Origin: Lutraria lutraria
Taxonomy: Eukaryota; Mollusca; Bivalvia; Venerida; Mactridae
Assembly (NCBI GenBank): GCA_964023205.1
Contig: OZ026844.1
Coordinates: forward strand, 10,650,790-10,714,789
Reading direction: 5' to 3'
Length of the DNA stretch: 64,000 nucleotides
Every line of letters begins with the position of its first letter. Position 1 is the stretch's first letter. Both the position numbers and the translations under genes were made by a program. A model generated the notes under the pieces. That model did not search any database, had not been told where the DNA came from, and saw only the letters and a list, made by a program, of their open reading frames with translations. Of this stretch, positions 1-64,000 are shown piece after piece.

Positions 1-675
1 ACAGCTCTGAATCCAAAGTCTCTATGAAGAAGTTGTATAGATAAGCCAGTTGGTTAACTGTTGAGTCACCAGGTACAAAGCCTGATTTAAAGCAGGGTGA
101 GAAGATCATAGTCGCTATTAACATATGCCTGTGGACTACCCTTTCAATGACTTTCCCTACGGTACAGAGTGGAGATATAGCTTGACAATTGCCAACATGA
201 GAATGGCTTCAAGGAGTGACAAAAGTGTCTTTCCATGATCTATGAAAAACAGAAGAGGACAGAGACTGGTAAAAAAGTCACACAGAGCCTTTGACAAAGG
301 AGTGGACAGTTCAAATTAAAAATATCCTCTATCTTAGAGGTTGTAATTGTAATGTGGTCCAAGACAGGGCTGATGACATTCACATCATTTTGCAGAGTAT
401 GAGCACCTAATTATTCATCAGGAGGGGTTTGATCCTGACAAATGTTATTCAGAGGGTTTGCTTTGGTGAATTTATCTTCCACAGTGTTATCACCATCTTG
501 CAGTGAAGCAAGGATGAACTCGATTTGGAGGAGATGAAAGATTTGATACAAGGCCACCATGATTTCCATGACGATGGAGAGGAAAGGAGTTTTTGTGCTA
601 ACATATTATTGTGGTTTAGCTTGGCCTTTCTTATTTCATCAACATATGCAATTGGATTTCGAAGGCATAAAATCA
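1..675 (-). pseudogene. Non-LTR retrotransposon RT remnant, partial copy 1
   Basis: This is the 5' portion, in minus-strand sense, of the RT remnant described at 1798-2905; its downstream part would lie before the window start. Translating the minus strand in shifting frames gives the same landmarks. These are an EIRKAK-type segment near 620-650, SWKSWW about 540-570, the linker 'FTKANPLNN' about 445-480, and 'SGFVPGDSTVNQL' about 50-95. Frames break repeatedly and stops occur, so no protein can be made. Confidence 0.75.
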
Positions 676-707
676 GTTAGGCAGTCCATCTTTCCTTAGC
701 TTTATTT

Positions 708-1690
708 TTTGATCAACTTAAGAAAAATAAACTAGCTAAGTTTTTTTAAGATATTTGATACATCTTACATTCTAATAAGGTTACAAAAACGCTCACTTAA
801 TGAGGTGTTAAGGAAACACCGATGCCCTCTAAAGGGCAAATGGATAGTTGACCTTTGACCAATTGATAGACCTTATCAATAGGGGTCATCTATCTGTATT
901 TGACCAACCTTCAAACCAAGTGAAGACCTAAGAGGCCAAAACAGTCGAATTGGCCAGACAAGGTTTGATTACCAAACGAGCAAAAAAGACAGACATGAGC
1001 AAATCAGCAATATATACCCCCATTTCTTTGAAAAGGGGGAATAACTAGAATTTTAAAAAAGAACCCTACAATTACAAAAATATGACAAAAATATAAATAC
1101 AAATCATTTCATTTCAAGACATTTTACCTAACAGAAATAACCACTAGGATAAGAATAAAGTTTTGTAAAAATACTAGTAGAGAATAAAGCTGAGAAAAAC
1201 CAACTACCTAAGTTTTTATTTAAGTTATTTGATATATCTAAAGTTAAAATAATGGTACTAAAACGCTCACTTAATGAGGTGTTTGTGAAACACCAATGCC
1301 CCCTAAAGGGCAAATGGATAGTTGACCTTTGACCTATTGATAGACCTTATCAATAGGGGTCATCTATCTGTATTTGACCAACCTTCAAACCAAGTGAAAA
1401 CCTAAGAGGCCAACACAGTCGAATTGGCCAGACAAGGTTTGATTACCAACGAGCAAAAAAGACGGACATGAGCAAACCAGCAATATACCCAAATTTCTTT
1501 GAAATGTGGGCACAACTAGAACTTTAAAAAACAACCATAGAATTACAAAAATATGACAAAAATATAAAAACAAATCATTTCAATTGAAGACATTTTACCT
1601 AATAAAAATAAAGTTTTGTAGAAATATTTAGGTAGTTGATTTTTCCCTATAGCTTTATAACGTCTACAATTTAAGTTAAGATAGGGTACT
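708..1690. repeat. 474-bp repeat in two tandem copies plus a fragment, MITE-like (unit 1)
   Basis: The block containing 'gctcacttaatgaggtgtt' starts at 791 and again at 1265, an offset of 474 bp. Similarity runs for several hundred bases through a TGACCTTTGACC stretch, 'cttatcaataggggtcatc' and 'gaattggccagacaaggtt'. A third fragment ('atgctatcttaatgaggtg') follows at 1694. Small hairpins sit in each copy: ggtgttt/aaacacc at about 1279-1295 and gccc/gggc just after. 1184-1211 and 1628-1658 are imperfect inverted repeats of each other (ctacctaa against ttaggtag). This suggests a non-autonomous terminal-inverted-repeat element of about 475 bp. No coding capacity is visible. Confidence 0.7.
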
Positions 1691-1714
1691 AAAATGCTAT
1701 CTTAATGAGGTGTT

Positions 1715-1792
1715 TCGAGGGTTCAACGCAACAGTGTCGTAACTCATATTGTAATAAGAACAAGTTACGACAGTGTTGTGCTGAGCTCTCGG
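1715..1792. repeat. 78-nt imperfect inverted repeat (hairpin)
   Basis: Arms 1715-1744 and 1763-1792 pair over 30 positions with about six mismatches around an 18-nt spacer. The core cgtaact/agttacg is perfect. It lies at the junction between the 474-bp repeat block and the downstream end of the RT remnant. Confidence 0.8.
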
Positions 1793-1797
1793 TTTGT

Positions 1798-2905
1798 AAT
1801 TTAGAAACAAAAATCTTAGAAAAATCCAATTTCACCTCCTAAAAAATGAAGCTATTAAAATGGAACAAACTTTATTCAAGAGGTATTGTTTGTAGGTCAG
1901 AATTCAGTGTTTGTGAAGCAGTTAATGGAACACTGACAACTAAGTAAAGTCTTGTGTTATCTGCAAATAGAAGGACGTTTGCCCTGATGTCAGAAACAAT
2001 GTCATTGATCAATATCAAGAAAATGAGGGGGCCAAAATTGACTCCTGTGAATTCTCAGCTTTAATATCATTCCACTTTGATTGAGCATCATGCAGAACAA
2101 CATTTTGCTGTCTGCCACTTAGATAAGATGAGAACCAATTAAAAAGACTGCTGAAATCCCAAAATGTTTGAGTCTGATGAGGAAAGTATGATGCGAGACA
2201 CAATCAAAAGCCTTGCTTATGACGCAGAATACAGCTCTGAATCCAAAGTCTCTATGAAGAAGTTGTATAGATAAGCCAGTTGGTTAACTGTTGAGTCACC
2301 AGGTACAAAGCCTGATTTAAAGCAGGGTGAGAAGATCATAGTCGCTATTAACATATGCCTGTGGACTACCCTTTCAATGACTTTCCCTACGGTACAGAGT
2401 GGAGATATAGCTTGACAATTGCCAACATGAGAATGGCTTCAAGGAGTGACAAAAGTGTCTTTCCATGATCTATGAAAAACAGAAGAGGACAGAGACTGGT
2501 AAAAAAGTCACACAGAGCCTTTGACAAAGGAGTGGACAGTTCAAATTAAAAATATCCTCTATCTTAGAGGTTGTAATTGTAATGTGGTCCAAGACAGGGC
2601 TGATGACATTCACATCATTTTGCAGAGTATGAGCACCTAATTATTCATCAGGAGGGGTTTGATCCTGACAAATGTTATTCAGAGGGTTTGCTTTGGTGAA
2701 TTTATCTTCCACAGTGTTATCACCATCTTGCAGTGAAGCAAGGATGAACTCGATTTGGAGGAGATGAAAGATTTGATACAAGGCCACCATGATTTCCATG
2801 ACGATGGAGAGGAAAGGAGTTTTTGTGCTAACATATTATTGTGGTTTAGCTTGGCCTTTCTTATTTCATCAACATATGCAATTGGATTTCGAAGGCATAA
2901 AATCA
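1798..2905 (-). pseudogene. Non-LTR retrotransposon reverse transcriptase remnant (copy 2)
   Basis: This is a dead reverse transcriptase read on the minus strand, high to low coordinate. Landmarks in order are: EIRKAK-like spacer (about 2850-2880); SWKSWW and the 'FTKANPLNN' linker (about 2660-2800); ISPLCTVGKVIERVV (about 2365-2415); 'SGFVPGDSTVNQL' (about 2280-2330); FDCVSHH for the first catalytic aspartate (about 2185-2210); NWFSSYLSGRQQ (about 2110-2140); a SIL/GPLIFLILINDIV segment split by a frameshift near 2030; and LFADNT at about 1953-1970. Family knowledge: this order is typical of LINE elements of the Jockey/I/CR1 type found in molluscs. Stops, frameshifts and FADN in place of the catalytic FADD show it is inactive. 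No endonuclease domain is seen. Confidence 0.82.
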
Positions 2906-2937
2906 GTTAGGCAGTCCATCTTTCCTTAGCTTTATTT

Positions 2938-3938
2938 TTTGATCAACTTAAGAAAAATAAACTAGCTAAGTTTTTTTAAGATATTTGATACATCTTACAT
3001 TCTAATAAGGTTACAAAAACGCTCACTTAATGAGGTGTTAAGGAAACACCGATGCCCTCTAAAGGGCAAATGGATAGTTGACCTTTGACCAATTGATAGA
3101 CCTTATCAATAGGGGTCATCTATCTGTATTTGACCAACCTTCAAACCAAGTGAAGACCTAAGAGGCCAAAACAGTCGAATTGGCCAGACAAGGTTTGATT
3201 ACCAAACGAGCAAAAAAGACAGACATGAGCAAATCAGCAATATATACCCCCATTTCTTTGAAAAGGGGGAATAACTAGAATTTTAAAAAAGAACCCTACA
3301 ATTACAAAAATATGACAAAAATATAAATACAAATCATTTCATTTCAAGACATTTTACCTAACAGAAATAACCACTAGGATAAGAATAAAGTTTTGTAAAA
3401 ATACTAGTAGAGAATAAAGCTGAGAAAAACCAACTACCTAAGTTTTTATTTAAGTTATTTGATATATCTAAAGTTAAAATAATGGTACTAAAACGCTCAC
3501 TTAATGAGGTGTTTGTGAAACACCAATGCCCCCTAAAGGGCAAATGGATAGTTGACCTTTGACCTATTGATAGACCTTATCAATAGGGGTCATCTATCTG
3601 TATTTGACCAACCTTCAAACCAAGTGAAAACCTAAGAGGCCAACACAGTCGAATTGGCCAGACAAGGTTTGATTACCAACGAGCAAAAAAGACGGACATG
3701 AGCAAACCAGCAATATACCCAAATTTCTTTGAAATGTGGGCACAACTAGAACTTTAAAAAACAACCATAGAATTACAAAAATATGACAAAAATATAAAAA
3801 CAAATCATTTCAATTGAAGACATTTTACCTAATAAAAATAACTACTGGAATAAGAATAAAGTTTTGTAGAAATATTTAGGTAGTTGATTTTTCCCTATAG
3901 CTTTATAACGTCTACAATTTAAGTTAAGATAAGGGTAC
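2938..3938. repeat. 474-bp repeat pair (unit 2)
   Basis: Second-unit counterpart of 708-1690. The internal copies start at 3021 and 3495, again 474 bp apart. The right inverted end lies at about 3876-3906 and pairs with 3414-3441. This unit retains the 18 bp around 3839-3858 missing from unit 1. The missing bases in unit 1 lie between short aataaa direct repeats, which fits a slippage deletion. Confidence 0.7.
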
Positions 3939-3963
3939 TAAAATGCTATCTTAATGAGGTGTT

Positions 3964-4041
3964 TCGAGGGTTCAACGCAACAGTGTCGTAACTCATATTG
4001 TAATAAGAACAAGTTACGACAGTGTTGCGCTGAGCTCTCGG
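3964..4041. repeat. 78-nt hairpin, second copy
   Basis: Counterpart of 1715-1792. Arms 3964-3993 and 4012-4041 pair slightly better than in unit 1, because position 4028 is C (gcgctgag) where unit 1 has T. Confidence 0.8.
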
Positions 4042-4047
4042 TTTGTA

Positions 4048-5145
4048 ATTTAGAAACAAAAATCTTAGAAAAATCCAATTTCACCTCCTAAAAAATGAAG
4101 CTATTAAAATGGAACAAACTTTATTCAAGAGGTATCGTTTGTAGGTCAGAATTCAGTGTTTGTGAAGCAGTTAATGGAACATTGACAACTAAGTAAAGGC
4201 TTGTGTTATCTGCAAATAGAAGGACGTTTGCCCTGATGTCAGAAACAATGTCATTGATCAATATCAAGAAAATGAGGGGGCCAAAATTGACTCCTGTGAA
4301 TTCTCAGCTTTAATATCATTCCACTTTGATTGAGCATCATGCAGAACAACATTTTGCTGTCTGCCAATTAGATAAGATGAGAACCAATTAAAAAGACTGC
4401 TGAAATCCCAAAATGATTGAGTCTGATGAGGAAAGTATGATGCGAGACACAATCAAAAGCCTTGCTTATGATGCAGAATACAGCTCTGAATCCAAAGCCT
4501 CTATGAAGAAGTTGTATAGATAAGCCAGTTGGTTAACTGTTGAGTCACCAGGTACAAAGCCTGATTTTAAGCAGGATGAGAAGATCATAGTCGCTATTAA
4601 CATATGCCTGTGGACTACCCTTTCAATGACTTTCCCTACGGTACAGAGTGGAGATATAGCTTGACAATTGCCAACATGAGAATGGCTTCAAGGAGTGACA
4701 AAAGTGTCTTTCCATGATCTATGAAAAACAGAAGAGGACAGAGACTGGTAAAAAAGTCACACAGAGCCTTTGACAAAGGAGTGGACATTTCAAATTAAAA
4801 AATTACCTCTATCTTAGAGGTTGTAATTGTAATGTGGTCCAAGACAGGGCTGATGACATTCACATCATTTTGCAGAGTATGAGCACCTAATTATTCATCA
4901 AGAGGGGTTTGATCCTGACAAATGTTATTCAGAGGGTTTGCTTTGGTGATTTCATCTTCCACAGGGTTATCACCATCTTGCAGTGAAGCAAGGATGAACT
5001 CAATTTGGAGGAGATGAAAGATTTGAGACAAGGCCACCATGATTTCCATGACGATGGAGAGGAAAGGAGTTTTTGTGCTAACATATTATTGTGATTTAGT
5101 TTGGCCTTTCTTATTTCATCAACAGTCGGGTTTCGAAGGCATTGA
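4048..5145 (-). pseudogene. Non-LTR retrotransposon reverse transcriptase remnant (copy 3)
   Basis: Third occurrence of the RT remnant, with the same landmarks as 1798-2905 shifted by 2249 bp. The catalytic block again reads FADN (4205-4216), so the inactivating change predates the duplication. The upstream end differs from the other copies: CLRNPTVDEIRKAK-like here, with six fewer bases than the CLRNPIAYVDEIRKAK-like version at about 2866-2905. Copy 3 may therefore be closer to the ancestral insertion. Similarity to an RT element stops near 5145, which marks the edge of the tandem array. Confidence 0.8.
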
Positions 5146-6795
5146 AATATAGAAGATTTTTTATTAAGCTTACATCATTTTTATTAAGATTACAACTGAA
5201 CAATATCAATGGTGGCTTGTAATCATACTCAATTTTCAAGTTAAACTCTCAAATATCCTACCTAAAAGATACTAAGAGAGCGAGGACACCAGTTTATCGT
5301 AACTCTGCCTACTGGATAGACATAAAGTAAGAATGGACTTGCTCAATTTTGCGAAATGAATTTCTTAGCATTAAAACAGAATTATAATCAGTCCTTTGAC
5401 TGAATTCGGGGCATTTTAAGAATTCTTTCAACACAGGACCCCTAGTATTGCTTAAGAGTTCACCCTATTATTAAGGAGACACTATTTTTATTATTACATA
5501 TAGTTACAAAGTATTAAGAGTCAGATCTCTGTGTTTTACAGTAAACAGGAAGTGGAGGTATGAGTTTACTTTCAACTTTAACTGAATTGGGAGCATAACA
5601 AGTGTACCTTTACCAAAACATCTTTATTACATTGAGCCAAAACTGACTCTTTTGAGGAAATTATTAGTCCAAACAATAAATACATTTGAGTTTGTAACAT
5701 TGTGGCCTAGATTTGGTTTAGATTCTTGGTATTATCTAATGCAAATCTACCAAATGTTATCAATAACATTTTAACTTTCACTTCTGACGGTACTCCCAGT
5801 GCTTTGATTGTATTCGCTGCTGCGTATCAGACGAATACAGTGATAACATTTCAGAAACAGTTCACATCAAAAGTGAAAAACCTGAGAACTTCCTGTTAAA
5901 CTGCTACAAAAAATAGTTTTCTGCTCATCCAATAATTTACGCAAGTGTACAGTTTAAACAAGAGACAAACCATGAAATTTATTTACAGGTATATTTCTAA
6001 ACACTACACCATTAGCAAATACTGATTATCAGTAATTGGTTCCCTTCAGTAATGACTGACGGTCATGTTATAAAACAATGGCGCAGGCCTAATTAATAGA
6101 AATAGAATAATGTATAGCAAAACTTGTTCATATGTAATACATCATTGTTTGACGGGTTTTCGATACCTTAAGCATTTCAAAATGCCTTATATGCAACAAA
6201 TACAAATAAATGCGTAACTTGCTTTTATTTCTTAAAAATCAATTTATTGCTCGTAATTTCAATGCACTTATGGTCAATTTGTTAACAAAGTAACGAATAA
6301 CAGACCTATAAACAAACATTGTGATCAGTGACCGCCATTACACAAAATTGACCCATTTTCGATAACTCCAAAATTGAAGAGTATTCAAGATAGAGACGGT
6401 CCAAAAGTACCAGGTATAACGAGAAATTATGAGAAAACCTTGTTTGGTGAATGTGATCATACCCACACTGCTTAATCCTATTACAGTTAATAGTTTACAG
6501 TGCGTAAGTATGCTAGGTAAAATGGCGGCAACCTCTGGCTTCAAGTTTGTGTAATTTTCCTTAATTTTCGTATGATCTCCGATGCAATGATAAATTAATA
6601 TCACAGATGTGTAGTACAACCCGTAGCTCACTTCATTTGATAAGTTATAAAGTCTTGGTCTACTTACATTTTGGGATTTTTATTGAAAATGCAAGATTTA
6701 CTAATAATCAGTTTTAAGAAATTTTAGCGAAAAATAAATAAGACACGAACACTTTTCAAACACCCTGTAGTGGACAGGAAATACGACTGTTGCAT
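5146..6795. other. AT-rich non-coding stretch
   Basis: No credible coding region is seen. The longest open frame, 6338-6631 on the minus strand, starts with GTG and has low-complexity composition. The only structure I can support is the foldback at 5752-5851. Confidence 0.5.
5752..5851. repeat. Foldback element with nested perfect arms
   Basis: The outer arms aaatgttatca (5752-5762) and tgataacattt (5841-5851) are perfect complements. Inside them, tgtattcg (5809-5816) pairs with cgaataca (5832-5839). The left side carries about 46 extra bases between the two arms, as if something had inserted into one limb of a cruciform. Confidence 0.65.
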
Positions 6796-6855
6796 GATGG
6801 TCGAGTGATATAGATAGCAGACGAGCCAAATTCCCAGTCTAGGTCAAAATATTTT
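6796..6855 (+). other. Degenerate tRNA-like sequence (possible SINE head)
   Basis: TGGTCGAGTGAT from 6798 resembles a Pol III A box. 'agcagacgagccaaattcc' follows, and then a weak B-box-like aggtcaaaat. I see no full cloverleaf. It could be the eroded head of a tRNA-derived SINE; chance similarity is possible. Confidence 0.25.
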
Positions 6856-7889
6856 CTCAGTTTTTCTTATTTTCATTTTTAACAATATTGTTCTTAAAGT
6901 GATAAAATGGCGAAGTAAATTGAGCGGTTATTTGTTGTGTGTTTCAAATTTACTGTTTACATACTTGATAATGACATATTTTGGAATTATATTGTGCGGA
7001 TCATAAAATATCAAGGTCGAGCACATTGCGCACACAAAAAGTGACGTCATTCTACTAAAACAGAAAGTATCGAAAACACGTACGTATCCAATACATGTCA
7101 ACCGAAAATATGTGTAGTATTGATAATCCTACAAACTACTGGCTTCACTGGCTTTATTCTACACAATTTTCTAAAAATCACGAGCACAATTATTTCAATC
7201 AGTAGTGAATACTTCAGTGCTTTCAGCGCTTTGATTATTCACATGTTAATCTTATCGAGCCTTCAGTTTAATTAGCGAAATGTTACAATAAGCGTGAAAG
7301 TGACCAGTTCTATCTTTGACATAAATACCTTAAACTACATTCTCATTAGTGTCATGTGGACAAATTAATATTAAAGTGCAACACAAACAAATTTGAAAGT
7401 ATGGATATAGAAATCAAAACAAAAAAGTCAGCAACGCAAGGAACAGTTTGTCATAAACAAAGTTTTCCTGTAAGTGAAGTTGACATAGAATCAACTGTAG
7501 AAGGAAGTGTACAAAACGTGTATTGTATAGTTCAATTTTCCTTTATGTTATTAATAATTATTTCAAGCAAGACCCCGCGTTCAATAAACACATATACCCC
7601 TGGTGGCACACTTGACACAACAGATTTCAATGGAATTTTGTCATCTGAAATTGGTAATGCTGTAGGGCTGATTTAGAACTTGAGCACTTACCTCTTGTCT
7701 AGTGGCTGCCACAGAATGCTTAGTCTTCATCATGTTTACTGAAATATATAAATTGCTTACATGAATATTTGTATACATGTTTTTTGGTAAAATAAATACA
7801 AATGAACTAGACAGAAGCACCGTAAGGTGGAGCAATATATGCCCAATGGTATAATTGATACTGTAAAAACATTATTTTGGGGTGCATTT
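6856..7889. other. Non-coding stretch with weak gene-like signals
   Basis: No recognisable gene. An ATG-initiated frame at 7401-7676 (+) would encode 91 residues with one hydrophobic segment, but it matches nothing I know. A 47-nt segment at 7692-7738 has splice-like borders on the minus strand (see findings). A perfect TGACGTCA lies at 7042-7049 and a hairpin at 7205-7242. Confidence 0.4.
7205..7242. repeat. Imperfect hairpin
   Basis: gtgaatacttcagtgct (7205-7221) pairs imperfectly with agcgctttgattattcac (7225-7242). The motif gctttgatt with flanking attc also occurs inside the foldback at about 5801-5815, so the two may be ends of related elements. Confidence 0.5.
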
Positions 7890-8225
7890 CGTGCATATGA
7901 CCTCTTAAGTGTGACCTTGATGTAAGCCTTCCAAAACAAGGAAGCTGCACTTCATCTCAATGTGGTGAACATTTGAGTAAAGTTTCTTCAGAATCCTTTG
8001 CAGGCATAAGGAGTTACAGAGCGGAAACAATTCATATGACCTTCGATCCCTAAGTGTAACCTTGACCTGGAAGTTAACCATCCAAAACATGTGCTGTGCA
8101 TGTTGTCTTGATCTGGTAATCATTTGAGTAAAGTTTCTTCTAAAACTTTCAAAGGGCTAAAGAGTAACAGAGCGGACACAAAATTGCTGATGGACAGACA
8201 GACAGACATACGCACACCAGCATTT
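7890..8225. repeat. Bivalve-type TGACC repeat, two degenerate tandem units
   Basis: Two related units of about 150 bp (from about 7895 and about 8036) share, in order, catatgacc, ccttgat or ccttgacc, ccaaaac, 'catttgagtaaagtttctt', agttacagagcgga or agtaacagagcgga, and aca. The second ends in a gacagaca run (8193-8207) and cgcacaccag. This order is known to me as an abundant interspersed repeat of bivalve genomes. It is non-coding. Confidence 0.7.
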
Positions 8226-8754
8226 TAACATAATACATCACCTTAGACGTATAAAAATAAATACTGAGGTATTCCACATTAAACACAAAATAAAGTTAAA
8301 ATGCGAAAACAACAAACATACACATATTAAGAGTATTGGCTACCTGTACCCTAGGTCCCCCCTAGTGAATGTCACTTGTTGGATGAAATATAGGTGCTGA
8401 TTAAGCCTACAGTATGCGATTGATTATCTCCCCTGACTTTGGAATCTCATGTTATTTTGTTTTTGTATACAAGAGATTATGGTGTCCAAACTGACCAAGT
8501 TCTCAACCCACAAAAGATAACTCTGAGCTAAATATAGCAAGAATTATGTCCCTTTTAACTGTAACAAAGAATAACCAGAAATGTGTCCATAGGCCATTGA
8601 TGCCCCGCCATTTCACACTGGACACAGAAATGAGTGTTATGTATGTGAATACAACATAGAGCAGGTTGCTTGGGAATGCTGCCCATAGTGGGAGGTAAAG
8701 ATCACCTAAGGGTAAACACACAACTACGTGTACTTTCACTATTTAAATATAAAG
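8226..8754. other. Non-coding stretch
   Basis: AT-rich sequence in which I recognise no gene, RNA or repeat. An open frame at 8503-8739 (-) lacks family motifs. Confidence 0.4.
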
Positions 8755-9323
8755 AATGAATGTAAATATTTAAGTGTCCACTGTGACCTTGACCTTTGAG
8801 TAAGCGACACAGTTTTTGTGCATGACACATCGTCTTAATATGTGGAACATTTGTGCCAATTCATTTCAAAATCCAATCATGCATGACAAAGTTATGAGCC
8901 GGACATGAACATACACTTTCACTATATCCATAATAATATGCACAAACTTTGAACATCCACAGTAACCTAGACCTTTGAGCAAGTGACACAGTTTATGCGC
9001 ATGACACGTTGTCTTGATATGATGGACATTTGTGCCAGTTTATTTCAAAATCCAAATATCCATGACAGAGTTATAAGCCGGACACAAACATATACATATA
9101 GTGCTTTAAGTGTCAACTGTGACCTTGAACTTTGAGCAAGCAACACAATTGTTGTGCATGACACATTGTCTTGTTGTAATGAACATTTGTACCATTCCAT
9201 TTCAAATTCCAATCATGCATGGCAGAGTAATAAGCCGGACACAAACATATACATATAATGCTTTAAGTGTCCACTGTGACCTTGACCATTGAGCAAGTGA
9301 CACAGTTTTTTTCGCATGACACA
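8755..9323. repeat. Tandem repeat of about 157-180 bp, four units
   Basis: Units begin near 8772, 8951, 9108 and 9264. Each shows 'ccactgtgaccttgacc' or a variant, tttgagcaagtgacaca, gcatgacac, gtcttgat, acatttgtgcca, tttcaaaatcca, catgacagagtta and agccggacac. The fourth unit stops after gcatgacacat, exactly where the foldback element at 9324 begins. This belongs to the same general bivalve TGACC repeat class as 7890-8225. Confidence 0.85.
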
Positions 9324-9447
9324 TACGACGATAAAGGTTATACGACTATACGCCAGCAGAGCTATTCAAAAAGTGTCTTCTTACATTTGTAAGAAGACAC
9401 TTTTCAATAACTCAACTTTCACATGGACATAATCCTTTATCGTCATA
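9324..9447. mobile_element. MITE-like foldback element (124 bp)
   Basis: The terminal arms 9324-9341 and 9429-9447 are near-complementary (acgataaagg against cctttatcgt). Inside is a perfect 17-bp hairpin: aaaagtgtcttcttaca (9369-9385), a 2-nt loop, and its exact complement at 9388-9404. It has no coding capacity. It cuts a unit of the preceding tandem repeat. I could not fix a target-site duplication with confidence. Confidence 0.7.
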
Positions 9448-9983
9448 TAATGTCTTTTCAGCTGTTCAAAGTAAAAGTTGTTAATAAGCAAGGAAGTGGA
9501 TAAACATTGCATGTCCAATGTACATATTTTTCAAAAGACAATGGCAAAAATCATGAAAAATGGCTTAAACCTTAATAAATAATCCACGACCTGTTTCAAT
9601 TCATAAACGATGAGAAGAAAGCCTAAATCTTATCATAGCCAAGAGATATCTTTTAAAATTTATATTATCTAGATACATGCTGTCGTCAAAATTTGAAGAA
9701 ACCCTAAAAACAGCGTAACAAGATGACATTTGGACCCAATTATTCCATTCTTGCATGAAGATGTCTTTTACTCTTTGTTTTAACGTATCGGCATTGGCTA
9801 AAATCGCTAAAATAATGTACATTAAGATTTTACGTTATTTACAAAGATTAAATATCATACTTTAATACCAAGTAACAAAAGATTTTAACCAAATGCCTAA
9901 AAATGGTGTTTTATTGTGATAAATACTGTACCCCTTTATCGACTTTTCCTTATCAGGGTTAAAAATCTCTAACCCACAATGCG
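9448..9983. other. Non-coding stretch
   Basis: AT-rich. An open frame at 9601-9822 (-) shows no family motif. I see nothing else. Confidence 0.4.
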
Positions 9984-10470
9984 TTAATTTCAAGAGGAAA
10001 ACTATCAAGATTGGGTTAGAAAGTTAGAAGAATATTTATTAATGAAATAATTGCTATGATAAAAATATGAAAACCACTAACTGTACCCCTCAATCATGAA
10101 GGAAAACAAACAATCAAATATAAATGAGCCATGCTTTTATTAAGTATCAACGTGTATATGATATACAGACGCTTTTTCGTAAAGATAAGCAATAACTGTA
10201 GAAAAAAAATACATGATTGTACTTTTAGTAGAAGGTAACTAATTAGCAATTTTGTTAAGTATTTATATGAAGATGAATTAAACTCATCAAGTGTACTTCC
10301 ACAATCATTTATCTGTTAGAATTGATTGAGGGATACTGTTTGGATAGTTTTAATATTTTCATCACAGCAATTATTTTCAAGCTTGTAAGTCATTGATAGT
10401 TATTATTTAAATTTTCTAACCTAATCTTGATATTTTTACCAGTATTTAAGTGGTTTTCTTCTTGAAATTA
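9984..10470. mobile_element. Long imperfect inverted repeat (foldback, about 490 bp)
   Basis: The left arm 9984-10096 matches the reverse complement of 10323-10470. Shared blocks in order are ttaatttcaagaggaaaac, tatcaagattgggttagaaa, aataattgctatgat, aaaatat and gtacccctcaatca. The right arm has about 17 extra bases after gaaaac and a further insertion in the middle. About 225 bp of spacer separates the arms. Likely an old non-autonomous inverted-repeat element or an inverted duplication. There is no ORF. Confidence 0.7.
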
Positions 10471-10670
10471 GTAAAACACAAACTTTTCTATTTCTGAGGC
10501 TTAACATTTACAATATTAAGATAAAATTTTATCTTTGAGACATCCATAATACAACCAATGACAAATGAATTTGAACCAATATAGGTACTGTTTGTGTCAT
10601 TTTTCATGACATTCAATGATGTAAAAGCATTAATGCACAAATGTTTTGCAGTATACATCTTCTGTCTGTA

Positions 10671-10686
10671 GATGAGTATACTCATC
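10671..10686. repeat. Perfect 16-bp palindrome
   Basis: gatgagtatactcatc equals its own reverse complement. No context supports a function. Confidence 0.6.
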
Positions 10687-12073
10687 AAACAGTAAATTTC
10701 ACTTTAAAAGATAACATCGATGATACAATTTTTGACAGTTGCAATAATTAAATTCAAACTACCTGAATTTGACATTCTATGAGAATTCTATACATACTTA
10801 CGGAATTTTGGATACTTAAGGATGCCCTTAACAAATATAAAGAAGCATTGACCTTCCTCAAAATTTAAGAAAAAAATCACCAGTTTTAAGGAAAATCTTA
10901 AGTTAAAATGTTCTGTGAATATCACTCAAGATTTATTTTAGATTTAAGGAAAATCTCATAGTGTTGATGTTTTTTAAATCAGCTAGTATTTATTTATTAT
11001 TCATTTAAATGTTTATTCTATTTATGTTACAGCTACCTGTGCATATCTGATGCTATAATCTTAACATCTGTCGCATATATAATTAACTAGAGTTGTCACT
11101 TTTACCTTTATTATTTCTATTTTTTTTTTGTTGTTGAGTACATAAATAAGTAATAAACAATAAATTTTATTATCATTGATGAAGACCAATACAGCAGAAA
11201 TGTTTGATATAGAATAAAAATTTATAAAATAGACATGTTAGCATGATATTATTATTACACAATTTAATTTAATAACACAAATCAACCATGTGACTTACAC
11301 ACACATTTTGGCAATAAGGTTTCGGGGCAAACCAAATCAGCATAATTCATACAATGTAGACTGTTTTGATAACACTATAAATGAAAACACAAAATTGGAA
11401 CATAAAAGATTTAAAGTCAATTTTGATTTCACCTATCAATCTACAAACACCACACAACTGTGCATAGCCCTCCATTGGTAAAAAAACCCACAAAATATTA
11501 TTATTTAACAGTCAATAATAACTTATGCATAAAGAAACTACTCACAACAAATCCATAGTCCAATAAATTCACTTTTTAAACAATTATAAAACAGCTAAAT
11601 CTCAAAATTATTTTAAATGTTTCAGAGTGCAATATTTCTTTACACAGCCAATAACCTAATCATGTTTACCTCCAAAAAATAATTGAATCTGATTGGACAA
11701 TTCCCTCTGTGTCCGACAATGAATGGCATGGTTACAACTTCATGGATGACAGTGTGTGTAAAATATAGCCAATGAAATTCTATGTAGTAAATGTAAATCA
11801 TGTCTCAACACAAAACACAAATACCTTTAAGGCACAACAACATGTACTGTTAGGATCAAACATAAGTGTGAATTTCATACAAAGCAAAAATATAATATGG
11901 TAATCTGCACATTTCAACCTCATGTTTTTCTTCTTAACATTTGTTACCCATTGTAAACAATCAAAACGAAAACAGATTCTGATGGTATTAAAAGTTACCA
12001 ATAAATCAAATCAGTACATGCATCAACATTCTCATCTTATCTTTTATACTATTGTAATAAGATGAAAATAATG
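10687..12073. other. AT-rich non-coding stretch
   Basis: No gene is recognised. aactagagttgtcact (11085-11100) resembles the head of the bivalve repeat at 17794. A T-run lies at about 11120-11130. The motif taaggaaaatct occurs twice (about 10889 and 10947). Open frames at 11290-11481 and 11798-12001 have no family motifs. Confidence 0.4.
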
Positions 12074-12146
12074 TACCCGATGCGGGACTCAAACCCAGGA
12101 CCTTCTGCTTGCAAATCAAATGCTTAAACAACTGAGCTAATCCGGC
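12074..12146 (-). tRNA. tRNA-Ala(TGC)-like gene or pseudogene / SINE head
   Basis: The reverse complement folds as a 73-nt cloverleaf: acceptor GCCGGAT/ATCGGGT (six of seven pairs), D arm GCTC/AAGC, anticodon loop TTTGCAA with anticodon TGC, T arm with loop TTTGAGT, and discriminator A. The A box is tagctcagttgt and the B box is ggtttgagtcc, one base off consensus. Mismatches occur at about one pair in each stem (4-69, 13-22, 31-39, 49-65), which argues for a pseudogene or a tRNA-derived SINE head. TTTT follows six bases after the 3' end, so Pol III termination would be possible. No intron is present. Confidence 0.6.
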
Positions 12147-14333
12147 TGGTCAATTCATAGTCAATTAATTTACAGCAATACTGTTACAGTATGTTGAATA
12201 AGGAAGGCCAAATTCATAATGTTTTACATATAACTTATTTTTTTATACCTTTGCCTCTAAACCAGATTTAACAATTTATGTGAAAAAATAGGTAGTAACT
12301 ATATTCACTTCCTAAAGGACTGGTGCTATTAATCAACTAACCAACTCAGTATGTCTTTATTTCTGCAAGTGCAAAATTTGGCGTTTTTAAGATGTTCTCG
12401 ACTGATAAGTTCTTTATTTGCATTTTCATATTTATAAAGCCTGTCACCAAAATAAATCCATGTCCCGCCTCCTTAACTGCCAAAATTTTCAAAGGAAGTA
12501 AGTCTTAACATAATAATCCTAGAGACCAAAACAAATTGGATATGTAGAACCTTTATGGTGAGTAGGTAGGGTAACAAACATTTTTTTTTTCTATTAAGGA
12601 TGGCCTAATTGGTTCACTCTAATTTTCATTAACATATTAATATAAAATGGTTTATTTATGACTTTGAAGCAACTACTTTCAATCGAATTTCTGTCATATT
12701 TCTATGTTATTTGACAATAAATGTATAATATACTGTATATTATACCTTCCACCATGTGGATTTACATTTCTATTTACTCTTACACATTTCTTGTATACAC
12801 AGGATGAACAACTCAGGTATGAATGTCTATCTATTTCATTGATAAATTTGAATGACATATTCTGATTATATTGATTATTTGTTTTTTTAATGGATTAATG
12901 ATATGTATAAGACATTGAATTACTTGATTTATCATTTTCAGATTAGCACTTTACATTCCGGAACTGGTATCTTTCAATAGAAATTGATACAAAGGTTCTG
13001 AGAGAGTTATTTGATGAATATGTGGGACAGATATTATGACATGCTTAATATGAATATTCATCAGTAAATACAGCAGCAGTTTATAAGCCATCATACAAAA
13101 CAACTTGCTGATCATCAGAAGCAGCAGCTTCTCCCAATTGAGACAAAACCAAATTCTGCTAATTAACAAGGAAGGGTCAACAGTCTGTATCAATCAAGCT
13201 AGAGTAAAATTGTACTAACGATGATGATATAAGTCTGCAATGCAAAATTCAAAACCTCAGAGCCACACCCTGTGGGAGCTGCAAATATTCAGAGGTTTAA
13301 TTAATAGTAGATATCAGCTTAGGGAAATTTTGATGGTGTTGTTATAGGGGGGTTGTTGCTCTACAGAGGGCCACTCTGGAGAGGTTGTACTGTATTTCTA
13401 AAGGAATATTTGTCAAAGCTAATGTATGAACAGAACAAATAACCAAACTAGATATAAAATGTAACATTATGTTGGTGTCGGGTTAGAAATGCATGGCTGT
13501 AAGAATATTTGGATAGTAAGTAACAAGATGAGGGTCACTATTTAGTCCAACTAATTAGACTGTTTGTGACAGCAAGACACTTTTTCGATTTGGCCCTGTC
13601 CCATGCAGGCTGAGAGGATGGCCCTTCCTTATTTGTTCAAGAAATCAGACCAACCAAAAAGCTGAATAAGTAAGGCTAGGTCAATATCATGAAAGAGCAA
13701 AATTTTAATCTTAAATATTATTTAAGAATCAAAGTACTGAAAGTACTGTCGGACTTGATTTTTACCATACGAGACAAAAGAGAGAAATGTGTACCCACAT
13801 CGTTCGAGCCCATACAAATATTTTAACATTTAAAATTACGGACCGTTTTTTCATTCATATTGTAATGCAGGTCATATGCATATAGGTAAATGACATAAGC
13901 TAGGGCTTTACTATAGTCCCTTTGCTAAAATTTTAAAATGAAAAAGCCTGATATTGGAAAGTTTAATGATTAGCACAATAATTGAGGACAATTTAATTGC
14001 ATTAAAAACTAGTAAACAACACTTCAGTAACAGTAAATACAAACATTGATTCTTCTGGTTTTAACACAACAGAACATCGTCGCATTGAACACATTCAGGG
14101 TCACTCAAATCAAAAAGGTCCTGACACAGTAGAGTAAGACCTATATGACCTATAGTTAACCCGATGATGCATGAAATTCAGACGTGATTATGTAATTCTA
14201 AATAATCTGGCGTAAAAGGAACTTTTAAACAGTAAATTTTAAAAGCACGCATCCAGTAATTTACGTTCGTATTTAGCGACTCGAATTATTATTCTTAAGC
14301 CGCAGTTTTAATATTCAACCTTCGATAAATCAA
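12147..14333. other. AT-rich non-coding stretch
   Basis: I recognise no gene. It contains a T-run at about 12580-12590 and a 10-bp-arm hairpin at 12723-12745 (gtataatata, 3-nt loop, tatattatac). A possible 3' splice acceptor (ttatcattttcag) ends at about 12941, but it is followed by short frames that stop quickly. The open frame at 12951-13193 (-) has no family motif. Confidence 0.4.
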
Positions 14334-14391
14334 ACTCCCCACATCGGTTACGCTTTGCTACTAGCCACTGCGGGGAGTGAGTCTATAAATA
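14334..14391 (+). promoter_or_regulatory. Possible promoter: hairpin plus TATA box
   Basis: actcccc (14334-14340) pairs with ggggagt (14372-14378), and TATAAATA follows at 14384-14391. A TATA box here would place transcription start near 14415. The only downstream frame from an ATG is 14448-14567 (39 codons), which I do not recognise. The signal is short and may be chance in AT-rich DNA. Confidence 0.2.
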
Positions 14392-14873
14392 GCGATTCCG
14401 TCATCAAAATAACACTAGTTGGTGTGAATACCACGGAATACGATTAAATGAGAATTCGCTTTGTAATATTAAGAAATGTTAGAAAGGCACAAAACACACA
14501 CATCGATGGTAGATTGTTGCAAATGCATGAATACGTCCGTGGAGATTTTTCTGAACTATCGAACTAAGACCGAAAGTAGAACTACTTTTACGGCAAGATA
14601 TTTTATTGGACAGTGAATACGCGGTTTTAATTCTACGCATTTGAAAATCTCATGTATCTACCGACAAGCACTTATTTAGATACATGACTCTTTCCATGTA
14701 GTTACAATAGAATGATTTGAAATGTATTTAGATCTGACACACTTGATTCGGGAAAGATTCCAGATACTTCTATATAAACATACCATTTAGTTGCGCACTA
14801 TTTCCTTTATGTGGCATTCTTTTAACCAAGCTGTTATGGAGTCCAGCGCCAACTATAAGTCAATGATTACAAA

Positions 14874-14901
14874 GGACTTGATTTTGATAAAAATCAAGTC
14901 C
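14874..14901. repeat. Perfect 12-bp hairpin
   Basis: ggacttgatttt (14874-14885), loop gata, and the exact complement aaaatcaagtcc (14890-14901). The half-motif ggacttgattttt also occurs at about 13751. Confidence 0.7.
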
Positions 14902-14985
14902 AAAAACCAACCATGTTATGGAAATTTATATGTACATGTAAAGTTGTAATGTAGCTTTAAAGAAAACATAATGTAGATCTGGGTG

Positions 14986-15055
14986 TGACCGGATGGCTCA
15001 ATTAGCAGACAACATATAGATCTGAGTCCAAATTGAGCCCCGAGCCACACTCTGG
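14986..15055 (+). other. Degenerate tRNA-like sequence (possible SINE head)
   Basis: tggctcaattag from 14994 matches the Pol III A box except one base. About 36 bases on, aattgagcccc is a weak B box. A complete cloverleaf is not evident. Likely a decayed tRNA-derived SINE head. Confidence 0.35.
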
Positions 15056-15724
15056 ACCCTTCTATTCAACTACAGCCCCTATTATAAATTTAGTAATACT
15101 GATGTGAGTGAGTCAAAGTGGTAATTCACTCTCACTCCGTCAGTACATTTTAAACTCCCTTAAAAAACTTCAACCCTGTCAACCCAAATAAAAATTCTTA
15201 TAAAAACAATGCAGGCCATAAGTGCGATCCATGTTCTATACATGTAGATCCACTATGACAGGGCCTGCATCGTAAATACTGTCTAAATATACATCATTGT
15301 ATATCTATATAATAGCTGGGGCGGATTAATTTAATGTTGCCTTTCCAACATCACCGGACAGGGGATTATTGTATATCATATATTTTAAAATAAATCATCC
15401 CTCTGTGTAGAATGACTTCTTATTTGTACAAAGTGTAATTTAATTATTATAACACATTTTTATATAATAATACCATCCCTTTTTAATAAATTATTTTTAT
15501 GGCCCTATAAAGTAAGCCGTTAGTTGCGTTTTCACCTTAAGGTACCAGTATGTTTTTTCTTTTAGTGATTTATTATTTTTAATATTGTTTTAAATACTAC
15601 ACAGAGGGTGATTATGTTCTTTTATGACTACCAGTCCTGTATATCTCATAACTTATAATTAATATACATTAACATAATAAACATTTTAGGTCCTGGGGGT
15701 TATTTTTCATATTCAAACCATCAT
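15056..15724. other. AT-rich non-coding stretch with one foldback
   Basis: Nothing coding is seen. 15209-15270 is a foldback: atgcaggcc pairs perfectly with ggcctgcat, and the inner parts (gatccatg against catgtagatc) are partly complementary. Confidence 0.5.
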
Positions 15725-15900
15725 ACTCTCTGGTATGTTCCAATAAGTCTTCATCAAAAACATACAAATGCGGCTGGCCGCAAAAAAGCGAGTCTGATAT
15801 TTCGATGAAGCAAATAAGCTACATCAGACTCGCTCAAGAGTTTGCATCCTCTTATATAATTATGTTGTAAAAGAGAATGCAAACCACATATCGGAGAGTA
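15725..15900. mobile_element. Nested foldback element with several hairpins (176 bp)
   Basis: The outer arms 15725-15739 (tactctctggtatgt) and 15886-15900 pair at 12 of 15 positions. Between them lie gcggc/gccgc (15770-15781), a perfect 12-bp pair agcgagtctgat/atcagactcgct (15787-15798 with 15823-15834, with a further gatgaagc/gctacatc stem overlapping the arm), and gtttgcatcctctt/aagagaatgcaaac (15840-15853 with 15871-15884, one mismatch). It is non-coding and looks like a compact MITE or foldback element. Confidence 0.7.
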
Positions 15901-15936
15901 CTAAATTTATTATGGTATCCAAGTGGGTTAAAATTT

Positions 15937-15960
15937 AAAAAAAAAAAGAAAAAAAAAAAA
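15937..15960. repeat. A-rich homopolymer tract
   Basis: Near-continuous A run with one G interruption. It could be a decayed poly(A) tail or simple sequence. Confidence 0.8.
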
Positions 15961-16068
15961 GATTTCCTTACTATCCCTCCAAAAAATATGAATATCAGGC
16001 TGGTAGTCAAATTTTGTCTATCCATCTCCAGTTATCCCTTATATAATAGCTAGAATTTAATTCACTGC

Positions 16069-16450
16069 AAAATAGAAAAAACTCATATATTTATTATCAT
16101 ATGTTAACTATTAAGTCTAAAATAGCTGAATTCACTGTTTATATTTAAAATAGCTATATGTTAAAAAAATAGCTACATAATCTTTTATAGTTATAGTTTC
16201 AAAATAGAAGAACTATATTAAAATAAAGTATAAAATTAGTTATAAATAAAGTTAAAATTGTATACAAAATAGTACTCCCCCCCCTAAATAAAATAGTTCT
16301 TCCTAAATATAGTTGTAAATTAAGACACACACACAAACTTTCACTTAAAATAGCCTAAATATGTATAGTTATATTTTTATATAGTAAATTTTTAATCATA
16401 GTTTTTTAAATAACAGGCTATATTTGAAGATAGTAATATTGTTAAAATAG
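16069..16450. repeat. Dispersed AAAATAG motif cluster
   Basis: The heptamer aaaatag occurs nine times: 16069, 16119, 16147, 16166, 16201, 16266, 16290, 16347 and 16444. It is followed by varying bases (ct, tt, cc, aa, tg). Spacing is irregular. The region is extremely AT-rich and also has a C-run (about 16276-16284) and a short (ac)n. Confidence 0.55.
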
Positions 16451-16456
16451 TGAAAG

Positions 16457-16487
16457 CTCGCACATATGGGACTATCCCGGTTGCGAG
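16457..16487. repeat. Hairpin
   Basis: ctcgca pairs with tgcgag, and inside it ggga pairs with tccc around a 3-nt loop. This is a GC-rich island in very AT-rich surroundings. Confidence 0.5.
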
Positions 16488-16754
16488 GATAAACAAACTC
16501 AATAATCTACAGATGACATATTATTCAACAATAGGATGATGACATGAATGACTGAATAAGTACTTTTGCTAATATGTTTTGTAAAAAATAATATGGTTAA
16601 CCTTAAATAATAAATTATAAAATAGTAGGAATACCTGTACCTTGTTGGTAAATGTATGGTATAGATAATAAAAAATGTAAATATATAATGTATGTATTTG
16701 TTGTTTGACAGTGTGTCATAACATTCAAGTAAAATATGGTGAAAATATAAAAAG

Positions 16755-16893
16755 TACTGGTTCTTAATTACTTCAAAAATAAAAGTACTTGTACTGCAGT
16801 ACTGCACTAAAATCTAGTACTGGTACTAGTACTGCATAGTAGGCAAGTAATGGTACTGGTACTGAAGTACTACACTCCTAGTACTGATGCATC
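16755..16893 (-). mobile_element. GTACT-rich segment, possible hAT transposon end
   Basis: The palindromic word agtact/gtact recurs more than ten times. Read on the minus strand, the segment begins cagagatgcatc (ending at 16893) and continues into gtactttta and gaagtaatta motifs. That arrangement resembles non-autonomous hAT elements known from animals. The opposite terminal repeat and an 8-bp target duplication were not found, so it is partial or misassigned. Confidence 0.35.
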
Positions 16894-16928
16894 TCTGGTA
16901 TGCAACTACCTACTTTATAACATAAGAG

Positions 16929-17020
16929 ACATGGTCGGTAATAGGGCTTAAACCCACAACCTTCAATCAGTGAGAGGTTACAGTGATTTGAAGTCAACAA
17001 CCATAACCACTTGACCATGT
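16929..17020 (-). other. tRNA-derived SINE head, class II-like, anticodon-loop TCA
   Basis: The reverse complement contains an A box (tggtcaagtggtt, 17006-17018), an anticodon-type loop CTTCAAA (16987-16993), a variable arm with a perfect aacct/aggtt stem, and a B box ggtttaagccc (16944-16954). acatggt/accatgt (17014-17020 and 16929-16935) bound it as a 7-bp inverted repeat. Long variable arms are typical of tRNA-Ser, -Leu and -Sec. Bivalve SINEs with heads like gtcaagtggtta...gacttcaaatcac are known to me. The acceptor stem does not fold normally, so I call it a SINE head, not a working tRNA. Confidence 0.55.
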
Positions 17021-17022
17021 AG

Positions 17023-17265
17023 GTGGGTGGATGGAAGGTTGTTACTGAATACAGAGATAATCCTATAGCATCTGACAGTGAAGATGAGAGGCGAATAATT
17101 AAAGCAGAAGCTAGAGCTAACAAGAAGGCCAAAGCTGAGAAAGCCAAAACATTTAAAACAAGGAGTTGGCAGTACATTAGCCCATCAAATAGATCAGACA
17201 TCACTGTGTTGAGATATGACCACAACAATAATGTATCAAGAAGTAGACAGGGTCTATGCACAGGA
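17023..17265 (+). pseudogene. Gag-like fragment of a retrotransposon (DIRS/tyrosine-recombinase type suspected)
   Basis: The frame encodes GWKVVTEYRDN, an acidic ASDSEDERR motif, and a lysine/alanine-rich segment (KAEARANKKAKAEKAK), then a basic linker ending SRQGLC. Family knowledge: uncharacterised proteins of invertebrate DIRS-like retroelements carry a GW..V.EY...ASDSEDE..I.KAE block, followed by a CxxC zinc knuckle. Here GLC would be the first knuckle cysteine, and the sequence is cut right after it by the inverted-repeat element at 17266. Upstream it starts abruptly next to the SINE head at 17020. No start codon, no polymerase and no recombinase are present, so it is a scrap. Confidence 0.45.
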
Positions 17266-17401
17266 CCATATAACACCAATAGGCCCAAAAAACAATATCC
17301 GAGCCTCATTCATGACTCGTACATAATAAAAATATGTATATATACAACTGTCTATAAACGAGACTCAGACTATGTTTTTATGGCCTATTGGTGTTATATG
17401 G
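17266..17401. mobile_element. MITE with 20-bp perfect terminal inverted repeats
   Basis: 17266-17285 (ccatataacaccaataggcc) is exactly complementary to 17382-17401. The pairing continues inward imperfectly for about 30 more bases (tccgagcctc against gagactcaga). Total length 136 bp, non-coding. It interrupts the Gag-like fragment. I see no clear target duplication. Confidence 0.8.
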
Positions 17402-17793
17402 ATAAAATTTCAAGGTCCAGTGGACCCTGGACATTAAAAACAGTAGTGTCCATGTAGTGTAATAATACTATCCACATAATATGCATGTCAGTCATTTTAT
17501 AAGCCGCACCCACTGGTACTCTAATAGTACATGTAGGATGGTAGTATAGTGGGAATAATGAGTTTAGATCGGGAATAACTTGTATTTGGAATATATATAT
17601 ATGTATATAATAATAAAGATATAGATATATTACAGTCCACAACTTAAGAAATCAAACAATAGATAAGTACTGATTAAACTTGTTTAAGCTCGAATATAGC
17701 TGAGTATGGGCAAGTAAATAATAAGAAACTAGTATAAGCTCTAAAAAGAGAGCAAGAGAGTCAGCAATAATGAAAGCTGAACAAGGCAAAGGT
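17402..17793. other. Non-coding stretch with AT microsatellite
   Basis: Contains the short palindrome ggtccagtggacc (about 17414-17426) and a TA-rich simple stretch at about 17589-17631. No gene is seen. The Gag-like reading does not clearly resume after the MITE. Confidence 0.4.
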
Positions 17794-18181
17794 AACTAGA
17801 ACTGTCACAGAGGTGACTAATACCCCTGCCGCTGCTTTGCCACAAAGAATGTGACAGTACACTATACGGCTAAGTTCAAGGGGACATAACTCTGAAACGA
17901 GTGGATCACTGGGTATGAAAATTATGTCTTGAATATCTACATTTAATATTGATGATATATTTCAAGTTTCAATTCAATCTCTTGAAAAATGTGGAAGTAG
18001 TTTGCTCCAGAAACTACGAGTGCCATTGTACACTGTATGGCTAAGTTCAAGGGCACATAACTCTGTAATGAGTGAATCGCTGGGAATGAATATTGTGTCT
18101 TGCACGAGTACACTTCATGGTGATAATATATTTCAAGTTTCAGTTCAATCCCTTGAAAAATGTGGAAGTAGTTTGCTCCAC
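17794..18181. repeat. Bivalve interspersed repeat with two 171-bp units
   Basis: The head aactagaactgtcacagagg, tacccctgccgctgctttg and gtgacagt form an 8-bp inverted pair (actgtcac/gtgacagt). Two tandem units follow from 17861 and 18032, 171 bp apart. Shared blocks are ggctaagttcaagg, cataactctg, 'gatgatatatttcaagttt' or a variant, and 'gaaaaatgtggaagtagtt'. The second unit stops at gctcca (18180), where the satellite begins. Known to me as an abundant non-coding repeat of bivalves. Confidence 0.75.
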
Positions 18182-21100
18182 TACTGTCTACAATTAAAGA
18201 ATAAATGAAAGATAAAAATTTGTTGTAAAGCGTCCGCACCAAAAATTTTTCTCTCCATCTGCCATTTCTAAAATGTTAATAAATTCCAAAGTAAACGTAG
18301 CATGACCAAGCCTTTTGTGCCACTGACTTCCATTGATGTCTTTTACTAGCATGTGTACTTTCAATGTTGTAGACCAAATAATGGTACAGAGTTTGCAAAT
18401 CAAAGACTTTCAGCAACTCTCGAAAACTTTTCACACAAATGGTTATTTCTAGAATTTCAATAATGTCAAAAGTAAGCAGAGCATAGCAAATTCAATTTTG
18501 CCACTAACTTTTGTTCATGCCAACTACTTGTAAGTAAAGTTGCATTCATGTACCAACAACGCTTAAGGAGAAATTAAAAAATTAGATTTGTCAAAAAATC
18601 TTGACGCTAGGAAATTTTCTCACAAACTGTCGTTTCTGGAAATGTAATAAAACCTAAAGTAACCATACCATACCAAATCTGTTCTCATCACAGATTTCTA
18701 TTGATCCACACTACTTGTATGTAATAGTCCCATGTTTGTACTGTCTACAATTAAAGAATAAATGAAAGATAAAAATTTGTTGTAAAGCGTCCGCACCAAA
18801 AATTTTTCTCTCCAACTGCCATTTCTAAAATGTTAATAAATTCCAAAGTAAACGTAGCATGACCAAGCCTTTTGTGCCACTGACTTCCATTGATGTCTTT
18901 TACTAGCATGTGCACTTTCAATGTTGTAGACCAAATAATGGTACAGAGTTTGCAAATCAAAGACTTTCAGCAACTCTCGAAAACTTTTCACACAAATGGT
19001 TATTTCTAGAATTTCAATAATGTCAAAAGTAAGCAGAGCATAGCAAATTCAATTTTGCCACTAACTTTTGTTCATGCCAACTACTTGTAAGTAAAGTTGC
19101 ATTCATGTACCAACAATGCTTAAGGAGAAATTAAAAAATTAGATTTGTCAAAAAATCTTGACGCTAGGAAATTTTCTCACAAACTGTCGTTTCTAGAAAT
19201 GTAGTAAAACCAAAAGTAACCATACCTTACCAAATCTATTCTCATCACAGATTTTCATTGATCCACACTAGTTGTATGTAATAGTCCCATGTTTGTACTG
19301 TCTAGAATTAAAGAATAAATGAAAGATAAAAATTTGTTGTAAAGCGTCCGCACCAAATAATTTTCTCTCCAACTGCCATTTCTAAAATGTTAATAAATTC
19401 CAAAGTAAACGTAGCATGACCAAGCCTTTTGTGCCACTGACTTCCATTGATGTCTTTTACTAGCATGTGCACTTTCAATGTTGTAGACAAAATGATGGTA
19501 GAGATATTGCAAATCAAAGACTTTCAGCAACTCATGGAAACTTTTCACGCAAATGGTTATTTCTAGAATTTCAATAATGTCAAAAGTAAGCAGAGCATAG
19601 CAAATTCAATTTTGCCACTAACTTTTGTTCATGCCAACTACTTGTAAGTAAAGTTGCATTCATGTACCAACAACGCTTAAGGAGAAATTAAAAAATTAGA
19701 TTTGTCAAAAAATCTTGACGCTAGGAAATTTTCTCACAAACTGTCGTTTCTAGAAATGTAATAAAACCAAAAGTAACCATACCATACCAAATCTGTTCTC
19801 ATCACAGATTTCCATTGATCCACACTACTTGTATGTAATAGTCCCATGTTTGTACTGTCTACAATTAAAGAATAAATGAAAGATAAAAATTTGTTGTAAA
19901 GCGTCCGCACCAAAACATTTTCTCTCCAACTGCCATTTCTAAAATGTTAATAAATTCCAAAGTAAACGTAGCATGACCAAGCCTTTTGTGCCACTGACTT
20001 CCATTGATGTCTTTTACTAGCATGTGCACTTTCAATGTTGTAGACCAAATAATGGTACAGAGTTTGCAAATCAAAGACTTTCAGCAACTCTCGAAAACTT
20101 TTCACGCAAATGGTTATTTCTAGAATTTCAATAATGTCAAAAGTAAGCAGTGCATAGCAAATTCAACTTTGCCACTAACTTTTGTTCATGCCAACTACTT
20201 GTAAGTAAAGTTGCATTCATGTACCAACAATGCTTAAGGAGAAATTAAAAAATTAGATTTGTCAAAAAATCTTGACGCTAGGAAATTTTCTCACAAACTG
20301 TCGTTTCTAGAAATGTAGTAAAACCAAAAGTAACCATACCATACCAAATCTGTTCTCATCACAGGTTTTCATTGATCCACACTAGTTGTATGTAATAGTC
20401 CCATGTTTGTACTGTCTACAATTAAAGAATAAATGAAAGATAAAAATTTGTTGTAAAGCGTCCGCACCAAAAAATTTTCTCTCCAACTGCCATTTCTAAA
20501 ATGTTAATAAATTCCAAAGTAAACGTAGCATGACCAAGCCTTTTGTGCCACTGACTTCCATTGATGTCTTTTACTAGCATGTGCACTTTCAATGTTGTAG
20601 ACAAAATAATAGTAGAGATATTGCAAATCAAAGACTTTCAGCAACTCTTGGAAACTTTTCACGCAAATGGTTATTTCTAGAATTTCAATAATGTCAAAAG
20701 TAAGCAGAGCATAGCAAATTCAATTTTGCCACTAACTTTTGTTCATGCCAACTACTTGTAAGTAAAGTTGCATTCATGTACCAACAACGCTTAAGGAGAA
20801 ATTAAAAAATTAGATTTGTCAAAAAATCTTGACGCTAGGAAATTTTCTCACAAACTGTCGTTTCTGGAAATGTAATAAAACCTAAAGTAACCATACCATA
20901 CCAAATCTGTTCTCATCACAGATTTCTATTGATCCACACTACTTGTATGTAATAGTCCCATGTTTGTACTGTCTACAATTAAAGAATAAATGAAAGATAA
21001 AAATTTGTTGTAAAGCGTCCGCACCAAAAATTTTTCTCTCCAACTGCCATTTCTAAAATGTTAATAAATTCCAAAGTAAACGTAGCATGACCAAGCCTTT

Positions 21101-22043
21101 TGTGCCACTGACTTCCATTGATGTCTTTTACTAGCATGTGCACTTTCAATGTTGTAGACCAAATAATGGTACAGAGTTTGCAAATCAAAGACTTTCAGCA
21201 ACTCTCGAAAACTTTTCACGCAAATGGTTATTTCTAGAATTTCAATAATGTCAAAGGTAAGCAGAGCATAGCAAATTCAATTTTGCCACTAACTTTTGTT
21301 CATGCCAACTACTTGTAAGTAAAGTTGCATTCATGTACCAACAACGCTTAAGGAGAAATTAAAAAATTAGATTTGTCAAAAATCTAGAAATGTAATAAAA
21401 CCAAAAGTAACCATACCATACCAAATCTGTTCTCATCACAGATTTCCATTGATCCACACTAGTTGTATGTAATAGTCCCATGTTTGTACTGTCTACAATT
21501 AAAGAATAAATGAAAGATAAAAATTTGTTGTAAAGCGTCCGCACCAAAAAATTTTCTCTCCAACTGCCATTTCTAAAATGTTAATAAATTCCAAAGTAAA
21601 CGTAGCATGACCAAGCCTTTTGTGCCACTGACTTCCATTGATGTCTTTTACTAGCATGTGCACTTTCAATGTTGTAGACAAAATAATGGTAGAGATATTG
21701 CAAATCAAAGACTTTCAGCAACTCTTGGAAACTTTTCACGCAAATGGTTATTTCTAGAATTTCAATAATGTCAAAAGTAAGCAGAGCATAGCAAATTCAA
21801 TTTTGCCACTAACTTTTGTTCATGCCAACTACTTGTAAGTAAAGTTGCATTCATGTACCAACAACGCTTAAGGAGAAATTAAAAAATTAGATTTGTCAAA
21901 AAATCTTGACGCTAGGAAATTTTCTCACAAACTGTCGTTTCTGGAAATGTAATAAAACCTAAAGTAACCATACCATACCAAATCTGTTCTCATCACAGAT
22001 TTCTATTGATCCACACTACTTGTATGTAATAGTCCCATGTTTG
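18182..22043. repeat. Array edge zone, alternating monomer types
   Basis: Monomers here alternate between type K (ggtacagagtttgcaaat, for example 18383-18400) and type N (ggtagagatattgcaaat, for example 19497-19514). Together they give a loose dimer of about 1,114 bp. The first monomer carries private changes (ctccatctgcc near 18255, cacacaaatgg near 18431), as expected at an array border. The first 520-bp monomer has its deletion at about 21384. Confidence 0.75.
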
Positions 22044-25000
22044 TACTGTCTAGAATTAAAGAATAAATGAAAGATAAAAATTTGTTGTAAAGCGTCCGCA
22101 CCAAAAATTTTTCTCTCCAACTGCCATTTCTAAAATGTTAATAAATTCCAAAGTAAACGTAGCATGACCAAGCCTTTTGTGCCACTGACTTCCATTGATG
22201 TCTTTTACTAGCATGTGCACTTTCAATGTTGTAGACCAAATAATGGTACAGAGTTTGCAAATCAAAGACTTTCAGCAACTCTCGAAAACTTTTCACGCAA
22301 ATGGTTATTTCTAGAATTTCAATAATGTCAAAGGTAAGCAGAGCATAGCAAATTCAATTTTGCCACTAACTTTTGTTCATGCCAACTACTTGTAAGTAAA
22401 GTTGCATTCATGTACCAACAACGCTTAAGGAGAAATTAAAAAATTAGATTTGTCAAAAATCTAGAAATGTAATAAAACCAAAAGTAACCATACCATACCA
22501 AATCTGTTCTCATCACAGATTTCCATTGATCCACACTACTTGTATGTAATAGTCCCATGTTTGTACTGTCTAGAATTAAAGAATAAATGAAAGATAAAAA
22601 TTTGTTGTAAAGCGTCCGCACCAAAAATTTTTCTCTCCAACTGCCATTTCTAAAATGTTAATAAATTCCAAAGTAAACGTAGCATGACCAAGCCTTTTGT
22701 GCCACTGACTTCCATTGATGTCTTTTACTAGCATGTGCACTTTCAATGTTGTAGACGAAATAATGGTAGAGATATTGCAAATCAAAGACTTTCAGCAACT
22801 CTCGAAAACTTTTCACGCAAATGGTTATTTCTAGAATTTCAATAATGTCAAAAGTAAGCAGAGCATAGCAAATTCAACTTTGCCACTAACTTTTGTTCAT
22901 GCCAACTACTTGTAAGTAAAGTTGCATTCATGTACCAACAATGCTTAAGGAGAAATTAAAAAATTAGATTTGTCAAAAAATCTTGACGCTAGGAAATTTT
23001 CTCACAAACTGTCGTTTCTAGAAATGTAGTAAAACCAAAAGTAACCATACCATACCAAATCTGTTCTCATCACAGGTTTTCATTGATCCACACTAGTTGT
23101 ATGTAATAGTCCCATGTTTGTACTGTCTACAATTAAAGAATAAATGAAAGATAAAAATTTGTTGTAAAGCGTCCGCACCAAAAAATTTTCTCTCCAACTG
23201 CCATTTCTAAAATGTTAATAAATTCCAAAGTAAACGTAGCATGACCAAGCCTTTTGTGCCACTGACTTCCATTGATGTCTTTTACTAGCATGTGCACTTT
23301 CAATGTTGTAGACAAAATAATGGTAGAGATATTGCAAATCAAAGACTTTCAGCAACTCTTGGAAACTTTTCACGCAAATGGTTATTTCTAGAATTTCAAT
23401 AATGTCAAAAGTAAGCAGAGCATAGCAAATTCAATTTTGCCACTAACTTTTGTTCATGCCAACTACTTGTAAGTAAAGTTGCATTCATGTACCAACAACG
23501 CTTAAGGAGAAATTAAAAAATTAGATTTGTCAAAAAATCTTGACGCTAGGAAATTTTCTCACAAACTGTCGTTTCTGGAAATGTAATAAAACCTAAAGTA
23601 ACCATACCATACCAAATCTGTTCTCATCACAGATTTCTATTGATCCACACTACTTGTATGTAATAGTCCCATGTTTGTACTGTCTAGAATTAAAGAATAA
23701 ATGAAAGATAAAAATTTGTTGTAAAGCGTCCGCACCAAAAATTTTTCTCTCCAACTGCCATTTCTAAAATGTTAATAAATTCCAAAGTAAACGTAGCATG
23801 ACCAAGCCTTTTGTGCCACTGACTTCCATTGATGTCTTTTACTAGCATGTGCACTTTCAATGTTGTAGACCAAATAATGGTACAGAGTTTGCAAATCAAA
23901 GACTTTCAGCAACTCTTGAAAACTTTTCACGCAAATGGTTATTTCTAGAATTTCAATAATGTCAAAGGTAAGCAGAGCATAGCAAATTCAATTTTGCCAC
24001 TAACTTTTGTTCATGCCAACTACTTGTAAGTAAAGTTGCATTCATGTACCAACAACGCTTAAGGAGAAATTAAAAAATTAGATTTGTCAAAAATCTAGAA
24101 ATGTAATAAAACCAAAAGTAACCATACCATACCAAATCTGTTCTCATCACAGATTTCCATTGATCCACACTACTTGTATGTAATAGTCCCATGTTTGTAC
24201 TGTCTAGAATTAAAGAATAAATGAAAGATAAAAATTTGTTGTAAAGCGTCCGCACCAAAAATTTTTCTCTCCAACTGCCATTTCTAAAATGTTAATAAAT
24301 TCCAAAGTAAACGTAGCATGACCAAGCCTTTTGTGCCACTGACTTCCATTGATGTCTTTTACTAGCATGTGCACTTTCAATGTTGTAGACGAAATAATGG
24401 TAGAGATATTGCAAATCAAAGACTTTCAGCAACTCTCGAAAACTTTTCACGCAAATGGTTATTTCTAGAATTTCAATAATGTCAAAAGTAAGCAGAGCAT
24501 AGCAAATTCAACTTTGCCACTAACTTTTGTTCATGCCAACTACTTGTAAGTAAAGTTGCATTCATGTACCAACAATGCTTAAGGAGAAATTAAAAAATTA
24601 GATTTGTCAAAAAATCTTGACGCTAGGAAATTTTCTCACAAACTGTCGTTTCTAGAAATGTAGTAAAACCAAAAGTAACCATACCATACCAAATCTGTTC
24701 TCATCACAGGTTTTCATTGATCCACACTAGTTGTATGTAATAGTCCCATGTTTGTACTGTCTACAATTAAAGAATAAATGAAAGATAAAAATTTGTTGTA
24801 AAGCGTCCGCACCAAAAAATTTTCTCTCCAACTGCCATTTCTAAAATGTTAATAAATTCCAAAGTAAACGTAGCATGACCAAGCCTTTTGTGCCACTGAC
24901 TTCCATTGATGTCTTTTACTAGCATGTGCACTTTCAATGTTGTAGACAAAATAATGGTAGAGATATTGCAAATCAAAGACTTTCAGCAACTCTTGGAAAC

Positions 25001-26908
25001 TTTTCACGCAAATGGTTATTTCTAGAATTTCAATAATGTCAAAAGTAAGCAGAGCATAGCAAATTCAATTTTGCCACTAACTTTTGTTCATGCCAACTAC
25101 TTGTAAGTAAAGTTGCATTCATGTACCAACAACGCTTAAGGAGAAATTAAAAAATTAGATTTGTCAAAAAATCTTGACGCTAGGAAATTTTCTCACAAAC
25201 TGTCGTTTCTGGAAATGTAATAAAACCTAAAGTAACCATACCATACCAAATCTGTTCTCATCACAGATTTCTATTGATCCACACTACTTGTATGTAATAG
25301 TCCCATGTTTGTACTGTCTAGAATTAAAGAATAAATGAAAGATAAAAATTTGTTGTAAAGCGTCCGCACCAAAAATTTTTCTCTCCAACTGCCATTTCTA
25401 AAATGTTAATAAATTCCAAAGTAAACGTAGCATGACCAAGCCTTTTGTGCCACTGACTTCCATTGATGTCTTTTACTAGCATGTGCACTTTCAATGTTGT
25501 AGACCAAATAATGGTACAGAGTTTGCAAATCAAAGACTTTCAGCAACTCTCGAAAACTTTTCACGCAAATGGTTATTTCTAGAATTTCAATAATGTCAAA
25601 GGTAAGCAGAGCATAGCAAATTCAATTTTGCCACTAACTTTTGTTCATGCCAACTACTTGTAAGTAAAGTTGCATTCATGTACCAACAACGCTTAAGGAG
25701 AAATTAAAAAATTAGATTTGTCAAAAATCTAGAAATGTAATAAAACCAAAAGTAACCATACCATACCAAATCTGTTCTCATCACAGATTTCCATTGATCC
25801 ACACTACTTGTATGTAATAGTCCCATGTTTGTACTGTCTAGAATTAAAGAATAAATGAAAGATAAAAATTTGTTGTAAAGCGTCCGCACCAAAAATTTTT
25901 CTCTCCAACTGCCATTTCTAAAATGTTAATAAATTCCAAAGTAAACGTAGCATGACCAAGCCTTTTGTGCCACTGACTTCCATTGATGTCTTTTACTAGC
26001 ATGTGCACTTTCAATGTTGTAGACGAAATAATGGTAGAGATATTGCAAATCAAAGACTTTCAGCAACTCTCGAAAACTTTTCACGGAAATGGTTATTTCT
26101 AGAATTTCAATAATGTCAAAGGTAAGCAGAGCATAGCAAATTCAATTTTGCCACTAACTTTTGTTCATGCCAACTACTTGTAAGTAAAGTTGCATTCATG
26201 TACCAACAACGCTTAAGGAGAAATTAAAAAATTAGATTTGTCAAAAAATCTTGACGCTAGGAAATTTTCTCACAAACTGTCGTTTCTAGAAATGTAATAA
26301 AACCAAAAGTAACCATACCATACCAAATCTGTTCTCATCACAGATTTCCATTGATCCACACTACTTGTATGTAATAGTCCCATGTTTGTACTGTCTAGAA
26401 TTAAAGAATAAATGAAAGATAAAAATTTGTTGTAAAGCGTCCGCACCAAAACATTTTCTCTCCAACTGCCATTTCTAAAATGTTAATAAATTCCAAAGTA
26501 AACGTAGCATGACCAAGCCTTTTGTGCCACTGACTTCCATTGATGTCTTTTACTAGCATGTGCACTTTCAATGTTGTAGACAAAATAATGGTAGAGATAT
26601 TGCAAATCAAAGACTTTCAGCAACTCTTGGAAACTTTTCACGCAAATGGTTATTTCTAGAATTTCAATAATGTCAAAAGTAAGCAGAGCATAGCAAATTC
26701 AATTTTGCCACTAACTTTTGTTCATGCCAACTACTTGTAAGTAAAGTTGCATTCATGTACCAACAACGCTTAAGGAGAAATTAAAAAATTAGATTTGTCA
26801 AAAATCTAGAAATGTAATAAAACCAAAAGTAACCATACCATACCAAATCTGTTCTCATCACAGATTTCCATTGATCCACACTACTTGTATGTAATAGTCC
26901 CATGTTTG
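22044..26908. repeat. Trimeric higher-order repeat, 1,634 bp
   Basis: The order short K (520 bp), N with gaaataatgg (557 bp), N with aaaataatgg (557 bp) repeats at 22044, 23678 and 25312, exactly 1,634 bp apart. In the third copy the last monomer is also short (junction about 26806), so that copy is 1,597 bp. Confidence 0.85.
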
Positions 26909-28116
26909 TACTGTCTAGAATTAAAGAATAAATGAAAGATAAAAATTTGTTGTAAAGCGTCCGCACCAAAACATTTTCTCTCCAACTGCCATTTCTAAAA
27001 TGTTAATAAATTCCAAAGTAAACGTAGCATGACCAAGCCTTTTGTGCCACTGACTTCCATTGATGTCTTTTACTAGCATGTGCACTTTCAATGTTGTAGA
27101 CAAAATAATGGTAGAGATATTGCAAATCAAAGACTTTCAGCAACTCTTGGAAACTTTTCACGCAAATGGTTATTTCTAGAATTTCAATAATGTCAAAAGT
27201 AAGCAGAGCATAGCAAATTCAATTTTGCCACTAACTTTTGTTCATGCCAACTACTTGTAAGTAAAGTTGCATTCATGTACCAACAACGCTTAAGGAGAAA
27301 TTAAAAAATTAGATTTGTCAAAAATCTAGAAATGTAATAAAACCAAAAGTAACCATACCATACCAAATCTGTTCTCATCACAGATTTCCATTGATCCACA
27401 CTACTTGTATGTAATAGTCCCATGTTTGTACTGTCTAGAATTAAAGAATAAATGAAAGATAAAAATTTGTTGTAAAGCGTCCGCACCAAAAATTTTTCTC
27501 TCCAACTGCCATTTCTAAAATGTTAATAAATTCCAAAGTAAACGTAGCATGACCAAGCCTTTTGTGCCACTGACTTCCATTGATGTCTTTTACTAGCATG
27601 TGCACTTTCAATGTTGTAGACGAAATAATGGTAGAGATATTGCAAATCAAAGACTTTCAGCAACTCTCGAAAACTTTTCACGCAAATGGTTATTTCTAGA
27701 ATTTCAATAATGTCAAAAGTAAGCAGAGCATAGCAAATTCAACTTTGCCACTAACTTTTGTTCATGCCAACTACTTGTAAGTAAAGTTGCATTCATGTAC
27801 CAACAATGCTTAAGGAGAAATTAAAAAATTAGATTTGTCAAAAAATCTTGACGCTAGGAAATTTTCTCACAAACTGTCGTTTCTAGAAATGTAGTAAAAC
27901 CAAAAGTAACCATACCATACCAAATCTGTTCTCATCACAGGTTTTCATTGATCCACACTAGTTGTATGTAATAGTCCCATGTTTGTACTGTCTACAATTA
28001 AAGAATAAATGAAAGATAAAAATTTGTTGTAAAGCGTCCGCACCAAAAAATTTTCTCTCCAACTGCCATTTCTAAAATGTTAATAAATTCCAAAGTAAAC
28101 GTAGCATGACCAAGCC

Positions 28117-31100
28117 TTTTGTGCCACTGACTTCCATTGATGTCTTTTACTAGCATGTGCACTTTCAATGTTGTAGACAAAATAATGGTAGAGATATTGC
28201 AAATCAAAGACTTTCAGCAACTCTTGGAAACTTTTCACGCAAATGGTTATTTCTAGAATTTCAATAATGTCAAAAGTAAGCAGAGCATAGCAAATTCAAT
28301 TTTGCCACTAACTTTTGTTCATGCCAACTACTTGTAAGTAAAGTTGCATTCATGTACCAACAACGCTTAAGGAGAAATTAAAAAATTAGATTTGTCAAAA
28401 AATCTTGACGCTAGGAAATTTTCTCACAAACTGTCGTTTCTGGAAATGTAATAAAACCTAAAGTAACCATACCATACCAAATCTGTTCTCATCACAGATT
28501 TCTATTGATCCACACTACTTGTATGTAATAGTCCCATGTTTGTACTGTCTAGAATTAAAGAATAAATAAAGATAAAAATTTGTTGTAAAGCGTCCGCACC
28601 AAAAATTTTTCTCTCCAACTGCCATTTCTAAAATGTTAATAAATTCCAAAGTAAACGTAGCATGACCAAGCCTTTTGTGCCACTGACTTCCATTGATGTC
28701 TTTTACTAGCATGTGCACTTTCAATGTTGTAGACCAAATAATGGTACAGAGTTTGCAAATCAAAGACTTTCAGCAACTCTCGAAAACTTTTCACGCAAAT
28801 GGTTATTTCTAGAATTTCAATAATGTCAAAGGTAAGCAGAGCATAGCAAATTCAATTTTGCCACTAACTTTTGTTCATGCCAACTACTTGTAAGTAAAGT
28901 TGCATTCATGTACCAACAACGCTTAAGGAGAAATTAAAAAATTAGATTTGTCAAAAATCTAGAAATGTAATAAAACCAAAAGTAACCATACCATACCAAA
29001 TCTGTTCTCATCACAGATTTCCATTGATCCACACTACTTGTATGTAATAGTCCCATGTTTGTACTGTCTAGAATTAAAGAATAAATGAAAGATAAAAATT
29101 TGTTGTAAAGCGTCCGCACCAAAAATTTTTCTCTCCAACTGCCATTTCTAAAATGTTAATAAATTCCAAAGTAAACGTAGCATGACCAAGCCTTTTGTGC
29201 CACTGACTTCCATTGATGTCTTTTACTAGCATGTGCACTTTCAATGTTGTAGACGAAATAATGGTAGAGATATTGCAAATCAAAGACTTTCAGCAACTCT
29301 CGAAAACTTTTCACGGAAATGGTTATTTCTAGAATTTCAATAATGTCAAAGGTAAGCAGAGCATAGCAAATTCAATTTTGCCACTAACTTTTGTTCATGC
29401 CAACTACTTGTAAGTAAAGTTGCATTCATGTACCAACAACGCTTAAGGAGAAATTAAAAAATTAGATTTGTCAAAAAATCTTGACGCTAGGAAATTTTCT
29501 CACAAACTGTCGTTTCTAGAAATGTAATAAAACCAAAAGTAACCATACCATACCAAATCTGTTCTCATCACAGATTTCCATTGATCCACACTACTTGTAT
29601 GTAATAGTCCCATGTTTGTACTGTCTAGAATTAAAGAATAAATGAAAGATAAAAATTTGTTGTAAAGCGTCCGCACCAAAACATTTTCTCTCCAACTGCC
29701 ATTTCTAAAATGTTAATAAATTCCAAAGTAAACGTAGCATGACCAAGCCTTTTGTGCCACTGACTTCCATTGATGTCTTTTACTAGCATGTGCACTTTCA
29801 ATGTTGTAGACAAAATAATGGTAGAGATATTGCAAATCAAAGACTTTCAGCAACTCTTGGAAACTTTTCACGCAAATGGTTATTTCTAGAATTTCAATAA
29901 TGTCAAAAGTAAGCAGAGCATAGCAAATTCAATTTTGCCACTAACTTTTGTTCATGCCAACTACTTGTAAGTAAAGTTGCATTCATGTACCAACAACGCT
30001 TAAGGAGAAATTAAAAAATTAGATTTGTCAAAAATCTAGAAATGTAATAAAACCAAAAGTAACTATACCATACCAAATCTGTTCTCATCACAGATTTCCA
30101 TTGATCCACACTACTTGTATGTAATAGTCCCATGTTTGTACTGTCTACAATTAAAGAATAAATGAAAGATAAAAATTTGTTGTAAAGCGTCCGCACCAAA
30201 AATTTTTCTCTCCAACTGCCATTTCTAAAATGTTAATAAATTCCAAAGTAAACGTAGCATGACCAAGCCTTTTGTGCCACTGACTTCCATTGATGTCTTT
30301 TACTAGGATGTGCACTTTCAATGTTGTAGACGAAATAATGGTAGAGATATTGCAAATCAAAGACTTTCAGCAACTCTCGAAAACTTTTCACGCAAATGGT
30401 TATTTCTAGAATTTTCAATAATGTCAAAGGTAAGCAGAGCATAGCAAATTCAATTTTGCCACTAACTTTTGTTCATGCCAACTACTTGTAAGTAAAGTTG
30501 CATTCATGTACCAACAACGCTTAAGGAGAAATTAAAAAATTAGATTTGTCAAAAAATCTTGACGCTAGGAAATTTTCTCACAAACTGTCGTTTCTAGAAA
30601 TGTAATAAAACCAAAAGTAACCATACCATACCAAATCTGTTCTCATCACAGATTTCCATTGATCCACACTAGTTGTATGTAATAGTCCCATGTTTGTACT
30701 GTCTACAATTAAAGAATAAATGAAAGATAAAAATTTGTTGTAAAGCGTCCGCACCAAAAAAATTTCTCTCCAACTGCCATTTCTAAAATGTTAATAAATT
30801 CTAAAGTAAACGTAGCATGACCAAACCTTTTGTGCCACTGACTTCCATTGATGTCTTTTACTAGCATGTGCACTTTCAATGTTGTAGACAAAATAATGGT
30901 AGAGATATTGCAAATCAAAGACTTTCAGCAACTCTTGGAAACTTTTCACGCAAATGGTTATTTCTAGAATTTCAATAATGTCAAAAGTAAGCAGAGCATA
31001 GCAAATTCAATTTTGCCACTAACTTTTGTTCATGCCAACTACTTGTAAGTAAAGTTGCATTCATGTACCAACAACGCTTAAGGAGAAATTAAAAAATTAG

Positions 31101-34100
31101 ATTTGTCAAAAAATCTTGACGCTAGGAAATTTTCTCACAAACTGTCGTTTCTGGAAATGTAATAAAACCTAAAGTAACCATACCATACCAAATCTGTTCT
31201 CATCACAGATTTCTATTGATCCACACTACTTGTATGTAATAGTCCCATGTTTGTACTGTCTACAATTAAAGAATAAATGAAAGATAAAAATTTGTTGTAA
31301 AGCGTCCGCACCAAAAATTTTTCTCTCCAACTGCCATTTCTAAAATGTTAATAAATTCCAAAGTAAACGTAGCATGACCAAGCCTTTTGTGCCACTGACT
31401 TCCATTGATGTCTTTTACTAGCATGTGCACTTTCAATGTTGTAGACCAAATAATGGTACAGAGTTTGCAAATCAAAGACTTTCAGCAACTCTCGAAAACT
31501 TTTCACGCAAATGGTTATTTCTAGAATTTCAATAATGTCAAAGGTAAGCAGAGCATAGCAAATTCAATTTTGCCACTAACTTTTGTTCATGCCAACTACT
31601 TGTAAGTAAAGTTGCATTCATGTACCAACAACGCTTAAGGAGAAATTAAAAAATTAGATTTGTCAAAAAATCTTGACGCTAGGAAATTTTCTCACAAACT
31701 GTCGTTTCTAGAAATGTAATAAAACCAAAAGTAACCATACCATACCAAATCTGTTCTCATCACAGATTTCCATTGATCCACACTACTTGTATGTAATAGT
31801 CCCATGTTTGTACTGTCTACAATTAAAGAATAAATGAAAGATAAAAATTTGTTGTAAAGCGTCCGCACCAAAACATTTTCTCTCCAACTGCCATTTCTAA
31901 AATGTTAATTAATTCCAAAGTAAACGTAGCATGACCAAACCTTTTGTGCCTGTGACTTCCATTGATGTCTTTTACTAGCATGTGCACTTTCAATATTGTA
32001 GACCAAATAATGGTAGAGATATTGCAAATCAAAGACTTTCAGCAACTCTCGGAAACTTTTCACGCAAATGGTTATTTCTAGAATTTCAATAATGTCAAAA
32101 GTAAGCAGAGCATAGCAAATTCAATTTTGCCACTAACTTTTGTTCATGCCAACTACTTGTAAGTAAAGTTGCATTCATGTACCAACAATGCTTAAGGAGA
32201 AATTAAAAAATTAGATTTGTCAAAAAATCTTGACGCTAGGAAATTTTCTCACAAACTGTCGTTTCTAGAAATGTAGTAAAACCAAAAGTAACCATACCTT
32301 ACCAAATCTGTTCTCATCACAGATTTTCATTGATCCACACTAGTTGTATGTAATAGTCCCATGTTTGTACTGTCTAGAATTAAAGAATAAATGAAAGATA
32401 AAAATTTGTTGTAAAGCGTCCGCACCAAAAATTTTTCTCTCCAACTGCCATTTCTAAAATGTTAATAAATTCCAAAGTAAACGTAGCATGACCAAGCCTT
32501 TTGTGCCACTGACTTCCATTGATGTCTTTTACTAGCATGTGCACTTTCAATGTTGTAGACAAAAAAATGGTAGAGATATTGCAAATCAAAGACTTTCAGC
32601 AACTCTTGGAAACTTTTCACGCAAATGGTTATTTCTAGAATTTCAATAATGTCAAAAGTAAGCAGAGCATAGCAAATTCAATTTTGCCACTAACTTTTGT
32701 TCATGCCAACTACTTGTAAGTAAAGTTGCATTCATGTACCAACAACGCTTAAGGAGAAATTAAAAAATTAGATTTGTCAAAAAATCTTGACGCTAGGAAA
32801 TTTTCTCACAAACTGTCGTTTCTGGAAATGTAATAAAACCTAAAGTAACCATACCATACCAAATCTGTTCTCATCACAGATTTCTATTGATCCACACTAC
32901 TTGTATGTAATAGTCCCATGTTTGTACTGTCTACAATTAAAGAATAAATGAAAGATAAAAATTTGTTGTAAAGCGTCCGCACCAAAAATTTTTCTCTCCA
33001 ACTGCCATTTCTAAAATGTTAATAAATTCCAAAGTAAACGTAGCATGACCAAGCCTTTTGTGCCACTGACTTCTATTGATGTCTTTTACTAGCATGTGCA
33101 CTTTCAATGTTGTAGACCAAATAATGGTACAGAGTTTGCAAATCAAAGACTTTCAGCAACTCTCGAAAAATTTTCACGCAAATGGTTATTTCTAGAATTT
33201 CAATAATGTCAAAGGTAAGCAGAGCATAGCAAATTCAATTTTGCCACTAACTTTTGTTCATGCCAACTACTTGTAAGTAAAGTTGCATTCATGTACCAAC
33301 AACGCTTAAGGAGAAATTAAAAAATTAGATTTGTCAAAAATCTAGAAATGTAATAAAACCAAAAGTAACTATACCATACCAAATCTGTTCTCATCACAGA
33401 TTTCCATTGATCCACACTACTTGTATGTAATAGTCCCATGTTTGTACTGTCTACAATTAAAGAATAAATGAAAGATAAAAATTTGTTGTAAAGCGTCCGC
33501 ACCAAAAATTTTTCTCTCCAACTGCCATTTCTAAAATGTTAATAAATTCCAAAGTAAACGTAGCATGACCAAGCCTTTTGTGCCACTGACTTCCATTGAT
33601 GTCTTTTACTAGCATGTGCACTTTCAATGTTGTAGACGAAATAATGGTAGAGATATTGCAAATCAAAGACTTTCAGCAACTCTCGAAAACTTTTCACGCA
33701 AATGGTTATTTCTAGAATTTTCAATAATGTCAAAGGTAAGCAGAGCATAGCAAATTCAATTTTGCCACTAACTTTTGTTCATGCCAACTACTTGTAAGTA
33801 AAGTTGCATTCATGTACCAACAACGCTTAAGGAGAAATTAAAAAATTAGATTTGTCAAAAAATCTTGACGCTAGGAAATTTTCTCACAAACTGTCGTTTC
33901 TAGAAATGTAATAAAACCAAAAGTAACCATACCATACCAAATCTGTTCTCATCACAGATTTCCATTGATCCACACTAGTTGTATGTAATAGTCCCATGTT
34001 TGTACTGTCTACAATTAAAGAATAAATGAAAGATAAAAATTTGTTGTAAAGCGTCCGCACCAAAAAAATTTCTCTCCAACTGCCATTTCTAAAATGTTAA

Positions 34101-37100
34101 TAAATTCCAAAGTAAACGTAGCATGACCAAACCTTTTGTGCCACTGACTTCCATTGATGTCTTTTACTAGCATGTGCACTTTCAATGTTGTAGACAAAAT
34201 AATGGTAGAGATATTGCAAATCAAAGACTTTCAGCAACTCTTGGAAACTTTTCACGCAAATGGTTATTTCTAGAATTTCAATAATGTCAAAAGTAAGCAG
34301 AGCATAGCAAATTCAATTTTGCCACTAACTTTTGTTCATGCCAACTACTTGTAAGTAAAGTTGCATTCATGTACCAACAACGCTTAAGGAGAAATTAAAA
34401 AATTAGATTTGTCAAAAAATCTTGACGCTAGGAAATTTTCTCACAAACTGTCGTTTCTGGAAATGTAATAAAACCTAAAGTAACCATACCATACCAAATC
34501 TGTTCTCATCACAGATTTCTATTGATCCACACTACTTGTATGTAATAGTCCCATGTTTGTACTGTCTACAATTAAAGAATAAATGAAAGATAAAAATTTG
34601 TTGTAAAGCGTCCGCACCAAAAATTTTTCTCTCCAACTGCCATTTCTAAAATGTTAATAAATTCCAAAGTAAACGTAGCATGACCAAGCCTTTTGTGCCA
34701 CTGACTTCCATTGATGTCTTTTACTAGCATGTGCACTTTCAATGTTGTAGACCAAATAATGGTACAGAGTTTGCAAATCAAAGACTTTCAGCAACTCTCG
34801 AAAACTTTTCACGCAAATGGTTATTTCTAGAATTTCAATAATGTCAAAGGTAAGCAGAGCATAGCAAATTCAATTTTGCCACTAACTTTTGTTCATGCCA
34901 ACTACTTGTAAGTAAAGTTGCATTCATGTACCAACAACGCTTAAGGAGAAATTAAAAAATTAGATTTGTCAAAAAATCTTGACGCTAGGAAATTTTCTCA
35001 CAAACTGTCGTTTCTAGAAATGTAATAAAACCAAAAGTAACCATACCATACCAAATCTGTTCTCATCACAGATTTCCATTGATCCACACTACTTGTATGT
35101 AATAGTCCCATGTTTGTACTGTCTACAATTAAAGAATAAATGAAAGATAAAAATTTGTTGTAAAGCGTCCACACCAAAAAATTTTCTCTCCAACTGCCAT
35201 TTCTAAAATGTTAATAAATTCCAAAGTAAACGTAGCATGACCAAGCCTTTTGTGCCACTGACTTCCATTGATGTCTTTAACTAGCATGTGCACTTTCAAT
35301 GTTGTAGACAGAATAATGGTAGAGATATTGCAAATCAAAGACTTTCAGCAACTCTTGGAAACTTTTCACGCAAATGGTTATTTCTAGAATTTCAATAATG
35401 TCAAAGGTAAGCAGAGCATAGCAAATTCAATTTTGCCACTAACTTTTGTTCATGCCAACTACTTGTAAGTAAAGTTGCATTCATGTACCAACAACGCTTA
35501 AGGAGAAATTAAAAAATTAGATTTGTCAAAAAATCTTGACGCTAGGAAATTTTCTCACAAACTGTCGTTTCTAGAAATGTAATAAAACCAAAAGTAACCA
35601 TACCATACCAAATCTGTTCTCATCACAGATTTCTATTGATCCACACTACTTGTATGTAATAGTCCCATGTTTGTACTGTCTACAATTAAAGAATAAATGA
35701 AAGATAAAAATTTGTTGTAAAGCGTCCGCACCAAAAAATTTTCTCTCCAACTGCCATTTCTAAAATGTTAATAAATTCCAAAGTAAACGTAGCATGACCA
35801 AGCCTTTTGTGCCACTGACTTCCATTGATGTCTTTTACTAGCATGTGCACTTTCAATGTTGTAGACGAAATAATGGTAGAGATATTGCAAATCAAAGACT
35901 TTCAGCAACTCTCGAAAACTTTTCACGCAAATGGTTATTTCTAGAATTTCAATAATGTCAAAGGTAAGCAGAGCATAGCAAATTCAATTTTGCCACTAAC
36001 TTTTGTTCATGCCAACTACTTGTAAGTAAAGTTGCATTCATGTACCAACAACGCTTAAGGAGAAATTAAAAAATTAGATTTGTCAAAAAATCTTGACGCT
36101 AGGAAATTTTCTCACAAACTGTCGTTTCTAGAAATGTAATAAAACCAAAAGTAACCATACCATACCAAATCTGTTCTCATCACAGATTTCCATTGATCCA
36201 CACTACTTGTATGTAATAGTCCCATGTTTGTACTGTCTACAATTAAAGAATAAATGAAAGATAAAAATTTGTTGTAAAGCGTCCGCACCAAAAAATTTTC
36301 TCTCCAACTGCCATTTCTAAAATGTTAATAAATTCCAAAGTAAACGTAGCATGACCAAACCTTTTGTGCCACTGACTTCCATTGATGTCTTTTACTAGCA
36401 TGTGCACTTTCAATGTTGTAGACCAAATAATGGTACAGAGTTTGCAAATCAAAAACTTTCAGCAACTCTCGGAAACTTTTCATGCAAATGGTTATTTCTA
36501 GATTTTCAATAATGTCAAAAGTAAGCAGAGCATAGCAAATTCAACTTTGGCACTAACTTTTCTTCATGCCAACTACTTGTAAGTAAAGTTGCATTCATGT
36601 ACCAACAATGCTTAAGGAGAAATTAAAAAATTAGATTTGTCAAAAAATCTTGACGCTAGGAAATTTTCTCACAAACTGTCGTTTCTAGAAATGTAATAAA
36701 ACCAAAAGTAACCATACCATACCAAATCTGTTCTCATCACAGATTTCCATTGATCCACACTACTTGTATGTAATAGTCCCATGTTTTGTACTGTCTACAA
36801 TTAAAGAATAAATGAAAGATAAAAATTTGTTGTAAAGCGTCCGCACCAAAAAATTTTCTCTCCAACTGCCATTTCTAAAATGTTAATAAATTCCAAAGTA
36901 AACGTAGCATGACCAAACCTTTTGTGCCACTGACTTCCATTGATGTCTTTTACTAGCATGTGCACTTTCAATGTTGTAGACAAAATAATGGTAGAGATAT
37001 TGCAAATCAAAGACTTTCAGCAACTCTTGGAAACTTTTCACGCAAATGGTTATTTCTAGAATTTCAATAATGTCAAAGGTAAGCAGAGCATAGCAAATTC

Positions 37101-37997
37101 AATTTTGCCACTAACTTTTGTTCATGCCAACTACTTGTAAGTAAAGTTGCATTCATGTACCAACAACGCTTAAGGAGAAATTAAAAAATTAGATTTGTCA
37201 AAAATCTAGAAATGTAATAAAACCAAAAGTAACCATACCATACCAAATCTGTTCTCATCACAGATTTCCATTGATCCACACTACTTGTATGTAATAGTCC
37301 CATGTTTGTACTGTCTAGAATTAAAGAATAAATGAAAGATAAAAATTTGTTGTAAAGCGTCCGCACCAAAAAATTTTCTCTCCAACTGCCATTTCTAAAA
37401 TGTTAATAAATTCCAAAGTAAACGTAGCATGACCAAGCCTTTTGTGCCACTGACTTCCATTGATGTCTTTTACTAGCATGTGCACTTTCAATGTTGTAGA
37501 CCAAATAATGGTAGAGATATTGCAAATCAAAGACTTTCAGCAACTCTCGAAACATTTTCACGCAAATGGTTATTTCTAGAATTTCAATAATGTCAAAGGT
37601 AAGCAGAGCATAGCAAATTCAATTTTGCCACTAACTTTTGTTCATGCCAACTACTTGTAAGTAAAGTTGCATTCATGTACCAACAACGCTTAAGGAGAAA
37701 TTAAAAAATTAGATTTGTCAAAAAATCTTGACGCTAGGAAATTTTCTCACAAACTGTCGTTTCTAGAAATGTAATAAAACCAAAAGTAACCATACCATAC
37801 CAAATCTGTTCTCATCACAGATTTCTATTGATCCACACTAGTTGTATGTAATAGTCCCATGTTTGTACTGTCTAGAATTAAAGAATAAATGAAAGATAAA
37901 AATTTGTTGTAAAGCGTCCGCACCAAAAAAATTTCTCTCCAACTGCCATTTCTAAAATGTTAATAAATTCTAAAGTAAACGTAGCATGACCAAACCT
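28117..37997. repeat. Higher-order repeat copy A (9,881 bp, 18 monomers)
   Basis: Every diagnostic variant in this block recurs 9,881 bp downstream, up to about position 37,500. Examples are the block with ttaattaattcc and gtgcctgtgac (31900-31950 and 41781-41831), the gacaaaaaaatgg variant (32559 and 42440), and the ttctattgatgtc variant in a K monomer (33071 and 42952). It contains 14 long and 4 short monomers, three of the long ones 558 bp. Confidence 0.9.
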
Positions 37998-40900
37998 TTT
38001 GTGCCACTGACTTCCATTGATGTCTTTTACTAGCATGTGCACTTTCAATGTTGTAGACAAAATAATGGTAGAGATATTGCAAATCAAAGACTTTCAGCAA
38101 CTCTTGGAAACTTTTCACGCAAATGGTTATTTCTAGAATTTCAATAATGTCAAAAGTAAGCAGAGCATAGCAAATTCAATTTTGCCACTAACTTTTGTTC
38201 ATGCCAACTACTTGTAAGTAAAGTTGCATTCATGTACCAACAACGCTTAAGGAGAAATTAAAAAATTAGATTTGTCAAAAAATCTTGACGCTAGGAAATT
38301 TTCTCACAAACTGTCGTTTCTGGAAATGTAATAAAACCTAAAGTAACCATACCATACCAAATCTGTTCTCATCACAGATTTCTATTGATCCACACTACTT
38401 GTATGTAATAGTCCCATGTTTGTACTGTCTAGAATTAAAGAATAAATGAAAGATAAAAATTTGTTGTAAAGCGTCCGCACCAAAAATTTTTCTCTCCAAC
38501 TGCCATTTCTAAAATGTTAATAAATTCCAAAGTAAACGTAGCATGACCAAGCCTTTTGTGCCACTGACTTCCATTGATGTCTTTTACTAGCATGTGCACT
38601 TTCAATGTTGTAGACCAAATAATGGTACAGAGTTTGCAAATCAAAGACTTTCAGCAACTCTCGAAAACTTTTCACGCAAATGGTTATTTCTAGAATTTCA
38701 ATAATGTCAAAGGTAAGCAGAGCATAGCAAATTCAATTTTGCCACTAACTTTTGTTCATGCCAACTACTTGTAAGTAAAGTTGCATTCATGTACCAACAA
38801 CGCTTAAGGAGAAATTAAAAAATTAGATTTGTCAAAAATCTAGAAATGTAATAAAACCAAAAGTAACCATACCATACCAAATCTGTTCTCATCACAGATT
38901 TCCATTGATCCACACTACTTGTATGTAATAGTCCCATGTTTGTACTGTCTAGAATTAAAGAATAAATGAAAGATAAAAATTTGTTGTAAAGCGTCCGCAC
39001 CAAAAATTTTTCTCTCCAACTGCCATTTCTAAAATGTTAATAAATTCCAAAGTAAACGTAGCATGACCAAGCCTTTTGTGCCACTGACTTCCATTGATGT
39101 CTTTTACTAGCATGTGCACTTTCAATGTTGTAGACGAAATAATGGTAGAGATATTGCAAATCAAAGACTTTCAGCAACTCTCGAAAACTTTTCACGGAAA
39201 TGGTTATTTCTAGAATTTCAATAATGTCAAAGGTAAGCAGAGCATAGCAAATTCAATTTTGCCACTAACTTTTGTTCATGCCAACTACTTGTAAGTAAAG
39301 TTGCATTCATGTACCAACAACGCTTAAGGAGAAATTAAAAAATTAGATTTGTCAAAAAATCTTGACGCTAGGAAATTTTCTCACAAACTGTCGTTTCTAG
39401 AAATGTAATAAAACCAAAAGTAACCATACCATACCAAATCTGTTCTCATCACAGATTTCCATTGATCCACACTACTTGTATGTAATAGTCCCATGTTTGT
39501 ACTGTCTAGAATTAAAGAATAAATGAAAGATAAAAATTTGTTGTAAAGCGTCCGCACCAAAACATTTTCTCTCCAACTGCCATTTCTAAAATGTTAATAA
39601 ATTCCAAAGTAAACGTAGCATGACCAAGCCTTTTGTGCCACTGACTTCCATTGATGTCTTTTACTAGCATGTGCACTTTCAATGTTGTAGACAAAATAAT
39701 GGTAGAGATATTGCAAATCAAAGACTTTCAGCAACTCTTGGAAACTTTTCACGCAAATGGTTATTTCTAGAATTTCAATAATGTCAAAAGTAAGCAGAGC
39801 ATAGCAAATTCAATTTTGCCACTAACTTTTGTTCATGCCAACTACTTGTAAGTAAAGTTGCATTCATGTACCAACAACGCTTAAGGAGAAATTAAAAAAT
39901 TAGATTTGTCAAAAATCTAGAAATGTAATAAAACCAAAAGTAACTATACCATACCAAATCTGTTCTCATCACAGATTTCCATTGATCCACACTACTTGTA
40001 TGTAATAGTCCCATGTTTGTACTGTCTACAATTAAAGAATAAATGAAAGATAAAAATTTGTTGTAAAGCGTCCGCACCAAAAATTTTTCTCTCCAACTGC
40101 CATTTCTAAAATGTTAATAAATTCCAAAGTAAACGTAGCATGACCAAGCCTTTTGTGCCACTGACTTCCATTGATGTCTTTTACTAGGATGTGCACTTTC
40201 AATGTTGTAGACGAAATAATGGTAGAGATATTGCAAATCAAAGACTTTCAGCAACTCTCGAAAACTTTTCACGCAAATGGTTATTTCTAGAATTTTCAAT
40301 AATGTCAAAGGTAAGCAGAGCATAGCAAATTCAATTTTGCCACTAACTTTTGTTCATGCCAACTACTTGTAAGTAAAGTTGCATTCATGTACCAACAACG
40401 CTTAAGGAGAAATTAAAAAATTAGATTTGTCAAAAAATCTTGACGCTAGGAAATTTTCTCACAAACTGTCGTTTCTAGAAATGTAATAAAACCAAAAGTA
40501 ACCATACCATACCAAATCTGTTCTCATCACAGATTTCCATTGATCCACACTAGTTGTATGTAATAGTCCCATGTTTGTACTGTCTACAATTAAAGAATAA
40601 ATGAAAGATAAAAATTTGTTGTAAAGCGTCCGCACCAAAAAAATTTCTCTCCAACTGCCATTTCTAAAATGTTAATAAATTCTAAAGTAAACGTAGCATG
40701 ACCAAACCTTTTGTGCCACTGACTTCCATTGATGTCTTTTACTAGCATGTGCACTTTCAATGTTGTAGACAAAATAATGGTAGAGATATTGCAAATCAAA
40801 GACTTTCAGCAACTCTTGGAAACTTTTCACGCAAATGGTTATTTCTAGAATTTCAATAATGTCAAAAGTAAGCAGAGCATAGCAAATTCAATTTTGCCAC

Positions 40901-43900
40901 TAACTTTTGTTCATGCCAACTACTTGTAAGTAAAGTTGCATTCATGTACCAACAACGCTTAAGGAGAAATTAAAAAATTAGATTTGTCAAAAAATCTTGA
41001 CGCTAGGAAATTTTCTCACAAACTGTCGTTTCTGGAAATGTAATAAAACCTAAAGTAACCATACCATACCAAATCTGTTCTCATCACAGATTTCTATTGA
41101 TCCACACTACTTGTATGTAATAGTCCCATGTTTGTACTGTCTACAATTAAAGAATAAATGAAAGATAAAAATTTGTTGTAAAGCGTCCGCACCAAAAATT
41201 TTTCTCTCCAACTGCCATTTCTAAAATGTTAATAAATTCCAAAGTAAACGTAGCATGACCAAGCCTTTTGTGCCACTGACTTCCATTGATGTCTTTTACT
41301 AGCATGTGCACTTTCAATGTTGTAGACCAAATAATGGTACAGAGTTTGCAAATCAAAGACTTTCAGCAACTCTCGAAAACTTTTCACGCAAATGGTTATT
41401 TCTAGAATTTCAATAATGTCAAAGGTAAGCAGAGCATAGCAAATTCAATTTTGCCACTAACTTTTGTTCATGCCAACTACTTGTAAGTAAAGTTGCATTC
41501 ATGTACCAACAACGCTTAAGGAGAAATTAAAAAATTAGATTTGTCAAAAAATCTTGACGCTAGGAAATTTTCTCACAAACTGTCGTTTCTAGAAATGTAA
41601 TAAAACCAAAAGTAACCATACCATACCAAATCTGTTCTCATCACAGATTTCCATTGATCCACACTACTTGTATGTAATAGTCCCATGTTTGTACTGTCTA
41701 CAATTAAAGAATAAATGAAAGATAAAAATTTGTTGTAAAGCGTCCGCACCAAAACATTTTCTCTCCAACTGCCATTTCTAAAATGTTAATTAATTCCAAA
41801 GTAAACGTAGCATGACCAAACCTTTTGTGCCTGTGACTTCCATTGATGTCTTTTACTAGCATGTGCACTTTCAATATTGTAGACCAAATAATGGTAGAGA
41901 TATTGCAAATCAAAGACTTTCAGCAACTCTCGGAAACTTTTCACGCAAATGGTTATTTCTAGAATTTCAATAATGTCAAAAGTAAGCAGAGCATAGCAAA
42001 TTCAATTTTGCCACTAACTTTTGTTCATGCCAACTACTTGTAAGTAAAGTTGCATTCATGTACCAACAATGCTTAAGGAGAAATTAAAAAATTAGATTTG
42101 TCAAAAAATCTTGACGCTAGGAAATTTTCTCACAAACTGTCGTTTCTAGAAATGTAGTAAAACCAAAAGTAACCATACCTTACCAAATCTGTTCTCATCA
42201 CAGATTTTCATTGATCCACACTAGTTGTATGTAATAGTCCCATGTTTGTACTGTCTAGAATTAAAGAATAAATGAAAGATAAAAATTTGTTGTAAAGCGT
42301 CCGCACCAAAAATTTTTCTCTCCAACTGCCATTTCTAAAATGTTAATAAATTCCAAAGTAAACGTAGCATGACCAAGCCTTTTGTGCCACTGACTTCCAT
42401 TGATGTCTTTTACTAGCATGTGCACTTTCAATGTTGTAGACAAAAAAATGGTAGAGATATTGCAAATCAAAGACTTTCAGCAACTCTTGGAAACTTTTCA
42501 CGCAAATGGTTATTTCTAGAATTTCAATAATGTCAAAAGTAAGCAGAGCATAGCAAATTCAATTTTGCCACTAACTTTTGTTCATGCCAACTACTTGTAA
42601 GTAAAGTTGCATTCATGTACCAACAACGCTTAAGGAGAAATTAAAAAATTAGATTTGTCAAAAAATCTTGACGCTAGGAAATTTTCTCACAAACTGTCGT
42701 TTCTGGAAATGTAATAAAACCTAAAGTAACCATACCATACCAAATCTGTTCTCATCACAGATTTCTATTGATCCACACTACTTGTATGTAATAGTCCCAT
42801 GTTTGTACTGTCTACAATTAAAGAATAAATGAAAGATAAAAATTTGTTGTAAAGCGTCCGCACCAAAAATTTTTCTCTCCAACTGCCATTTCTAAAATGT
42901 TAATAAATTCCAAAGTAAACGTAGCATGACCAAGCCTTTTGTGCCACTGACTTCTATTGATGTCTTTTACTAGCATGTGCACTTTCAATGTTGTAGACCA
43001 AATAATGGTACAGAATTTGCAAATCAAAGACTTTCAGCAACTCTCGAAAAATTTTCACGCAAATGGTTATTTCTAGAATTTCAATAATGTCAAAGGTAAG
43101 CAGAGCATAGCAAATTCAATTTTGCCACTAACTTTTGTTCATGCCAACTACTTGTAAGTAAAGTTGCATTCATGTACCAACAACGCTTAAGGAGAAATTA
43201 AAAAATTAGATTTGTCAAAAATCTAGAAATGTAATAAAACCAAAAGTAACTATACCATACCAAATCTGTTCTCATCACAGATTTCCATTGATCCACACTA
43301 CTTGTATGTAATAGTCCCATGTTTGTACTGTCTACAATTAAAGAATAAATGAAAGATAAAAATTTGTTGTAAAGCGTCCGCACGAAATATTTTTCTCTCC
43401 AACTGCCATTTCTAAAATGTTAATAAATTCCAAAGTAAACGTAGCATGACCAAGCCTTTTGTGCCACTGACTTCCATTGATGTCTTTTACTAGCATGTGC
43501 ACTTTCAATGTTGTAGACGAAATAATGGTAGAGATATTGCAAATCAAAGACTTTCAGCAACTCTCGAAAACTTTTCACGCAAATGGTTATTTCTAGAATT
43601 TTCAATAATGTCAAAGGTAAGCAGAGCATAGCAAATTCAATTTTGCCACTAACTTTTGTTCATGCCAACTACTTGTAAGTAAAGTTGCATTCATGTACCA
43701 ACAACGCTTAAGGAGAAATTAAAAAATTAGATTTGTCAAAAAATCTTGACGCTAGGAAATTTTCTCACAAACTGTCGTTTCTAGAAATGTAATAAAACCA
43801 AAAGTAACCATACCATACCAAATCTGTTCTCATCACAGATTTCCATTGATCCACACTAGTTGTATGTAATAGTCCCATGTTTGTACTGTCTACAATTAAA

Positions 43901-46900
43901 GAATAAATGAAAGATAAAAATTTGTTGTAAAGCGTCCGCACCAAAAAAATTTCTCTCCAACTGCCATTTCTAAAATGTTAATAAATTCCAAAGTAAACGT
44001 AGCATGACCAAACCTTTTGTGCCACTGACTTCCATTGATGTCTTTTACTAGCATGTGCACTTTCAATGTTGTAGACAAAATAATGGTAGAGATATTGCAA
44101 ATCAAAGACTTTCAGCAACTCTTGGAAACTTTTCACGCAAATGGTTATTTCTAGAATTTCAATAATGTCAAAAGTAAGCAGAGCATAGCAAATTCAATTT
44201 TGCCACTAACTTTTGTTCATGCCAACTACTTGTAAGTAAAGTTGCATTCATGTACCAACAACGCTTAAGGAGAAATTAAAAAATTAGATTTGTCAAAAAA
44301 TCTTGACGCTAGGAAATTTTCTCACAAACTGTCGTTTCTGGAAATGTAATAAAACCTAAAGTAACCATACCATACCAAATCTGTTCTCATCACAGATTTC
44401 TATTGATCCACACTACTTGTATGTAATAGTCCCATGTTTGTACTGTCTACAATTAAAGAATAAATGAAAGATAAAAATTTGTTGTAAAGCGTCCGCACCA
44501 AAAATTTTTCTCTCCAACTGCCATTTCTAAAATGTTAATAAATTCCAAAGTAAACGTAGCATGACCAAGCCTTTTGTGCCACTGACTTCCATTGATGTCT
44601 TTTACTAGCATGTGCACTTTCAATGTTGTAGACCAAATAATGGTACAGAGTTTGCAAATCAAAGACTTTCAGCAACTCTCGAAAACTTTTCACGCAAATG
44701 GTTATTTCTAGAATTTCAATAATGTCAAAGGTAAGCAGAGCATAGCAAATTCAATTTTGCCACTAACTTTTGTTCATGCCAACTACTTGTAAGTAAAGTT
44801 GCATTCATGTACCAACAACGCTTAAGGAGAAATTAAAAAATTAGATTTGTCAAAAAATCTTGACGCTAGGAAATTTTCTCACAAACTGTCGTTTCTAGAA
44901 ATGTAATAAAACCAAAAGTAACCATACCATACCAAATCTGTTCTCATCACAGATTTCTATTGATCCACACTACTTGTATGTAATAGTCCCATGTTTGTAC
45001 TGTCTACAATTAAAGAATAAATGAAAGATAAAAATTTGTTGTAAAGCGTCCACACCAAAAAATTTTCTCTCCAACTGCCATTTCTAAAATGTTAATAAAT
45101 TCCAAAGTAAACGTAGCATGACCAAGCCTTTTGTGCCACTGACTTCCATTGATGTCTTTAACTAGCATGTGCACTTTCAATGTTGTAGACAGAATAATGG
45201 TAGAGATATTGCAAATCAAAGACTTTCAGCAACTCTTGGAAACTTTTCACGCAAATGGTTATTTCTAGAATTTCAATAATGTCAAAGGTAAGCAGAGCAT
45301 AGCAAATTCAATTTTGCCACTAACTTTTGTTCATGCCAACTACTTGTAAGTAAAGTTGCATTCATGTACCAACAACGCTTAAGGAGAAATTAAAAAATTA
45401 GATTTGTCAAAAAATCTTGACGCTAGGAAATTTTCTCACAAACTGTCGTTTCTAGAAATGTAATAAAACCAAAAGTAACCATACCATACCAAATCTGTTC
45501 TCATCACAGATTTCTATTGATCCACACTACTTGTATGTAATAGTCCCATGTTTGTACTGTCTACAATTAAAGAATAAATGAAAGATAAAAATTTGTTGTA
45601 AAGCGTCCGCACCAAAAAATTTTCTCTCCAACTGCCATTTCTAAAATGTTAATAAATTCCAAAGTAAACGTAGCATGACCAAGCCTTTTGTGCCACTGAC
45701 TTCCATTGATGTCTTTTACTAGCATGTGCACTTTCAATGTTGTAGACGAAATAATGGTAGAGATATTGCAAATCAAAGACTTTCAGCAACTCTCGAAAAC
45801 TTTTCACGCAAATGGTTATTTCTAGAATTTCAATAATGTCAAAGGTAAGCAGAGCATAGCAAATTCAATTTTGCCACTAACTTTTGTTCATGCCAACTAC
45901 TTGTAAGTAAAGTTGCATTCATGTACCAACAACGCTTAAGGAGAAATTAAAAAATTAGATTTGTCAAAAAATCTTGACGCTAGGAAATTTTCTCACAAAC
46001 TGTCGTTTCTAGAAATGTAATAAAACCAAAAGTAACCATACCATACCAAATCTGTTCTCATCACAGATTTCCATTGATCCACACTACTTGTATGTAATAG
46101 TCCCATGTTTGTACTGTCTACAATTAAAGAATAAATGAAAGATAAAAATTTGTTGTAAAGCGTCCGCACCAAAAAATTTTCTCTCCAACTGCCATTTCTA
46201 AAATGTTAATAAATTCCAAAGTAAACGTAGCATGACCAAACCTTTTGTGCCACTGACTTCCATTGATGTCTTTTACTAGCATGTGCACTTTCAATGTTGT
46301 AGACCAAATAATGGTACAGAGTTTGCAAATCAAAAACTTTCAGCAACTCTCGGAAACTTTTCATGCAAATGGTTATTTCTAGATTTTCAATAATGTCAAA
46401 AGTAAGCAGAGCATAGCAAATTCAACTTTGGCACTAACTTTTGTTCATGCCAACTACTTGTAAGTAAAGTTGCATTCATGTACCAACAATGCTTAAGGAG
46501 AAATTAAAAAATTAGATTTGTCAAAAAATCTTGACGCTAGGAAATTTTCTCACAAACTGTCGTTTCTAGAAATGTAATAAAACCAAAAGTAACCATACCA
46601 TACCAAATCTGTTCTCATCACAGATTTCCATTGATCCACACTACTTGTATGTAATAGTCCCATGTTTTGTACTGTCTACAATTAAAGAATAAATGAAAGA
46701 TAAAAATTTGTTGTAAAGCGTCCGCACCAAAAAATTTTCTCTCCAACTGCCATTTCTAAAATGTTAATAAATTCCAAAGTAAACGTAGCATGACCAAACC
46801 TTTTGTGCCACTGACTTCCATTGATGTCTTTTACTAGCATGTGCACTTTCAATGTTGTAGACAAAATAATGGTAGAGATATTGCAAATCAAAGACTTTCA

Positions 46901-47931
46901 GCAACTCTTGGAAACTTTTCACGCAAATGGTTATTTCTAGAATTTCAATAATGTCAAAGGTAAGCAGAGCATAGCAAATTCAATTTTGCCACTAACTTTT
47001 GTTCATGCCAACTACTTGTAAGTAAAGTTGCATTCATGTACCAACAACGCTTAAGGAGAAATTAAAAAATTAGATTTGTCAAAAATCTAGAAATGTAATA
47101 AAACCAAAAGTAACCATACCATACCAAATCTGTTCTCATCACAGATTTCCATTGATCCACACTACTTGTATGTAATAGTCCCATGTTTGTACTGTCTAGA
47201 ATTAAAGAATAAATGAAAGATAAAAATTTGTTGTAAAGCGTCCGCACCAAAAAATTTTCTCTCCAACTGCCATTTCTAAAATGTTAATAAATTCCAAAGT
47301 AAACGTAGCATGACCAAGCCTTTTGTGCCACTGACTTCCATTGATGTCTTTTACTAGCATGTGCACTTTCAATGTTGTAGACAAAATAATGGTAGAGATA
47401 TTGCAAATCAAAGACTTTCAGCAACTCTTGGAAACTTTTCACGCAAATGGTTATTTCTAGAATTTCAATAATGTCAAAGGTAAGCAGAGCATAGCAAATT
47501 CAATTTTGCCACTAACTTTTGTTCATGCCAACTACTTGTAAGTAAAGTTGCATTCATGTACCAACAACGCTTAAGGAGAAATTAAAAAATTAGATTTGTC
47601 AAAAATCTAGAAATGTAATAAAACCAAAAGTAACCATACCATACCAAATCTGTTCTCATCACAGATTTCCATTGATCCACACTACTTGTATGTAATAGTC
47701 CCATGTTTGTACTGTCTAGAATTAAAGAATAAATGAAAGATAAAAATTTGTTGTAAAGCGTCCGCACCAAAAATTTTTCTCTCCAACTGCCATTTCTAAA
47801 ATGTTAATAAATTCCAAAGTAAACGTAGCATGACCAAGCCTTTTGTGCCACTGACTTCCATTGATGTCTTTTACTAGCATGTGCACTTTCAATGTTGTAG
47901 ACCAAATAATGGTAGAGATATTGCAAATCAA
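37998..47931. repeat. Higher-order repeat copy A' (one extra short monomer)
   Basis: Second copy of the 18-monomer block. By eye only a handful of substitutions separate it from A, for example cagaatttgc at 43012 against cagagtttgc at 33131, and cacgaaatattt at 43381. Near its end it carries an additional 520-bp monomer (junctions at 47087 and 47607) not present in A. Confidence 0.9.
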
Positions 47932-48824
47932 AGACTTTCAGCAACTCTCGAAACATTTTCACGCAAATGGTTATTTCTAGAATTTCAATAATGTCAAAGG
48001 TAAGCAGAGCATAGCAAATTCAATTTTGCCACTAACTTTTGTTCATGCCAACTACTTGTAAGTAAAGTTGCATTCATGTACCAACAACGCTTAAGGAGAA
48101 ATTAAAAAATTAGATTTGTCAAAAAAATCTTGACGCTAGGAAATTTTCTCACAAACTGTCGTTTCTAGAAATGTAATAAAACCAAAAGTAACCATACCAT
48201 ACCAAATCTGTTCTCATCACAGATTTCCATTGATCCACACTACTTGTATGTAATAGTCCCATGTTTGTACTGTCTACAATTAAAGAATAAATGAAAGATA
48301 AAAATTTGTTGTAAAGCGTCCGCACCAAAAAATTTTCTCTCCAACTGCCATTTCTAAAATGTTAATAAATTCCAAAGTAAACGTAGCATGACCAAGCCTT
48401 TTGTGCACTGACTTCCATTGATGTCTTTTACTAGCATGTGCACTTTCAATGTTGTAGACCAAATAATGGTACAGAGTTTGCAAATCAAAGACTTTCAGCA
48501 ACTCTCGAAAACTTTTCACGCAAATGGTTATTTCTAGAATTTCAATAATGTCAAAAGTAAGCAGAGCATAGCAAATTCAATTTTGCCACTAACTTTTGTT
48601 CATGCCAACTACTTGTAAGTAAAGTTGCATTCATGTACCAACAACGCTTAAGGAGAAATTAAAAAATTAGATTTGTCAAAAAATCTTGACGCTAGGAAAT
48701 TTTCTCACAAACTGTCGTTTCTGGAAATGTAATAAAACCTAAAGTAACCATACCATACCAAATCTGTTCTCATCACAGATTTCTATTGATCCACACTACT
48801 TGTATGTAATAGTCCCATGTTTGT

Positions 48825-51800
48825 ACTGTCTACAATTAAAGAATAAATGAAAGATAAAAATTTGTTGTAAAGCGTCCGCACCAAAAATTTTTCTCTCCAA
48901 CTGCCATTTCTAAAATGTTAATAAATTCCAAAGTAAACGTAGCATGACCAAGCCTTTTGTGCCACTGACTTCCATTGATGTCTTTTACTAGCATGTGCAC
49001 TTTCAATGTTGTAGACCAAATAATGGTACAGAGTTTGCAAATCAAAGACTTTTAGCAACTCTCGAAAACTTTTCACGCAAATGGTTATTTCTAGAATTTC
49101 AATAATGTCAAAGGTAAGCAGAGCATAGCAAATTCAATTTTGCCACTAACTTTTGTTCATGCCAACTACTTGTAAGTAAAGTTGCATTCATGTACCAACA
49201 ACGCTTAAGGAGAAATTAAAAAATTAGATTTGTCAAAAAATCTTGACGCTAGGAAATTTTCTCACAAACTGTCGTTTCTAGAAATGTAATAAAACCAAAA
49301 GTAACCATACCATACCAAATCTGTTCTCATCACAGATTTCCATTGATCCACACTACTTGTATGTAATAGTCCCATGTTTGTACTGTCTACAATTAAAGAA
49401 TAAATGAAAGATAAAAATTTGTTGTAAAGCGTCCGCACCAAAACATTTTCTCTCCAACTGCCATTTCTAAAATGTTAATTAATTCCAAAGTAAACGTAGC
49501 ATGACCAAACCTTTTGTGCCTGTGACTTCCATTGATGTCTTTTACTAGCATGTGCACTTTCAATATTGTAGACCAAATAATGGTAGAGATATTGCAAATC
49601 AAAGACTTTCAGCAACTCTCGGAAACTTTTCACGCAAATGGTTATTTCTAGAATTTCAATAATGTCAAAAGTAAGCAGAGCATAGCAAATTCAATTTTGC
49701 CACTAACTTTTGTTCATGCCAACTACTTGTAAGTAAAGTTGCATTCATGTACCAACAATGCTTAAGGAGAAATTAAAAAATTAGATTTGTCAAAAAATCT
49801 TGACGCTAGGAAATTTTCTCACAAACTGTCGTTTCTAGAAATGTAGTAAAACCAAAAGTAACCATACCTTACCAAATCTGTTCTCATCACAGATTTTCAT
49901 TGATCCACACTAGTTGTATGTAATAGTCCCATGTTTGTACTGTCTAGAATTAAAGAATAAATGAAAGATAAAAATTTGTTGTAAAGCGTCCGCACCAAAA
50001 ATTTTTCTCTCCAACTGCCATTTCTAAAATGTTAATAAATTCCAAAGTAAACGTAGCATGACCAAGCCTTTTGTGCCACTGACTTCCATTGATGTCTTTT
50101 ACTAGCATGTGCACTTTCAATGTTGTAGACAAAAAAATGGTAGAGATATTGCAAATCAAAGACTTTCAGCAACTCTTGGAAACTTTTCACGCAAATGGTT
50201 ATTTCTAGAATTTCAATAATGTCAAAAGTAAGCAGAGCATAGCAAATTCAATTTTGCCACTAACTTTTGTTCATGCCAACTACTTGTAAGTAAAGTTGCA
50301 TTCATGTACCAACAACGCTTAAGGAGAAATTAAAAAATTAGATTTGTCAAAAAATCTTGACGCTAGGAAATTTTCTCACAAACTGTCGTTTCTGGAAATG
50401 TAATACAACCTAAAGTAACCATACCATACCAAATCTGTTCTCATCACAGATTTCTATTGATCCACACTACTTGTATGTAATAGTCCCATGTTTGTACTGT
50501 CTACAATTAAAGAATAAATGAAAGATAAAAATTTGTTGTAAAGCGTCCGCACCAAAAATTTTTCTCTCCAACTGCCATTTCTAAAATGTTAATAAATTCC
50601 AAAGTAAACGTAGCATGACCAAGCCTTTTGTGCCACTGACTTCTATTGATGTCTTTTACTAGCATGTGCACTTTCAATGTTGTAGACCAAATAATGGTAC
50701 AGAGTTTGCAAATCAAAGACTTTCAGCAACTCTCGAAAAATTTTCACGCAAATGGTTATTTCTAGAATTTCAATAATGTCAAAGGTAAGCAGAGCATAGC
50801 AAATTCAATTTTGCCACTAACTTTTGTTCATGCCAACTACTTGTAAGTAAAGTTGCATTCATGTACCAACAACGCTTAAGGAGAAATTAAAAAATTAGAT
50901 TTGTCAAAAATCTAGAAATGTAATAAAACCAAAAGTAACTATACCATACCAAATCTGTTCTCATCACAGATTTCCATTGATCCACACTACTTGTATGTAA
51001 TAGTCCCATGTTTGTACTGTCTACAATTAAAGAATAAATGAAAGATAAAAATTTGTTGTAAAGCGTCCGCACCAAAAATTTTTCTCTCCAACTGCCATTT
51101 CTAAAATGTTAATAAATTCCAAAGTAAACGTAGCATGACCAAGCCTTTTGTGCCACTGACTTCCATTGATGTCTTTTACTAGCATGTGCACTTTCAATGT
51201 TGTAGACGAAATAATGGTAGAGATATTGCAAATCAAAGACTTTCAGCAACTCTCGAAAACTTTTCACGCAAATGGTTATTTCTAGAATTTTCAATAATGT
51301 CAAAGGTAAGCAGAGCATAGCAAATTCAATTTTGCCACTAACTTTTGTTCATGCCAACTACTTGTAAGTAAAGTTGCATTCATGTACCAACAACGCTTAA
51401 GGAGAAATTAAAAAATTAGATTTGTCAAAAAATCTTGACGCTAGGAAATTTTCTCACAAACTGTCGTTTCTAGAAATGTAATAAAACCAAAAGTAACCAT
51501 ACCATACCAAATCTGTTCTCATCACAGATTTCCATTGATCCACACTAGTTGTATGTAATAGTCCCATGTTTGTACTGTCTACAATTAAAGAATAAATGAA
51601 AGATAAAAATTTGTTGTAAAGCGTCCGCACCAAAAAAATTTCTCTCCAACTGCCATTTCTAAAATGTTAATAAATTCCAAAGTAAACGTAGCATGACCAA
51701 ACCTTTTGTGCCACTGACTTCCATTGATGTCTTTTACTAGCATGTGCACTTTCAATGTTGTAGACAAAATAATGGTAGAGATATTGCAAATCAAAGACTT

Positions 51801-54800
51801 TCAGCAACTCTTGGAAACTTTTCACGCAAATGGTTATTTCTAGAATTTCAATAATGTCAAAAGTAAGCAGAGCATAGCAAATTCAATTTTGCCACTAACT
51901 TTTGTTCATGCCAACTACTTGTAAGTAAAGTTGCATTCATGTACCAACAACGCTTAAGGAGAAATTAAAAAATTAGATTTGTCAAAAAATCTTGACGCTA
52001 GGAAATTTTCTCACAAACTGTCGTTTCTGGAAATGTAATAAAACCTAAAGTAACCATACCATACCAAATCTGTTCTCATCACAGATTTCTATTGATCCAC
52101 ACTACTTGTATGTAATAGTCCCATGTTTGTACTGTCTACAATTAAAGAATAAATGAAAGATAAAAATTTGTTGTAAAGCGTCCGCACCAAAAATTTTTCT
52201 CTCCAACTGCCATTTCTAAAATGTTAATAAATTCCAAAGTAAACGTAGCATGACCAAGCCTTTTGTGCCACTGACTTCCATTGATGTCTTTTACTAGCAT
52301 GTGCACTTTCAATGTTGTAGACCAAATAATGGTACAGAGTTTGCAAATCAAAGACTTTCAGCAACTCTCGAAAACTTTTCACGCAAATGGTTATTTCTAG
52401 AATTTCAATAATGTCAAAGGTAAGCAGAGCATAGCAAATTCAATTTTGCCACTAACTTTTGTTCATGCCAACTACTTGTAAGTAAAGTTGCATTCATGTA
52501 CCAACAACGCTTAAGGAGAAATTAAAAAATTAGATTTGTCAAAAAATCTTGACGCTAGGAAATTTTCTCACAAACTGTCGTTTCTAGAAATGTAATAAAA
52601 CCAAAAGTAACCATACCATACCAAATCTGTTCTCATCACAGATTTCCATTGATCCACACTACTTGTATGTAATAGTCCCATGTTTGTACTGTCTACAATT
52701 AAAGAATAAATGAAAGATAAAAATTTGTTGTAAAGCGTCCACACCAAAAAATTTTCTCTCCAACTGCCATTTCTAAAATGTTAATAAATTCCAAAGTAAA
52801 CGTAGCATGACCAAGCCTTTTGTGCCACTGACTTCCATTGATGTCTTTAACTAGCATGTGCACTTTCAATGTTGTAGACAGAATAATGGTAGAGATATTG
52901 CAAATCAAAGACTTTCAGCAACTCTTGGAAACTTTTCACGCAAATGGTTATTTCTAGAATTTCAATAATGTCAAAGGTAAGCAGAGCATAGCAAATTCAA
53001 TTTTGCCACTAACTTTTGTTCATGCCAACTACTTGTAAGTAAAGTTGCATTCATGTACCAACAACGCTTAAGGAGAAATTAAAAAATTAGATTTGTCAAA
53101 AAATCTTGACGCTAGGAAATTTTCTCACAAACTGTCGTTTCTAGAAATGTAATAAAACCAAAAGTAACCATACCATACCAAATCTGTTCTCATCACAGAT
53201 TTCTATTGATCCACACTACTTGTATGTAATAGTCCCATGTTTGTACTGTCTACAATTAAAGAATAAATGAAAGATAAAAATTTGTTGTAAAGCGTCCGCA
53301 CCAAAAAATTTTCTCTCCAACTGCCATTTCTAAAATGTTAATAAATTCCAAAGTAAACGTAGCATGACCAAGCCTTTTGTGCCACTGACTTCCATTGATG
53401 TCTTTTACTAGCATGTGCACTTTCAATGTTGTAGACGAAATAATGGTAGAGATATTGCAAATCAAAGACTTTCAGCAACTCTCGAAAACTTTTCACGCAA
53501 ATGGTTATTTCTAGAATTTCAATAATGTCAAAGGTAAGCAGAGCATAGCAAATTCAATTTTGCCACTAACTTTTGTTCATGCCAACTACTTGTAAGTAAA
53601 GTTGCATTCATGTACCAACAACGCTTAAGGAGAAATTAAAAAATTAGATTTGTCAAAAAATCTTGACGCTAGGAAATTTTCTCACAAACTGTCGTTTCTA
53701 GAAATGTAATAAAACCAAAAGTAACCATACCATACCAAATCTGTTCTCATCACAGATTTCCATTGATCCACACTACTTGTATGTAATAGTCCCATGTTTG
53801 TACTGTCTACAATTAAAGAATAAATGAAAGATAAAAATTTGTTGTAAAGCGTCCGCACCAAAAAATTTTCTCTCCAACTGCCATTTCTAAAATGTTAATA
53901 AATTCCAAAGTAAACGTAGCATGACCAAACCTTTTGTGCCACTGACTTCCATTGATGTCTTTTACTAGCATGTGCACTTTCAATGTTGTAGACCAAATAA
54001 TGGTACAGAGTTTGCAAATCAAAAACTTTCAGCAACTCTCGGAAACTTTTCATGCAAATGGTTATTTCTAGATTTTCAATAATGTCAAAAGTAAGCAGAG
54101 CATAGCAAATTCAACTTTGGCACTAACTTTTCTTCATGCCAACTACTTGTAAGTAAAGTTGCATTCATGTACCAACAATGCTTAAGGAGAAATTAAAAAA
54201 TTAGATTTGTCAAAAAATCTTGACGCTAGGAAATTTTCTCACAAACTGTCGTTTCTAGAAATGTAATAAAACCAAAAGTAACCATACCATACCAAATCTG
54301 TTCTCATCACAGATTTCCATTGATCCACACTACTTGTATGTAATAGTCCCATGTTTTGTACTGTCTACAATTAAAGAATAAATGAAAGATAAAAATTTGT
54401 TGTAAAGCGTCCGCACCAAAAAATTTTCTCTCCAACTGCCATTTCTAAAATGTTAATAAATTCCAAAGTAAACGTAGCATGACCAAACCTTTTGTGCCAC
54501 TGACTTCCATTGATGTCTTTTACTAGCATGTGCACTTTCAATGTTGTAGACAAAATAATGGTAGAGATATTGCAAATCAAAGACTTTCAGCAACTCTTGG
54601 AAACTTTTCACGCAAATGGTTATTTCTAGAATTTCAATAATGTCAAAGGTAAGCAGAGCATAGCAAATTCAATTTTGCCACTAACTTTTGTTCATGCCAA
54701 CTACTTGTAAGTAAAGTTGCATTCATGTACCAACAACGCTTAAGGAGAAATTAAAAAATTAGATTTGTCAAAAATCTAGAAATGTAATAAAACCAAAAGT

Positions 54801-55660
54801 AACCATACCATACCAAATCTGTTCTCATCACAGATTTCCATTGATCCACACTACTTGTATGTAATAGTCCCATGTTTGTACTGTCTAGAATTAAAGAATA
54901 AATGAAAGATAAAAAATTTGTTGTAAAGCGTCCGCACCAAAAAATTTTCTCTCCAACTGCCATTTCTAAAATGTTAATAAATTCCAAAGTAAACGTAGCA
55001 TGACCAAGCCTTTTGTGCCACTGACTTCCATTGATGTCTTTTACTAGCATGTGCACTTTCAATGTTGTAGACCAAATAATGGTAGAGATATTGCAAATCA
55101 AAGACTTTCAGCAACTCTCGAAACATTTTCACGCAAATGGTTATTTCTAGAATTTCAATAATGTCAAAGGTAAGCAGAGCATAGCAAATTCAATTTTGCC
55201 ACTAACTTTTGTTCATGCCAACTACTTGTAAGTAAAGTTGCATTCATGTACCAACAACGCTTAAGGAGAAATTAAAAAATTAGATTTGTCAAAAAATCTT
55301 GACGCTAGGAAATTTTCTCACAAACTGTCGTTTCTAGAAATGTAATAAAACCAAAAGTAACCATACCATACCAAATCTGTTCTCATCACAGATTTCCATT
55401 GATCCACACTACTTGTATGTAATAGTCCCATGTTTGTACTGTCTACAATTAAAGAATAAATGAAAGATAAAAATTTGTTGTAAAGCGTCCGCACCAAAAA
55501 ATTTTCTCTCCAACTGCCATTTCTAAAATGTTAATAAATTCCAAAGTAAACGTAGCATGACCAAGCCTTTTGTGCCACTGACTTCCATTGATGTCTTTTA
55601 CTAGCATGTGCACTTTCAATGTTGTAGACCAAATAATGGTACAGAGTTTGCAAATCAAAG
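48825..55660. repeat. Higher-order repeat copy A'' (shortened)
   Basis: Third copy, starting with the K monomer that precedes the gtgcctgtgac variant (49520) and running to about 55660. Its monomers match A' at an offset of 7,689 bp. It lacks the first several monomers of the A unit. It shares acttttcttcatgcc with A (36550 and 54125), whereas A' has acttttgttcatgcc (46436). Confidence 0.88.
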
Positions 55661-55784
55661 ACTTTCAGCAACTCTCGAAAACTTTTCACGCAAATGGTTA
55701 TTTCTAGAATTTCAATAATGTCAAAAGTAAGCAGAGCATAGCAAATTCAATTTTGCCACTAACTTTTGTTCATGCAAACTACTT

Positions 55785-58700
55785 GTAAGTAAAGTTGCAT
55801 TCATGTACCAACAACGCTTAAGGAGAAATTAAAAAATTAGATTTGTCAAAAAATCTTGACGCTAGGAAATTTTCTCACAAACTGTCGTTTCTAGAAATGT
55901 AATAAAACCAAAAGTAACCATACCATACCAAATCTGTTCTCATCACAGATTTCCATTGATCCACACTACTTGTATGTAATAGTCCCATGTTTGTACTGTC
56001 TACAATTAAAGAATAAATGAAAGATAAAAAATTGTTGTAAAGCGTCCGCACCAAAAAATTTTCTCTCCAACTGCCATTTCTAAAATGTTAATAAATTCCA
56101 AAGTAAACGTAGCATGACCAAACCTTTTGTGCCACTGACTTCCATTGATGTCTTTTACTAGCATGTGCACTTTCAATGTTGTAGACCAAATAATGGTACA
56201 GAGTTTGCAAATCAAAAACTTTCAGCAACTCTCGGAAATTTTTCATGCAAATGGTTATTTCTAGAATTTCAATAATGTCAAAAGTAAGCAGAGCATAGCA
56301 AATTCAACTTTGCCACTAACTTTTGTTCATGCCAACTACTTGTAAGTAAAGTTGCATTCATGTACCAACAATGCTTAAGGAGAAATTAAAAAATTAGATT
56401 TGTCAAAAAATCTTGACGCTAGGAAATTTTCTCACAAACTGTCGTTTCTAGAAATGTAGTAAAACCAAAAGTAACCATACCATACCAAATCTGTTCTCAT
56501 CACAGATTTTCATTGATCCACACTAGTTGTATGTAATAGTCCCATGTTTGTACTGTCTAGAATTAAAGAATAAATGAAAGATAAAAATTTGTTGTAAAGC
56601 GTCCGCACCAAAATTTTTTCTCTCAAACTGCCATTTCTAAAATGTTAATAAATTCCAAAGTAAACGTAGCATGACCAAGCCTTTTGTGCCACTGACTTCC
56701 ATTGATGTCTTTTACTAGCATGTGCACTTTCAATGTTGTAGACAAAATAATGGTAGAGATATTGCAAATCAAAGACTTTCAGCAACTCTTGGAAACTTTT
56801 CACGCAAATGGTTATTTCTAGAATTTCAATAATGTCAAAAGTAAGCAGAGCATAGCAAATTCAATTTTGCCACTAACTTTTGTTCATGCCAACTACTTGT
56901 AAGTAAAGTTGCATTCATGTACCAACAACGCTTAAGGAGAAATTAAAAAATTAGATTTGTCAAAAAATCTTGACGCTAGGAAATTTTCTCACAAACTGTC
57001 GTTTCTGGAAATGTAATAAAACCTAAAGTAACCATACCATACCAAATCTGTTCTCATCACAGATTTCTATTGATCCACACTACTTGTATGTAATAGTCCC
57101 ATGTTTGTACTGTCTACAATTAAAGAATAAATGAAAGATAAAAATTTGTTGTAAAGCGTCCGCACCAAAAATTTTTCTCTCCAACTGCCATTTCTAAAAT
57201 GTTAATAAATTCCAAAGTAAACGTAGCATGACCAAGCCTTTTGTGCCACTGACTTCCATTGATGTCTTTTACTAGCATGTGCACTTTCAATGTTGTAGAC
57301 CAAATAATGGTACAGAGTTTGCAAATCAAAGACTTTCAGCAACTCTCGAAAACTTTTCACGCAAATGGTTATTTCTAGAATTTCAATAATGTCAAAGGTA
57401 AGCAGAGCATAGCAAATTCAATTTTGCCACTAACTTTTGTTCATGCCAACTACTTGTAAGTAAAGTTGCATTCATGTACCAACAACGCTTAAGGAGAAAT
57501 TAAAAAATTAGATTTGTCAAAAAATCTTGACGCTAGGAAATTTTCTCACAAACTGTCGTTTCTAGAAATGTAATAAAACCAAAAGTAACCATACCATACC
57601 AAATCTGTTCTCATCACAGATTTCCATTGATCCACACTACTTGTATGTAATAGTCCCATGTTTGTACTGTCTACAATTAAAGAATAAATGAAAGATAAAA
57701 AATTGTTGTAAAGCGTCCGCACCAAAAAATTTTCTCTCCAACTGCCATTTCTAAAATGTTAATAAATTCCAAAGTAAACGTAGCATGACCAAACCTTTTG
57801 TGCCACTGACTTCCATTGATGTCTTTTACTAGCATGTGCACTTTCAATGTTGTAGACCAAATAATGGTACAGAGTTTGCAAATCAAAAACTTTCAGCAAC
57901 TCTCGGAAATTTTTCATGCAAATGGTTATTTCTAGAATTTCAATGATGTCAAAAGTAAGCAGAGCATAGCAAATTCAACTTTGCCACTAACTTTTGTTCA
58001 TGCCAACTACTTGTAAGTAAAGTTGCATTCATGTACCAACAATGCTTAAGGAGAAATTAAAAAATTAGATTTGTCAAAAAATCTTGACGCTAGGAAATTT
58101 TCTCACAAACTGTCGTTTCTAGAAATGTAGTAAAACCAAAAGTAACCATACCATACCAAATCTGTTCTCATCACAGATTTTCATTGATCCACACTAGTTG
58201 TATGTAATAGTCCCATGTTTGTACTGTCTAGAATTAAAGAATAAATGAAAGATAAAAATTTGTTGTAAAGCGTCCGCACCAAAATTTTTTCTCTCAAACT
58301 GCCATTTCTAAAATGTTAATAAATTCCAAAGTAAACGTAGCATGACCAAGCCTTTTGTGCCACTGACTTCCATTGATGTCTTTTACTAGCATGTGCACTT
58401 TCAATGTTGTAGACAAAATAATGGTAGAGATATTGCAAATCAAAGACTTTCAGCAACTCTTGGAAACTTTTCACGCAAATGGTTATTTCTAGAATTTCAA
58501 TAATGTCAAAAGTAAGCAGAGCATAGCAAATTCAATTTTGCCACTAACTTTTGTTCATGCCAACTACTTGTAAGTAAAGTTGCATTCATGTACCAACAAC
58601 GCTTAAGGAGAAATTAAAAAATTAGATTTGTCAAAAAATCTTGACGCTAGGAAATTTTCTCACAAACTGTCGTTTCTGGAAATGTAATAAAACCTAAAGT

Positions 58701-59130
58701 AACCATACCATACCAAATCTGTTCTCATCACAGATTTCTATTGATCCACACTACTTGTATGTAATAGTCCCATGTTTGTACTGTCTACAATTAAAGAATA
58801 AATGAAAGATAAAAATTTGTTGTAAAGCGTCCGCACCAAAAATTTTTCTCTCCAACTGCCATTTCTAAAATGTTAATAAATTCCAAAGTAAACGTAGCAT
58901 GACCAAGCCTTTTGTGCCACTGACTTCCATTGATGTCTTTTACTAGCATGTGCACTTTCAATGTTGTAGACCAAATAATGGTACAGAGTTTGCAAATCAA
59001 AGACTTTCAGCAACTCTCGAAAACTTTTCACGCAAATGGTTATTTCTAGAATTTCAATAATGTCAAAGGTAAGCAGAGCATAGCAAATTCAATTTTGCCA
59101 CTAACTTTTGTTCATGCCAACTACTTGTAA
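55785..59130. repeat. Trimeric higher-order repeat, 1,671 bp, two copies
   Basis: Variant groups repeat 1,671 bp apart. Examples are aaaaaattgttg (56026 and 57697), cggaaatttttcatg (56232 and 57903) and ttctctcaaactg (56617 and 58288). All monomers in this block are full length. The copies differ by caatgatgtc at 57941. Confidence 0.85.
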
Positions 59131-62100
59131 GTAAAGTTGCATTCATGTACCAACAACGCTTAAGGAGAAATTAAAAAATTAGATTTGTCAAAAAATCTTG
59201 ACGCTAGGAAATTTTCTCACAAACTGTCGTTTCTAGAAATGTAATAAAACCAAAAGTAACCATACCATACCAAATCTGTTCTCATCACAGATTTCCATTG
59301 ATCCACACTACTTGTATGTAATAGTCCCATGTTTGTACTGTCTAGAATTAAAGAATAAATGAAAGATAAAAATTTGTTGTAAAGCGTCCGCACCAAAAAA
59401 TGTTCTCTCCAACTGCCATTTCTAAAATGTTAATAAATTCCAAAGTAAACGTAGCATGACCAAGCCTTTTGTGCCACTGACTTCCATTGATGTCTTTTAC
59501 TAGCATGTGCACTTTCAATGTTGTAGACGAAATAATGGTAGAGATATTGCAAATCAAAGACTTTCAGCAACTCTCGAAAACTTTTCACGCAAATGGTTAT
59601 TTCTAGAATTTCAATAATGTCAAAGGTAAGCAGAGCATAGCAAATTCAATTTTGCCACTAACTTTTGTTCATGCCAACTACTTGTAAGTAAAGTTGCATT
59701 CATGTACCAACAACGCTTAAGGAGAAATTAAAAAATTAGATTTGTCAAAAAATCTTGACGCTAGGAAATTTTCTCACAAACTGTCGTTTCTAGAAATGTA
59801 ATAAAACCAAAAGTAACCATACCATACCAAATCTGTTCTCATCACAGATTTCCATTGATCCACACTACTTGTATGTAATAGTCCCATGTTTGTACTGTCT
59901 ACAATTAAAGAATAAATGAAAGATAAAAATTTGTTGTAAAGCGTCCGCACCAACAAATTTTCTCTCCAACTGCCATTTCTAAAATGTTAATAAATTCCAA
60001 AGTAAACGTAGCATGACCAAGCCTTTTGTGCCACTGACTTCCATTGATGTCTTTTACTAGCATGTGCACTTTCAATGTTGTAGACCAAATAATGGTACAG
60101 AGTTTGCAAATCAAAGACTTTCAGCAACTCTCGAAAACTTTTCACGCAAATGGTTATTTCTAGAATTTCAATAATGTCAAAAGTAAGCAGAGCATAGCAA
60201 ATTCAATTTTGCCACTAACTTTTGTTCATGCAAACTACTTGTAAGTAAAGTTGCATTCATGTACCAACAATGCTTAAGGAGAAATTAAAAAATTAGATTT
60301 GTCAAAAAATCTTGACGCTAGGAAATTTTCTCACAAACTGTCGTTTCTAGAAATGTAATAAAACCTAAAGTAACCATACCATACCAAATCTGTTCTCATC
60401 ACAGATTTCCATTGATCCACACTACTTGTATGTAATAGTCCCATGTTTGTACTGTCTACAATTAAAGAATAAATGAAAGATACAAATTTGTTGTAAAGCG
60501 TCCGCACCAAAAAATTTTCTCTCCAACTGCCATTTCTAAAATGTTAATAAATTCCAAAGTAAACGTAGCATGACCAAACCTTTTGTGCCACTGACTTCCA
60601 TTGATGTCTTTTACTAGCATGTGCACTTTCAATATTGTAGACCAAATAATGGTAGAGATATTGCAAATCAAAGACTTTCAGCAACTCTCGGAAACTTTTC
60701 ACGCAAATGGTTATTTCTAGAATTTCAATAATGTCAAAAGTAAGCAGAGCATAGCAAATTCAATTTTGCCACTAACTTTTGTTCATGCCAACTACTTGTA
60801 AGTAAAGTTGCATTCATGTACCAACAATGCTTAAGGAGAAATTAAAAAATTAGATTTGTCAAAAAATCTTGACGCTAGGAAATTTTCTCACAAACTGTCG
60901 TTTCTAGAAATGTAGTAAAACCAAAAGTAACCATATCTTACCAAATCTGTTCTCATCACAGATTTCCATTGATCCACACTACTTGTATGTAATAGTCCCA
61001 TGTTTGTACTGTCTACAATTAAAGAATAAATGAAAGATAAAAATTTGTTGTAAAGCGTCCGCACCAACAAATTTTCTCTCCAACTGCCATTTCTAAAATG
61101 TTAATAAATTCCAAAGTAAACGTAGCATGACCAAGCCTTTTGTGCCACTGACTTCCATTGATGTCTTTTACTAGCATGTGCACTTTCAATGTTGTAGACA
61201 AAATAATGGTAGAGAGTTTGCAAATCAAAGACTTTCAGCAACTCTCGGAAACTTTTCACGCAAATGGTTATTTCTAGAATTTCAATAATGTCAAAAGTAA
61301 GCAGAGCATAGCAAATTCAATTTTGCCACTAACTTTTGTTCATGCCAACTACTTGTAAGTAAAGTTGCATTCATGTACCAACAACGCTTAAGGAGAAATT
61401 AAAAAATTAGATTTGTCAAAAAATATTGACGCTAGGAAATTTTCTCACGTTTCTAGAAATGTAATAAAACCAAAAGTAACCATACCATACCAAATCTGTT
61501 CTCATCACAGATTTCCATTGATCCACACTACTTGTATGTAATAGTCCCATGTTTGTACTGTCTACAATTAAAGAATAAATGAAAGATAAAAATTTGTTGT
61601 AAAGCGTCCGCACCAAAAAATTTTCTCTCCAACTGCCATTTCTAAAATGTTAATAAATTCCAAAGTAAACGGAGCATGACCAAGCCTTTTGTGCCACTGA
61701 CTTCTATTGATGTCTTTTACTAGCATGTGCACTTTCAATGTTGTAGACAAAATAATGGTAGAGATATTGCAAATCAAAGACTTTCAGCAACTCTCGGAAA
61801 CTTTTCACGCAAATGGTTATTTCTAGAATTTCAATAATGTCAAAAGTAAGCAGAGCATAGCAAATTCAATTTTGCCACTAACTTTTGTTCATGCCAACTA
61901 CTTGTAAGTAAAGTTGCATTCATGTACCAACAACGCTTAAGGAGAAATTAAAAAATTAGATTTGTCAAAAAATCTTGACGCTAGGAAATTTTCTCACAAA
62001 CTGTCGTTTCTAGAAATGTAATAAAACCTAAAGTAACCATACCATACCAAATCTGTTCTCATCACAGATTTCCATTGATCCACCTACTTGTATGTAATAG

Positions 62101-63678
62101 TCCCATGTTTGTACTGTCTACAATTAAAGAATAAATGAAAGATAAAAATTTGTTGTAAAGTGTCCACACTAAAAATTTTTCTCTCCAACTGCCATTTCTA
62201 AAATGTTAATAAATTCCAAAGTAAACGTAGCATGACCAAGACTTTTGTGCCACTGACTTCCATTGATGTCTTTTACTAGCATGTGCACTTTCAATGTTGT
62301 AGACAAAATAATGGTAGAGATATTGCAAATCAAAGACTTTCAGCAACTCTCGGAAACTTTTCACGCAAATGGTTATTTCTAGAATTTCAATAATGTCAAA
62401 AGTAAGCAGAGCATAGCAAATTCAATTTTGCCACTAACTTTTGTTCATGCCAACTACTTGTAAGTAAAGTTGCATTCATGTACCAACAACGCTTAAGGAG
62501 AAATTAAAAAATTAGATTTGTCAAAAAATCTTGACGCTAGGAAATTTTCTCACAAACTGTCGTTTCTAGAAATGTAATAAAACCAAAAGTAACCATACCA
62601 TACCAAATCTGTTCTCATCACAGATTTCCATTGATCCACACTACTTGTATGTAATAGTCCCATGTTTGTACTGTCTAGAATTAAAGAATAAATGAAAGAT
62701 AAAAATTTGTTGTAAAGCGTCCGCACCAAAAAATGTTCTCTCCAACTGCCATTTCTAAAATGTTAATAAATTCCAAAGTAAACGTAGCATGACCAAGCCT
62801 TTTGTGCCACTGACTTCCATTGATGTCTTTTACTAGCATGTGCACTTTCAATGTTGTAGACGAAATAATGGTAGAGATATTGCAAATCAAAGACTTTCAG
62901 CAACTCTCGAAAACTTTTCACGCAAATGGTTATTTCTAGAATTTCAATAATGTCAAAGGTAAGCAGAGCATAGCAAATTCAATTTTGCCACTAACTTTTG
63001 TTCATGCCAACTACTTGTAAGTAAAGTTGCATTCATGTACCAACAACGCTTAAGGAGAAATTAAAAAATTAGATTTGTCAAAAAATCTTGACGCTAGGAA
63101 ATTTTCTCACAAACTGTCGTTTCTAGAAATGTAATAAAACCAAAAGTAACCATACCATACCAAATCTGTTCTCATCACAGATTTCCATTGATCCACACTA
63201 CTTGTATGTAATAGTCCCATGTTTGTACTGTCTACAATTAAAGAATAAATGAAAGATAAAAATTTGTTGTAAAGCGTCCGCACCAACAAATTTTCTCTCC
63301 AACTGCCATTTCTAAAATGTTAATAAATTCCAAAGTAAACGTAGCATGACCAAGCCTTTTGTGCCACTGACTTCCATTGATGTCTTTTACTAGCATGTGC
63401 ACTTTCAATGTTGTAGACCAAATAATGGTACAGAGTTTGCAAATCAAAGACTTTCAGCAACTCTCGAAAACTTTTCACGCAAATGGTTATTTCTAGAATT
63501 TCAATAATGTCAAAAGTAAGCAGAGCATAGCAAATTCAATTTTGCCACTAACTTTTGTTCATGCAAACTACTTGTAAGTAAAGTTGCATTCATGTACCAA
63601 CAATGCTTAAGGAGAAATTAAAAAATTAGATTTGTCAAAAAATCTTGACGCTAGGAAATTTTCTCACAAACTGTCGTT
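59071..63678. repeat. Segment duplicated at 3,333 bp spacing
   Basis: 59071-60345 matches 62404-63678 with the same private variants (aaaaaatgttctc at 59394 and 62727; caccaacaaatt at 59949 and 63282; catgcaaactac at 60228 and 63561). After about 63680 the sequence follows 60903 onward instead (offset 2,776 bp), so one monomer was skipped. An intervening monomer lacks 8 bp near 61448. Confidence 0.8.
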
Positions 63679-64000
63679 TCTAGAAATGTAGTAAAACCAA
63701 AAGTAACCATATCTTACCAAATCTGTTCTCATCACAGATTTCCATTGATCCACACTACTTGTATGTAATAGTCCCATGTTTGTACTGTCTACAATTAAAG
63801 AATAAATGAAAGATAAAAATTTGTTGTAAAGCGTCCGCACCAACAAATTTTCTCTCCAACTGCCATTTCTAAAATGTTAATAAATTCCAAAGTAAACGTA
63901 GCATGACCAAGCCTTTTGTGCCACTGACTTCCATTGATGTCTTTTACTAGCATGTGCACTTTCAATGTTGTAGACAAAATAATGGTAGAGAGTTTGCAAA

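What the first reader, a model, noticed from the sequence alone, without database searches (positions are those of the whole stretch)
18182..64000. Large satellite array with nested periods of about 186 bp, 557 bp, 1.6 kb and 9.9 kb
The sequence directly shows at least 83 tandem 557/520-bp monomers. Above the monomer there are zones of dimers, trimers (1,634 and 1,671 bp) and an 18-monomer 9,881-bp unit. Such multi-level order is well known for primate alpha satellite but is rarely documented at base level in molluscs. The family itself is not one I recognise.
Basis: partly seen in the sequence, partly recalled or inferred. Interest (0 to 1): 0.75.

Follow-up and report, generated by a model that had tools for sequence, protein, structure and literature searches.

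The report
Layered clam satellite DNA array
A clam chromosome carries a long block of repeated non-coding DNA built in layers (three old units fused into one, then copied in larger sets), much as human centromere repeats are, and related blocks with their own layering lie elsewhere in the same genome.

Summary
Window 18182-64000 is one uninterrupted head-to-tail array of 83 complete monomers plus one cut monomer. On the contig it runs 12.3 kb further: 58,079 bp, 105 complete monomers plus a 269-bp piece. The 557-bp monomer is itself a fused trimer of ~186-bp units that are 60-64% alike. Above it are local trimers (1,634 and 1,671 bp) and an 18-monomer unit of about 9,881 bp, present as two copies plus a 13-monomer remnant. 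Monomer order is far from random: longest repeated order 17, at most 5 in 2,000 shuffles. COX1 of the assembly is 96% identical to Lutraria (Mactridae), so the mollusc guess is right.

The expected single block is wrong: a 31-bp monomer word occurs 7,460 times in the genome. A second array, on C39, has its own 9-monomer unit and is 91.5% identical to the first, while each is ~98% identical inside.

Best reading: a well-ordered higher-order-repeat satellite family, kept uniform within arrays by in-register unequal exchange. Centromere function is untested. New member of a known kind, uncommon for a bivalve.

The parts
18182..64000 (+). Satellite array: 83 complete monomers and 218 bp of the next. 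On the contig it continues to window-frame position 76260 (105 complete monomers plus a 269-bp piece, 58,079 bp).
   Evidence: BLAST, TRF, contig stretch read beyond the window
18251..18430 (+). Subunit S1 (180 bp) of the first monomer, as an example
   Evidence: Subunit alignment; profile match 18251-18430
18431..18618 (+). Subunit S2 (188 bp) of the first monomer
   Evidence: Subunit alignment; profile match 18432-18618
18619..18807 (+). Subunit S3 (189 bp), running across the chosen monomer start
   Evidence: Subunit alignment
20967..21486 (+). First 520-bp monomer: 37-bp deletion near the S2/S3 border with TCT on both sides; 17 of 83 monomers carry it
21487..24754 (+). Two copies of a trimer E-F-G, 1,634 bp each
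   Evidence: Class string; exact run of 1,633 bp at offset 1,634
27986..37865 (+). 18-monomer unit, copy 1 (monomers 19-36, 9,880 bp)
37866..48267 (+). 18-monomer unit, copy 2 (monomers 37-55, one monomer doubled, 10,402 bp)
48268..55436 (+). 18-monomer unit, 13-monomer remnant (monomers 56-68); its first monomer is of a class of its own
55994..59335 (+). Two copies of a trimer U-M-K, 1,671 bp each
   Evidence: Class string; exact run of 1,399 bp at offset 1,671
17857..18180 (.). Left border: 1.9 copies of an unrelated 171-bp repeat, second copy cut where the satellite begins; related copies near window-frame 216.6 and 244.6 kb
   Evidence: TRF; self-BLAST and no match to the subunit profile

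Best explanation
It is one array of a multi-chromosome, non-coding satellite DNA family in a mactrid clam. An old ~186-bp unit was triplicated, the three copies diverged to 60-64% identity, and the triplet (557 bp) became the repeating unit (the present structure is shown; the order of events is inferred). Within an array, in-register unequal exchange or conversion duplicates blocks of one to eighteen monomers and spreads variants such as the 37-bp deletion (inferred from the pattern). Exchange between arrays is rarer, so each array has its own subfamily and its own higher-order unit (shown for the two arrays read end to end). The likely role is structural heterochromatin; a centromeric or pericentromeric place is possible but untested.
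For: Trimeric monomer. Duplications in whole monomers: all 83 lengths are 549-558 or 519-520 bp. Repeated order of 17 monomers against at most 5 in 2,000 shuffles. Four-gamete pattern in 142 of 703 site pairs within monomers. Two arrays with different higher-order units (18 and 9 monomers), 98.1 and 98.0% identical inside, 91.5% between, 27 fixed differences. Two 168-bp units at the C39 edge that are S3 for 69 bp (97-99%) and S2 for the rest (96-98%), a direct trace of exchange between diverged subunits in register. Samples from C6 and C3 with other unit lengths. 7,460 word matches, reversed-pattern control 0. No long open frame in the monomer (at most 71 codons).
Against: Four-gamete patterns can also come from repeated mutation. 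No read data, FISH or chromatin data were available. C39 is an 82-kb contig with no chromosome assignment, so 'array-specific' rests on two arrays read in full and two short samples. Only the left end shows clearly more private variants (1.5 per monomer in monomers 1-4, 0.07-0.27 elsewhere in the zones counted; 0.2 in the last five), so the idea that array ends age faster is only half borne out.
Confidence: 0.85

Rival explanations
1. The family is the functional centromere DNA of this clam, an independent parallel of alpha satellite, with the invariant 36-bp stretch in S2 as a possible protein site.
For: Units of nucleosome-like length, long homogeneous arrays, array-specific higher-order units. 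A 36-bp stretch is invariant in 150 monomers of two arrays, nominal P 0.007.
Against: No CENP-B box: 0 matches to the nine-base core on either strand of the window, best 6 of 9 in the monomer. The P value is one of eight statistics looked at. Listed copies on C3, C4 and C6 lie 1.8-3.7 Mb apart on one contig, so arrays are not one per chromosome. In oyster, chromatin immunoprecipitation found no centromere-specific repeat (PMC8268682, passages).
Confidence: 0.2
2. The array grew by rolling-circle copying and reinsertion of circular DNA, so the higher-order units are circle lengths.
For: Some blocks are near-perfect repeats (exact runs of 1,633, 4,566 and, on C39, 5,051 bp).
Against: Few copies of each block, one monomer doubled, a 13-monomer remnant starting with an odd monomer, and several block sizes in one array fit stepwise exchange better. 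The two are not mutually exclusive.
Confidence: 0.1
3. The satellite is the amplified core of a mobile element carrying tandem repeats, as described for Helitron-related repeats in bivalves.
For: Both borders of the array meet other tandem-repeat segments: a 171-bp repeat on the left, a ~1.1-kb segment with 3.2 copies of a 162-bp repeat plus a 4-bp microsatellite on the right. Bivalve satellite borders of this kind are in print (PMC5139131, abstract and Results part 1).
Against: Those repeats are unrelated to the monomer: the subunit profile finds nothing in the left flank beyond E 0.14. The right-hand segment lies within the satellite edge (33 bp of satellite follow it), which looks like later insertion or rearrangement.
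Confidence: 0.08
4. The 9.9-kb order is an assembly artefact.
For: Copies are 99.7-99.9% identical and no reads were available.
Against: The copies differ at scattered sites (9 mismatches in 9,324 bp; 13 in 7,170; 16 in 6,612), by a doubled monomer and by the odd monomer at the start of the remnant. The C39 array has its own order. The longest exact run is 4.6 kb, which long reads usually span (recalled).
Confidence: 0.05

Closest known systems
Primate alpha satellite higher-order repeats
   Same: Diverged nucleosome-length units ordered into a larger repeat whose copies are nearly identical; array-specific subfamilies
   Different: Unrelated host, no CENP-B box, base unit ~186 bp; the second layer separates monomers already ~98% alike; no centromere data
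SSUsat of Spisula subtruncata (Mactridae; PMC5537241, passages)
   Same: Tandem satellite of the same bivalve family
   Different: 315 bp, 44% G+C, and no higher-order organisation found there; this one is 557 bp and ~33% G+C. Sequences not aligned; two primer words of SSUsat found no match in the monomer within 3 and 1 mismatches
BIV160/Cg170-type bivalve satellites (PMC5139131, abstract and Results part 1)
   Same: Bivalve tandem repeats, base unit of similar length, abrupt borders, neighbouring mobile-element repeats
Bivalve satellites with internal subrepeats such as phBglII400 and Ac4p1 (PMC5139131, PMC5874043; passages)
   Same: A monomer that is internally repetitive
   Different: Two halves, or a variable number of subrepeats; no multi-monomer layer mentioned in the passages seen
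Higher-order repeats of beetles and other mammals (PMC5615363, passages)
   Same: Higher-order repeats outside primates
   Different: Usually dimeric in the regular beetle cases, or complex with inverted or foreign parts; here all 84 window monomers run one way

Membership tests
Satellite DNA | Long head-to-tail array of similar non-coding monomers | tested here: met
   58,079 bp, 105 complete monomers, mean identity 98.1%, longest open stretch 71 codons
Satellite DNA | High copy number in the genome | tested here: met
   7,460 word matches with up to 3 mismatches, control 0; about 4 Mb or 0.6% of the assembly as a rough estimate
Higher-order-repeat satellite DNA | Diverged units inside a repeat whose copies are nearly identical | tested here: met
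   186 -> 557 bp: units 60-64%, repeats 98.1%
Higher-order-repeat satellite DNA | Multi-monomer unit repeated with the same monomer order | tested here: met
   18-monomer unit, two copies plus remnant; 9-monomer unit on C39. Shallow: monomers within copy 1 average 98.1%
Alpha satellite | Primate ~171-bp monomer with CENP-B box | tested here: not met
   Clam genome; no CENP-B core in the window. It works like one in layering only
Centromeric satellite | CENP-A chromatin or FISH at primary constrictions | not testable with these tools
   No chromatin or cytogenetic data; array sits at 10.67-10.73 Mb of a 37.9-Mb contig
SSUsat (Mactridae) | 315-bp monomer, 44% G+C | tested here: not met
   557 bp, ~33% G+C; no full alignment made
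BIV160/Cg170 | Two conserved sequence boxes in a ~160-170-bp monomer | not tested
   No BIV160 consensus at hand in the text read
Repeat core of a mobile element | Monomers within element ends | tested here: inconclusive
   Border segments carry unrelated repeats; other arrays were not read for this except C39

The most novel reading that the evidence does not exclude
A bivalve has evolved, independently of primates, a centromere-type satellite system: nucleosome-sized units fused into a trimer, higher-order units private to each array, and one protected box under selection.
Probability: 0.15. Interest if true: 0.65.

Novelty: new member of a known kind. Interest (0 to 1): 0.45.

Why it matters
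In the papers I saw, bivalve satellites come mainly from clones and short reads, and oyster arrays are described as scattered with the aid of mobile elements. Here two arrays are read end to end and show base-level higher-order structure, array-specific subfamilies and a frozen case of exchange between diverged subunits. That makes this clam a usable test of how higher-order repeats arise outside primates, and a candidate for the open question of what bivalve centromeres are made of.

Tried and rejected
Searches without result: monomer word and left-border repeat word in viral contigs (0 matches each); monomer word in prokaryote genome contigs (0); the left-border word there gave six single matches (four Selenomonas, one Clostridia, one Scytonema record), taken as chance; plasmid collection, no match. 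Protein searches of two flank frames, no homologue. Pfam on 20 of the flank's open frames (one search lists 48 of 60 aa or more): only matches below the curated cut-offs. Sequence words in papers: one unrelated paper. Rfam: one tRNA match in the window's flank, none in L015-L018, which cover the array's last 2.26 kb and the right flank. ARAGORN found no tRNA in the window.

Rejected: relation of the array to the left-flank repeats; CENP-B box; hairpin-rich monomer (69 of 100 shuffles fold at least as well); coding monomer; a strong ~10-bp AA/TT periodicity (none seen). The conserved box: in C3 and C6 it is partly guaranteed because those places were found with that word, so only C13 and C39 count. 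A tree put all 105 C13 monomers in one clade without C39 monomers, but the support printed at that node was 0.30, perhaps a re-rooting effect, so I do not use it. From the window alone monomers 76-83 looked richer in private variants (0.75 each); with the rest of the array in view they have none, so that reading was dropped.
Full report
What is there. One head-to-tail array fills window 18182-64000: 83 complete monomers and 218 bp of the next, 84 of 84 on the + strand. The window is C13:10650790-10714789 of an unnamed assembly of 728,538,669 bp in 71 contigs; C13 is 37,878,693 bp long. Reading 200 kb further, the array ends at window-frame position 76260 after 105 complete monomers and a 269-bp piece, 58,079 bp in all. 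Both ends are abrupt. On the left the array begins inside the second copy of an unrelated 171-bp repeat. On the right it stops in S2 at a ~1.1-kb segment with 3.2 copies of a 162-bp repeat and a 4-bp microsatellite, followed by 33 bp of satellite and then other sequence.

Layers. The 557-bp monomer is three diverged units of 180, 188 and 189 bp, 60-64% identical pairwise, scoring 34-47 against at most 12 in 200 shuffles. Window monomers are 98.1% identical on average (minimum 95.9%), and 17 of 83 carry a 37-bp deletion with TCT on both sides. At a clustering cut of 0.006 the 83 monomers fall into 26 classes; the number depends on the cut (33 at 0.004, 20 at 0.01). Their order holds E-F-G trimers (1,634 bp), U-M-K trimers (1,671 bp) and an 18-monomer unit, two copies plus a 13-monomer remnant, the copies 99.74-99.89% identical. 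The longest repeated order is 17 monomers against 5 at most in 2,000 shuffles. The part beyond the window is a further zone in which the pair X-Y recurs. Private variants average 1.5 per monomer in monomers 1-4, 0.07-0.14 in monomers 5-75, none in 76-83 and 0.27 in 84-105, so only the left end is clearly older-looking; nearest relatives are less alike at both ends (mean 98.9% for monomers 1-4, 99.5% for 101-105, 99.9% between).

Which organism. COX1 on the mitochondrial contig, read with the invertebrate mitochondrial code, is 96% identical to a Lutraria cluster; the next named hits are Mactra (86%) and Spisula (82%) (the search scored 7,999 candidates and listed 120). So it is a mactrid clam in or near Lutraria; the species is not settled. 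By size it is not the published L. rhynchaena assembly (544 Mb, 622 scaffolds; PMC6880199, passages).

Other arrays. A full-monomer search returned seven places, all on C39, and scored only 2 of 968 first-look candidates. C39 (82,394 bp) holds a second array at 23092-48842 on the other strand: 45 complete monomers, none with the 37-bp deletion, and its own 9-monomer unit of 5,013 bp with an exact 5,051-bp run. Its longest repeated order is 8 monomers against 5 at most in 2,000 shuffles. Monomers are 98.1% (C13) and 98.0% (C39) identical inside the arrays and 91.5% between them, with 27 fixed differences. At the C39 edge two 168-bp units are S3 for their first 69 bp (98.6 and 97.1%) and S2 for the rest (98.0 and 96.0%): a direct trace of exchange between diverged subunits in register. 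A 31-bp word with up to 3 mismatches occurs 3,740 + 3,720 times in the genome, reversed-pattern control 0; at ~0.55 kb per copy that is about 4 Mb or 0.6% of the assembly, a rough figure. Only 100 of these 7,460 places were listed, all exact: 56 on C3, 15 on C4, 29 on C6. Short samples gave a 529-bp unit on C6 (80.7-82.5% to a window monomer by BLAST, gaps counted) and 552-554-bp units on C3 (85.5-86.5%).

How it works. Whole-monomer duplication steps, mosaic monomers (142 of 703 site pairs with all four combinations), a doubled monomer and array-specific uniformity all fit in-register unequal exchange or conversion within arrays. This is the standard account of satellite and higher-order-repeat evolution (PMC5615363, passages). 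Which recombination route acts is not shown, and repeated mutation could add to the mosaic signal. A 36-bp stretch of S2 is invariant in 150 monomers of two arrays (nominal P 0.007), one of eight statistics examined, so it is a hint only.

Against what is known. Regular and complex higher-order repeats are known in primates, other mammals and insects (PMC5615363, passages). Bivalve satellites with internal subrepeats are known (PMC5139131, Results part 1; PMC5874043, passages). In the same family, SSUsat was examined and showed no higher-order organisation (PMC5537241, passages). Oyster satellites are described as largely tied to mobile elements and scattered, with no centromere-specific repeat in C. 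gigas (PMC8268682 and PMC11136912, passages). A word search of the Limnoperna satellitome paper found no mention of higher-order repeats (PMC12818792). My ten paper searches listed no paper that by its title or the start of its abstract describes this family or base-level higher-order repeats in a mactrid; the library holds openly licensed papers only, and no repeat database was available. The finding is therefore a new member of a known kind, well resolved and uncommon for a bivalve, with centromere function open.

Noticed in passing
window 1-5142: A second large tandem structure: a unit of ~2.23-2.25 kb, at least 2.3 copies, running off the left window edge (1-2898 against 2231-5142, 98.3% identical), with broken LINE-like reverse-transcriptase frames (RVT_1 below cut-off) and a ~0.47-kb sub-repeat.
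   Followed up: partly
window 8769-9324: Short tandem repeat of ~157 bp (2.3 copies by TRF); one 90-bp stretch is 71% identical to the 162-bp repeat at the array's right border.
   Followed up: partly
L015 (window-frame 76261-77373): Segment of ~1.1 kb at the right border: a 184-bp 5' part with a related copy near window-frame 93.1 kb, 3.2 copies of a 162-bp repeat, then a 4-bp microsatellite. The layout resembles the CvA/pearl elements described in PMC5874043 (passages); sequence not compared.
   Followed up: partly
L034, L036, L038 (C39:23092-48842): Second array of the family with its own 9-monomer unit and two S3/S2 hybrid 168-bp units at one edge.
   Followed up: yes
L037 (C39:72395-82394): Several unrelated minisatellites (units of 16-44 bp) near the contig end.
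   Followed up: no
L041 (C6:7489001-7494000): 529-bp version of the family; TRF also reports periods of 1,057 and 1,586 bp with more matches (96 and 95% against 93%), so this array may have a dimer or trimer layer.
   Followed up: partly
window 12074-12146 (-): tRNA match above Rfam's cut-off (36.8 bits) that ARAGORN does not report; a similar stretch (84%) lies near window-frame 220.1 kb, so it may be a tRNA-derived repeat.
   Followed up: no
window 340-412 of the monomer alignment (S2), all monomers: Least variable stretch when both arrays are pooled; 36 bp invariant in 150 monomers. Could be a binding site or chance.
   Followed up: partly
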